From assembly GCA_017513095.1 (NCBI GenBank), contig JAFWDJ010000030.1, positions 1 to 46,353 on the forward strand: 46,353 nucleotides of DNA, in the 5' to 3' direction. Below the pieces are notes generated by a model. It was not told the DNA's origin and ran no database searches. It saw only the letters and a program-made list of their open reading frames with translations. Position numbers and translations under genes: made by a program. Below are positions 1-46,353 of the stretch, piece by piece. The DNA comes from Clostridia bacterium (GTDB lineage: Bacteria; Bacillota; Clostridia; Oscillospirales; RGIG577). The first letter of the stretch is position 1. Each line of letters starts with the position of its first letter.

Positions 1-25
1 GCAGCCGACGGATGCAATGTTATAA

Positions 26-79
26 CCTCCATCTCCGAGGGAGGTGGCAGCGCCGGCGGCGCTGACGGAGGGAGTTGTC
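26..79. repeat. Short structured intergenic repeat, two hairpins
   Basis: Palindromic intergenic element. A 5-bp stem CCTCC/GGAGG (26-30 with 40-44) is followed by a 7-bp stem CAGCGCC/GGCGCTG (48-54 with 58-64) and the tail ACGGAGGGAG. The layout matches the elements at 119-190 and 13224-13295, although the sequence differs, so it looks like a diverged member of the same family. Confidence 0.6.
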
Positions 80-118
80 TCCTCGTCTCCCTTCACAGGG
101 TGTGGCAGTTTACATAAT

Positions 119-190
119 GCCTTCCCCTCGGGGGGAAGGTGGCGGCGAAGCCGTCGGATGAGGGGCAGCGCCATCGGCGCGTGCGTCCCC
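119..190. repeat. Structured intergenic repeat, copy with CCTTCCCC palindrome
   Basis: Begins with the palindrome CCTTCCCC-TC-GGGGGGAAGG (120-139), then a hairpin of GGCGGC-GAA-GCCGTC, the string CGGATGAGGGG, and a hairpin GCGCC-ATC-GGCGC followed by GTGCGTCCCC. A second copy with the same order and compensating changes lies at 13224-13295. The 44-292 open frame across this repeat is not considered a gene. Confidence 0.75.
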
Positions 191-238
191 TCGTCCTTCG
201 TGTTGTTTTCACGGCGCGCGCCGCCGCATAATACCCAC

Positions 239-267
239 TTGAAAAAATCGCGTTCCTATTATAAAAT
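239..267 (+). promoter_or_regulatory. Predicted sigma-A promoter of the TetR-type gene
   Basis: TTGAAA (239-244), a 17-nt spacer, then TAAAAT (262-267). Each hexamer matches its consensus at five of six positions. The start of transcription would be near 274, about 24 nt before the preferred GTG start at 298. Confidence 0.55.
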
Positions 268-297
268 AAAAATATACCAGGCGGGGAGGTGAAGGCT

Positions 298-843
298 GTG
301 GCGGACTCTCAGATAACGAAGCGCGTGCTTGCGGAAGCAATAAAAAAGCTCATGGAGCACAAGCCTCTTTCAAAAATATCGGTAGGCGACATTGCGCAGC
401 AGTGCGGCGTGAACCGCCAGACCTTCTACTATCATTTTAAGGACAAATATGACCTTGTAAACTGGATCTACTATACGGAAACGATACAGTACATCGGCAT
501 ACTCACGGACAAGGAAGCGTGGGCGGAGGGCCTTATACGCCTCTGCCGCTATATGCAGGACAACAGGCGCTTTTACATGAACGCCTTAAACACGCCCGGC
601 CAGAATTCGTTCCCCGAATACCTCACGCAGTATCTTCACGAGCTCGTGGCGGTGCTCTTTTCGGGCCTTCTCGAACGCGGCGACATAACAAAAAAGCAGC
701 ACGACGTAATAAGCGACTATTATACCTTCGCGATAGTCGGCGTTATCTCGAAATGGGCCAAAAACGGCATGAAGGAGCCGCCCGAGGAGTTCATCGGCAC
801 GATACGCGATCTTACGTTCCCCGCGTTTATAAAAAAAGAGTAA
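298..843 (+). CDS. TetR/AcrR-family transcriptional regulator (DhaS-like)
   Basis: DNA-binding regulator of about 181 residues, the usual size for the family. The N-terminal helix-turn-helix is clear: ISVGDIAQQCGVNRQTFYYH followed by FKDKYDL, about residues 28-54. The C-terminal ligand/dimer domain resembles the TetR-like domain found with DhaS-type regulators, but its ligand cannot be read from sequence. The frame is open from GTG 289, but that codon overlaps the Shine-Dalgarno GGGGAGG (283-289). GTG 298 lies 8 nt after the same site and is the better start. It sits just upstream of the arginine operon on the same strand with a gap of about 290 bp that holds the argG promoter, so it is probably a separate unit. 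Whether it controls its neighbours is unknown. Confidence 0.85.
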   Translation: MADSQITKRVLAEAIKKLMEHKPLSKISVGDIAQQCGVNRQTFYYHFKDKYDLVNWIYYTETIQYIGILTDKEAWAEGLIRLCRYMQDNRRFYMNALNTPGQNSFPEYLTQYLHELVAVLFSGLLERGDITKKQHDVISDYYTFAIVGVISKWAKNGMKEPPEEFIGTIRDLTFPAFIKKE

Positions 844-890
844 AAAAATAGCCCTTCGGCGCGTTTTTATGCATGATTTGCGCGTATATA

Positions 891-905
891 TGCATAAATA
901 TTCAA
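891..905. promoter_or_regulatory. Candidate upstream ARG box (ArgR/AhrC operator)
   Basis: TGCATAAATATTCAA differs at two positions from the core of the Bacillus-type ARG box (TGAATAAAAATTCAA, from memory). It is the exact reverse complement of 1004-1018. It is embedded between two direct copies of ATATATGCATA (886-896 and 905-915). Confidence 0.55.
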
Positions 906-1003
906 TATATGCATATCGGCGGAGCATTTCGCACAAACGCCGCCTAAAGAAATGCGCTCTTTTGCTCACAATGCAACAAGTTGAAATATTTTTATAAAAA
1001 CAC

Positions 1004-1032
1004 TTGAATATTTATGCACCGGAGTCTATAAT
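1004..1032 (+). promoter_or_regulatory. Predicted arg operon promoter overlapping an ARG box
   Basis: A -35 TTGAAT (1004-1009), a 17-nt spacer and a perfect -10 TATAAT (1027-1032). The 15-bp sequence TTGAATATTTATGCA (1004-1018) covers the -35 and spacer and is the exact inverse of 891-905. Repressor bound here would block RNA polymerase. Transcription would start near 1039 and give a leader of about 90 nt with a 6-bp hairpin (GACCGC 1099-1104 with GCGGTC 1112-1117) just before the argG Shine-Dalgarno GGAGG at 1120-1124. Confidence 0.65.
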
Positions 1033-1129
1033 GTAACATATCAGCCAAAAGCTTATCCCCGACCGAAAATTTTCCGCCTCGGAAGGGGTCAGATATAAGA
1101 CCGCGCGGCGGGCGGTCACGGAGGACAAA

Positions 1130-2350
1130 ATGAGCGAACAGAAATTCAAAAAAGTAGTACTTGCTTATTCGGGCGGTCTCGACACTTCCATAATCATTCC
1201 GTGGCTTAAAGAAAACTACGGCTGCGAAGTAATCGCCGTAGCCGGCAACGTGGGCCAGGACAAGGAGCTTTCGGGCCTCAAGGAGCGCGCTATAAAGACG
1301 GGCGCGTCGAAGATATACATCGAAGATATAACCGACGAATTTGTCGACGAATACATAATCCCCACGATGCAGGCAGGCGCGATTTACGAGAACACCTACC
1401 TTCTCGGCACCTCGTTCGCACGTCCGCCCATCGCGAAGCGCATAGTTGAGATAGCGAAAAAAGAGGGCGCCGACGCCATCTGCCACGGCTGCACCGGCAA
1501 GGGCAACGACCAGGTACGCTTCGAGCTTACGATAAAGGCTTTCGCTCCCGAAATGCCGATAATCGCTCCCTGGCGCATATGGGACATCAAGAGCCGCGAC
1601 GAGGAGATAGACTACGCCATCGCAAAGAACGTGCCGATAACCTTAACGCGCGAGACGAACTACTCAAAGGATATGAACCTCTGGCATCTCTCCCACGAGG
1701 GACTCGACCTTGAGGACCCCGCAAACGAGCCGAACTACGATAAGATACTCGAGCTTTCGGTAACCCCCGAAAAGGCTCCCGATGTACCGACCTACGTTTC
1801 CATCGACTTTGAAAAGGGCGTGCCCGTTGCCGTTGACGGCGAGAAGATGAAGGCGTCCGAGATAATCAGAAAGTTAAACAAGCTCGGCGGCGCGAACGGC
1901 ATCGGCATCATAGACATCGTCGAGAACCGCCTCGTAGGCATGAAGTCGCGCGGCGTATACGAGACTCCCGGCGGCACCATCCTCTACCGCGCGCACGAGC
2001 AGCTTGAAATGATCTGCATAGACAAGGACACGATGCACACGAAGCAGATGCTTGCGCAGAAGTTCGCAGAGCTCGTATACGACGGCAAGTGGTTCACCCC
2101 GCTTCGCGAGGCTTTGAGCGCGTTCGTAACGGAGACGCAGAAGAACGTGAACGGCACCGTAAAGATGAAGCTCTACAAGGGCAACGTGATCCCCGCGGGC
2201 GTGACCTCCCCCACCTCGCTCTACGATGAGGAAGTGGCTACCTTCGGCGCGGACAACATCTACAACCAGGCCGACAGCGCGGGCTTTATCAATCTTTTCG
2301 GCCTGCCGATAAAGATCAAGGCAATGCTCGACGAAAAGCGCGGCAACTAA
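1130..2350 (+). CDS. argG: Argininosuccinate synthase
   Basis: Joins citrulline and aspartate with ATP to make argininosuccinate, the second-last step of arginine synthesis, in the cytoplasm. The protein has 406 residues, normal for the family. The PP-loop for ATP pyrophosphate chemistry is AYSGGLDTS near residues 12-20, and the family strings [25 protein letters not shown] and [13 protein letters not shown] are all present. ATG 1130 follows GGAGG at 1120-1124. First gene of the arg operon and directly downstream of the candidate ArgR-controlled promoter. A gap of 95 nt with a strong hairpin separates it from argH. Confidence 0.97.
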
Positions 2351-2379
2351 AATTTTGCAGAACAAAAATCGAAAATATC

Positions 2380-2406
2380 ATAAGAGGCGGCGCGTTCGCC
2401 TCTTAT
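2380..2406 (+). other. Intercistronic hairpin between argG and argH
   Basis: Perfect 10-bp stem ATAAGAGGCG (2380-2389) with CGCCTCTTAT (2397-2406) and a 7-nt loop. No run of T follows, so it is more likely an mRNA stability or processing element, or a weak attenuator, than a full terminator. Confidence 0.5.
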
Positions 2407-2445
2407 CCTATATAGAAGAAAACTTAAAAATATAGGAGAAAGCAT

Positions 2446-3840
2446 ATGAAAATGTGGGCGGGACGCTTTCAAAAGGAGATAGACAGCGACGTAAACGACT
2501 TCAACTCCTCGATATCCTTCGACAAGCGTCTGTATAAACAGGACATAACCGGCTCCATGGCGCACGCGGCCATGCTTGCGGAGCAGGGCATCATAACAAA
2601 GGAGGAGGCCGCGGCGATAACAGCGGGCCTTCTTGAGATAATGGCCGAAATAGAGGCCGACGACTCTATTCTCTCCGCCGACGCGGAGGACATCCACATG
2701 AACGTGGAGGCGCTTCTGACCAAAAAAATCGGCCCCGCGGGCAAAAAGCTCCACACGGCGAGAAGCCGAAACGATCAGGTCGCCCTCGACGTGCGAATGT
2801 ACGCGCGCGAGGAGTGCGGTAGTATTCGCGCGCAGCTTCTTTCGCTTCTTTCGGCGCTCGCAAAGCTCGCCTCAATGCACACGGCGACCGTCATGCCGGG
2901 CTATACGCACCTCCAGCGCGCGCAGCCTATAACGTTCGCGCATCATCTTATGGCCTACGCGCAGATGTTCTCGCGCGACGTGACGAGACTTAACGACGCG
3001 TACGCCCGCATGGACGAAATGCCCTTGGGAAGCGGCGCGCTCGCGACGTCCACGTTCCCCATTAACCGCGAAAGCGTAGCGGAGAAGCTCGGATTTTCCG
3101 ATATAACGAAAAACTCGCTCGACGGTGTTTCCGACCGCGATTATCTTTTGGAGCTTACGTCCGCGATTTCGATAATCATGATGCATCTGTCGCGCTTCTC
3201 CGAGGAGATAATACTCTGGTGCTCGTCGGAGTTTTCGTTCATCGAGCTTGACGACGCGTATTCGACGGGCTCGTCGATAATGCCGCAGAAGAAGAATCCC
3301 GACATTGCGGAGCTCGTGCGCGGCAAGACGGGGCGCGTCTACGGCTCGCTTATAACGCTGCTTACAATGATGAAGGGACTGCCGCTTGCGTACAACAAGG
3401 ATATGCAGGAGGACAAGGAGGCGTTCTTCGACGCGGCCGACACCGTGAAGATGTGCCTTAAGGTATTCACTCCGATGCTTGAAACGATGCGCGTAAAAGC
3501 CGACAATATGCGGCGCGCGGCCTCGGGCGGCTTTACAAACGCCACCGACTGCGCCGACTATCTCGCGAAGAAGGGTCTTCCCTTCCGCGACGCGTATAAG
3601 GTCACGGGGCAGCTCGTCCACGTCTGCATCGAACGCGGCATAGGACTTTCGGACCTTACCGTCCCCGAGCTTAAAGAATACTGCCCGCTGTTCTCCGACG
3701 ACGTTTACGACGCCATCTCCCTCGACGCCTGCGTGGGCGGACGAAGGGTCATGGGCGGCCCCGCTCCCGAGTCGGTACGTAGGCAGATAGATATAATTTC
3801 GGTATTTATAGAAAATCAAACGAGAGGTGACTTAAAATGA
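2446..3840 (+). CDS. argH: Argininosuccinate lyase
   Basis: Splits argininosuccinate into arginine and fumarate, the last step of the pathway. The 464-residue length is typical. The N-terminal MWAGRF, HTARSRNDQVALD, the TxxHLQRAQP helix and the fumarase/lyase superfamily signature GSSIMPQKKNPD (about residues 278-289, containing the flexible catalytic serine) are all present. ATG 2446 follows AGGAG at 2434-2438. The stop overlaps the argC start as ATGA at 3837-3840, which indicates translational coupling. Confidence 0.97.
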   Translation: MKMWAGRFQKEIDSDVNDFNSSISFDKRLYKQDITGSMAHAAMLAEQGIITKEEAAAITAGLLEIMAEIEADDSILSADAEDIHMNVEALLTKKIGPAGKKLHTARSRNDQVALDVRMYAREECGSIRAQLLSLLSALAKLASMHTATVMPGYTHLQRAQPITFAHHLMAYAQMFSRDVTRLNDAYARMDEMPLGSGALATSTFPINRESVAEKLGFSDITKNSLDGVSDRDYLLELTSAISIIMMHLSRFSEEIILWCSSEFSFIELDDAYSTGSSIMPQKKNPDIAELVRGKTGRVYGSLITLLTMMKGLPLAYNKDMQEDKEAFFDAADTVKMCLKVFTPMLETMRVKADNMRRAASGGFTNATDCADYLAKKGLPFRDAYKVTGQLVHVCIERGIGLSDLTVPELKEYCPLFSDDVYDAISLDACVGGRRVMGGPAPESVRRQIDIISVFIENQTRGDLK

Positions 3841-4868
3841 TAAAAGCAGGTATCATAGGCGCAACGGGTTACGCAGGCGTGGAGCTCCTTCGGCTCCTTT
3901 TATCCCATCCCGACGTTGAAGTGGCGGCGATAAGCTCCGTAAGCTTTGAGGGAAAGCCCATATCGGAGATTTACCCTTCGCTCTATCAGATAGACGACAT
4001 GACGCTCGGCAATCAGGAGGACGTAATAAAGAAGTGCGACGTCGTTTTCGCCTCGCTTCCGCACGGACTTTCCGAGGAGATGGGCAGAAAGTGCTTCGAC
4101 GCCGGCAAGGTATTCATCGACCTCGGCGCAGACTTCAGACTTGACGCCGCTGACGTTTATACGAAGTGGTACGGCAAGGAATACAACATTCCCGACATAC
4201 ACAAGGAAGCCGTATACGGCCTGTGCGAGATATTCCGCGACGATATAAAAAAGCACCGTCTCGTGGGCAACCCCGGCTGCTATCCGACTAGCGCGGCGCT
4301 CGCGCTCGCACCCGCGTTAAAGGGCGGCTTCATAGAGACTAAGGGCATTATCGTCGACTCGAAGTCGGGCACGACCGGCGCGGGACGCGGCCTTTCGCAG
4401 AATCTCCACTACGCCGACTGCAACGAGAGCTTCGCTCCCTACAAGGTGGCAAATCACCGCCACACGCCCGAGATAGAGCAGACGCTCTCGAAGATCGCGG
4501 GCGAGCCCGTAAAGATCACCTTCGTACCGCACCTTCTGCCGATAAACCGCGGCATCGTATCGACCGTTTACGCCGATATAAAGAGCGGCACGTTCGAGGA
4601 GATCTACAAGGCATACGTTGACTTCTATAAGGACGAGCGCTTCGTTCGCGTACTGCCGCTCGGCAAGATAACGAACTTAAAGGAAGTGCGCATGTCCAAC
4701 TACTGCGACATCTCGCTCTTTTACGATAAGGAAGCGGGCAAGCTCATCATCGTGTCCGCGATAGACAACATGGTAAAGGGCGCCGCGGGTCAGGCTATCC
4801 AGAACATGAACATAATCTGCGGCTTCGACGAGGCGGCGGGACTTGGCATGATACCGCCGGCGTTTTAA
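3837..4868 (+). CDS. argC: N-acetyl-gamma-glutamyl-phosphate reductase
   Basis: NADPH-dependent reduction of N-acetylglutamyl phosphate to the semialdehyde, the third step from glutamate. 343 residues, as usual. The N-terminal Rossmann motif GATGYAG (about 9-15) and the active-site string GNPGCYPTSA (about 146-155, catalytic Cys) are intact, as is the catalytic-histidine region near PHLLPINRGI. The ATG overlaps the argH stop by 4 nt; a GAGGTGA Shine-Dalgarno lies inside the end of argH. Part of the single arg transcription unit. Confidence 0.97.
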   Translation: MIKAGIIGATGYAGVELLRLLLSHPDVEVAAISSVSFEGKPISEIYPSLYQIDDMTLGNQEDVIKKCDVVFASLPHGLSEEMGRKCFDAGKVFIDLGADFRLDAADVYTKWYGKEYNIPDIHKEAVYGLCEIFRDDIKKHRLVGNPGCYPTSAALALAPALKGGFIETKGIIVDSKSGTTGAGRGLSQNLHYADCNESFAPYKVANHRHTPEIEQTLSKIAGEPVKITFVPHLLPINRGIVSTVYADIKSGTFEEIYKAYVDFYKDERFVRVLPLGKITNLKEVRMSNYCDISLFYDKEAGKLIIVSAIDNMVKGAAGQAIQNMNIICGFDEAAGLGMIPPAF

Positions 4869-4921
4869 AAATTATCACGGCAGAAAATCTTTTTGGCATA
4901 CGGCCTTAGGGGGGCTCATAT

Positions 4922-6142
4922 ATGAAAAAAGTAACGGGCGGCGTCTGCGCCGCAAAAGGCTTTCGCGCCGCGGGTATGCATTGCGGCATAAGAAAAGACA
5001 AATCGCGCTTTGACCTCGCGCTCATCGCGGCCGACAAAGTCTGCACGGCGGCGGCGCTCTATACGACGAATAAGGTAAAGAGCGCGCCGATATACGTAAC
5101 GAAGAAGAATCTTTCCGACGGGCGCGCGATGGCCGTCGTCGCAAATTCGGGCAACGCGAACGCATGTGTTACGGGCGGCGAGGACGCGGCGGAGCGTATG
5201 TGCGCGGCCGCGGCAAAGGCCTTAGGCATTTCGGCCTCGGACGTTATCGTGGCTTCGACCGGCGTTATCGGCCAGCCGCTTCACGTTGAATTTATCGAAT
5301 CGGGCATGAAGGAGTGCGCAGGGAAGCTTTCGGCTGACGAAAGCGGCGCGAACGACGCGGCGAAGGCGATAATGACGACGGACACCTTCAAAAAAGAGGC
5401 CGCCGTTGAATTTGAGCTTGACGGACATACGGCGAGGATCGGCGGCATGGCAAAGGGCTCCGGCATGATAAGCCCCAAAATGGCCACGATGCTCTGCTTT
5501 ATAACTACCGACGCGGCAATTTCTTCTCAAATGCTTGAAACGGCGCTTCGCGACATAACCGACCGCACGTTCAACTGCGTGAGCGTCGACGGCGACACGA
5601 GCACTAACGACACCGTTGCCGTAATGGCAAACGGCCTTGCGGGCAATACGGAGATCACCGCCCCCACAGCGGCCTTCGACGCGTTTAAAGCGGCTCTTTT
5701 ATCCGTCTGCACCTCGCTTTGCAAGGACATGGCAAAGGACGGCGAGGGCGCGACGAAGCTTCTCGAATGCCTTATCACCCATGCTCCGAGTGAACAAGTT
5801 GCGCGCGTGCTTGCGAAGTCCGTTATAAACTCCTCGCTCGTTAAGACCGCGTTCTTCGGCGCGGACGCGAACTGGGGAAGAATACTTTGCGCTTTAGGCT
5901 ACGCCGACGCACCCTTAAAGGTCGACCGCGTAAAAATAGAGCTTTCGTCCCCCAAGGGCACGATACTCGTGTGCGAGAACGGACAGGGCGTCGACTTCTC
6001 CGAGGAAAAGGCGAAGGAAATACTTTTGGAAAACGAGATAAAGGTGCTCATAGACCTCTCTGACGGCGACGCCTCGGGCGAGGCGTTCGGCTGCGATTTA
6101 AGCTACGAGTACGTAAGAATAAACGGCGATTACAGAACGTGA
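4922..6142 (+). CDS. argJ: Glutamate N-acetyltransferase / amino-acid acetyltransferase (ornithine acetyltransferase)
   Basis: Recycles the acetyl group from N-acetylornithine to glutamate; in bifunctional members it also makes acetylglutamate from acetyl-CoA. Having ArgJ explains why no argA or argE is in the cluster. 406 residues. The self-cleavage region GSGMISPKMATML (about 180-192) is intact, with the conserved Thr that becomes the nucleophile of the beta chain. SVDGDTSTNDTV and the C-terminal GANWGR-like string (DANWGRI) also fit. ATG 4922 follows AGGGGGG. Whether it is mono- or bifunctional cannot be read from sequence. Confidence 0.96.
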   Translation: MKKVTGGVCAAKGFRAAGMHCGIRKDKSRFDLALIAADKVCTAAALYTTNKVKSAPIYVTKKNLSDGRAMAVVANSGNANACVTGGEDAAERMCAAAAKALGISASDVIVASTGVIGQPLHVEFIESGMKECAGKLSADESGANDAAKAIMTTDTFKKEAAVEFELDGHTARIGGMAKGSGMISPKMATMLCFITTDAAISSQMLETALRDITDRTFNCVSVDGDTSTNDTVAVMANGLAGNTEITAPTAAFDAFKAALLSVCTSLCKDMAKDGEGATKLLECLITHAPSEQVARVLAKSVINSSLVKTAFFGADANWGRILCALGYADAPLKVDRVKIELSSPKGTILVCENGQGVDFSEEKAKEILLENEIKVLIDLSDGDASGEAFGCDLSYEYVRINGDYRT

Positions 6143-6156
6143 TTGGAGGTATAAAA

Positions 6157-7026
6157 ATGTCAGACGTATCCTTTGAGCGTTCCCACACGCTCGTTCAGGC
6201 GATACCTTATATACAGCAGTTCCGCGGCAAGACCGTAGTCGTTAAATACGGCGGCAACGCGATGGTAAGCGAGCAGTTAAAGTACGACGTTATAAGCGAT
6301 ATCGTGCTTCTGTCGCTCGTGGGCATTCATATCGTGCTCGTGCACGGCGGCGGCCCCGAGATAAACCAGATGCTGAAGCGCGTAGGCAAGGAGAGCAAAT
6401 TCATAAACGGCCTTCGCTATACCGACGCCGAGACGATGGACATCGTTAAAATGGTGCTCTGCGGCAAGGTAAACAAGGAGCTCGTTTCGCTCATCGAGCA
6501 GCGCGGCGGCAAGGCGATGGGCCTTTCGGGACTCGACGGCAATATGTTAAGAGCAAAGAAGCTCGAAAAGGACGGCGTTGACTACGGCTTCGTCGGCGAC
6601 ATAACCGAAGTTGACCCCGACGTTATTAAAACGGCGCGCGACGGCGGCTACGTGCCGATAATCGCAACGATCGCGGCGGGCGTAGACGACGGGAACGCCT
6701 ACAACATAAACGCGGACACCGCGGCGGCGGAGATCGCCATCGCGCTCGGCGCGGAGAAGCTTATACTTCTTACCGATATAAAGGGACTCCTTCGCGACAA
6801 GGACGACGAAAGCACGCTCATCCCCGTAGTGCGCGCGCACGAGGTCGACGCATTAAAGGCCGAGGGCATAATCTCCGGCGGCATGATACCGAAAATAGAC
6901 TGCTGCGTGAACGCCATGAAGGGCGGCGTAAAGCGCACGCATATCATAGACGGACGCGAGCGCCACTCAATTTTAGTGGAGCTTCTCTCCGACGAGGGCA
7001 TAGGAACCATGTTCATAAACGAATAG
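6157..7026 (+). CDS. argB: Acetylglutamate kinase
   Basis: Phosphorylates N-acetylglutamate with ATP, the committed step of arginine synthesis and a usual site of arginine feedback inhibition. Amino-acid kinase fold: VVKYGGNAM near the N terminus, LVHGGGPEIN, and NINADTAAAEIA. The frame is open upstream to GTG 6139, which overlaps the argJ stop, but the Shine-Dalgarno GGAGGT (6145-6150) lies inside that extension, 6 nt before ATG 6157. I therefore start at 6157, giving 289 residues. Tightly packed between argJ and argD. Confidence 0.96.
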   Translation: MSDVSFERSHTLVQAIPYIQQFRGKTVVVKYGGNAMVSEQLKYDVISDIVLLSLVGIHIVLVHGGGPEINQMLKRVGKESKFINGLRYTDAETMDIVKMVLCGKVNKELVSLIEQRGGKAMGLSGLDGNMLRAKKLEKDGVDYGFVGDITEVDPDVIKTARDGGYVPIIATIAAGVDDGNAYNINADTAAAEIAIALGAEKLILLTDIKGLLRDKDDESTLIPVVRAHEVDALKAEGIISGGMIPKIDCCVNAMKGGVKRTHIIDGRERHSILVELLSDEGIGTMFINE

Positions 7027-7038
7027 GATGTGAAAAAA

Positions 7039-8229
7039 ATGAGCTTTAACGATATAAAGAAAATAGCCGACAACTCCCTTATGAATACGTACGGCCGCTT
7101 CCCCTTATGCGCGGCCTCAGGAAAGGGCGCGCGCCTTATCGACACCGACGGGCGCGAATACATCGACTTCGCAAGCGGCATCGGCGTAAATTCGCTGGGA
7201 TTTTGCGACGACGAATGGGCCGACGCGGTATCGGCGCAGGCACATAGGTTAAATCACGTGTCGAACCTCTATTACAGCGACGTAAACGTGGAGCTTGCCG
7301 ATAAGCTTACGCGCCTTACCGGCTTTTCGCGCGTATTCTTCGCAAACGGCGGCGGCGAAACTAATGAAGGCGCGATAAAGCTTGCGAGAAAATACAGCTT
7401 CGACAAGTACGGCGCCGGCAGACATACGATCATAACGCTTCGCAATTCGTTCCACGGCCGCACCGTGACCACGCTTTCCGCAACGGGACAGGACGTTTTC
7501 CACAACTTCTTCTTCCCCTTCACCGAGGGCTTTAAATATACGCCCGCAAACGACATAGATGCTCTCCGCGCCGCCGTTGACAAGACGGTCTGCGCCATAA
7601 TGATAGAGGTAGTGCAGGGCGAGGGCGGCGTAAATCCGCTGAGTCCCGAATTTACGGCCGAGGTATTCAAAATCGCGCGCGAAAACGACATTCTCGTCAT
7701 AGCCGACGAGGTCCAGACGGGCATCGCGCGCACGGGCAAGCTGCTTGCGAGCGAATATCTGCCCGAAAAGCCCGACGTCGTAACGCTTGCGAAGGGACTG
7801 GGCGGCGGCCTTCCGATAGGCGCAATGCTCTGCGGCGAGCACTTAAAGGACGTTTTGGGCCCCGGCACGCACGCCACCACCTTCGGCGGCAACCCGATAG
7901 TAAGCGCGGGCGCGCTCGTCGTGCTCTCGCGCGTATCGAAGCCCGGATTTTTAAACGAGGTGCTTAAAAAGGGCGACTACATAAGAGAGAAGATCGCGGC
8001 GATGAACAATCCGCATCTTACCGCGACGCGCGGTCTCGGCCTTATGATAGGCATAAAGGTAGAGGGCATGTCGCATAAGGAGCTCTGCGCAAAGCTCATC
8101 GACGCGGGTCTGCTCGCGCTGACCGCGGGCGGCGATACGTTAAGACTTCTGCCGCCGCTTACGATATCGTATGAGGATATCGACGCGGGTCTTGAAATAA
8201 TAAAAAAGGTACTCGGTCAGATAAAATAG
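7039..8229 (+). CDS. argD: Acetylornithine aminotransferase
   Basis: PLP-dependent class III aminotransferase that converts N-acetylglutamate semialdehyde to N-acetylornithine. The PLP-lysine string TLAKGLGGGLPIGA and the upstream VIADEVQTGIARTGK are present. Two starts are possible: GTG 7030 and ATG 7039. The sequence AGGATGTGA (7025-7033) resembles a Shine-Dalgarno and lies 5 nt before ATG 7039, so that start is preferred, giving about 396 residues. Follows argB by only a few bases. Confidence 0.95.
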   Translation: MSFNDIKKIADNSLMNTYGRFPLCAASGKGARLIDTDGREYIDFASGIGVNSLGFCDDEWADAVSAQAHRLNHVSNLYYSDVNVELADKLTRLTGFSRVFFANGGGETNEGAIKLARKYSFDKYGAGRHTIITLRNSFHGRTVTTLSATGQDVFHNFFFPFTEGFKYTPANDIDALRAAVDKTVCAIMIEVVQGEGGVNPLSPEFTAEVFKIARENDILVIADEVQTGIARTGKLLASEYLPEKPDVVTLAKGLGGGLPIGAMLCGEHLKDVLGPGTHATTFGGNPIVSAGALVVLSRVSKPGFLNEVLKKGDYIREKIAAMNNPHLTATRGLGLMIGIKVEGMSHKELCAKLIDAGLLALTAGGDTLRLLPPLTISYEDIDAGLEIIKKVLGQIK

Positions 8230-8245
8230 AAGGAGGCGGGAACGC

Positions 8246-9154
8246 ATGAAACATTTATTAAAGCTTTTAGACCTTTCAAAGGACGAGATATTCGAGATAC
8301 TCGAGCTTGCCGACGAGCTTAAAAAGAAGCAGAAGGCCGGCATAGAGCATCACTACTTAAAGGGCAAGAGCCTCGGCATGATATTCCAGAAATCCTCCAC
8401 CCGCACGAGAGTGTCGTTCGAGGTGGGCATGTACCAGCTCGGCGGTCAGGCGCTCTTCTTATCGAAAAACGACCTTCAGATAGGACGCGGCGAGCCCGTG
8501 CAGGACACGGCGCGCACGCTTTCGAGATTCCTTGACGGCATTATGATACGCACCTACGGTCAGGACGAGGTCGAGAATCTTGCGAAATACGGCTCCATCC
8601 CGATAATAAACGGACTTACCGACTTCGCTCATCCGTGTCAGGTATTGGCCGACCTTCAGACGATACGCGAATACAAGGGCGGCTTCGACGGCAGAAAGCT
8701 TACGTTCATCGGCGACGGCGCGAACAATATGGCGAACTCGCTCATCGTCGGCGGCCTCAAGGCCGGCATGAGCGTGGCGATAGCAACGCCCGACGCGTAT
8801 CAGCCCGATAAGAGCGTACTCGATTTCGCAAAGGCATACGGCGACAAGCTCCTCGTTACGAGCGATATCGCGAAGGCCGCGAAGGACGCCGACGTACTCT
8901 ATACCGACGTTTGGGCAAGCATGGGCATGGAGGCCGAGGTCGAGGAGCGAAACCGCGCTTTTAAGTCTTTCCAGATAAACGCCGAGGTCATGAAATACGC
9001 AAAGCCCGACGCAATAGTTCAGCACTGCCTGCCCGCAAAGCGCGGCCAGGAGATAACCGACGAGGTAATCGAGGCGCACGCCGGCGAAATATTCGACGAG
9101 GCCGAGAACAGGCTGCACGCGCAGAAGGCCGTTATGGTCAAGCTGATGGCTTAA
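8246..9154 (+). CDS. argF: Ornithine carbamoyltransferase, anabolic
   Basis: Transfers the carbamoyl group to ornithine to give citrulline. 302 residues, typical. Carbamoyl-phosphate-binding STRTRVSFE (about 52-60), HPCQVLADLQT and the ornithine-binding Cys in HCLPAKRG are all intact. ATG 8246 follows AAGGAGG. Last of the seven arginine genes. Its place in a biosynthetic operon argues for the anabolic rather than the catabolic form. Carbamoyl-phosphate synthase genes are not in this window. Confidence 0.96.
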   Translation: MKHLLKLLDLSKDEIFEILELADELKKKQKAGIEHHYLKGKSLGMIFQKSSTRTRVSFEVGMYQLGGQALFLSKNDLQIGRGEPVQDTARTLSRFLDGIMIRTYGQDEVENLAKYGSIPIINGLTDFAHPCQVLADLQTIREYKGGFDGRKLTFIGDGANNMANSLIVGGLKAGMSVAIATPDAYQPDKSVLDFAKAYGDKLLVTSDIAKAAKDADVLYTDVWASMGMEAEVEERNRAFKSFQINAEVMKYAKPDAIVQHCLPAKRGQEITDEVIEAHAGEIFDEAENRLHAQKAVMVKLMA

Positions 9155-9191
9155 AAGCTTTTCGAAATCGTTAAAAGGAGGCGCCGCCGTT

Positions 9192-9680
9192 ATGAAAAGA
9201 CGCGACAAGACGAATTATTATCTCGATATAGCGCAGACCGTCGCCTCGCGCGGCACGTGCCTCAGGCGCAATTACGGCGCTATTATCGTAAGTCACGACC
9301 AGATAATCTCCACGGGCTATACGGGCGCGCCGCGCGGACGCGAGAACTGCTGCGATCTCGGCTTCTGCCTTCGAGAGAAGATGAACATACCGCGCGGTGA
9401 ACGCTACGAGATGTGCCGAAGCGTCCACGCCGAGGCGAACGCGATAATCGCCGCCGCGCGCGATCTTATGATAGGCGCGACGATGTACGTCGTGGGCCTC
9501 TACGCGCAGACGGGCGAGCTTGTGAGCGACTCGAACTCCTGCCAGATGTGCAAGCGCATGATCATAAACGCGGGCATAAGCGAAGTCGTCTTTCGCCGCA
9601 GCGAAAACGACTTTGAAAAGATACGCGTCTGTGACTGGATCGAAAACGACGATTCGCTGAACGAAAAATTCGGATATTAA
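9192..9680 (+). CDS. dCMP deaminase-like zinc enzyme (ComEB-type)
   Basis: Member of the cytidine/deoxycytidylate deaminase fold, 162 residues. Zinc-site motif HAEANAI (about residues 78-84: His ligand plus catalytic Glu) and the two-Cys motif SCQMC near residue 117 are present. The usual Pro before the first Cys is replaced by Ser. Best family match is deoxycytidylate deaminase / ComE operon protein 2, which would make dUMP for thymidylate synthesis; this is from family resemblance only. Shine-Dalgarno AAAGGAGG at 9174-9181. It lies 37 nt after argF on the same strand and just before a strong terminator, so it is probably the last gene of the arg transcript, with no obvious link to arginine. 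Confidence 0.88.
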   Translation: MKRRDKTNYYLDIAQTVASRGTCLRRNYGAIIVSHDQIISTGYTGAPRGRENCCDLGFCLREKMNIPRGERYEMCRSVHAEANAIIAAARDLMIGATMYVVGLYAQTGELVSDSNSCQMCKRMIINAGISEVVFRRSENDFEKIRVCDWIENDDSLNEKFGY

Positions 9681-9706
9681 AAAAGCGGGCTTTCGCCCGC
9701 TTTTTT
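9681..9706 (+). terminator. Intrinsic terminator ending the arg-dCMP deaminase unit
   Basis: Perfect 6-bp stem GCGGGC-TTTC-GCCCGC (9685-9700) preceded by A's and followed by TTTTTT. The same 16-nt hairpin core recurs at 10299-10314. Confidence 0.92.
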
Positions 9707-10030
9707 ATATGCGGGGAAGCGCCGAATAATCTTGAGTTACTCTTTAGCCGGGCATAGCATTTTGTGCCGGAGGCCATCTCCATCGGCGAAGCCGATGGAG
9801 TCACTTCTATCGGGAACCGAAGACTTGGAGCGGCTCGGCCGCGGAATTAAATTGAACGCAAAGATATCTCGAATGATGTTTCATACCGAGGCAACTATGA
9901 GTAAAAGCGAAAATTGCGCCTTTTTGCCGTGGGAGAAGGCAAAAGTCAACTCTAAGTAACGCCGAGCGGAGAGGCCCGCTTGCGAGGCCGGGAGCGAGGG
10001 AGCGGAGAGACGGAGAGGCGGCAGTCTCTC
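9707..10030. other. Repeat-rich non-coding stretch
   Basis: No convincing gene. It holds a perfect 10-bp hairpin CTCCATCGGC-GAA-GCCGATGGAG (9778-9800) and GC-rich purine-biased sequence (9960-10027) leading into the 200-bp element at 10031. Short open frames here lack a good ribosome site and have no family resemblance. Confidence 0.5.
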
Positions 10031-10233
10031 GGAAATTTTGGTACTTTTGTTTCCAAAAGTACCCCCGCGGGAGGCGACAAAAGTCTTCAGAACGAAGTTC
10101 TGAAAAAGAATTATGTTAAAGCAGAACGGGAAGGTGATAGTAAGGCGAAAGATAGGTTGAAATCTTGGCAATAAAGCTTATTTTGAGCTTAAAGTATAAA
10201 TAGAGCAATGCAGTGACAATCCCTCAGTCTGCT
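10031..10233 (+). repeat. Long non-coding element, copy 1 (direct)
   Basis: Starts GGAAATTTTG, then two hairpins: GGTACTTTTG-TTTC-CAAAAGTACC (10040-10063, 10 bp) and TTCAGAAC-GAA-GTTCTGAA (10086-10104, 8 bp), then AAGAATTATGTT, a less conserved middle, and ACAATCCCTCAGTC at the end. It matches the reverse complement of 13371-13577 over its whole length. Stem differences are compensated. Insertions shift every reading frame, so it is not coding. Confidence 0.75.
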
Positions 10234-10292
10234 TCGCCGACATCTCCCTCGGGGAGGGAGCCAATACGGGGAACGCACGCGCCGTTGGCAGC
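10234..10292. repeat. Short palindromic repeat next to the long element
   Basis: Continues from the CCCTCAGTCTGC end of the long element with CGCCGACATCTCCCTCGGGGAGGGAGCC and, further on, GAACGCACGCGCCGTTGGC. The last string is the inverse of the GCCAACGGCGCGTGCG part of the repeat at 13224-13295. A mosaic of the same short-repeat family. Confidence 0.5.
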
Positions 10293-10319
10293 AAAAAAGC
10301 GGGCTTTCGCCCGCTTTTT
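10293..10319 (-). terminator. Intrinsic terminator of the phosphatase-like gene
   Basis: GCGGGC-TTTC-GCCCGC (10299-10314) flanked by A6 on the left and T5 on the right. Read on the minus strand it follows the stop at 10329 and ends in six T's. It is symmetric enough to act in both directions. Confidence 0.85.
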
Positions 10320-10328
10320 CATAATTTT

Positions 10329-11036
10329 TCATACATAAAATTCCTCCAGGTCGTCGAGGCGCACGCAGCCGAGGCGGCCGCCCTTGTCTCTGTACATCGC
10401 GCCGCAGTCGACGTTTATAAAGCTGTCGGTCTTAATTATGCGGCCCGTGTACTTCTTTCCGAACTCGAACGTCGGCGTGTGGCCGAAAACGAGTATCCTG
10501 TCGTCGTATAGCTTCTCTCCCGGCTCATGGCTTGAAAGCAGATAGTCAAAAAGGCGGTAATCGCCGGGCTCCTTATTCTTATCGAAGTCGGAAAGGCCGC
10601 TGTGCGTCAAAACGAAGTTTCGGTCCTTCACGGTGAGCTCCTCGTAAAGCGTGAACTCCTCGAGATACTCGCGCACGCTCTCTTGCTCCTCGGGCGAAAG
10701 CTCCATATACTGCTCAAATACCGTGCGTCCGCCCGACTTTAAAAACTCCGCGAGCGCGTCCATCGTATTCTCGTCGAGGCCCTTGTAAAAATTCGTCTTA
10801 TCGGCGTCGGGCGCTATCTTCGATATGCATTCGCTGAAGCGAAACTCCTTATAGCCCATCAGCGGGAAGACGTTAGTGCGCGTCATCAGGTCAAAAAGAA
10901 GCGCGATCGGGTCCTCGTCCCCGCCGATAACGTCGCCCGTCAGAAACACCATATCCGTACTCTTTAAATCTATCTCGCATATAAGCTTCTTCCAATCGTT
11001 TAAGCATCCGTTAAGATCTCCGGCAACGTATACCAT
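10329..11036 (-). CDS. PPP-family metallophosphoesterase with degenerate active site
   Basis: 235 residues with the overall order of PPP serine/threonine phosphatase motifs: GDLNG (6-10), TGDVIGG (33-39), MGYKE (60-64), LTHSGL (143-148) and FGHTP (184-188). Compared with the canonical GDxHG, GDxxDRG and GNHE, the His of motif 1, the Asp-Arg of motif 2 and both Asn and His of GNHE are replaced. Asp7, Asp35, His145 and His186 remain. It may therefore be a non-catalytic or altered-specificity relative. ATG 11036 follows GAGGTGA. It is divergent from the DnaD-like gene and followed by a terminator. Substrate or partner cannot be told. Confidence 0.75.
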   Translation of the reverse strand: MVYVAGDLNGCLNDWKKLICEIDLKSTDMVFLTGDVIGGDEDPIALLFDLMTRTNVFPLMGYKEFRFSECISKIAPDADKTNFYKGLDENTMDALAEFLKSGGRTVFEQYMELSPEEQESVREYLEEFTLYEELTVKDRNFVLTHSGLSDFDKNKEPGDYRLFDYLLSSHEPGEKLYDDRILVFGHTPTFEFGKKYTGRIIKTDSFINVDCGAMYRDKGGRLGCVRLDDLEEFYV

Positions 11037-11057
11037 AAAAATTCACCTCGCAGTTTA

Positions 11058-11086
11058 TCTATACTTTAATATTACCCATATCCCAA
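11058..11086 (-). promoter_or_regulatory. Predicted promoter of the phosphatase-like gene
   Basis: On the minus strand: TTGGGA (11086-11081), a 17-nt spacer, TATAGA (11063-11058), then the GAGGTGA ribosome site and ATG 11036. Confidence 0.5.
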
Positions 11087-11118
11087 TAAAAAAGCAACCT
11101 CGCAATTTTCTTTTTCAT

Positions 11119-11147
11119 TTGCTCTATCCGACTGTTTTTGATATAAT
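11119..11147 (+). promoter_or_regulatory. Predicted promoter of the DnaD-like/DnaC-like operon
   Basis: TTGCTC (11119-11124), a 17-nt spacer, perfect TATAAT (11142-11147). The -35 is weak (TTG only). It lies back to back with the minus-strand promoter at 11058-11086. Confidence 0.5.
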
Positions 11148-11216
11148 ATCGATATATCGCCTTTTTACATACGTTTTTCAAACAAAAGGGCTGAATTTCA
11201 CAAAGCGGCGGAGACA

Positions 11217-12098
11217 ATGAACACGAACAACTTTTTTATAATGCCGAAAATTTCATACGAGATACTTATGCGCGCATCCGAGGACGCGCTTCGCGCGCTT
11301 ATCGCGCTCGAGCAGTCGCCCGGCGTCTCCTTTGAGCGGCTTTCAAAGGAGCTCGGCTTCGACGCGCAGCGCCTTACTTCGGCGCTCGGCTTCTGGCGCG
11401 CCGAAAACGTACTGTCCGACGCGGATATCCCGCGCGCGCACTCGTCGGGGCGCTCCTCGCCCACGGCACACGAGCTTGCGGACAGCCTTTACAGCGCCGG
11501 ATTTTCCTTCGCGACAAAGGAGGCGGAGGGGCTTTGGGGCACGCTGTCGCGGCCGGAGCTTGACGCGCTTCACCGCGCGCACAATGAGCTCGGGCTTTCG
11601 ATAGAGTCGATAGTGCTTCTTTTGCGCCGTTTAAAGGAAACGGGCGCGACGGGACTCAGGCAGTTCGAGCGCGCCGCGCTCGACTGGTCGAAGCGCGGCA
11701 TCACCGACGCGAAGGCGGCGGAGGCGCATATAAGCGCGCTCGGCCGCGCCGACGAATACGCGGAGCATATCGCGAAAACGCTCGGGCTCTCCTACGCCGC
11801 GCTGAGCGCGTCCGAAAAGCGAGTGATCGCCTCGTGGCCCGGGCTTTCTGTAAGCGACGAGGATGTGCTCGACGCGTACAGGCGCAGTCTGCCGTATACG
11901 AAGGGCAACAGCCCTATCGCGTATATGAACAAGATCCTTCAAAAGAACACGGACACGAAAAATACGGCCGCTGTAAGCGACGCAGAAAAGGAGAAGCCTG
12001 CACCCTCCCGCGGCGAGGTCAAAAAGCGCTACGACCATGAAAAAATACGCCAATGGAATCTTGAATATTTAAAACGTCTTAAGGATGAGGACATATGA
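11217..12098 (+). CDS. DnaD-domain replication initiation protein
   Basis: 293 residues. Family knowledge: DnaD proteins act in loading the replicative helicase at origins or restart sites in Gram-positive bacteria. What shows it: an N-terminal winged-helix-like region, then a C-terminal DnaD/DnaB_2-type helical domain (about 150-235) with the typical FERAALDWSKRGI string, then a short charged tail. ATG 11217 follows GGCGGAG. The stop overlaps the next gene as ATGA (12095-12098), and that gene encodes a DnaC/DnaI-like ATPase, the expected partner. The family is divergent, so exact orthology to Bacillus DnaD or DnaB is uncertain. Confidence 0.8.
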   Translation: MNTNNFFIMPKISYEILMRASEDALRALIALEQSPGVSFERLSKELGFDAQRLTSALGFWRAENVLSDADIPRAHSSGRSSPTAHELADSLYSAGFSFATKEAEGLWGTLSRPELDALHRAHNELGLSIESIVLLLRRLKETGATGLRQFERAALDWSKRGITDAKAAEAHISALGRADEYAEHIAKTLGLSYAALSASEKRVIASWPGLSVSDEDVLDAYRRSLPYTKGNSPIAYMNKILQKNTDTKNTAAVSDAEKEKPAPSRGEVKKRYDHEKIRQWNLEYLKRLKDEDI

Positions 12099-13084
12099 GC
12101 ATAAGATATTCAAAACAGATATTCAAAAACGTGAACGACGCCTTCGAGCAGCGGCGCGCCGAGGCCGTTTCGCGCCGGAGCGCGCACAGGGCCGAGGCCG
12201 CGCAGAAGAACGCGAGGTTCGCCGCCATTGAACGCGAGCTCTCGCAGACCGCGTCCGGGCTTATCGGGGCTGTCGCGTCGGGCGATAACGCAAAGGCGGC
12301 GGCCGAGGCCGCACGCGAAAAGAGCCTCGCCCTGCAAAAGGAGCGCCGCGCGCTGCTTTTAGAGTACGGCTATCCCGAGGATTATCTCGATTTAAAGTAT
12401 ACGTGCGAAAAGTGCAAGGACGCGGGCTTTACGGGCTCCGAGATGTGCTCCTGCTACAGACGCGCGCTGAATGAGGAGGCGCACAAGACGTTCAATCTTT
12501 CCGTGCATATGCCGAACGCCACGTTCGAGACCTTCGACACGTCGCTTTATACTGGCGAAACACCGCCGAATATGCCAAATCCACGCGAAAGATCAGAGCT
12601 TGTTTTAAACGCCTGCAGAAAATTTGTGCACAACTTCGGGAAGTCGGGCTGGAATCTTATCTTCACCGGCAAGAACGGGCTCGGCAAGACACATCTGTCG
12701 AGCGCGATAGCTCATTCGCTCATCGACGAGGGGTACGACGTCGTATATGAGACGGCGGGCGTAATCTTCTCACTTATGGAGGATATGCGCTTCGGCCGCG
12801 CGACGGAGGAGGCGGAATACCGCACGGAGCGCCTTAACGAATGCGACCTTCTCATTATAGACGATTTGGGCAGCGAATTTACGACCCAATTCGTCCGCTC
12901 GGCGCTCTTTTCGATAATAAACGGCCGCCTTATGAACAATAAAAGCATGATAATCAGCACAAATCTGCCCATCGAGGCCATAAGCGAGCTCTACGACGAG
13001 CGCATCTATTCGCGCATAGCCGGAAACTTCACCGTGCTGGAGCTCTACGGCGAGGATATTCGCCTTGCGCTGAAAAATAAATAA
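12095..13084 (+). CDS. DnaC/DnaI-like helicase-loader ATPase
   Basis: 329 residues; AAA+ ATPase of the DnaC/IstB family that loads the replicative helicase. N-terminal half is charged and probably helical. A likely zinc site follows: CEKCKDAGFTGSEMCSC (about 105-121, four Cys). Then Walker A GKNGLGKTHL (about 193-202), Walker B LLIIDDLG (about 251-258) and sensor STNLPIEAI (about 288-296). No transposase is next to it, which argues for DnaC rather than IstB. Overlaps the DnaD-like gene by 4 nt and is followed by a terminator. Confidence 0.88.
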   Translation: MSIRYSKQIFKNVNDAFEQRRAEAVSRRSAHRAEAAQKNARFAAIERELSQTASGLIGAVASGDNAKAAAEAAREKSLALQKERRALLLEYGYPEDYLDLKYTCEKCKDAGFTGSEMCSCYRRALNEEAHKTFNLSVHMPNATFETFDTSLYTGETPPNMPNPRERSELVLNACRKFVHNFGKSGWNLIFTGKNGLGKTHLSSAIAHSLIDEGYDVVYETAGVIFSLMEDMRFGRATEEAEYRTERLNECDLLIIDDLGSEFTTQFVRSALFSIINGRLMNNKSMIISTNLPIEAISELYDERIYSRIAGNFTVLELYGEDIRLALKNK

Positions 13085-13095
13085 TGAATTATTGA

Positions 13096-13130
13096 GCAGG
13101 AAACGCCTTGCCGCGTTTCCTGCTTTTTTA
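13096..13130 (+). terminator. Intrinsic terminator after the DnaC-like gene
   Basis: Perfect 11-bp stem GCAGGAAACGC (13096-13106) with GCGTTTCCTGC (13113-13123), 6-nt loop, then TTTTTTA. Confidence 0.93.
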
Positions 13131-13138
13131 TCGTCTCC

Positions 13139-13217
13139 CAAGCCGTGTCGGGCGCACCGTGCGCCCCCCGTATTGCCTTCCCCATCGGCTGCGCCGTGTC
13201 GGGCGCACCGTGCGCCC
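13139..13217. repeat. Direct repeats of a GC-rich palindrome
   Basis: The 24-25 nt sequence beginning GCCGTGTCGGGCGCACC and ending GTGCGCCC occurs at 13143-13166 and again at 13193-13217. A third, inverted copy with one change lies at 13799-13826. The inner part GGGCGCACCGTGCGCCC is palindromic. Confidence 0.7.
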
Positions 13218-13223
13218 GCCAAA

Positions 13224-13295
13224 GCCTTCCCCTCGGGGGGAAGGTGTCTGCGGGCAGACGGATGAGGGGTAGCGCCAACGGCGCGTGCGTCCCCC
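13224..13295. repeat. Structured intergenic repeat, second full copy
   Basis: CCTTCCCC-TC-GGGGGGAAGG (13225-13244), hairpin GTCTGC-GG-GCAGAC, CGGATGAGGGG, hairpin GCGCC-AAC-GGCGC, GTGCGTCCCC. It matches 119-190 in order and spacing. The middle hairpin is GTCTGC/GCAGAC here and GGCGGC/GCCGTC there, so pairing is kept while sequence changes. Confidence 0.75.
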
Positions 13296-13316
13296 GTCTT
13301 AGCTCCCTTGTTCAAT

Positions 13317-13370
13317 CCACCCCAAAAAATGTTTGCATTTTTTGAGGACCCCGGAGGGAGCTGTCAGCAC
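13317..13370. repeat. Repeat with AAAAAATG/CATTTTTT hairpin, copy 1
   Basis: CACCCCAAAAAATG-TTTG-CATTTTTTGAGGACCCCGGAGGGAGC. A second copy at 13679-13722 keeps the 8-bp stem exactly but has loop CATA. This copy runs directly into the end of the long element at 13371. Confidence 0.65.
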
Positions 13371-13577
13371 AGCCGACTGAGGGATTGTAACCACTTTGCC
13401 CTATTATTTGCTTCAAACTTATTGAGAAGCCTTTTTATAAGTCTTTAACCCATCTTCCGCCTAACCGACGCCTTCACATCCTGCTTCAACATTATTCTTT
13501 TTTAGAACTCCGTTCTAAAGACTTTGGTCTCCTGCCGGAGGGGCCTACTTTTGGAAACAAAAGTAGCAAAATTTCCG
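13371..13577 (-). repeat. Long non-coding element, copy 2 (inverted)
   Basis: Inverse of the element at 10031-10233. Hairpins: CTACTTTTG-GAAA-CAAAAGTAG (13545-13566, 9 bp) and TTTAGAAC-TCC-GTTCTAAA (13501-13519, 8 bp). Relative to copy 1, a G-C pair became C-G in the first stem and a C-G pair became T-A in the second, both keeping pairing. Confidence 0.75.
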
Positions 13578-13907
13578 GGGGAAATCGGCTGAGGCTCGCA
13601 GGGCTTGAGAGAATTGCAATCTTCCTGCAGCGCTTAGCGCCGATTTCCCCCCGTCCCCCGTTCTGCCACCCCCACAACCACCCCAAAAAATGCATACATT
13701 TTTTGAGGACCCCGGAGGGAGCGAGCGTATTTTTCGGGGACCCCGGTTTACGCCCTCGAAGTCATTCATCAACAGTAGATGACGCCTTCAAAATCAGACG
13801 GGCGCACGATGCGCCCGACACGGCTTGGCCGGTGGAGATACTTTCAGCGCACAAAAAGCCTTCCCCCGGGGGGAAGGCAATATAGGGGGCAATGCTCCCC
13901 TCGCATA
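13578..13907. other. Repeat mosaic between the DnaC-like gene and glmS
   Basis: No gene seen. It contains a second AAAAAATG/CATTTTTT hairpin repeat (13679-13722), an inverted copy of the GC palindrome (13799-13826) and a third CCTTCCCC/GGGGAAGG palindrome (13859-13877). Confidence 0.6.
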
Positions 13908-13908
13908 C

Positions 13909-13940
13909 AAAAAGACCGCCTCGCGTGAGGCGGTCTTTTC
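13909..13940 (-). terminator. Intrinsic terminator of glmS and the polysaccharide locus
   Basis: 9-bp stem GACCGCCTC (13914-13922) with GAGGCGGTC (13927-13935), loop GCGT. On the minus strand it follows the glmS stop and ends in five T's. T's on both sides suggest two-way function. Confidence 0.92.
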
Positions 13941-13951
13941 AACATCGTTCA

Positions 13952-15814
13952 TTATTCTACCGTAACTGATTTCGCAAGATTCCTCGGCTTATCCACGTCG
14001 AGGCCGCGGCTTAAGCTCAGATAATAGCCCAGAAGCTGCAGCGGTATGACGCTCAGGCTTCCCATAAAGTGCGCGTCCACGTTCGGGATATACGTCACAA
14101 AGTTCGACGTATCCTCGATGTTGTAGTGGCCATAGCTCGTAACGGCGGCGAGATACGCGCCGCGCGCCTTGCATTCGACCATATTGGACATCGTCTTCTC
14201 GTAAAGGGACGGCTGCGTGAGCACGCCGATAACGAGAGTGCCGTCCTCGATCATGCTTATCGTGCCGTGCTTCAGCTCGCCTGCGGCATAAGCCTCCGAA
14301 TGGACGTACGATATCTCCTTCATCTTGAGGCTGCCCTCGAGCGATACGGCATAGTCGATGCTTCTGCCGATGAAGAATACATCGTGCACGTTCACGAACT
14401 TCGCCGCGAACCACTGGAGCTTATCCTTCGTTTCGAATATCTTCTCTATCTTTTCGGGCAGCGTGTAAAGCTCGGAAATATAATAGGCGTACTTGTCGGC
14501 GTCAAGATGTCCGCGCACCGCCGCGAAGTGTATCGCGATGAGATACGTCACGATGAGCTGCGTTGAATACGCCTTCGTCGTAGCCACGGCAATCTCGGGA
14601 CCGGATACGGTATACACAACGTAGTCCGCCTCGCGCGCGATGGACGAGCCCACAACGTTTACAATGGCCAGCGTCTTTAAGCCCTTGTCCTTCGCCTCTC
14701 TTAAAGCGGCAAGGCTGTCGGCCGTCTCGCCCGACTGGCTTATAACGATAACGAGGCCGTTCTTGTCGAGGATGGGGTTGCGGTACCTAAACTCCGACGC
14801 GAGCTCCACTCTTACGGGTATGCGCGCCAGATCCTCTATAACGTACTGCGCCGCCATGCCCACGTGCCACGCCGAGCCGCAGGCCGCGATATATATCTGC
14901 GATATCTTCTTTATGTCCTCGTCGGAGATGCCGACGCAGCTGAAGTCTATCCTTCTGTCCTTGCCTTCGCCCTTAATTATGCTGTTGAGCGTGTCGGTTA
15001 TCGCGCGCGGCTGCTCGTGTATCTCCTTCATCATGAAGTGCTCGTAGCCGCCCTTTTCGGCCGCTTCGGCGTCCCACGTTATCTCAACGAGCTCCTTTTC
15101 AAGCGGCTCGCTGTCGATGTTGTAAAACTCCGCCGTGCCCTCTTTAAGGCAGGCAATCTCCATATTGCCTATGTAGTACACGTGCTTTGTATACTTGAGT
15201 ATCGCCGGCACGTCGGACGCAACGTACGTCTCGCCGTCGCATATGCCTATGATCATCGGCGAATCCTTTCTCGCCGCCCATATCTCGTCGGGATGATCCT
15301 TGAACATGAGCACAAGAGCGTACGAACCTCTCACGCGCACCATTGCCTTCGCGATGGCCTCGCCGGGCGGGCACTTGTACTTCTTGTAATAATAGTCGAC
15401 AAGCTTTACCATTACCTCGGTATCGGTCTCCGAATAGAACTTATAGCCCTTGCGAAGGAGCTTGTCCTTCATCTCCACGTAATTCTCGATTATGCCGTTA
15501 TGTACGCCCACAACGCCCGAATCGTCAACGTCCGTGCCCGAAATATGGGGATGAGCGTTCGTTTCGCTCGGCTCGCCGTGAGTCGCCCAGCGCGTATGGC
15601 CTATGCCCGTCGTGCCGTGGATTGCCTTGCCCGAGTCCGTTTTCTCGAACAGCTCCTTAAGCTTGCCCTTGGCTTTTACAACTTCGAAGTTGCCGTTTTC
15701 GTCGCGCACGGCGATGCCCGACGAGTCGTAGCCGCGGTATTCGAGCTTGGAAAGTCCGTCCAAAAGTATCGGCGCGGCGTCATGCCTTCCTATAAAGCCT
15801 ACGATTCCACACAT
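13952..15814 (-). CDS. glmS: Glutamine--fructose-6-phosphate aminotransferase (isomerizing)
   Basis: Makes glucosamine-6-phosphate from fructose-6-phosphate and glutamine, the entry to UDP-GlcNAc. 620 residues, slightly above the usual 600-610. N-terminal MCGIVGFIG with nucleophilic Cys2 and the class II amidotransferase strings LEYRGYDSSG and GHTRWATHG. Then two SIS sugar-isomerase domains (ISQSGETADS; TTKAYSTQ) and the C-terminal DKPRNLAKSVTVE. ATG 15814 follows AAGGAGA. It is the last gene of the leftward locus, 20 nt after wecB, and would feed amino-sugar nucleotides into it. No glmS ribozyme is visible in the short gap. Confidence 0.97.
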   Translation of the reverse strand: MCGIVGFIGRHDAAPILLDGLSKLEYRGYDSSGIAVRDENGNFEVVKAKGKLKELFEKTDSGKAIHGTTGIGHTRWATHGEPSETNAHPHISGTDVDDSGVVGVHNGIIENYVEMKDKLLRKGYKFYSETDTEVMVKLVDYYYKKYKCPPGEAIAKAMVRVRGSYALVLMFKDHPDEIWAARKDSPMIIGICDGETYVASDVPAILKYTKHVYYIGNMEIACLKEGTAEFYNIDSEPLEKELVEITWDAEAAEKGGYEHFMMKEIHEQPRAITDTLNSIIKGEGKDRRIDFSCVGISDEDIKKISQIYIAACGSAWHVGMAAQYVIEDLARIPVRVELASEFRYRNPILDKNGLVIVISQSGETADSLAALREAKDKGLKTLAIVNVVGSSIAREADYVVYTVSGPEIAVATTKAYSTQLIVTYLIAIHFAAVRGHLDADKYAYYISELYTLPEKIEKIFETKDKLQWFAAKFVNVHDVFFIGRSIDYAVSLEGSLKMKEISYVHSEAYAAGELKHGTISMIEDGTLVIGVLTQPSLYEKTMSNMVECKARGAYLAAVTSYGHYNIEDTSNFVTYIPNVDAHFMGSLSVIPLQLLGYYLSLSRGLDVDKPRNLAKSVTVE

Positions 15815-15834
15815 ACTGTTTTCTCCTTTATTTA

Positions 15835-16953
15835 TCAGCCTTCAAAGGTGATATTCTCGCGTTTTCCTTCGAGGATATCGGCAATCCTTCGGCTCGTCTG
15901 TCCGTCGCCGTACGGGTTGCTTGCCGTACTCATGGCGCGGTATAGTTCATCTTCTTCCAAAAGCGACTTGAACGTGCGGTAGATGTTCTCCTCCTCCGTA
16001 CCGACAAGCTGAAGCGTACCGGCGCGGATGCCCTCGGGACGCTCGGTCGTGTCGCGCATAACGAGCACGGGCTTGCCGAGCGAGGGCGCCTCCTCCTGTA
16101 TGCCGCCGGAGTCGGTGAGGATAAGATAGCTTTGAGCCATAAAGTTATGGAAATCAAGCACGTCAAGAGGCTCTATTATACGGATGCGCTCGTCGCCGCC
16201 GAGCTCTTCGTTGGCCGTTTCGCGCACCACGGGGTTCATATGTATCGGATATATCGCCTTTATATCGGAGTGCTCGTCGCAAACTCTGCGGATGGCCCGA
16301 AACATATTGCGCATGGGCTGTCCCAGATTTTCACGGCGATGAGCTGTAATTAAGATGAGTCTGCTCCCCTTCGCCCATTCAAGCTGCGGATGCGTATAAT
16401 CCGCGCGAACGGTGGTCTTTAGCGCGTCTATCGCCGTATTGCCCGTAACGAAGATGGAATCCTCGGGCTTGCCCTCTCTTAAAAGGTTGTCCCTCGACGC
16501 CTTGGTCGGAGCAAAGTTATACTTGCTTATGATGCCCACAGCCTGGCGGTTGAACTCCTCGGGGAACGGCGAATAAATGTTGTGCGTGCGAAGGCCCGCC
16601 TCAACGTGTCCCACGGGGATCTGCAGATAAAAGCACGCCAATGCCGTAACGAACGTCGTGGACGTATCGCCGTGCACGAGCACAACGTCGGGCTTTACCT
16701 CCTCAAGCACCTCTTTTATCTTAAGAAGGATATTCGAGGTGACGTCGAAGAGCGTCTGACGCTCCTTCATTACGGAGAGGTCGTAATCCGGCACGACGTT
16801 GAATGCGCCGAGCACCTGATCGAGCATCTGCCTGTGCTGACCCGTAACGCAGACTATCGTCTGTATGGAGGGTCTCGTTTTCAGTTCGTTTACAAGAGGA
16901 CACATCTTTATCGCCTCGGGGCGCGTGCCGAAGACAAGCATTACTTTTTTCAT
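15835..16953 (-). CDS. wecB: UDP-N-acetylglucosamine 2-epimerase, non-hydrolysing
   Basis: Interconverts UDP-GlcNAc and UDP-ManNAc in the cytoplasm. 372 residues, normal. Family strings: FGTRPEAIKM (about 8-17), HGDTSTTFV, HVEAGLRT, FPEEFNRQ, LTDSGGIQEE and RDTTERPEG. Also called mnaA in Gram-positives. It lies between the deacetylase and glmS. Together with wecC at the other end of the locus it would provide UDP-ManNAcA. The 144-bp AT-rich gap upstream may carry a promoter of its own, but I found no hexamer pair with good spacing. Confidence 0.96.
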   Translation of the reverse strand: MKKVMLVFGTRPEAIKMCPLVNELKTRPSIQTIVCVTGQHRQMLDQVLGAFNVVPDYDLSVMKERQTLFDVTSNILLKIKEVLEEVKPDVVLVHGDTSTTFVTALACFYLQIPVGHVEAGLRTHNIYSPFPEEFNRQAVGIISKYNFAPTKASRDNLLREGKPEDSIFVTGNTAIDALKTTVRADYTHPQLEWAKGSRLILITAHRRENLGQPMRNMFRAIRRVCDEHSDIKAIYPIHMNPVVRETANEELGGDERIRIIEPLDVLDFHNFMAQSYLILTDSGGIQEEAPSLGKPVLVMRDTTERPEGIRAGTLQLVGTEEENIYRTFKSLLEEDELYRAMSTASNPYGDGQTSRRIADILEGKRENITFEG

Positions 16954-17097
16954 CTTGATAGCCCTTTCTTTTATGAGGTCACACCATTTGGCATATAATA
17001 TGACAAATAATTATTATATTTATTATATACCATAGATAATCCCAAACGCAATAGCTTAAAAAAATTACCGGTCAAAAAACTTTTTGCGCCCCCGCCG

Positions 17098-19137
17098 TCA
17101 CGCTTCGGGGACTATTATATTATTCGCCCAATACGACTTTTTTTCGTCTTTTCTCTTTAAATAAAACTTAATTCGGTATTTCCCGGGCTCAAGGTTTTCA
17201 AAGACGCACCCGGGCTCGTCGCTGTAAGGCAATTGAGCCATAAGCCGCCCGTTTTTTTCGAGTTGAAAGGCCATTTGAACACCTTTTGTTTCTTTTAAAT
17301 CCACCTTGAAATTTATTCTGTTCTTCGAAACGGTTTCCACGGCCGAATCGACAACCGCATCAAGCGCGGACGGTTTGCCGTTTATGCTCAGCCCGTTGCC
17401 GACAACTCTCGGCGCAGCGGGAAGATCCCACGGTATTACTATGTTGTGTTCGTGAAAGCTCACGACCGTATCGTTGTGCTTTATCAAGCATTTTACAAAA
17501 TACGTATCCGCAGGGACACCGACAAACTCATGTGACGGACTGTTTTTCCATCCGGTCGTCTTTATCGGTGCTTTACCTCGCTGACCTATCTGAAATCTGT
17601 ATATATATTCTTTTTCGGAATCGTTGTTTATCTCGACATTGAATATGAGCTTTCCTTCCTGCAGCAGAGTCTTTACGGAATTTTCCTCCTGCCGCAGCAT
17701 ATCATCATAATCCCTTACACGATAAACCAATACTCTTTGTACAAGGCCCACGTCCTTACGTATTATATCCTTCGGCCTGGGTATATGTATCACATTTTTA
17801 TAGTCTTCGACGTGATAATTGTTTCGCGAAAACTCCTCTGCTGCCAAACGTGCCTTTTCCGACGAGCCGACCCCTACGCCGTCGCTGTCCGCAAGGGGTA
17901 TCCTTATACTGTTTTCGCAAAGCTCTCTAAACGTAGTTACTTCAAAATCGGGGCTGCTCCTCAGAAACTCAAGAAGCTCTCCGAACTTTTTCTTCTTTTC
18001 CGTGTCGCCTCCGAAACACATAAATCTGTTATACTCATAGGACACTATCGGTTCTTTTCCGGATATGCGGTTTGTATCCAAAAACGAAAAGCTGTGAAAC
18101 ATAAGCTGGCAATAGGGAAAATCGTCTCTGCTTTTAAGTTCGGACAAAGCACATATTATATCTTCAAGAGACAGGCTGTCCAAATCCAGCTTTCTTATTA
18201 TACCGCTCGAGTCTGCCACAGGCACAATGGGAAACTCCGTTATCCCATCTATGCTGCATACCTGAGATATCGTCGGCCATGCGGTAATTGCATTGTTTTT
18301 CTGCAAATAAAACAGGCTTGAATCAACCTTTATGCCGATCTCCTTCAATGCTTTCAGGGTATACTCATTTATTCTGTATGCCCCGGATCTAAACGATATA
18401 GGTCTTTCGTTTATGATTCTTTCTATGAACCTGCATCCCTGTTCAAGCCGCTCCTTCTGTTGCTCAAACGTCAGCTGATCAAGCCCGAATTCGCTGTGAG
18501 CAAAAGCGGCGTCACATTCCTTTTCGTGACAGTGAAGCCCTACTTCATGACCGCGCACATGCATATCGGCCATCACCCGGCTCATGTAATTCTCATACCC
18601 GGGGCCAAACGAATACGCTTCATACACGTTTACGAAGAACACGCCTTTCATGCCATGCTCTTCAAGAATATCCATTATGGCGTTTACACCGAAGTTCTCT
18701 TCTATGCCCCATTCGGTAAGATCGCCGCTTATCCTTAACGGCGTACCGTCGCGGTTATGCTCTGTATCAACAGTAATAATTACCTTCATCGGCGGCTTTT
18801 TTGCAGTTTTCTCATTGTTTTTAAAGCCTCGGCTTAAGCGCGTTCTCTTTTCACTGACCGAAAAAGGCTCTTCTTTCCTGTACCATCGGCCGTCGCGCAC
18901 ATCAGTAATCACGAACGCAATAACGTAATCTCCGCCGTCGCAAAGCTCAAAGGAGCATGACGTATCATATCCAGGCTCGGTCTTCACCAAAAGCAGGCCG
19001 TTATAATAAAGCTCGTACGTAAGAGTAAAGCCGTCGTTTAAATTTCGGATATCCACGCTGTAATCAAGCCGCCAGCCGTCAATATTTATTTTAGTCCCAT
19101 AATATAAAATTTCCTCGAGAAGCTCTTCACATGGCAC
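17098..19137 (-). CDS. Polysaccharide deacetylase (NodB-like) flanked by locus-specific beta-sandwich modules
   Basis: About 679 residues. The central domain (about 115-420) is a polysaccharide deacetylase: TVDTE with the metal/catalytic Asp, GHEVGLHCH with metal His residues, and RSGAYR. It would remove acetyl groups from an N-acetylated glycan. One locus-type module precedes it (ending near GDYVIAFV) and two follow (DTYFVKCL and GKYRIKFY). No signal peptide or membrane segment is seen, so it appears cytoplasmic. The frame is open from GTG 19176, but GTG 19137 has a GGAGGT site 7 nt upstream and is preferred; the upstream GTG would sit only about 11 nt from the predicted transcription start. 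More AT-rich than the arg genes. Confidence 0.82.
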   Translation of the reverse strand: MPCEELLEEILYYGTKINIDGWRLDYSVDIRNLNDGFTLTYELYYNGLLLVKTEPGYDTSCSFELCDGGDYVIAFVITDVRDGRWYRKEEPFSVSEKRTRLSRGFKNNEKTAKKPPMKVIITVDTEHNRDGTPLRISGDLTEWGIEENFGVNAIMDILEEHGMKGVFFVNVYEAYSFGPGYENYMSRVMADMHVRGHEVGLHCHEKECDAAFAHSEFGLDQLTFEQQKERLEQGCRFIERIINERPISFRSGAYRINEYTLKALKEIGIKVDSSLFYLQKNNAITAWPTISQVCSIDGITEFPIVPVADSSGIIRKLDLDSLSLEDIICALSELKSRDDFPYCQLMFHSFSFLDTNRISGKEPIVSYEYNRFMCFGGDTEKKKKFGELLEFLRSSPDFEVTTFRELCENSIRIPLADSDGVGVGSSEKARLAAEEFSRNNYHVEDYKNVIHIPRPKDIIRKDVGLVQRVLVYRVRDYDDMLRQEENSVKTLLQEGKLIFNVEINNDSEKEYIYRFQIGQRGKAPIKTTGWKNSPSHEFVGVPADTYFVKCLIKHNDTVVSFHEHNIVIPWDLPAAPRVVGNGLSINGKPSALDAVVDSAVETVSKNRINFKVDLKETKGVQMAFQLEKNGRLMAQLPYSDEPGCVFENLEPGKYRIKFYLKRKDEKKSYWANNIIVPEA

Positions 19138-19373
19138 CGAAATTACCTCCGTTGACTGTCTGCGCACTCGTGCCACAGCAGGCTTATTTTATAATTATAT
19201 CGTGATACCGCCGGATGATCCACGCTTCTGCGGATTCTCTCGGTTTCACGTAATGCTTTACCGTCCTGGACATTTCATATCACATCGCAGAGTAAACAGT
19301 CTTTTAACACATTATTTTTACAACAAAACGCACGAATCGCAATGGCGCTTATGACATACCAAACCTTAGAATG
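19138..19373 (-). promoter_or_regulatory. Intergenic region with possible promoter for the deacetylase gene
   Basis: A perfect minus-strand TATAAT lies at 19199-19194, about 57 nt before GTG 19137. The -35 at correct spacing (TGGATC) is poor. The rest of the gap is AT-rich and shows no gene. Confidence 0.35.
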
Positions 19374-20924
19374 TTATTCTACTATTATTTTATGAAAACT
19401 CTTTGATGCTCTGTATTCATCCCACATAATAAATAGCTTAACAGAATACGTTCCACTCTCAAGATTATCAAATGTACATGAAACATTCGATGAATAATCA
19501 AAATGTCGTATTCTTTTTTTATCTACCTGGAGCTGATATGCAAAAAGCATATCCTCCCCCGATGTCCCCACATTCTTAACGTGTACTTGTATGCATTTTT
19601 CTTTCACAATTATCTCGACGGGATATTGTTTGAATATCTCAACGACCTCTTCCTTCGTTGGTACCTTAAATATCTTCTTTTTGCGCTTAGCTTTTGCAAT
19701 GAATGTAATTTCTCTGTCCGCTTGCCAGCCATCCCTGTTATCAGTAAGCGTCCATTTTACGCGATATTCGCCTTCTTCATAAAGCGGCAGCTTTACGCGC
19801 GTTTCATGCGTATCCTTTACACTTTTAATCATGTCGCCCTTATGATAGAGCTCATAAGTCATAGTATAATCGTTGCTTGACAGATGCATATCGGCAATTA
19901 TGTTCACATCCCAATCCTCTATCTCATAACAAAGAGACTCAAACGAAAAATCTCCCGCGCCCACGAGCTTGGGCATCGACGTATACGTAAATGCGCCCTC
20001 GCCCTCGAGTACGAGCGTATACGTGCCGCGCCCTTCGAATAAAAGCCGCGTATCTTCGTCCACAGAGGCCCTCTTTTGAGGGCTCTGCGCAAAGTATGCC
20101 GAAATGTGCCCCCTCCGCGTACGCTTGTCTGCGTGAAGAAGCACGCCGTCGTCCGTCCATTCGGCGCTCACGCCGTACATTATCCCAAACAGCTTGCTGC
20201 GCACGAAATCGGGATTGAACTCCGCAAGACCCGAGTGCGACTTGATGTTATCATTAATCGTGATATCATTTCGCTCATCGTCAAGGTCGAGCAACTTCAA
20301 AAATGGCTCGATATGCACGGGAAACTGATTATCGTTATGACTTGTAAGCAGATGAATATGCGTCTCTTCTTTGCGCCGGGAAAGAATATCAAACATAACA
20401 CCGTCAAGCGCTTCATATGCTGCTTTTTTGTCGTGACTTCCTATCATAATATCAAGCGTGCGCTGATGGTTACTTGTCGTGTCTCCGTTTCTGTTTAAAA
20501 AAGTGGCTATCTTAGTCTGCGGCCCCATGCAAAGCACATGACCGTACCCTCCGCGCAGTCCGAAATAAAGGCTTGCCGTGCCTCCTTTCGATGAACCTAC
20601 AGTTATAACGCGTTCTTTTTTTATTCCAAGTCTTTCGCGTATGCTTTCTATTATTTCAATCACTGTATCAGCCGCGCCGAAATCCATGTTTTCGCAAAGA
20701 TAATACGTCCCCATTTCGCCGAGAGAGTCCTGTAAAAAAAGCTTATGGCACGGCACGTCCTTCAGCACTCTCATAAAGCTATACTGATGTTTTATCGGAC
20801 TGTTCGCTGCCGGTATTGCGGAAAACGTGCAGATAAGCCAGGCATCCTCCCCTGCGTCAAGATATTCGTCGAGGATATAACCCATTTTATACTTCCCCTG
20901 TGAAAAACATTCATTTATCTGCAT
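19374..20924 (-). CDS. Alpha/beta-hydrolase-like protein (Asp2-like) with two C-terminal modules
   Basis: 516 residues. The first 260 or so look like an alpha/beta-hydrolase with nucleophile elbow GSSKGG (110-115, Ser112), preceded by an LFLQDSLGEMGTYYL segment and followed by a histidine-bearing HLLTSHNDNQFP string that may supply the triad. It reminds me of the Asp2 family, whose members O-acetylate glycans; this is resemblance, not proof. Two locus modules follow (GEYRVKWT and GTYSVKLF). No signal peptide. The frame is open from ATG 21014, but ATG 20924 has AAAGGAG 9 nt upstream while the longer start has none, so 20924 is preferred. Substrate unknown; probably edits the polymer. Confidence 0.7.
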   Translation of the reverse strand: MQINECFSQGKYKMGYILDEYLDAGEDAWLICTFSAIPAANSPIKHQYSFMRVLKDVPCHKLFLQDSLGEMGTYYLCENMDFGAADTVIEIIESIRERLGIKKERVITVGSSKGGTASLYFGLRGGYGHVLCMGPQTKIATFLNRNGDTTSNHQRTLDIMIGSHDKKAAYEALDGVMFDILSRRKEETHIHLLTSHNDNQFPVHIEPFLKLLDLDDERNDITINDNIKSHSGLAEFNPDFVRSKLFGIMYGVSAEWTDDGVLLHADKRTRRGHISAYFAQSPQKRASVDEDTRLLFEGRGTYTLVLEGEGAFTYTSMPKLVGAGDFSFESLCYEIEDWDVNIIADMHLSSNDYTMTYELYHKGDMIKSVKDTHETRVKLPLYEEGEYRVKWTLTDNRDGWQADREITFIAKAKRKKKIFKVPTKEEVVEIFKQYPVEIIVKEKCIQVHVKNVGTSGEDMLFAYQLQVDKKRIRHFDYSSNVSCTFDNLESGTYSVKLFIMWDEYRASKSFHKIIVE

Positions 20925-21098
20925 TTTGCCTATCTCCTTTGTCGTTTCTTTAGCATTGTGTCCTCTGCGCATAATAATTCGGAAAACAATATAAGTGTTT
21001 CCATCAACAGTCATTTCATATTAAAGCATACACATTCGACGCGGAGAAAGAGTATCTCTTCTTTCGGATGAATTATTATGCGTACCTTTGTCATCATT

Positions 21099-23351
21099 TC
21101 ATTCTGCAAACTGTCTGAGATAATAAAAATACATAACTTTATTAACGAAAATCCTGCCCATTCTTGAAAGCGTCTTTTTTTCCAGTATATTTTCTTGCGC
21201 CCATAAAATAAGCTCTTTTCCGCAAAGCTTTTCAATCTCCCCGTCATAAGCATTCAATAAATCAGCCAACCCATAGCGGAACCACTGCATTAACCGTTCG
21301 TTATAATACGAGTTTTCGTCTTTGATTGCTTCAATCTCCTGTTCGCTTAATGAACACTTTTTTAATTGTCTGTTTTGCAGACTATATTCTTTTCTTTCTT
21401 GAAATATCGCTTCTTTTTCGCTTCTTATTTCGTCTATTGTCATGCTTGGTACTTTATTGATTTGCCCCGCTTGTACCAAATCATCCATCGCTTCATTGTT
21501 GCCTTCATATTCATAGGGAAGACTCGCTATGCTTGGATTCAATGCATACATTAAATCAAAGCGTATTTTCAAGTCGGGAAGACTCCTAAACGTTATAATC
21601 TTAAGTCTGAACATGTCTTTACTTTGACACGGCCCCCAATTTGGATTATCTAATTCGGGAGCTAAAAACTTCCCCATATGCGTACCATTTCTATAGAACA
21701 GATAGTGAATATCATATTTTTCTTCTAAAGATCTGCCGGGCAGTTTTTCTATTTCTCTCGTCATGTAGTATTCATGCGCTTGTTTTAATGCATTGCTTTT
21801 TATAGTGGATAACGGCTTAGAATCTGTCCATCTAATTAAATCTTCGATTTTATTAAACCGCTTATCTGTATGGATCATAAGCTTGGCATAAACTGCTCTT
21901 CCACATATGTCTCCGCAAGTACCGTCAAGTCTGAGCATATTATCCGTGTTGGCCTTATTGGAAGCACCTTCAAATATATACCATTCGCCAAACAGTGAGC
22001 TCATGGCGTTTGTCCATGATTCACTTTGTCTGATGGGCTGCTCTTCAATCGGCCATGCCTTATATTCCAACCCGGCGCTTTTTCCCACATAATAGCCAAT
22101 CAATACATCGTCCAGCTGATTCACTTTTTCAACCGAAAAAATTCTGCTTTCCTTCTCCTTTTTCAATTCGTCGTCTAAACAAGAATATGCCGCTATTACT
22201 TCTCTGGTATCAAGACCGCCTGTAGCATCAAAGCTGATTCTTTTAAAATGGTCGTTTTTATAAATAATCCTTACATTATCGACTACTTCTTTCTTTGCCT
22301 TTAAGACTAACTCTTCATACTTTTCCTCTTCAAACGGCTCTTTAACTCTTAAATCGTCATATATCTCCTTATTTAAAATCTTTACTCCGCTTTTTGTTAT
22401 TGAAAAGCATTCGTCTATTGGTTGTATATATGTATTTACAATCTCCATATCGCGCGCAAAATTCTGCTGATACGGCATATCGTTTCTATAAAGGTATGCC
22501 ATCATTTTTTTGGTGTTTACCTTCATCTCTATTTTGTACTCGGACATGGCAAGCAACAGAAGATGATATCTGTTCGATACAATAAAACTATCATTTGCAT
22601 CGTCTTTATAATAATAGAGCTTCGTCATACCAAAGTAGTCGGTTCCTATATAAATCTGCTCTTCGTCTTGATATATCAGGAAAAAGCAGCCCACAGAATC
22701 TGTTAATAGCCGTGGATCGTCTAACTTGTATGCATCGTTTTGCCCAAAAACAAACTCAGTATCCGTTCTGCCTGTACCTCCGAAAACAAAATCTACTTTT
22801 TTATTCTTCGTAACAGGCACAGTACTTATCATGCAAATATCCTTTAATAAACCATCGTTAAAATTCGGAAATACATGAAAACGCATGTTTTCTTTGTGTC
22901 CCAAGTTGTACAGCGATGTGGGATCCATATTATAACAAAGGCAAAAGTCTGCAAAGGGATATTTACGTTTATAGAAGCTGAGTTTCGGCGGCAAAGCAGA
23001 CGTATCCCTATTCTCTTTAATCAGCTCCAGTTTTTCTGCCAGCTGGTTGTCCTTGTCAACAGTAATATAGATTGCTCCGCTCTTTTTCGCAAATTTGCCT
23101 GTTTTATTTCTTACAAAAACCCGCACATAAAAAGTTTCCACTATTTGTTGGCTATAGAATTCTTTTAAGTCCCACGTTCTTGTATTATCACTGTTATATT
23201 TTTCGTCCTTATAAACAAGATTGCTTTCTTGATAAAGATAGAAAAAATATGTCGCGTCACTTACCGGTTCGTCAAATGATACCCATGCTTTTAATATACC
23301 GTTTTCACAATCAGTATTTATCGTAAATCTTTCAATGGCCAATGTCTCCAT
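21099..23351 (-). CDS. Asparagine-synthase-like protein with N-terminal module
   Basis: 750 residues. An N-terminal locus module (about 5-100), then a region resembling a class II amidotransferase domain (about 130-320, GCFFLIYQDEEQIYIGTDY) that lacks the N-terminal Cys nucleophile, then an ATP-pyrophosphatase domain with PP-loop SFDATGGLDTR (373-383; canonical SGGLDS). Such proteins in glycan loci can amidate uronic acids; since WecC would make ManNAcA, its carboxylate is a plausible target. That is inference. ATG 23351 follows AAGGAGG. The gene is visibly AT-rich: 21361-21420 holds 17 G+C in 60, against 37 in 60 at 3541-3600 in argH. This suggests separate acquisition. Confidence 0.72.
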   Translation of the reverse strand: METLAIERFTINTDCENGILKAWVSFDEPVSDATYFFYLYQESNLVYKDEKYNSDNTRTWDLKEFYSQQIVETFYVRVFVRNKTGKFAKKSGAIYITVDKDNQLAEKLELIKENRDTSALPPKLSFYKRKYPFADFCLCYNMDPTSLYNLGHKENMRFHVFPNFNDGLLKDICMISTVPVTKNKKVDFVFGGTGRTDTEFVFGQNDAYKLDDPRLLTDSVGCFFLIYQDEEQIYIGTDYFGMTKLYYYKDDANDSFIVSNRYHLLLLAMSEYKIEMKVNTKKMMAYLYRNDMPYQQNFARDMEIVNTYIQPIDECFSITKSGVKILNKEIYDDLRVKEPFEEEKYEELVLKAKKEVVDNVRIIYKNDHFKRISFDATGGLDTREVIAAYSCLDDELKKEKESRIFSVEKVNQLDDVLIGYYVGKSAGLEYKAWPIEEQPIRQSESWTNAMSSLFGEWYIFEGASNKANTDNMLRLDGTCGDICGRAVYAKLMIHTDKRFNKIEDLIRWTDSKPLSTIKSNALKQAHEYYMTREIEKLPGRSLEEKYDIHYLFYRNGTHMGKFLAPELDNPNWGPCQSKDMFRLKIITFRSLPDLKIRFDLMYALNPSIASLPYEYEGNNEAMDDLVQAGQINKVPSMTIDEIRSEKEAIFQERKEYSLQNRQLKKCSLSEQEIEAIKDENSYYNERLMQWFRYGLADLLNAYDGEIEKLCGKELILWAQENILEKKTLSRMGRIFVNKVMYFYYLRQFAE

Positions 23352-23407
23352 ACCAATGCCTCCTTGTTTAAGAATTAGATGTCATATTTAGTTGGCAGAC
23401 GTTTTTA

Positions 23408-23527
23408 TTAAATATGTGCCTTTTCATGCTCAAAATCAACGGCCAAAAATGTGCCGTATATTGCCTCAGGCGAAAAGCTTTCGCCGTCGATTTCGCTGTA
23501 TAATATCGTTTTTTTCGGCCAGTCCAT
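23408..23527 (-). pseudogene. 39-codon remnant resembling the C terminus of the heparinase gene
   Basis: Starts at ATG 23527 after GGGGGAGG and ends at TAA 23408. Its SPEAIYGTFLAVDFEHEK aligns with VPEARCGTLLAVDFAGEK near the end of the neighbouring heparinase protein, but stops about ten residues earlier. It looks like the leftover 3' end of a third heparinase unit that has gained, or kept, a ribosome site. It could be expressed as a tiny protein, but is more likely debris of tandem duplication. Confidence 0.55.
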
Positions 23528-23563
23528 ATTAACCTCCCCCGCGTATATCCCCGCGTTTTGGGC

Positions 23564-26500
23564 CTATTTCAGCTCTATTCTTAACGTAAGCGTCTTTATA
23601 CCCTTTTCCCCCGCAAAATCAACGGCCAGAAGCGTGCCGCATCTCGCCTCGGGCACCCCGCCGAAAAGCCAGGTGCGCCACGGGTCCTCGCCCTCGCCCG
23701 TATACGTCGAAAGCACTGTCGGAACACTGCCGATGGGCGTTATTCTCGCCACGGGCTCGCCGCCTCGTTCGCACTCCCAGCCGCCTTCTGTCGGCGTCAC
23801 TTCAACGCCGTCGGCTATGTGGTATATGAGCCTGAATGAGTGCGGCTTGTCTGATTTTATCTTATCTTCTATCTCAATTACATTCTCGTCTCTTAAATAA
23901 CGGATCGTGCGCTCGTGCTCCACGCCCTTAAAACGCACCTCGCGGCCCGTTACGTACTGTACTGCACCGTTATCCTCGCCGCCGGTTATTTTCGTCTTGT
24001 AAGCAGCGCTGTCAATAAGCGGCAGATGATTGGGCTTCATGCCCCAGCCCTTGCCGTCTACGAAGAGCACGTTATGGCCGTATGACGTATATATATATTC
24101 CGTCATCGGATCCGTGTAGTTATAATCGCGGTTGCCTGCCTCGGTGATGAGCTCCCCCTTATGATATACAAGAAAGCTTAAATCGTCGTTGTGCTTGTGC
24201 GCTATGGAATGCGTGGCCGCAAGCAGCATCATCCATGTGCCGCTCCCGTCCATGCTCCAATCCTTTCTTATTATGCCGTAACCCGCTTCGCGGTAGAGCT
24301 TGAAAAGCCCGTCCGGCTTTTCGCCGTCGCGCCCTCCCGTTATGACGTAAAGATAATTGGGATTGGCGTTCCACAGCGGCTGCGTGCGCACGCGCTGCTT
24401 CGAGTCGCCTATCGAGGGCAGCTCGCCGTTCGGCATCGTTATCCACATGACGTATTCTGCCATACGGTCCATAAGCGACGTCATATCGCGCGAAAAATCG
24501 GCGTCCTCGTTCCTGTATGCCAGCGCGAACCAGTATATGCTGCCCGCCATATCCATATGATAGTTGGGCGAATGCTCCTTGTGTACGCCGTCCGCCGTGA
24601 ATGCGTAGCCGAAATACTCGCGCGTCCGCTCCTTTGCCAGCGTAAGATGATACGCGGGCTCCTCGGAAAACGTCAGTCCGTAAAGCGCCACGGCCCTGTC
24701 CTGATACATGCCGTGATTGTGATGGAATTTATAGAAATCCTCGCGGCAGAGAAGGCGCACCTGAATTTTCAGGCTCTCTTTGATAACTCTTATCTCGTTT
24801 TCCCCCAGCTTCTTATCGAACAACAGCAAAAGCACGACGAAAAAGTATACGCGCCTTGCCGTAGCGTCGTCGTGCCACGCCCAGAAATCGTCAAGATCGG
24901 GGGCCGGATGCTTGTCTATCCAGTCAAGCACGTATTTTATGAAAAGGTCTATATACTCTTCTTTTCCCGTTTTAAAATATTCCGTAATAAGGCAGGCTTC
25001 CCTTAAAAACGACTGCATCCTGTACGGTATGCGCCTGTCCGCAAAGCCCGAAAAGTCCCATGAGCACGGCGGATTGAAATCCTGTCCCTCAAGCGTGCCC
25101 GACAGGAGCTGTTCGAGCTCCTCGCCGTAGCTCCAGTTCTTGAAATACGCGCCGTCGTATATGCCGAACAGCGCCCAGAGCTCCTGTGTGGAGAATTCAC
25201 CGAACGAGGAGCGCGAAGAAAAGCGGAAAATATCCGTATTTCTTATCTCGGCGTATATGTCCTTCTTTTCGGATACGCCGTTTTCGTCGTCGCCGCCGCC
25301 GTCTTCACCGGTAATTATTTCAAACGGGCCGTCGCACGCGTCCTTTGAAACAAGCGGCTCGGACTGCGCGGAATATTTCGACTCTCCCGCCTTCACGTAA
25401 TACTTCACCCTGTATTCGCCCGCATCGGCCAGGCGGAAAGCCACCGCTCTGTTATCTGTTTGATTTGACCGCAGAACTGTCTCGCCGTTAAGATTAAGAT
25501 AATAAACGAACGCCGTTATATCCTCGTGCGCCTCGGTTATAATGAAATACAGCTTTCCGTCCTCGATATACTGCTCGTATTTTACGCTCGAAAGATACTT
25601 TTCCTTTTCAGTCATAACGGTCGGCTCCTTTACGGCTTCAGTGTCGTCTTTTTCGTTCTCATCCTTTGATTTCGTCTCGTCGGCGTCCGGATTTTCGGCC
25701 GCGTTATAAAGCTCCACCGTGAGCTTAAATATATTTTTGCCCTTTTGTCCCTTGGCGCGCACCTCCAAAAGCGAGCCGCGGCGGGGCTCTTCTCCGCCGT
25801 AGAATACGCTGCAGCGCATATCGCCGCTTCCCGGCGTCCTTACTACGGTATTTACGTCGCCCTCGGGAGATACAAGCGTTATATACGCCTCCGCAGCAAG
25901 GCGGTCCTTTCGCCATAGCTTAAATGAGCCGGGCGTCCTCGTCACATGTATTCCCGGCGCGATATGATAGATAAAGCGCATGGGGGCGGGCTCCTCAAGC
26001 GTTATCTCGTCGCAGACCTCTGCAATGTCGAGCGTCTCAAAGTATTTTATCGTCCTTATCTGACGCGCGCCCGGCACTCTGTGCTGCTCTCCCGACACAC
26101 TCTTTATCCCCGGCTCGCCGCCGTACGAGCATATCCTTGTAAGATACGCGCTCTGCTCCAAAAGGGGCAGATGGTTTGCCTTCATGGGATAGCAGTCCTC
26201 GCCCGCAAAGAACATATTGTGCGCCTCCGCGGAATATATATATTCCGTCATCGGGTCCGCGTAGTTGTAATTGCGGTTGCCCGCCTCGGTTATAAGCTCT
26301 CCGTCGTGATATATAAGAAAGCTTAAATCGTCGTTATGCTTATGCGCGGGCCCGTGCGTCGCCGCAAGCAGCATGATCCACGTCCCGCGGTCCTCCATGT
26401 TCCAGTCCTTTCGTATTACGGCGTAGCCCGCCTGTTCAAAGACGCGCATCGTCTCCTTCGGGGGCTTTCCCGCCGCGCCGCCGCTTATCGCCCACTGATA

Positions 26501-27394
26501 CGCGGGATCTCTCTGCCACAGCGTTATGGCGCGGAATGTCCTTCTTGAATCGCCTATCGACGGCAGCTTTCTGTTGGGCATCGTTATCCACACGATGTAC
26601 TCCGCCATGCGCTCGCAAAGCTCCGTAAGCTCATTCGCATATTCGGGGTCAGCCTCACGATAAACGAACGCGAACCAGTCAAGGCTTGCCGCCATATCTA
26701 TGTGATAATTCGGTGAATGCTCCTTATGAACACCGTCTGATGTGAAAACGCCTCGAAAATAAACACGTGAACGCTCCTTCGCTATGAGCATGTGATACTC
26801 GGGCTCGGAGGAAAATAAAAGGCCGTACATCGCCACGGCCCTGTCCTGATACATGCCGTGATTATGACGCGCCTTGTAAAAGCTCTCGCGGCAAAGAAGG
26901 CGCACCTGCATTTTAAGGCTGTGCATAAGCGCGCACACCTGCCCGTCAGTCATGAGGTCTCCGAAAAGATAAAGCGCAGTGCAGAAGTAATACACACGCC
27001 TCGCTGTCGCGTCGTCGTGCCACGCCCACGGGTCGTCCTTTTGTATGTCCGGATACGCCCTCACCCAGTCGTTTACATAGGCGACGAACAGATCGCGGCA
27101 CTCCTCTTCTCCCGTGCGCCAATACCGCGAAAGCAGACTGCCCTGATAGCTGAAGCTGTGCATACCGAAAGGAATGTCTCTCGCCTCATATCCGCCAAAA
27201 TCCCACGAAAAGGGAATAGAGCAGTCTATGGGGCCTATTCTTCCCGCTTTCAGCTGCTCTGTTATCACGGTCTCGTCGCTCGATCTGTACGCGTCGTCGT
27301 TTATGCCCAAAAGCACCTCGAGCTCGCTTTTCGTATATTTACTTTTATCCCTTAAAGCGCCGAAAGACGTAAAATCGCTCATGACTCTTCTCAT
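23564..27394 (-). CDS. Double heparinase II/III-like polysaccharide lyase with central module
   Basis: 1276 residues made of two homologous lyase units (about 6-565 and 725-1276) joined by a linker with one locus module (near GEYRVKYY) and acidic low-complexity stretches. Each unit has an alpha-helical toroid-like part (AWHDDATARRVY, NHGMYQDRAVA, GVHKEHSPNYH) and a beta part with AHKHNDDLSF. The His and Tyr residues typical of heparinase II/III active sites occur in both units, so both could be active. The family cleaves uronic-acid-containing glycans by beta-elimination, which fits a ManNAcA polymer. No signal peptide is present, which is unusual for a lyase. ATG 27394 has only a weak ribosome site; Met5 is an alternative. 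Confidence 0.82.
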   Translation of the reverse strand: MRRVMSDFTSFGALRDKSKYTKSELEVLLGINDDAYRSSDETVITEQLKAGRIGPIDCSIPFSWDFGGYEARDIPFGMHSFSYQGSLLSRYWRTGEEECRDLFVAYVNDWVRAYPDIQKDDPWAWHDDATARRVYYFCTALYLFGDLMTDGQVCALMHSLKMQVRLLCRESFYKARHNHGMYQDRAVAMYGLLFSSEPEYHMLIAKERSRVYFRGVFTSDGVHKEHSPNYHIDMAASLDWFAFVYREADPEYANELTELCERMAEYIVWITMPNRKLPSIGDSRRTFRAITLWQRDPAYQWAISGGAAGKPPKETMRVFEQAGYAVIRKDWNMEDRGTWIMLLAATHGPAHKHNDDLSFLIYHDGELITEAGNRNYNYADPMTEYIYSAEAHNMFFAGEDCYPMKANHLPLLEQSAYLTRICSYGGEPGIKSVSGEQHRVPGARQIRTIKYFETLDIAEVCDEITLEEPAPMRFIYHIAPGIHVTRTPGSFKLWRKDRLAAEAYITLVSPEGDVNTVVRTPGSGDMRCSVFYGGEEPRRGSLLEVRAKGQKGKNIFKLTVELYNAAENPDADETKSKDENEKDDTEAVKEPTVMTEKEKYLSSVKYEQYIEDGKLYFIITEAHEDITAFVYYLNLNGETVLRSNQTDNRAVAFRLADAGEYRVKYYVKAGESKYSAQSEPLVSKDACDGPFEIITGEDGGGDDENGVSEKKDIYAEIRNTDIFRFSSRSSFGEFSTQELWALFGIYDGAYFKNWSYGEELEQLLSGTLEGQDFNPPCSWDFSGFADRRIPYRMQSFLREACLITEYFKTGKEEYIDLFIKYVLDWIDKHPAPDLDDFWAWHDDATARRVYFFVVLLLLFDKKLGENEIRVIKESLKIQVRLLCREDFYKFHHNHGMYQDRAVALYGLTFSEEPAYHLTLAKERTREYFGYAFTADGVHKEHSPNYHMDMAGSIYWFALAYRNEDADFSRDMTSLMDRMAEYVMWITMPNGELPSIGDSKQRVRTQPLWNANPNYLYVITGGRDGEKPDGLFKLYREAGYGIIRKDWSMDGSGTWMMLLAATHSIAHKHNDDLSFLVYHKGELITEAGNRDYNYTDPMTEYIYTSYGHNVLFVDGKGWGMKPNHLPLIDSAAYKTKITGGEDNGAVQYVTGREVRFKGVEHERTIRYLRDENVIEIEDKIKSDKPHSFRLIYHIADGVEVTPTEGGWECERGGEPVARITPIGSVPTVLSTYTGEGEDPWRTWLFGGVPEARCGTLLAVDFAGEKGIKTLTLRIELK

Positions 27395-27415
27395 CGGGAA
27401 AGATACCGCCCTTTG

Positions 27416-27994
27416 TTACGATACCTCCACCGTATTGCTCTTAACGGAAAACTTGCCTTTGCTGCCGTTTATAAACACCTTGACGGAATATGTGCCCTTT
27501 TTCTTCGGATAATAAAGAAACGTCCTGTCGGGAAGATACGGGCTTCTGTACTCCGTATCGGGCTCGCCCTCTTTGTATATATACCACGCGTATTCCATAT
27601 CGTCCGTGATATCTCCCTTGACGGTCGCGATTATCGCGGGATTTTCCATCCCCTCGAGGAATTCAAGCGATACGGAAGCGTTCTTCTGAGGCTGCTCCTT
27701 TGCGGGCGCCAAAAGCCATGCCTTTTTCGCCGTGAGCTTATATTCCGAAACCTCGTTTACCTTTTCGTCCGTTTCCGTATTCTTCATGAACGCCTTTATC
27801 GTATAAACGCCCAGCTTTTCCGCCTTATACATGATAAAGCTCTCTTTTACGTAAGGCGACTTGAAAACACCTCCGTCGGTGTCGGTTATATAAAAGCAGT
27901 ATTGATACTTGTCGCCAAGCTCGTCGGGCTCCGTCTTAATGAGCAGAGTTCCGTCCCCGCGCAGCGCAAAACAGTTTACTTCCTCTATTTTCAT
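27416..27994 (-). CDS. Two-module protein A (stand-alone beta-sandwich pair)
   Basis: 192 residues made of two copies of the locus module and nothing else: GVYTIKAF ends the first core and GTYSVKVF the second. Each has the YxFY or YAWYI strand and a following aromatic-rich strand. No catalytic motif, signal peptide or membrane segment. It is a paralogue of the next gene upstream (28040-28606) and more distantly of 34982-35590. A binding or adaptor role is inferred from the absence of an enzyme domain. ATG 27994 follows a GGGGCGG site. Confidence 0.75.
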   Translation of the reverse strand: MKIEEVNCFALRGDGTLLIKTEPDELGDKYQYCFYITDTDGGVFKSPYVKESFIMYKAEKLGVYTIKAFMKNTETDEKVNEVSEYKLTAKKAWLLAPAKEQPQKNASVSLEFLEGMENPAIIATVKGDITDDMEYAWYIYKEGEPDTEYRSPYLPDRTFLYYPKKKGTYSVKVFINGSKGKFSVKSNTVEVS

Positions 27995-28039
27995 TTTTAC
28001 CGCCCCAATTTAATAATACCGGCGCAGCGCCTTCGCGTT

Positions 28040-28606
28040 TTAAAACTTTACCGCGTCCGATTTTACGGTGAATTTGTCGGTGCCCTTCTTTGCGAAAAGC
28101 TTTACGAAATATTCGCCCTCGCCGTCAACTTTGCATGCGAACAGCTTATTATCTGCATACGGCGTCTTCATAACGGGGTCCTTCTCTCCCGCGCGATAGA
28201 GATACCACGCGTAGGTAAAGCCCTCGGCCGTCTCGCCGGATATCTCGGCTACAATTATGCCCTCGCCCTTGAGCGCATCCTTTATCTCTATGCCGGTCTT
28301 TTCCTTCTGCTGCGCCGCGATGAGATCCTTCGCGTTCGACTTGTTCACAACGAAGCTTACGGTCTCGTCCACCTTCTCCGAGCCGTCCTCGTTCTTAACG
28401 AAGGCCTTTATCTGATACTTGCCGTACGCCGGAACGCGGTACGTGGTAAAGCTTTTCTGCGAATAATTCGTCTTATGTATCCTCTCGGAGCCCTTGTAAA
28501 CGTAAAAACAATAGCGCAGGCCCTCCTCGGCATGGTCCATCTCCGTTTTAATGAGCAGAGTGCCGTCGGTCTTCGTGGGAAGACAGGTGATAGCTTCAAT
28601 TTTCAT
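28040..28606 (-). CDS. Two-module protein B (stand-alone beta-sandwich pair)
   Basis: 188 residues, two locus modules with cores ending GKYQIKAF and GEYFVKLF, joined by a basic linker. It shares its N-terminal start (MKIE) and internal TLLIKTE strand with 27416-27994, so the two arose by duplication. ATG 28606 follows GGAGGT, which overlaps the stop of the upstream hydrolase gene, so translation is probably coupled. No enzyme motif; function not recognised. Confidence 0.75.
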   Translation of the reverse strand: MKIEAITCLPTKTDGTLLIKTEMDHAEEGLRYCFYVYKGSERIHKTNYSQKSFTTYRVPAYGKYQIKAFVKNEDGSEKVDETVSFVVNKSNAKDLIAAQQKEKTGIEIKDALKGEGIIVAEISGETAEGFTYAWYLYRAGEKDPVMKTPYADNKLFACKVDGEGEYFVKLFAKKGTDKFTVKSDAVKF

Positions 28607-28609
28607 TTT

Positions 28610-29809
28610 TTATACCTCCGTTTCTTTTTTTGGAACAGCACATTTTATGACTTCAGTTACGGTACCTGTCCTTACAAAGCAGTTTACCGTGAACGTATCC
28701 TCCGGCATACCCTCAAACCTGCATGACTTTTCCGGCGAGTACGCCATTTTTTCGTATATGCGGTTTTTGGAATTTATAAGATAAAAGGCAAACAAATGCT
28801 CCTCTGACTGCGTATACGTTTCGGCCGTACACAAAAGACTGCCGTCGTCCTGCCACTCAATACGCACGCCCTTTATGACTTCAAGCGGCTTCGTTTTGTT
28901 CGCAAAGGCGGTATGAGCCCCTGCGTCTCCCAAGTTAAGCCCGTTCATGCGCTCAAAGAACGCAAGAGGCGCGTCGCTTTTCACCTCGAGCAAAAGATTC
29001 TTTCCTCTTCTTTTGTCCGCAAGGCCCTTATTTATATAGGCAAGCGTCTCCGCCTTGTCGGGCATGCCGTTATGACCTCTCTCGTTGTAATAAAAGTCCA
29101 TCGTGACCGCTTCACCGCAGTCGTAGCCGTTATGAGCTATCGCGGACAAAAACGGCGTTATCTGCTTATCAATATCGCGTATATCGCAGATGTTCTGTAA
29201 ACAGTATATCCTTGGGATATATCTCTCACGCTCACATAGCTTTATAAGGTTCGTTCTTTCCTCTGCAGGCACTTCGCCTTCGGGACATCGATCCTCTACA
29301 AAACGTTTATAATGTATCTCATTATAATTAAACAGAAATATCTGCGGATTTATAACATACGCCTTTCCGTGAAGCATAGTTGCAAGCACAAGCGACGAAT
29401 ACCCGCCGCCCGATGAGCCGAAGAAAAGCGACTCCGTAATATTTACGCCCATATTTTTCGCTATTACGGACAGAATAAAGGCTATGTTTTCAAGATACCA
29501 TTTTTTATTCGTGCCGTAATACCAGTAAAGCTTCAGGTTTCCCTCATAATACGTGGGGTCGGCGTACCACACGGCGGTCACCGGTATGCTCGGATACCAC
29601 GTGAGCCTGGCAAAAAACGGCAGCTTCAGGGCGCGGTTCGACATCGTGCCCGTGCCGAACGCCGCCATGACCTCCGAGCCCGGCACATAATTTATAAGAA
29701 AATCATACGTCACGCCGTCCCACGATATTTTATAAAGCGTTATCTTGGCGGGCCTGAAGCGCTCTTTATATATTTCTTCTATATTCAGCTCTTTTATATC
29801 GTATTTCAA
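28610..29809 (-). CDS. Alpha/beta-hydrolase-like protein with C-terminal module, paralogue 1
   Basis: 399 residues. Nucleophile elbow FGSSGGGYSSL (Ser133) and a later GHNGMPD string whose His may complete a triad. The C-terminal 85 residues are a locus module with a relaxed core (DTFTVNCF). Its paralogue is the next gene upstream; both share YADPTxYEGNLxLYWYYGTN. A glycan esterase or acyltransferase is possible but not shown. The start is TTG 29809, placed 8 nt after AAGGAG; no ATG fits as well. No signal peptide. Confidence 0.72.
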   Translation of the reverse strand: MKYDIKELNIEEIYKERFRPAKITLYKISWDGVTYDFLINYVPGSEVMAAFGTGTMSNRALKLPFFARLTWYPSIPVTAVWYADPTYYEGNLKLYWYYGTNKKWYLENIAFILSVIAKNMGVNITESLFFGSSGGGYSSLVLATMLHGKAYVINPQIFLFNYNEIHYKRFVEDRCPEGEVPAEERTNLIKLCERERYIPRIYCLQNICDIRDIDKQITPFLSAIAHNGYDCGEAVTMDFYYNERGHNGMPDKAETLAYINKGLADKRRGKNLLLEVKSDAPLAFFERMNGLNLGDAGAHTAFANKTKPLEVIKGVRIEWQDDGSLLCTAETYTQSEEHLFAFYLINSKNRIYEKMAYSPEKSCRFEGMPEDTFTVNCFVRTGTVTEVIKCAVPKKETEV

Positions 29810-29821
29810 GAAAGGTTCTCC

Positions 29822-31018
29822 TTATTTAAAATCGTCTGCCTTTACGGCGATCTCCTCTGACATGAAGGTCGTTTTCGTTTTCCCGCGCAGCACAAAGCAC
29901 TTCACCCTGTACGTTCCCGGGGCGGGCAGCGCAAATTCGGCCTCGGTCTTCGTCGAATACGGTATCCTGTCGACGACCGACTGCCCGCTCTGAAGATAAA
30001 ACGAGAACGTATATCCCGCGGGCGCCTTGCCCGCAAGCTCCAGCGCGTATGAAAGCTTGTTGTCTGCAAATTTGAGGCTTGTATTCACAAGCGCCTCGTC
30101 AAAGCCCTCAAGCTCATCGAAAAAGAGATACGCTGTCGGGTTTTTAAGATCCGCGCGGCTTATGCGCTCAAAAAACGTACAATGCTTATCGTTCTTTTTC
30201 CCCGCTATCGCAACGCCCCGCTTTTTATCGTCGAGGCCGCGGTTTATAAGCTCGAGCGACGTATCCTTATCGGGCATAGAGTTGTGTCCGCCGGGAAGAT
30301 AAAAATACTCCATGCTCAGTACATCCTGACAGTTCATCTGCTTCTCGGAGATATCCTTTAAAAACGGTATCACCTGCATTCGCACGTCGCGTATCGACTG
30401 CATATTCTGAACATAATGAATGCGCGGCAGGTAGCGCTCCTTTTTAAAGAGCGATATGATGTTTACGCGCTCCTCCACAGGCTTTTCCTTCGCGTCGAGC
30501 ACGTCCTTTAAAAACTTCTCGTAGTGGTCCGGAAAATAATTAAAAAGAAAAATCTGCGGATTTATAACATAAGCCTTGCCGTGAAGCAGCGTCGCGAGCA
30601 CGAGCGACGAATATCCGCCGCCCGACGAGCCGAAAAGCAGCGAGTCCTCCAAAGAATAACCGTTTTTCTGGCATATCACGGCAAGTATGAACGCAATATT
30701 CTTAAGATGCCATCTCTTGTTCGTGCCGTAATACCAGTAAAGCGCAAGATTGCCCTCGTAAAGCGTCGGGTCGGCATACCATATCGACGTCACCTTAATG
30801 TCGGGATGCCAGCTGTTGCGCTTAAAATCGGGAAGGCCGCGCGCTCTGTTTACCGTACCGGTACCGAAAGCCGCCATCTTCCCCGCGCCGGGGACGTGAT
30901 TTATGAGAAACTCATACTTCGTTTCATCCCACATTATTTCGTATATCGTGGGAGACGCCGGGCAGAACTGCTCTTTGGCGATCTCCTCTATCGAAAGCTT
31001 CTTAACGGGATATTCCAT
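29822..31018 (-). CDS. Alpha/beta-hydrolase-like protein with C-terminal module, paralogue 2
   Basis: 398 residues, closely related along its whole length to 28610-29809. Nucleophile elbow FGSSGGGYSSL (Ser132) and GHNSMPD. C-terminal locus module with core GTYRVKCF preceded by FSFYLQSG and the YS pair. ATG 31018 follows AAGGAG. Its stop lies 12 nt before the TTG start of the paralogue. Cytoplasmic by lack of any leader. Role in editing the polymer is inferred from neighbours only. Confidence 0.72.
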   Translation of the reverse strand: MEYPVKKLSIEEIAKEQFCPASPTIYEIMWDETKYEFLINHVPGAGKMAAFGTGTVNRARGLPDFKRNSWHPDIKVTSIWYADPTLYEGNLALYWYYGTNKRWHLKNIAFILAVICQKNGYSLEDSLLFGSSGGGYSSLVLATLLHGKAYVINPQIFLFNYFPDHYEKFLKDVLDAKEKPVEERVNIISLFKKERYLPRIHYVQNMQSIRDVRMQVIPFLKDISEKQMNCQDVLSMEYFYLPGGHNSMPDKDTSLELINRGLDDKKRGVAIAGKKNDKHCTFFERISRADLKNPTAYLFFDELEGFDEALVNTSLKFADNKLSYALELAGKAPAGYTFSFYLQSGQSVVDRIPYSTKTEAEFALPAPGTYRVKCFVLRGKTKTTFMSEEIAVKADDFK

Positions 31019-31036
31019 ACTTTACTCCTTGCGGTT

Positions 31037-34000
31037 TTACTTCTGTCTTACTTCCTCGGCAAGGGAACGCGTGTTGCTTATAAATATTATTTTATCACGG
31101 GTGACGGTAATATACAATACATCATCCGAAAGCTTTTCCTGCCCCTTGAGCATAAACGCCCTTACCTTATAACTGCCCGCGGCCAGCTTGGAAAAATCAT
31201 ATGTAAACGTTCTGTCGCTTTCATACTTTGTTACAAACACCTTTTTATACGTTTTCGAGTCGTAAAGCACCGCCCATGCGTACTGATCCTTGCCCTCTTC
31301 CCCGCTGTAATTCTTCAGCGCCACGGTAGCGCCGTCCGTCTGCTTATAGCGGATATCAAAAACTGCATGTGCGTTCTTTCTCTGCTTTTCCTCCTCTATC
31401 TGCGCCGACAGCTCCTCGATCGTTGGCATGGGGCGCTGCTTGGCCTCGATAAACCTGGCGCTTACAAAATTAAACGCCTCCTCGTATTTTTCCTCGCCGC
31501 AAAGCCGCGAAAATTCATTTATTATCTCGTCTGTATTCTTGTAATACGGCGCGTACATTTTGAGTATATCCCATACTATGCGCGTACACTCAACGGGCTC
31601 GCTCGCGCTGCTCAGCCGCTTGAATATCCAGCCGTTTACGTAAACGTCGTTTCTCACGCGCATATATTCCTCAAGGAAGCCGGCGCTCTTAAGCCAGTCG
31701 ATCTTCGGCTGCTGCAAAAGCATGAGCTTCTCAAAAAATCTGCGGCTGACTGTGTTCGTGACCGAACCGCTCGTCTGCGCGTAATAGATGTGTATAGGCA
31801 CTTCGATCGTCTTGATGCGCTGAGCCGCCATCAGTATCTGCCAGCAGAACAGCGTGTCCTGTCCCGCAGCTCCCGGTACCTGCTCAATGCCGTTTTCCAT
31901 AACTAAGCTGCGGCGTATCGCCATCGCCTGTATGCTTACCGCGTAAAAATCGGCGGGGCTCTTAAGCTCCGAAAGGCCGTGCTCGAACATCGTCTTTCCC
32001 GTTATCTTATTGAACTGATAACAGTAGTTGAAAAGCATCGTTCTGTAGGTGCATCTGTAAATATTGCCGAAAGCGATATCGAGGTCCTCGTTCTTAGCGC
32101 AATCATAAAGACGTGCGTAGCCGTCGCATATGGCTTCGTTGTCGGGATCCAAGAACGTGATATACTCCGCCGACGCAAGCTCAACGCCCTTGTTTCTCGG
32201 GCGCGAAGCCGAGCCGCTTCCGCCGTCCTCAAAGGCATATCGCCTGATGTTCGGATAGCGGTCGCAAAGATACGTTTCGATCTTAAGCGTGCGCGCATCG
32301 GTCGAGCCGTCGTCCACAAGGATTATCTCCATATCGTCGAACATCGAGCTGCGGCGAAGGCTTGTGATGCATTTTCCGTAAAGGTGCGCCCCGTTGTTGT
32401 ATACGGGCACGATGACCGATAAAAGATACGGCGTCTCGCGCACGGGCTTCGCGTGCGTGCCCTCTCTGTACGAGAAACGGTCAATGCTGTATCCGTTTTT
32501 AAGCTCTCCCGCCTCGGGCGGCGCCGCAAAGAAGCCGGCGTCATACGCCTCGCGCCAGAATACCGTGCGGTACGGGCTCTTCATCTGGTTTACATAATTG
32601 TGTTCAACGCCCTCCGCGAGCGTATCGTCCTTAACGTATGCGTCCTTCGTTATATAGTCGCAGGCCGTATATTTAAAGCCGTTTATCATGTCCTCAAGGT
32701 AAAACTCGCCGTAATACGCGCCCGCGTCGAACCACGTCACCATGTCGTAGCCCGAAACGATATCCGCACTCACGTCGGACTGCGCCAAAAGCGTCTTATT
32801 CTCATAAGTCTGGCGCTCGAACGAAGCCTTTACGCTCTCGTCAAGCGTTTCCGCGATAACGAGCACGCTTCTGTCGGCGCACGCCGTATCTATACCCGTC
32901 GGCGCAAGAAGCTCCTTTATCCTGTCGAAGCAGGTGTGTCCCGTCATAACGGAGCGTATTCCCGCTATCTGATGTTCATAGCGCTCCTCATCCGTAAATC
33001 CGCCTAATATCTTATCCACCTCAAGCGACTCATGCGCCATAAACACCGTAGGATGCACGTTGTTCACGCCCACGCTGTAATTCGACAGAAGCAGCACGCC
33101 CGCCGCCTGAAGCTCAAACGTGCGGTTCGCAAACATCGTGTCGCTGTTCGTTACAGAGTTTATGTTTATCGCCCAGTCGAACTGCTTGTGAAGCTTTTGA
33201 AGCTTCTTATGATCTACCGCGGGCGACACGAATTTTCTGTATTCCCACGGATAACGGTACTTGTCGTTGCCGTAGTTCCTGTCCACTATGTGAAGATCGT
33301 AATCGGAATTTATAACCCCCTGGAACATTGAAGAAAGCTCATTGCATCGTTTCGGATATTTTTCCATCCAGGAGCCCGAGAAAAGCACAGTCTTGTCTTT
33401 CTTTTCATTGTAAAAGCCTATAGGATTATGCATAGCGGGGTTTATGCCGAACATAACGTCGTAAACCTTATCGTGGCCGCAGTCTTCCTTATAATACGGC
33501 ACACATTCCGCTGCCGATGTAAACACGTAGTCGCACTGTTTTGCGTAATCCAAAAAGCGCTCGTAGTTCGGCGGATCCTCCTTCGAATAGAAAATAGTGG
33601 GTATGGATCTTTCCTTGCACATTGATATAAGATCACTCACCGTTCGGCGTGTTTTCGACTTGAGCTGCGCAAAACCCACCCATTCGTTGTTAAGGCCGCG
33701 CCACGCCGATACAAGCAAAAGCGCGTCTATTTTTCCCTCACTTATCGTTTCCTTATAGTTTTTGGGCGTAAGGTATACGAAATCTGCTGCATCGCATATG
33801 GATTCATAAAAGAATTCATCGGCTATTATGCCTATGCGCTGCTTTACTTTGTTATAATAGCGTATGCCGTTGCTGTCGGGTATCGCCTCAATCGCATCGT
33901 CGTATTTAAATACCCACGATTCAAGCTCCGAAGCGTCCCAATCGTCGGCGGGAGCCGTCTCGAACGGGTCTGCCTTTTTCGGCGCGGCTTTCTTTTCCTC

Positions 34001-34945
34001 CGCCTTCTTCGAGGCCGCCTTTTTCGGGACTGCCGCCTTTGCGTCGGCTTTCTTTGCATCGGCCGCCTTTGTCTCGGCTGCCGTCACAACGGCCGCTGCC
34101 GCGGTCTCTTTCATTTCAAGCTCCTCTGCCGAGGGCAGCTTGTCGAATACCTTTTCCACCGCGGGAAGCTGAGATATCGTTTTTGCCGCCTTGTTCTTCG
34201 AGCGCTTCGCCCAGTAATTGAGCGTAAGCTTGCCCAGCTTTGAATTTGCCAGCGCGTCGTATTTTACCCTGACCTGGTCAAGCTCCCTCTGCTTGCTTTC
34301 CGAGATAGCCTTCTGCGAGGCAAGCTGCGTTTTCAGCTTGCCGTTTTCCGCGGTAAGCTTCTTTTGCTGCGCCTTCGCCTTTTCAAGCTTGTCCTCTGCT
34401 TCGGCCTTCGCCTTTTTAAGCGCGTCATCGGCTTCGGCCTTCGCCTTTTTAAGCGCGTCATCGGCTTTGGCTTTTGCCTTTTTAAGCGCGTCATCGGCTT
34501 TGGCTTTTGCCTTTTTAAGCTCTTCCGCCTCGCCCAAAAGCGCCTCATACGCCTTTTTTAGCTTTTCAAGCTCGGATTCGCGCGCTTCGGGAATAACCGA
34601 CGATTCCGCCCGGATCGCAGCCGCCGATCCGGTCGCAGTTTCGGGTGCGAACTCCGCCCCAGGCGCCGCTGCCGCTGCCGCTTCGATTACGGCCGCCACT
34701 TCGGGGATAACCGATGACGCAGCCCAAATCGCGGCCGCCGGTTCGTACGCGGTTTCCGCCGCGGGCGTACCTGCCTCCACGGGCGCGGCCGCCGCTGCCG
34801 CTTCGATTACGGCCGCCACTTCGGGGATAACCGATGACGCAGCCCAAATCGCGGCCGCCGGTTCGTGCGCCGCTTCCGCCCCGGGCGAATTATTTGTATT
34901 ATTTATATCGTTTTCATTTTTTATGTTATTTTCGTCGTAGGACAT
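31037..34945 (-). CDS. Giant glycosyltransferase: Ala-rich repeats, coiled coil, CgeB-like GT, GT2 and module
   Basis: About 1302 residues. Order: polar start; three Ala-rich repeats of about 40 residues (AAAIWAASSVIPE); a Lys/Ala/Asp 11-residue repeat (KAKADDALKKA type, about four copies) leading into a long coiled coil; a CgeB/DUF3880-like glycosyltransferase (FYSKEDPPNYERF, FTSAAECVPYY, VLFSGSWMEKYPKR, MFANRTFELQAAG); a linker domain; a GT2 domain (SVIVPVYNNG, VDDGSTD, FLDPDNE); and a C-terminal module (GSYKVRAF). Two transferase domains suggest it adds two sugars or one disaccharide repeat. The open frame begins at TTG 34966, but ATG 34945 has AAGGAG 6 nt upstream. No signal peptide. Confidence 0.8.
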   Translation of the reverse strand: MSYDENNIKNENDINNTNNSPGAEAAHEPAAAIWAASSVIPEVAAVIEAAAAAAPVEAGTPAAETAYEPAAAIWAASSVIPEVAAVIEAAAAAAPGAEFAPETATGSAAAIRAESSVIPEARESELEKLKKAYEALLGEAEELKKAKAKADDALKKAKAKADDALKKAKAEADDALKKAKAEAEDKLEKAKAQQKKLTAENGKLKTQLASQKAISESKQRELDQVRVKYDALANSKLGKLTLNYWAKRSKNKAAKTISQLPAVEKVFDKLPSAEELEMKETAAAAVVTAAETKAADAKKADAKAAVPKKAASKKAEEKKAAPKKADPFETAPADDWDASELESWVFKYDDAIEAIPDSNGIRYYNKVKQRIGIIADEFFYESICDAADFVYLTPKNYKETISEGKIDALLLVSAWRGLNNEWVGFAQLKSKTRRTVSDLISMCKERSIPTIFYSKEDPPNYERFLDYAKQCDYVFTSAAECVPYYKEDCGHDKVYDVMFGINPAMHNPIGFYNEKKDKTVLFSGSWMEKYPKRCNELSSMFQGVINSDYDLHIVDRNYGNDKYRYPWEYRKFVSPAVDHKKLQKLHKQFDWAININSVTNSDTMFANRTFELQAAGVLLLSNYSVGVNNVHPTVFMAHESLEVDKILGGFTDEERYEHQIAGIRSVMTGHTCFDRIKELLAPTGIDTACADRSVLVIAETLDESVKASFERQTYENKTLLAQSDVSADIVSGYDMVTWFDAGAYYGEFYLEDMINGFKYTACDYITKDAYVKDDTLAEGVEHNYVNQMKSPYRTVFWREAYDAGFFAAPPEAGELKNGYSIDRFSYREGTHAKPVRETPYLLSVIVPVYNNGAHLYGKCITSLRRSSMFDDMEIILVDDGSTDARTLKIETYLCDRYPNIRRYAFEDGGSGSASRPRNKGVELASAEYITFLDPDNEAICDGYARLYDCAKNEDLDIAFGNIYRCTYRTMLFNYCYQFNKITGKTMFEHGLSELKSPADFYAVSIQAMAIRRSLVMENGIEQVPGAAGQDTLFCWQILMAAQRIKTIEVPIHIYYAQTSGSVTNTVSRRFFEKLMLLQQPKIDWLKSAGFLEEYMRVRNDVYVNGWIFKRLSSASEPVECTRIVWDILKMYAPYYKNTDEIINEFSRLCGEEKYEEAFNFVSARFIEAKQRPMPTIEELSAQIEEEKQRKNAHAVFDIRYKQTDGATVALKNYSGEEGKDQYAWAVLYDSKTYKKVFVTKYESDRTFTYDFSKLAAGSYKVRAFMLKGQEKLSDDVLYITVTRDKIIFISNTRSLAEEVRQK
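34400..34520. repeat. 33-bp tandem repeat coding an 11-residue coiled-coil repeat
   Basis: Inside the giant glycosyltransferase gene. Units of 33 bp sharing TTTTTAAGCGCGTCATCGGC repeat about four times and encode hendecads of the DALKKAKAxAD type, expected to form a long, almost straight coiled coil. Confidence 0.8.
34671..34866. repeat. 120-bp period direct repeat coding the Ala-rich region
   Basis: The 76 bp at 34671-34746 are identical to 34791-34866, exactly 120 bp (40 codons) apart. A third, diverged unit lies around 34581-34640. Identity at DNA level implies a recent duplication or ongoing gene conversion. Confidence 0.85.
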
Positions 34946-34981
34946 AGTCTTCTCCTTATGTGCCAAATCTCGATTTTCGCC

Positions 34982-35590
34982 TTATGCCGTCACCGTAAAT
35001 TTCTCCGACAGACTTGTCTCCTTCTTTTTGCCCGAAACCACGGACAGCTTCACCTGATAAGAGCCGGGCTCCGCAAGTCTGCATACGCACTCCGTATCCT
35101 CGGAATAGCTGAATCTTTCAAGCGGCGTGGTGCTCCCGTTTAAATAGATATACCACGCGAACTTTGAGCCGACCGGGTATTCACCGCTTACCGCGGCATG
35201 CCAGAAGTGTCCGGCAACGTGCGTAACCTTCGGCGGTCTGCCCGTATGCGGCGATACGGCCGCAGGCGCGGGCGCGGGCGCGCCCTTCTTCTTCGAGGCG
35301 AAAAGCATCGGCGAAGTTTCTCTGTCGGCAGTAAAGAACAGCTCGTACTTGTCCTTCTGTCCTATACTGTCATTTAAGGCGTAAGCCTTTATAAGATAAT
35401 TCCCCGGCTCCTTTATCTCATACGCCATAAACGGCTTCATGCCGTATGCGCCCTTGTATATCGTCCTGTCGCCCTTTTTTACGTACCATGCGTACTGAAC
35501 GCTTTTATCCTCGGGAGTATCCACATTGGTTTTGAAAACAAGAGTGCCGTCGCCGTATAAATCAAAAACATCAACGCTTAGTATCTTCAT
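34982..35590 (-). CDS. Two-module protein C (stand-alone beta-sandwich pair)
   Basis: 202 residues, two locus modules (cores GNYLIKAY and GSYQVKLS) joined by a Pro/Ala-rich linker. No catalytic motif or leader. It lies between the two giant glycosyltransferase genes, as if serving both. It is more diverged from the other two stand-alone proteins than they are from each other, but shares their YAWYV or FAWYIY strand and TLVFKTN-type strand. ATG 35590 follows GGAGGT. Function not recognised; a glycan-binding or scaffolding role is inferred. Confidence 0.75.
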   Translation of the reverse strand: MKILSVDVFDLYGDGTLVFKTNVDTPEDKSVQYAWYVKKGDRTIYKGAYGMKPFMAYEIKEPGNYLIKAYALNDSIGQKDKYELFFTADRETSPMLFASKKKGAPAPAPAAVSPHTGRPPKVTHVAGHFWHAAVSGEYPVGSKFAWYIYLNGSTTPLERFSYSEDTECVCRLAEPGSYQVKLSVVSGKKKETSLSEKFTVTA

Positions 35591-35621
35591 ATCCTGACCT
35601 CCATCATGATGTCAAACCGCG

Positions 35622-38600
35622 TTACCCTTCCGTTATGGCTACCGTTCTGTCGCCGCCGACCTTCAAAAACAGCGCGTCCTCCGAGCTCTTTTTCCCGTCG
35701 CCCGCCACCTTGAAGGCTCTCACCTTATAATCGCCGGGACCGAACTTCGAAAAATCATAGCTGAATATTCTGTCCGACGTATATTTGCTGCCGAATATCT
35801 TTTCGTATGTATTGTTGACAGACGCAAGCACTACCCACGCGAACGTATCGCCGTCGGAGTCTTTGCTCATGTTTATGAGCGTTATCGTGCTTCCTTCCTT
35901 GGTTACGTCTATCTTGAACACGCTCTTTTTCTTTACGCCCTTTGAAAGCTCGGCTATGGTGGGCATCGGGCGCTTTCTCGATTTGGGATAAGCCTCGCCG
36001 ATAAGCTCCGCCGCTTCCTCGAAGCGCTCTTTTTTGTTGAGATAATCTATAACGTGGACCACGAGATCCTTCCCGCCGTTATACGGCTCGTACATCGAAG
36101 CCGCGCGCGAAAGCACGGGTATGCACTCGCCCGGTGACTCGGCGTCCTGAAGTCTGTTAAAGAAGTCGCGCTTAATGCGCTCTCCCATAGCGCCCTCTCC
36201 GTAAGCGTCCGAAAGGCCGCGGTCCTCAAGCCAGTAAATGTCCTCGCGACTGTCGGAGAGCGCCTTTTCAAAAGCGGCCGTCTTTACTTTGCCCTCGTAT
36301 GTGTACGCGGCGTATACGGGCATATCCACGGTCTCTGCCGCGTCGGTCGCCTCAAGCAGCCGCCAGAACGGCAGCGTATCGCGCTTTGAAAGGCTGCCGC
36401 GAAGCTGTATGCCCTCGGGGAACGCTTCGTTTAAAAATTCGCGCTTTATAAGCATCGACTGAAGGCTTGCCTCGGGGAAGCCCGCAGCCTTCACGCGCTC
36501 GGCGCGCTCGGCGGAAACGTCGAGCCCCTCGCCGCAGAGCACGGGCTCGCGGTCGAATTCAAAGCCGCGGCCGATAACTACGTCGGCGTTCGTCTCTGCC
36601 GCCTTTTCATACATCGCGGCGTATCCGTCGCATACGGCCTCGTCGCCCGCGTTCAAAAACGCTATATAAGGCGCACCCGCGAGCGCCTCGCCCGCGCGGA
36701 TCATATTTTCGGGCGAAGCCTCCGCCCCGTCCGAAAGCTTATAAAGCGAAATATTCGGATATTTGCGCATAATGAAGGATTCGGCCTTCACAGTCGCGTC
36801 GTCGGCCGCGCCGTCATCTATAAGAAGTATCTCAAGATCAGAGAATATCGAGCTTCGCTTAAGGCTCGCCACACTCTTTGCCGCAAGACGCGCGCCGTTA
36901 TTCGTAACGGGTATGACAACTGATATGAGCGCGCCGCCTGCGGCGGGCGCTTCGGTCGTTCCCTCGCGGTATGAGAATCTGTCGGCCGCATAGCCGTTCT
37001 CAAGCGCCTGCGGCTCGGGCGGGGTCATAAGAAAAGCCGCGTCGTACGCCTCGCGCCAGAATACCGTGCGGTAAGGGCTCTTCATCTCGCCCGTATACGT
37101 ATGCTCGGCGCCCTCTGTAAGCGCGCCGTCCTTAAAATACGCATCCTTCGTTACATAGTCGCAGGCCGTATACTTGAAGGCGTTTATCATGTCCTCAAGG
37201 TAATACTCGTCATACTGCGAATTTCCGTCGAACCAGGCGACTATGTCGTATTCGTTTAAGATCTCCTCCGTAAGAACCTCGCGGGTGATAAACGTCTTAT
37301 CCTTATACGTCTGACGCTCAAAGCACTCCTTTGCGGAATCGCTGTCATCGGCCGCGATGACGAGCGCGCGCCTTACGGGCTGGCTTGCGTCAATGCCCGC
37401 GGGCGAAAGAAGCTCGGCTATGCGGTCGTAGCAGGTGTGTCCCGTCATGACGGAGCGTATGCCCGCTATCTGGCGCTCGTAGAGCTCTTCACCGGTGAGC
37501 GCGCCGAGTATGCGGCTTACCTCCGCGGCGTCGTTTACAATGAACACGGTCGGGTGAACGCGGTTCACGCCGACACTGTAATTCGACAAAAGCAGCACGC
37601 CGCTTGCCTGAAGCTCAAACGCGCGGTTCGCAAACATCGTCTCGCTGCCCGTAACGGAGTTGATATTTACCGCCCAGTCGAACAGCTTGTGAAGCTTTCC
37701 GAGCTTCGCATGCTCCACGGCGGCTGAGGACAGCGAATTATACGGCTCGGGATAATTATACTGCTCCACGCCGTAATTCCTGTCGACGATATGAAGCGAA
37801 TAATCCGAGGCGAGTATGCCGTCGAATATCACCGAAATCTCACTGCAGCGCTTCGGATACTTTTTCATCCACGAGCCCGAGAAGAGCACCGTCTTCTCCT
37901 TGTCCTTCTTATAACAGCCTATGGGGTTGTGGAAGTTGGGATTTATGCCGAACATAACGGACGAAACTCTGTCGTGGCCGCAGTCCTTCTTATAATACGG
38001 CACGCATTCCGCCGCGGTGGTGAAAACGTAGTCGCTCGCCTTTGCGAAATCTAAAAACATCTCGTAGTTCGGCGGGTCCTCCTTTGAATAGAACACCGTC
38101 GGTATGCCCTGCTCCCTGCAGCGCGCGATGATCTTTTGCACCGTGTCGCGCAGCGCGTTGTATTTTCTGTCTATAATAGCACGCAGCACGGCAAGGCCCC
38201 GCCACTCCTCGTGCAGGCCGCGCCATGCTGTAACGAACAGAAAAACGTCTATATTGTTTCGGTCAACGACCTGCTCCCAGTTGTCGGGAGTAATGTATAC
38301 GAAATCCGCAGCCGCGCATATCGACTCGTAGAAGAACTCGTCGCAGATAATGCCCACACGGCAGCCGAGGCGCTTATAATAGCGCGTTCCGCTGCTGTCG
38401 GGTATCGCGGCTATGGCCTCCTCGTAATCATCGAGCCACTGTTTCTCTTTAGGCTCGGCCGCTATATCAAACGGCCCGCTGTCCTCGCTTCGCTCGCCGG
38501 CTTCATCGCGCAGGGAAAGGCGCACGATATACGAGCCCTCCTCCGTAAGGGCGCACGAAAATCCACGCTCGCCCGAAAACTCAGTTTTGAATACGGGCTC

Positions 38601-38747
38601 GTCCGCGCCTGATTTAAGCACGGCCCACGCGGTCATCGTCCCCTCGGGAAGCGCATCCGAAAGAACGGCCAGAAGCTCTCCTTCCTTTGAATAGTCGATC
38701 TCGACAGTAAAAGACTCCGTTTTAAGTGTTGTTTTCATTTCCAGCAT
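35622..38747 (-). CDS. Giant glycosyltransferase paralogue: module, CgeB-like GT, GT2, module
   Basis: About 1041 residues. An N-terminal locus module (core GSYIVRLS), CgeB-like transferase (FYSKEDPPNYEMF, FTTAAECVPYYKKDCGHD, MFANRAFELQASG), linker domain, GT2 domain (SVVIPVTNNG, IDDGAAD, FLNAGDE) and a C-terminal module (GDYKVRAF). It is a paralogue of 31037-34945, but has an N-terminal module instead of the Ala-rich coiled coil. Its GT2 has NAGDE where the paralogue has DPDNE; this variant occurs in other GT2 enzymes, so activity is still possible. The open frame starts at GTG 38756, but that codon overlaps the AGGTGAT ribosome site; ATG 38747 is preferred. Confidence 0.82.
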   Translation of the reverse strand: MLEMKTTLKTESFTVEIDYSKEGELLAVLSDALPEGTMTAWAVLKSGADEPVFKTEFSGERGFSCALTEEGSYIVRLSLRDEAGERSEDSGPFDIAAEPKEKQWLDDYEEAIAAIPDSSGTRYYKRLGCRVGIICDEFFYESICAAADFVYITPDNWEQVVDRNNIDVFLFVTAWRGLHEEWRGLAVLRAIIDRKYNALRDTVQKIIARCREQGIPTVFYSKEDPPNYEMFLDFAKASDYVFTTAAECVPYYKKDCGHDRVSSVMFGINPNFHNPIGCYKKDKEKTVLFSGSWMKKYPKRCSEISVIFDGILASDYSLHIVDRNYGVEQYNYPEPYNSLSSAAVEHAKLGKLHKLFDWAVNINSVTGSETMFANRAFELQASGVLLLSNYSVGVNRVHPTVFIVNDAAEVSRILGALTGEELYERQIAGIRSVMTGHTCYDRIAELLSPAGIDASQPVRRALVIAADDSDSAKECFERQTYKDKTFITREVLTEEILNEYDIVAWFDGNSQYDEYYLEDMINAFKYTACDYVTKDAYFKDGALTEGAEHTYTGEMKSPYRTVFWREAYDAAFLMTPPEPQALENGYAADRFSYREGTTEAPAAGGALISVVIPVTNNGARLAAKSVASLKRSSIFSDLEILLIDDGAADDATVKAESFIMRKYPNISLYKLSDGAEASPENMIRAGEALAGAPYIAFLNAGDEAVCDGYAAMYEKAAETNADVVIGRGFEFDREPVLCGEGLDVSAERAERVKAAGFPEASLQSMLIKREFLNEAFPEGIQLRGSLSKRDTLPFWRLLEATDAAETVDMPVYAAYTYEGKVKTAAFEKALSDSREDIYWLEDRGLSDAYGEGAMGERIKRDFFNRLQDAESPGECIPVLSRAASMYEPYNGGKDLVVHVIDYLNKKERFEEAAELIGEAYPKSRKRPMPTIAELSKGVKKKSVFKIDVTKEGSTITLINMSKDSDGDTFAWVVLASVNNTYEKIFGSKYTSDRIFSYDFSKFGPGDYKVRAFKVAGDGKKSSEDALFLKVGGDRTVAITEG

Positions 38748-38795
38748 TTTAATCACCTATGTTTTAAAAATTAAACACTTTCTGCGATATTTAAA

Positions 38796-38815
38796 AAGGC
38801 CCCGCCTTCGGAATT
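38796..38815 (-). terminator. Possible weak terminator or attenuator after the exporter genes
   Basis: On the minus strand, AAGGC-GGG-GCCTT followed by TTT, just after the ABC ATPase stop. The stem is only 5 bp, so read-through into the giant glycosyltransferase genes is likely. Confidence 0.3.
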
Positions 38816-39969
38816 CAAAGATTTATATCGAACCAGTCGGATGTTATCATGTTTATTTCGCCGTTTGCAAGCATGAAAAGCCTTACCCTGTACGTTCCGG
38901 ATTCTTCGAATGTATAGGTGCTCTCCTGATCATACTTGTACTGCATTCTAATTATGGGATTCTTCTCCCCCTGTTTATATATATACCAGGCAAAGCGCAC
39001 GCTGTCGCAGCGCTCGCCCGCAGCCCTCATTACAAGTCCCCCGTTATCCTTATGCTCAAGCACAAGCTCATATTCGGGAATATCTACGTAAGCCTCGGGA
39101 TTTGCCTCCGTGGTATCGCTCTCCCCGGAGCTTTTTTCCATGCTTTCGAGTATCTTTCTTGCCGCCTCGCCGTCGCCCTTTCTTCTCTGGCGCTCGCGGA
39201 TGCTGTTTACGTACTTTTTTCTCGTGGCGTTGTCAAGCGCGTTGAAGTCGCGCACGAACTTTACGTATTTCGACGTAACGTCCATACAGTTTCCGGCTTC
39301 TCTCACCCTGCCGCCCTCGAGCCACAGCGCCGTATCGCAGAACATTCTCACCTGCGCAATCGAGTGGCTCACAAAAATGATGGTCTTTCCGTTCTGTCTG
39401 AATTCATTCATCTTCGTCAGGCACTTTTCCGTAAACGTGGGGTCACCCACGGAAAGCGCCTCGTCTATAATCATTATATCGGGGTCTATGTTTATCGAAA
39501 TCGCAAAGCCGAGCCTTGAGCGCATACCGCTTGAATATGTCTTTACCTGCTGATATATAAAGTCGCCCAAATCGGCAAACTCAATTATCTCGGGTATTCG
39601 CTCCTGTATCTGTTTATGATCCATGCCGAGCATAAGACCCTTCTGCACTATGTTGTCCATGCCGGTAAGAAACGGATCGACGCCCGCGTTCACGGCTATC
39701 ATCGAGACCTTCCCAACAGTCTCAAGCTCGCCGCCCGACGCCTCCGCGGCTCCGGCAAGTATATTTGCCAGCGTCGTTTTTCCGCTGCCGTTTAAGCCTA
39801 TGAGCGCAAGCGACTCTCCCCGCTTTACGTTGAAAGAAACGTCGTCAAGCGCGTAAAACGACGTGCCGAAAGACTTCGGCAGAAAAAAATCGAGATACTT
39901 CTGCGATTTTTTACTGTATATCTTATATTCCTTTTCAATATTTTTCGCCGTTATCACAAATTCGTCCAT
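38815..39969 (-). CDS. Polysaccharide ABC exporter ATPase (Wzt/TagH-like) with C-terminal module
   Basis: 384 residues. The N-terminal ATPase domain has Walker A GLNGSGKTT (58-66), signature YSSGM (145-149), Walker B IMIIDE (165-170) and the switch VSHS. It belongs to the exporter subfamily that includes Wzt, KpsT and TagH. The C-terminal part (about 293-384) is a locus module with FAWYIYKQG and core GTYRVRLF. In Wzt of some O-antigen systems the C-terminal domain recognises the finished glycan; here the locus module sits in that place. Partner permease is the next gene upstream, 10 nt away. ATG 39969 follows AAGGATCA. Confidence 0.93.
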   Translation of the reverse strand: MDEFVITAKNIEKEYKIYSKKSQKYLDFFLPKSFGTSFYALDDVSFNVKRGESLALIGLNGSGKTTLANILAGAAEASGGELETVGKVSMIAVNAGVDPFLTGMDNIVQKGLMLGMDHKQIQERIPEIIEFADLGDFIYQQVKTYSSGMRSRLGFAISINIDPDIMIIDEALSVGDPTFTEKCLTKMNEFRQNGKTIIFVSHSIAQVRMFCDTALWLEGGRVREAGNCMDVTSKYVKFVRDFNALDNATRKKYVNSIRERQRRKGDGEAARKILESMEKSSGESDTTEANPEAYVDIPEYELVLEHKDNGGLVMRAAGERCDSVRFAWYIYKQGEKNPIIRMQYKYDQESTYTFEESGTYRVRLFMLANGEINMITSDWFDINL

Positions 39970-39979
39970 AATATGATCC

Positions 39980-40795
39980 TTATACGTAATCCAATACGTT
40001 GTTGCGAAGCCTCATCTGAAGCGCAATGCCGATCATATGAAGAATGATCGCGGCAAGCCAGAACGCGCAGACAAGCTTCATATCTTGCCAGAAGGGCACG
40101 TGATAAAGCATCGCATTCCTGAAGCCCCTTATCACGTATGCGAAGGGATTGAGCCTGTCAAATACCTGAAACACATACGGCATATTGGGCTTTGCCTGCC
40201 AGAATATCGGGCTTAGGAAAAACATAAAGCGCATCACGTACTGCACGACCTTCTGAAAGTCGCGCGCCAGCATAACGAATGCGGCCGTGACCTGAGAAAG
40301 CGCAGACACAAATACGAACATGAATATCACATAATAGATAAGGTCGAAGCACGTCCACCAGACGCGGCCTCCCGTTATTATAAAAATCGCGAACAGGATA
40401 AGCACCGTCCAAATCTGATTGAGTATAGCCGCCAGCACCGAGCTTACGGGTATCATGGACATCCTCAGATTGGATTTTGTAAGAAGCCCCGCCTTTCTGA
40501 ATATGGACGTCGCACCCACATTCACGCCCTGATTCATCATGAACCACGGCGTAAGGCCGCAGGTGAGCCACAGCACGAACGGGAAGCCGTCGATATCGGA
40601 ATTGTTCCTCAGTCCTATGCCGAATACGACCCAATACACGCCGATCTGAATGAGCGGCGACAAGAACTTCCAAAGCCCGCCCAAAAACAGGTCGGTATTG
40701 CCTCGTTTATATTCAAATACCGCAAGAGACCATATGCGCCTCAGATTGCGGAAAATATCGACCGTCGATTCTTTTAAAAACTTAAAATATCCCAT
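39980..40795 (-). CDS. Polysaccharide ABC exporter permease (ABC-2 type, Wzm/TagG-like)
   Basis: 271 residues with about six hydrophobic segments and the ABC-2 exporter features of Wzm/TagG: an N-terminal amphipathic stretch (RNLRRIWSLAVFEYK), then LGGLWKFLSPLIQIGVYWVV, and the late LNPFAYVIRGFRNAM region. It would move the lipid-linked glycan across the membrane with the ATPase encoded next. ATG 40795; the ribosome site is weak. The choice of an ABC exporter implies that chains are completed in the cytoplasm, which fits leaderless tailoring enzymes in the same locus. Confidence 0.93.
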   Translation of the reverse strand: MGYFKFLKESTVDIFRNLRRIWSLAVFEYKRGNTDLFLGGLWKFLSPLIQIGVYWVVFGIGLRNNSDIDGFPFVLWLTCGLTPWFMMNQGVNVGATSIFRKAGLLTKSNLRMSMIPVSSVLAAILNQIWTVLILFAIFIITGGRVWWTCFDLIYYVIFMFVFVSALSQVTAAFVMLARDFQKVVQYVMRFMFFLSPIFWQAKPNMPYVFQVFDRLNPFAYVIRGFRNAMLYHVPFWQDMKLVCAFWLAAIILHMIGIALQMRLRNNVLDYV

Positions 40796-40819
40796 AATTT
40801 ATTTTCACTCATAAATACT

Positions 40820-42340
40820 TTAACTGTAGTTTATGGGCACAACATACCCGCCCCCGGCACTTGCGCCGAGGCGCGGCAGATTTTTGGCCTCGTCAGCCGA
40901 AAAGCATCCGTTCCAGAATACCGTCTTGTAAATATCGCCCGCGGTATCCGTATAAGTATGGCCCTCGCCGATTTTCACCGTAACGTACCGGCACGACGTA
41001 TACTTAAAGGCGTTCATCATATCCTCAAGATAATACGCGCCGTAACTTGCGCCTCCGCCCCAAAACGCGAACGCGTCGTACTCGCCGCTTCTTTTTGCGG
41101 CCTCATCCATAGTCAGAAAAATCTTATCGGGATACGACTGCGCTTCGAACTGCGCCCGAAGGCGCGCGGTATCGCCGCCTTGTGCGGCTATCACGGCGAC
41201 CGTCCTCTTCGTGGGACGCACGGGTATGCCGCATTTTTTTAGTATATACTCCATGCGGTCGTACGTCGTGTGGCCGTTCATGACCCGCGATATGCCCGCA
41301 AGCCTCAGCGCTTCCTTTTCCTCGTCTCTCATCGCCGTCGCGATATCGAAATCCTCCTCGCCTCTTATGACGAGCACCTCGGGCAGCGTAAGCTCCATGC
41401 CTTCGCTGGGATTTGAGATAACGAGGCAGCCGCACGCCAGCGCGTCGTACGCGCGCATCGAAAACATCGTCCGGCTGTCGTATACGGAATTAAGATTAAG
41501 TATCCAGCCGTGCTGCTTATATATATACGGCAGATCGTCGTACTCTACGGCGGGCATAACGTAGCGCTGCCAGTGCAGCGGATATTCATACGTAAGCTCG
41601 CCTCTGTTGTCATTTCTGTCAAGAATGTGAAGCTTGAGTCCGCTCTTCGTAATCAGCTGAAAAAGCATCTTCTGCTCACGAAGGCGCTGCGGGTATTTTT
41701 TTATCCACGAGCCGGCGAACAGAACGGCGTCGCGTTCCCTCGCGGGACTGTACATGCCGATGGGGTTATAAAGCCTCGGATTTACGGCGAACGTAAGAAG
41801 ATAGACTCTGTCATGGCCGCACTCGCGCCTGTAGCGTTCTATGCATTCCTCGGCCGACGTAAAAATAATCTCGGCTTCCTTTGCGAACGGAAGAAAAACG
41901 TGATAATTCGGCGGATCCTCCTTCGAATAAAAGGCCGTGAGGATATTCATGCTCCTTGCGGTGCGCATAAGCTCCAAAAGCCGCTGCTGCTTGGGAGAAT
42001 TGCTCCATGCCGCGCCCTTCCACTCGCCCGACAGTCCCTGCCACGACGACACAATGAGCAGCAGATCAAGCCCTTCAAGATCGCTTTCGCTTTGATCGGG
42101 AGTGATATACTTAAGCTCGCACGTATCCTTGTACCCGTCGTAGATGAATCTGTCCGCGACTATGCCCACCTTATACGGCAGACGCGAATAAAAGCGCGAG
42201 CCCTCGCTCGGCGGAAAACATCCGCGGTTCTCAAGGAGCCGCTCATATGCCGCTCCGTCGCGCCGTCTCAGTGCGAAGAACCTGTGAATGTCGTATACCC
42301 TTCTTTTAAATGCTCTGTATAAACTTGAGAGAATCTTCAC
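40820..42340 (-). CDS. CgeB-like glycosyltransferase with linker domain, no GT2
   Basis: 506 residues. CgeB/DUF3880-type transferase (FYSKEDPPNYHVF, FTSAEECIERYRRECGHD, VLFAGSWIKKYPQR, MFSMRAYDALACG) followed by the same linker domain as in the two giant proteins (AYYLEDMMNAFKYTSCRYVT, YKTVFWNG). It ends where those continue into GT2, and it carries no locus module. The start is GTG 42340, sharing one base with the upstream TAG stop; GGAGG lies 13 nt upstream. A cytoplasmic sugar transferase; donor and acceptor unknown. Confidence 0.85.
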   Translation of the reverse strand: MKILSSLYRAFKRRVYDIHRFFALRRRDGAAYERLLENRGCFPPSEGSRFYSRLPYKVGIVADRFIYDGYKDTCELKYITPDQSESDLEGLDLLLIVSSWQGLSGEWKGAAWSNSPKQQRLLELMRTARSMNILTAFYSKEDPPNYHVFLPFAKEAEIIFTSAEECIERYRRECGHDRVYLLTFAVNPRLYNPIGMYSPARERDAVLFAGSWIKKYPQRLREQKMLFQLITKSGLKLHILDRNDNRGELTYEYPLHWQRYVMPAVEYDDLPYIYKQHGWILNLNSVYDSRTMFSMRAYDALACGCLVISNPSEGMELTLPEVLVIRGEEDFDIATAMRDEEKEALRLAGISRVMNGHTTYDRMEYILKKCGIPVRPTKRTVAVIAAQGGDTARLRAQFEAQSYPDKIFLTMDEAAKRSGEYDAFAFWGGGASYGAYYLEDMMNAFKYTSCRYVTVKIGEGHTYTDTAGDIYKTVFWNGCFSADEAKNLPRLGASAGGGYVVPINYS

Positions 42341-43488
42341 TATGCGTACACTTCCTCCGGCAGAAAAACGCCCTCGCCCGCAAGTGTGTCCAAAATATAA
42401 TCAAAGGCCTTTGACGCGGCGTGCTCTCTTCTCACCGCGTCGGGATTTGCGTCGATTATTAAAAGCGTCTCCCCGTTCGGCGCCGTCACCCTTCGACCGC
42501 CCAAAGCGCGCTCCATCGCCTCCGACGGATTGCTTATCACACTCAGTCCGCACGCGGCAAGCTGCAGCGCGCGGCGCGAAAACATGGTTTCGGAATCCGT
42601 TATCGTATTCACGTTTATAGCCGCGCCGTACCTGCGCATAAGCTCCGGCACGCTTCCGGCCGGAACGGCTTTATGTATATACGGCGCATATTCCTTCGGG
42701 AATTTAAAGCGCTCCTCAACGCTTTCGGAATGCCTGTCGTATACCTCAAGCCTGAGCCCCTTTGACAGCGCGTAATCGAACAGCGTCCTCGTCGCGCGGC
42801 AGCGCTGCGGCAGATCGTCATACCACGCGCCCGCAAAAAGCACGCGGCCGTCGTCCTTCTTTTCGTCGGCGGGATAATATACCGCGGTGTTGACCATAAA
42901 CGGCAGCACGTGAACGCTCTTCGCGCCCATCCTCTTATAGTCGTCTACGCTTTCGCGCGCCGTCGTGAATATATGGTCAAAGCGTATCGCCGTATCCGCG
43001 AAGTCGAAGCGCGTATCGAGCGCGCCTATCGGATCCTCCTTGTTCCAGAAGACCGTGGGGATCCGGTGCTGTCTGCAGTAATCGAGAATATCGAAAAGAA
43101 TGCTTCTGTTCTCGAAAAAGACCTCGCGGTTATGGTATATCCTGCCGCGCCAGCACCCCTCGAACGGCGGAACGCCGCTCCAGGCCGACTCGCAGAAGAA
43201 TATATCCGGCTTAAATTCGTCAAGCTGGCTCTTCCAGGCTCCCGGGCGCACGAAAATCGACTCGCACTGTCCCGAAAGGTCTATCCACGTCATCTCGTCG
43301 CAGATGAACGCGGTCTTGATTTTATGTACTCTGCCGTCCGGCGGATAGCTCTCGGGCCCTGTGCCCGAGGCGTGCTTATCCCAGTAGGACGGGGGTTTAA
43401 GTACCGATAAATAGAGGGACTGCATCATGGTGTTAAGCAGCTTGTTTTTTCTGCAAAGCTCTATTATCGGCGCAGAAACGGCCGCCAT
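42340..43488 (-). CDS. CgeB-like glycosyltransferase, short form
   Basis: 382 residues, the shortest of the four CgeB-like proteins: FWNKEDPIGALD, FTTARESVDDYKRMG, VLFAGAWYDDLPQRC and MFSRRALQLAACG, then an end without linker, GT2 or module. CgeB is named for a Bacillus spore-surface glycosylation gene; family members are retaining-type GT-B enzymes by resemblance. ATG 43488 follows GGAGGG by 6 nt. It overlaps the next gene by one base (TAGTG), so the pair is translationally coupled. Confidence 0.85.
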   Translation of the reverse strand: MAAVSAPIIELCRKNKLLNTMMQSLYLSVLKPPSYWDKHASGTGPESYPPDGRVHKIKTAFICDEMTWIDLSGQCESIFVRPGAWKSQLDEFKPDIFFCESAWSGVPPFEGCWRGRIYHNREVFFENRSILFDILDYCRQHRIPTVFWNKEDPIGALDTRFDFADTAIRFDHIFTTARESVDDYKRMGAKSVHVLPFMVNTAVYYPADEKKDDGRVLFAGAWYDDLPQRCRATRTLFDYALSKGLRLEVYDRHSESVEERFKFPKEYAPYIHKAVPAGSVPELMRRYGAAINVNTITDSETMFSRRALQLAACGLSVISNPSEAMERALGGRRVTAPNGETLLIIDANPDAVRREHAASKAFDYILDTLAGEGVFLPEEVYA

Positions 43489-43542
43489 GGCAGTCCCTCC
43501 TCACCTTTTGATTCAAGGCTTCCCGAAAGGGGGAGTCGTATC

Positions 43543-44784
43543 TTACAGAAGCGTTACTACGTTGCTCTCCTGGAAATCAAAGGGGCACTTTCTCGTGTCG
43601 AGTATTATCTTGCCCTTTATCTTATCGACGTTCTGTTTTAGGTGCTGGTGTCTTACCATTACAACGAGCACGTCGATATCGTTTAAGAACTTGTCGAAGT
43701 CAAGATACTGTCCCTCGATTATCTCGGTCGTAAGCATCGGGTCGAAGCACTTGGGCGTGCCGGCGAGACGCTGATGCATAAGCTCAACGAGCTGGAGTGC
43801 CGGGCTGTCGCGAACGTCGTCAACGTCCTCCTTATAAGTAAGGCCGTAGAAGCCCACGCGGTCGGGCGTCAGCTTATGCGCGCGAAGCAGCGCGTATACG
43901 CGCTCGAGAACGTAGTCGGGCATGCCGTCGTTCGTATGTCTTGCCATGCGCACCATATTAGCAAGCTCCGGATAGTCGCCAACTAAGAACCACGGGTCAA
44001 CGGAGATGCAGTGGCCGCCAACGCCGGGGCCGGGCGAAAGGATGTTAACGCGCGGATGCTTGTTTGCTATGCGGATAATCTCATATACGTCGAGATTGTC
44101 GCTTCTGCAGATCTTCAAAAGCTCGTTTGCGAACGCGATGTTGATGTCACGGTAGGTGTTCTCAACTACCTTCGTCATCTCGGCCGTGCGGATATCGGTA
44201 ACCTCGATGTCGCCCTTGCAGAACGACTTGTATATCTCCTTTACCTTCTCGCCTATTGCCGGGTCGTCGGCGCCTATCGTACGGGAGTTGTCCTCAAGCT
44301 CGCGAACCATGTTGCCCGGGATTATGCGCTCGGGCGCGTGAACGAGATGGATGTCCTGTCCGTCGATGAAGCCGTAGAGGTCCAAAACGGGACGAACGTA
44401 CTTGTCCATCGTTCCGGGCGGAACGGTCGATTCAACAACGACTATCGAGCCCTTGTCGCACACTTCGAGCACGTTCTTAACGGCAGCGACAACGAACGAA
44501 GCGTCAACGCGCTTGGTGTCCTTGTCGTAGGGCGTAGCCACGCATATGATATATACGTCCGCCTTCTGATACTCGGTCGAGAACTTTATCCCGCTTGCGA
44601 GAGCCTTCTGAAACAGCTCGTCTATACCGTCCTCCTGGAAGGTCATCTTGCCGCTGTTTAAGGTGTCCACAAGACTCTTCTTGAAATCGGTACCTATCAC
44701 GTTAACTCCGTGAGACGCCATCATCATTGCGGTGGGCAGGCCTATGTAGCCAAGTCCCACTACGTTTACCAAGGGTTTTTTCAT
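43543..44784 (-). CDS. wecC: UDP-N-acetyl-D-mannosamine dehydrogenase
   Basis: 413 residues. Oxidises UDP-ManNAc to UDP-ManNAcA with two NAD+. Rossmann motif GLGYIGLPTA (about 10-19), STVPPGT, AEMTKVVENTYRD and the active-site Cys string GPGVGGHCISVDPW are intact. The last string is typical of WecC rather than of UDP-glucose dehydrogenase. C-terminal domain with GLTYKEDVDDVRDSPA. ATG 44784 follows GGAAGGAG. With wecB at the left end of the locus this gives a full route from UDP-GlcNAc to UDP-ManNAcA. Related UDP-HexNAc dehydrogenases (GalNAc or GlcNAc) cannot be fully excluded. Confidence 0.93.
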   Translation of the reverse strand: MKKPLVNVVGLGYIGLPTAMMMASHGVNVIGTDFKKSLVDTLNSGKMTFQEDGIDELFQKALASGIKFSTEYQKADVYIICVATPYDKDTKRVDASFVVAAVKNVLEVCDKGSIVVVESTVPPGTMDKYVRPVLDLYGFIDGQDIHLVHAPERIIPGNMVRELEDNSRTIGADDPAIGEKVKEIYKSFCKGDIEVTDIRTAEMTKVVENTYRDINIAFANELLKICRSDNLDVYEIIRIANKHPRVNILSPGPGVGGHCISVDPWFLVGDYPELANMVRMARHTNDGMPDYVLERVYALLRAHKLTPDRVGFYGLTYKEDVDDVRDSPALQLVELMHQRLAGTPKCFDPMLTTEIIEGQYLDFDKFLNDIDVLVVMVRHQHLKQNVDKIKGKIILDTRKCPFDFQESNVVTLL

Positions 44785-44821
44785 AATAATTGCTCCTTCC
44801 TTTATATCGGGTACGGTACAC

Positions 44822-45883
44822 TTACGCGCGCGCCGTATATTTTAGACGTGCAAACATTTTGGGCAGCTTTGAGCGGCTGAACGCCATTATTATGCCCATC
44901 ATGTAGACCGTCAAATATTTCTTCTGCTTAAGCGGTTTTAAAATGAACTTCATTCTTTTGCCGGAGTTCTCGGCGTACTTCGCGCACTCCTGCGTATATT
45001 CGTCGGCTATCATGCGCTTTACGCGCCTGTATTTTTCGCGCTGTGAACGAGTATTCGCCGGGGAGTTCTCGTTTTCAATGCATCCCACCACGCGCTCGAC
45101 GTGACGGCGCGAGAGGAATTCACGATAAACGCTCCGGGGAATACCCATTTCGTCAAAATAGGCCGTCATTTCTTTATGTTCTCTCAACCTTCTCTCAAAA
45201 AGGTCGTCGCGGTATTTCGTACTGAGCGAACCGCTCTTGTGATAGGTGTAAAGATAGATGCTCTCCGCCATAAATCGAAGCGTTTCGCATTCGCGAAGAT
45301 AATCGCGGCAGAACGCCACGTCCTCGCCGAAATCTATCGGCGAAAACGATAAGCCCGCGCGCTTTATTATCTCCATGCCGAACAGCTTGTTGCAGGCCGA
45401 ATACATAAGGCCGCTGTTCCACAGAAAGACGAAATCGTTAAGTATCGCTTCTTTTGAGCCGTAGGTGCGCTCAAAGCTCGGGCAGTCGAAAAGGCGGCCG
45501 TCGGGCAGAACGTGCATGAATCCGAAAACGGCAAGGTCGTAGGGCCCCTCGGCAATTACGGCGTTGAGGTCGGCCACGGCGTTTTCTGTGAGGCGGTCGT
45601 CGCCGTCGAGAAAAACGAGGTACGGCGTATCCGTCATCGAGAGCGCGGCGTTTCGCGCCGCCGACACGCCGCCGTGAGCCATGAAAACAGGCCGAAAAGA
45701 CGCATAATCTGCCGCCGAGGCGCGGATCTTTTCGGGACTCTGATCCGTGGAGCCGTCGTCGACGATCAACGTCTTAAATCGCTTATCCGTCTGATTTTTC
45801 AGACTTTCAAGACATGCTTCTATTTCGTTTTCCTTGTTGAATACGGTAACTACAACGGTTATCTGTATATCCGTATTTTGCAT
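44822..45883 (-). CDS. Glycosyltransferase family 2
   Basis: 353 residues. GT-A fold with TVVVTVFNKENEIEACLESL at the N terminus, VDDGSTD, and the metal-binding FLDGDDR. It has the features of a processive or single-addition GT2 for surface glycans. A basic C terminus with a moderately hydrophobic stretch (LTVYMMGIIMAFS) may attach it to the membrane. No locus module. ATG 45883 has no good Shine-Dalgarno, so the start is less certain. First complete gene of the leftward locus and possibly the transferase that primes or extends the chain. Confidence 0.88.
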   Translation of the reverse strand: MQNTDIQITVVVTVFNKENEIEACLESLKNQTDKRFKTLIVDDGSTDQSPEKIRASAADYASFRPVFMAHGGVSAARNAALSMTDTPYLVFLDGDDRLTENAVADLNAVIAEGPYDLAVFGFMHVLPDGRLFDCPSFERTYGSKEAILNDFVFLWNSGLMYSACNKLFGMEIIKRAGLSFSPIDFGEDVAFCRDYLRECETLRFMAESIYLYTYHKSGSLSTKYRDDLFERRLREHKEMTAYFDEMGIPRSVYREFLSRRHVERVVGCIENENSPANTRSQREKYRRVKRMIADEYTQECAKYAENSGKRMKFILKPLKQKKYLTVYMMGIIMAFSRSKLPKMFARLKYTARA

Positions 45884-45957
45884 AGAGCATCAGTCCAATT
45901 CATCCTTTGGGGTCAACCCCGGAGCCGGCGATGCAGCCCCGGGGCGATATCATGCGT
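45884..45957 (-). other. GC-rich hairpin region between the right-edge gene and the GT2 gene
   Basis: CCCCGG (45917-45922) can pair with CCGGGG (45939-45944), and GGGGT-CA-ACCCC (45909-45920) is an alternative pairing. No T-run follows on the minus strand, so this is not a standard terminator. No riboswitch family was recognised. Confidence 0.3.
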
Positions 45958-46353
45958 TTAATCAAGAGACGAAGAATCAACTCCGAAGAAGCCGAATACT
46001 GTGTCGAGCTCCTCGGTGGTGCCGAGACGTGCGCCCAGAGTCTTTAAATTATCCTGCTGTGTCTTGTCCAAAGCGTTATATGCTGCCTTAAAGTCTTCGA
46101 TTTCACTGCTGTAATGCGACTTAACGTAAGCACGGTCGATGAATGCGCCGTTTTTATCTGCCTGAACGGCCTTGTCGACCGTTGCGATGAGCTTGCCCAG
46201 GCATTCGTATGCAGGTGCCTGAGCATCGGAGTACCCAAGCTTGCCGTACTGATTAACTATCTTTGCGAGGACTGCAACAACGGCATCCTCCTCTGCTTCT
46301 TCATCGATGGAATGGCCGCCGGAGTTTCCTCCGCCGCCGCCGCCACCGCCGCC
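45958..46353 (-). CDS. C-terminal part of a protein with a poly-glycine linker (runs off the right edge)
   Basis: 131 codons and the stop TAA (45958-45960) are in the window; the start lies beyond 46353. The visible part begins with a run of glycines and NSGGHS, then a mostly helical, polar domain of about 115 residues ending in GFFGVDSSLD. Glycine-rich linkers of this sort often join domains in surface or secreted proteins, but the N terminus that would show a signal peptide is missing. I do not recognise the domain. Base composition matches the neighbours. It lies 74 nt upstream of the GT2 gene on the same strand. Confidence 0.75.
   Translation of the reverse strand, partial: GGGGGGGGGNSGGHSIDEEAEEDAVVAVLAKIVNQYGKLGYSDAQAPAYECLGKLIATVDKAVQADKNGAFIDRAYVKSHYSSEIEDFKAAYNALDKTQQDNLKTLGARLGTTEELDTVFGFFGVDSSSLD

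Follow-up and report, generated by a model that had tools for sequence, protein, structure and literature searches.

A surface-polysaccharide synthesis and export cluster in a Clostridia bacterium (Oscillospirales; RGIG577) contains one small Ig-like module in 19 copies, distributed over 12 proteins that are all encoded on the minus strand between positions 17098 and 39969. The window, meaning the whole stretch of DNA analysed, is 46,353 nt long (assembly GCA_017513095.1, contig JAFWDJ010000030.1, positions 1 to 46,353). We propose, with a probability of roughly 0.48, that the module serves in the cytosol as a handle by which the chain-acting enzymes and the exporter bind the polymer, and that it forms a locus-specific branch of the triple-tyrosine domains.

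The locus and its tagged proteins

A Wzm-type ABC-2 membrane protein and an ATPase are encoded beside glycosyltransferase and nucleotide-sugar genes, the arrangement that marks ABC-dependent polysaccharide export. The module bearers are the chain-acting proteins and the exporter ATPase; GlmS, WecB, the UDP-ManNAc dehydrogenase, Wzm and three glycosyltransferases are untagged. Hydropathy shows no signal peptide and no membrane segment in any of the 12 tagged proteins, which fits a polymer built inside the cell and exported by an ABC-dependent route. The polysaccharide is predicted to be acidic and to include ManNAcA. All coordinates below are on the minus strand; module bit scores are from a six-frame profile search of the genome, and LOO denotes the score against a leave-one-protein-out HMM.

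DAC (17098..19176) is a NodB-type polysaccharide deacetylase (Polysacc_deac_1, E 8e-9) without signal peptide or transmembrane segment. It has three modules: copy 1 at the N-terminus (18856..19077; 70.8 bits, LOO 13.5 bits), copy 2 (17431..17658; 75.1 bits, LOO 15.8 bits) and copy 3 at the C-terminus (17107..17325; 80.4 bits, LOO 39.6 bits). HYD1 (19374..21014) has two, copy 1 at 19695..19919 (77.1 bits, LOO 15.7) and copy 2 at 19377..19601 (80.2 bits). By sequence it is a relative, not a certified member, of the NCBIfam family XcbB_CpsF (E 7e-14; 51.8 bits, below the curated cut-off of 125 bits). Its PDB matches are 9hvz (E 4e-8) and the capsule O-acetyltransferase CsaC (6yuo/6yus, E 1.3e-7), with the GSSKGG nucleophile motif of the alpha/beta-hydrolase domain aligned. 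HYD1 also matches Pfam Asp2 weakly, while its relative in genome G915 scores above the Asp2 cut-off. HYD1 thus looks like an intracellular O-acetyltransferase of the CsaC/XcbB/Asp2 kind rather than a hydrolase, and by analogy HYD2 and HYD3 do too, so the label "hydrolase-like" that an earlier note on this DNA had given to the three proteins is better replaced.

HYD2 (28610..29809) resembles alpha/beta-hydrolase-type acyltransferases, with a conserved GSSGGG motif and histidine, and is 79% identical to its counterpart in the locus of a sister species; its single module is C-terminal (28625..28849; 80 bits). Its paralogue HYD3 (29822..31018; 47% identity to HYD2) likewise has one C-terminal module (29840..30064; 77.2 bits). 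The structure model of HYD3 is poor (pLDDT 65), and its Foldseek matches back the alpha/beta-hydrolase fold and nothing finer. ASN (21099..23351) is asparagine-synthase-like, with GATase_7 and AsnB matches below cut-off, and has one N-terminal module (23061..23306; 72.2 bits, LOO 18.5). LYA (23564..27394) comprises two tandem heparinase II/III-fold units (Hepar_II_III_C, E 6.5e-34, two stretches) with one module between them (25343..25564; 75.1 bits), and is probably either a heparinase-fold lyase or an epimerase.

Three small proteins consist of two modules each. S1 (27416..27994), recognised by its profile and LOO matches, contains copy 1 at 27740..27958 (74.3 bits) and copy 2 at 27422..27646 (80.9 bits). 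S2 (28040..28606) contains copy 1 at 28346..28570 (89.5 bits) and copy 2 at 28043..28264 (86 bits). S3 (34982..35590), with copy 1 at 35327..35554 (80.2 bits) and copy 2 at 34988..35212 (82.5 bits), is encoded beside GT1 (31037..34966), a giant bifunctional glycosyltransferase (Glycos_transf_2 and Glyco_trans_1_2) with one C-terminal module (31100..31339; 70.6 bits). GT2 (35622..38756), a second giant glycosyltransferase assigned by family matches, has an N-terminal copy 1 (38460..38684; 69.6 bits) and a C-terminal copy 2 (35661..35897; 70.5 bits). The Wzt-like exporter ATPase (38815..39969; ABC_tran, E 2.4e-20) has a single module at its C-terminus (38821..39048; 88.4 bits); Wzt_C is not among the 15 families listed for it at E<=1, and a distant relation is possible. 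Local gene duplication is evident in S1, S2 and S3, in GT1 and GT2, and in HYD2 and HYD3.

The untagged neighbours are the UDP-GlcNAc 2-epimerase WecB (15835..16953; Epimerase_2, E 1.6e-122), the ABC-2 exporter membrane subunit Wzm (39980..40795; family match, four hydrophobic segments), the glycosyltransferases GT3 (40820..42340) and GT4 (42340..43488), the family-2 glycosyltransferase GT5 (44822..45883), all three by family match, and UGD (43543..44784), a WecC-type UDP-ManNAc dehydrogenase-like protein (TIGR03026, 421.8 bits; PRK11064, 366 bits, below its cut-off). GT4 served as a marker of the locus type in the genome survey.

The module and its surface signature

Modules are only 13-42% identical in sequence to the first or best partner, too divergent to be detected without a profile. 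Leave-one-protein-out HMMs regained all 19 segments, with held-out scores of 13.5-64.3 bits against a top decoy of 10.7 bits over all runs with 3,800 shuffled proteins. Even the lowest scores (13.5-18.5 bits, for DAC modules 1 and 2, HYD1 module 1 and the ASN module) lie above every decoy. A profile built from 39 modules recovered exactly the same 19 copies among the 19 locus proteins of the window; it found no 20th, and none in GT3, GT4, GT5, UGD, Wzm, WecB or GlmS. Six-frame searching of the whole genome gave no further copy in the remaining 2 Mb, the next match scoring 14.7 bits (E 0.04), which rules out a module spread generically over the genome. The earlier note had counted about 19 copies in these 12 proteins, expected a profile to align them above background and likened them to Y_Y_Y or Ig-like families; the count and distribution proved exact, and the other two expectations held.

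The module is about 77 residues long and is modelled as an Ig/FN3-like sandwich (S2 copy 1, model m5ea4d2e37048, pLDDT 91). It is related to the Y_Y_Y ("triple tyrosine", PF07495) and PKD domains but has diverged from them. S2 passes the Pfam Y_Y_Y cut-off of 26.6 bits at 28.5 bits (32.0 for the module alone), while S3 (25.4), HYD1 (22.2), S1 (15.7) and DAC (15.1) fall short of it; 8 of 31 modules match Y_Y_Y at E 0.1, and PRK14081 matches DAC, HYD1, S1 and S2. The three aromatic positions of Y_Y_Y are kept (position 20 aromatic in 33/39 modules, position 36 aromatic in 36/39, position 52 Y/F in 39/39), and with G-x-Y at 50-52 they form the core pattern in common with PF07495 and PRK14081. Among solved structures, the nearest by sequence is the PKD-type domain of the endoglucanase 2c26 (E 4e-5). 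FN3 and cytokine-receptor domains, which bind proteins, are also among the fold matches; the absence of the Wzt domain among the fold matches listed carries no weight.

Core positions are alike in the modules and in generic triple-tyrosine repeats, whereas predicted surface positions differ and are conserved across genera. The modules have in common Y23, K/R33 and F/Y57 and, more weakly, K/R55 and K/R66, residues mostly absent from the generic repeats and placed at the surface by strand alternation. Against a contrast set of only 13 proteins, drawn from weak hits in other genomes, Y23 is present in 67% versus 20% of proteins (p 0.007), K/R33 in 76% versus 25% (p 0.001) and F/Y57 in 86% versus 54% (p 0.006), with K/R55 (p 0.05) and K/R66 (p 0.07) in the same direction. 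The signature is weaker in certain enzyme modules, namely the deacetylase copies and HYD1 copy 1. A module tree separates an S/GT/ABC group from an editing-enzyme group with moderate support, and the basic and aromatic signature is common to both. A surface signature beyond what the fold demands supports a common binding partner of the modules.

Related loci in other genomes

Related loci are present in a sister species and in other genera, with modules on the same kinds of proteins. There the modules adjoin genes for WecB, UDP-ManNAc dehydrogenase, a Wzm/Wzt-type ABC exporter and glycosyltransferases, and the ABC-export context is the same in G001, L061, G915 and G988. The sister locus has the same tagged/untagged division as the window. 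In a survey of 394 genomes of the order, strong modules occur in four, and these four and no others have an untagged glycosyltransferase belonging to this locus. Weak matches elsewhere (22-30 bits; 42.6 bits in G207) lie in other proteins as repeats; several of these proteins are rich in repeats or have an apparent leader. An S3 search of 291 genomes of the class matched only the window's own genome. The clustering with WecB/WecC-type enzymes and ABC exporters foreseen in the earlier note was therefore seen, and the even scatter over unrelated genes that would have told against it was found neither in the organism's own genome nor across the order.

In three of the related loci the exporter ATPase carries no module, which indicates that tagging of the exporter is not essential. 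The idea of a shared tag stands as one homologous module, with a common partner supported by the surface signature, but does not extend to exporters in general. S3 adjoins GT1 in three loci. HYD is fused to LYA in L061, in a fusion without a module, and HYD1 is fused to ASN in G988. Only two or three modules are present in each of G915 and G988, all on editing enzymes, and no S-type protein was seen in the stretches read. The literature offered nothing relevant on triple-tyrosine domains in polysaccharide loci or on repeated modules in capsule synthesis.

A proposed handle for the polymer or for a protein

In the proposed mechanism the modules would grip the nascent acidic polysaccharide. Polymerising glycosyltransferases, O-acetyltransferase-like proteins, DAC, LYA, ASN and the exporter ATPase, with one to three copies each, would all stay on one chain, which would be made, edited and then handed to the Wzm/Wzt-type exporter, while S1-S3, with two modules each, would bridge the chain or form a sheath around it. 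The ligand would thus be the polymer, the signature residues its binding face, and the enzymes would probably work on the chain prior to export. In favour of this reading are the restriction of all 19 copies to the one locus, the division between tagged chain-acting proteins and untagged neighbours here and in the sister locus, and the cytosolic character of the 12 proteins by hydropathy. Aromatic and basic signature residues suit an acidic glycan. Characterised Wzt proteins have a carbohydrate-binding domain at the ATPase C-terminus that recognises the polymer for export (PMC9445017), and the position of the ABC module in the same place favours a polymer handle. Both are beta-sandwiches on the cytosolic side of the exporter; the Wzt domain, however, is a larger jelly roll that forms strand-swapped dimers and is confined to the exporter (PMC9445017), whereas the module here is small, Ig/FN3-like and present on 11 further proteins. 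The kinship of HYD1 to CsaC also counts for a polymer handle, since CsaC, from the meningococcal serogroup A capsule, acetylates an assembled ManNAc polymer (PMC7501274). Both loci make UDP-ManNAc, but CsaC has no module and the remainder of its system is unlike this locus. Counted against the polymer handle are the untagged ATPases elsewhere, the FN3 and cytokine-receptor fold matches and the weak signature of some enzyme modules.

The main rival, plausible though less likely, is that the modules bind each other or a common protein, with S1-S3 as bivalent adaptors assembling a synthesis, editing and export complex, a cytosolic counterpart of cohesin-dockerin pairing. FN3/Ig folds frequently bind proteins, the tree split is as a two-sided docking code might give, and S3 is kept beside GT1. 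Fusion elsewhere of separately tagged enzymes, in L061 without a module, indicates that their proximity matters. A general docking partner is nevertheless missing from the stretches read of G915 and G988, and one signature across both tree groups is less expected of a two-sided code. An improbable reading is that the module has no specific ligand and serves as a structural spacer or stabiliser, as PKD or FN3 domains do in numerous surface enzymes, its number having grown by local duplication. The PKD-type nearest match and the duplicated genes fit such a spacer, but S1-S3 consist wholly of modules and have nothing to space, and the module occupies either terminus or an internal site in enzymes that are unrelated, is limited to one locus type and keeps surface positions across genera that differ in generic relatives. 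Chance or compositional similarity, which the low pairwise identity might suggest, has next to no probability: it is refuted by the leave-one-protein-out scores of all 19 modules, and the confident shared fold model and orthologous copies in other genomes also oppose it.

Compared with the Y_Y_Y family, most modules here score below cut-off, their surface signature is locus-specific, and their hosts are cytosolic polysaccharide enzymes, not sensors or secreted repeat proteins. In the accessory Sec system Asp1-Asp2-Asp3, the intracellular O-acetyltransferase Asp2 is coupled through partner proteins to export of a glycosylated substrate (PMC5578698, PMC7948813). The likeness lies in an intracellular O-acetyltransferase-type protein associated with export, but that system moves a glycoprotein via SecA2/SecY2 without repeated module tags, whereas here a polysaccharide leaves via an ABC exporter.

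We tentatively suggest, at somewhat less than even odds, that the module is a generic, interchangeable cytosolic tag which, with free two-domain adaptors, recruits any enzyme by fusion into a synthesis-editing-export line, so that the polymer could be redesigned in evolution by tagging new enzymes. To our knowledge, capped O antigens, which Wzt reads, are the only case in which it is understood in detail how cells complete polysaccharide editing before ABC export. Were the module a shared handle, it would reveal a modular organisation of cytosolic polysaccharide editing and would offer a simple portable tag for glyco-engineering. The module profile marks such loci in other genomes.

The module and its copies in the locus

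The polysaccharide locus is a run of 19 minus-strand genes, bounded by GlmS (13952) at one end and a family-2 glycosyltransferase (45883) at the other, with intergenic gaps mostly of 60 bases or less and at most 212. Twelve of its proteins, spanning 17098 to 39969, are tagged with a module of about 77 residues. The 19 segments, 12 proteins and per-protein counts of the earlier note were reproduced exactly. In a leave-one-protein-out test (12 rounds), with the profile for each protein built only from segments of the remaining proteins, all 19 held-out segments were recovered at 13.5 to 64.3 bits, the top decoy across all runs reaching 10.7 bits (3,800 shuffled proteins). A 39-module profile returned the same 19 matches among the locus proteins and no module on the seven others. 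Six-frame searching of the whole 1.99 Mb assembly found no further copy, the next match scoring 14.7 bits (E 0.04).

The AlphaFold2 model, built from a 31-module alignment, is a six-stranded sandwich (mean pLDDT 91). Its neighbours in structure comparison are FN3, PKD and further Ig-like domains (Z up to 8.6), none of which stands out. The closest solved domain by sequence is the N-terminal domain of endoglucanase 2c26 (E 4e-5); we take the matched stretch to be a PKD-type domain. Because Pfam Y_Y_Y is the best family (the small two-module protein S2 passes its curated cut-off, the others fall below) and NCBIfam "triple tyrosine motif-containing protein" weakly matches four tagged proteins, the module belongs, judged by sequence, to the triple-tyrosine family as a divergent branch.

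Tagged proteins and the predicted polymer

The tagged proteins include a NodB-type deacetylase, a tandem pair of heparinase II/III-fold units (LYA), an asparagine-synthase-like protein (ASN), two giant glycosyltransferases (GT1 and GT2) and a Wzt-like ATPase (ABC). The N-terminal region of GT1 (31037-34966) has a nearly repeated Ala-rich stretch (AAIWAASSVIPEVAAVIEAAAAAAP), then a Lys/Ala-rich, coiled-coil-like tract. Three more had been labelled hydrolase-like. HYD1 instead has as relatives the XcbB/CpsF capsule family and CsaC, a meningococcal capsule O-acetyltransferase of solved structure, with which its GSSKGG nucleophile motif aligns; the acetylation substrate of CsaC is the assembled ManNAc polymer (PMC7501274). 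A HYD1 relative in genome G915 scores above the cut-off for Pfam Asp2, which has a described role in intracellular O-acetylation (PMC7948813). HYD2 and HYD3 share GSSGGG and an invariant His and have a low-confidence alpha/beta-hydrolase model; purely by analogy, both would be acyltransferases.

ASN (21099-23351) may perform chemistry other than glutamine-dependent amidation, since a module stands in place of the usual N-terminal Cys nucleophile. Its ATP-pyrophosphatase loop reads TGGLDT, versus SGGLDS in G092 and G988. A hydropathy scan of the 12 tagged proteins revealed no signal peptide or membrane segment, and the modules should therefore work in the cytosol. The dehydrogenase of the locus is closest to UDP-ManNAc dehydrogenase; together with WecB it predicts UDP-ManNAcA, and hence a probably acidic polymer.

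Distribution and history of the module

Modules scoring at least 50 bits occur in 4 of 394 genomes of the order (the window's own, its sister species G001, G915 and G988), the next-best genome reaching 29.6 bits. The untagged glycosyltransferase GT4 (E 1e-60) marks the identical four, and the even scatter over unrelated genes that the earlier note had named as refuting was thus not seen. Without the window's own genome the coincidence is 3/393 versus 3/393, or 1/C(393,3), about 1e-7 by simple counting, and about 1e-5 with the sister species also excluded; the bit threshold was set after the gap was seen, and relatedness makes these probabilities optimistic.

The sister species has the same locus with gene order kept: ABC, GT1, the two-module protein S3, HYD3, HYD2 and a single-unit lyase are tagged, and GT5, UGD (the dehydrogenase), GT4, GT3, Wzm, WecB and GlmS are untagged. 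Its module set extends beyond one locus. On contig 31 (L026:2907-6905) a second giant glycosyltransferase with two N-terminal modules adjoins an FkbM methyltransferase, with a classical polysaccharide deacetylase nearby. Contig 22 carries, close to its end (L027:8584-10145), a HYD2/3 relative together with an ORF of 120 residues that has a GT2-type module; a further locus may be cut off there. G002, the third species of the genus, gave no match.

L061, from a more distant MAG labelled Oscillospiraceae, contains UGD, GT4, GT3, Wzm, a tagged GT1 and a two-module S3; its 272-residue ATPase lacks the module, as does a single protein made up of a HYD unit joined straight to a lyase unit. G915 encodes two HYD1-like proteins (one tagged), a two-module ASN, WecB, glycosyltransferases, an untagged ATPase, Wzm, GT4 and UGD. 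Between its WecB and ASN lies a DUF6270 protein (L085:14755-15567), which may be a further chain-modifying enzyme. HYD1, modules and ASN are joined in a single 1,379-residue protein in G988, near WecB, an untagged ATPase, Wzm and GT4, and G092 has a two-module ASN on a 3.6 kb contig. A 1,116-codon plus-strand frame (L087:12542-15889) was rejected as a wrong-strand artefact of mechanical ORF picking; the real gene, which encodes a glycosyltransferase and has 1,098 codons, runs antiparallel to it.

Positional orthology is evident in a tree of the 39 modules. The first domains of S3 cluster with those of S1 and S2, its second domains with the module of ABC, and the GT1 and GT2 C-terminal modules with each other; editing-enzyme modules form the other half of the tree with moderate support. 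This pattern is best explained by an ancestral set followed by local duplication and fusion.

Surface signature and possible roles

The 39 modules were compared with 37 weaker relatives whose host proteins lie outside loci of this kind. In the core (positions 20, 22, 36, 44, 50 and 52) the two sets did not differ. At the protein level, Y23 (p 0.007), K/R33 (p 0.001) and F/Y57 (p 0.006) were enriched in the modules, and K/R55 (p 0.05) and K/R66 (p 0.07) went in the same direction. Strand alternation puts positions 23, 55 and 57 on the predicted outer face of a would-be C'-C-F-G sheet and places 33 and 66 less certainly. With exceptions, the S proteins, ABC, HYD2/3, LYA and ASN all carry the signature Y-[KR]-[KR]-[FY]-K, which also spans genera; the deacetylase copies and the first copy of HYD1 show it more weakly, and its Tyr is missing from the GT C-terminal modules. 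Such a shared signature argues for a common partner over a bare spacer, which is the less likely reading. That partner could be the module itself: docking of modules with one another is the strong rival to polymer binding and quite possible, favoured by the fused enzymes of L061 and G988 and by the split of the tree into two groups.

Exporter-linked glycan-binding domains are already known. A literature search, with most subscription journals outside it, returned nothing relevant on triple-tyrosine domains in polysaccharide loci or on the repeated use of a single module along a capsule pathway; we found no description of a whole cytosolic synthesis-editing-export set tagged by one module. Modules sit on the proteins expected to act on the chain and on the exporter ATPase, and the precursor enzymes are untagged. 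The ATPase module is C-terminal, the same place as the polymer-binding domain of Wzt (PMC9445017). The simplest account, to which we tentatively give a probability of about 0.48, is putative polymer binding, in which the module would serve the chain-acting proteins and the exporter ATPase as a handle on the polymer.
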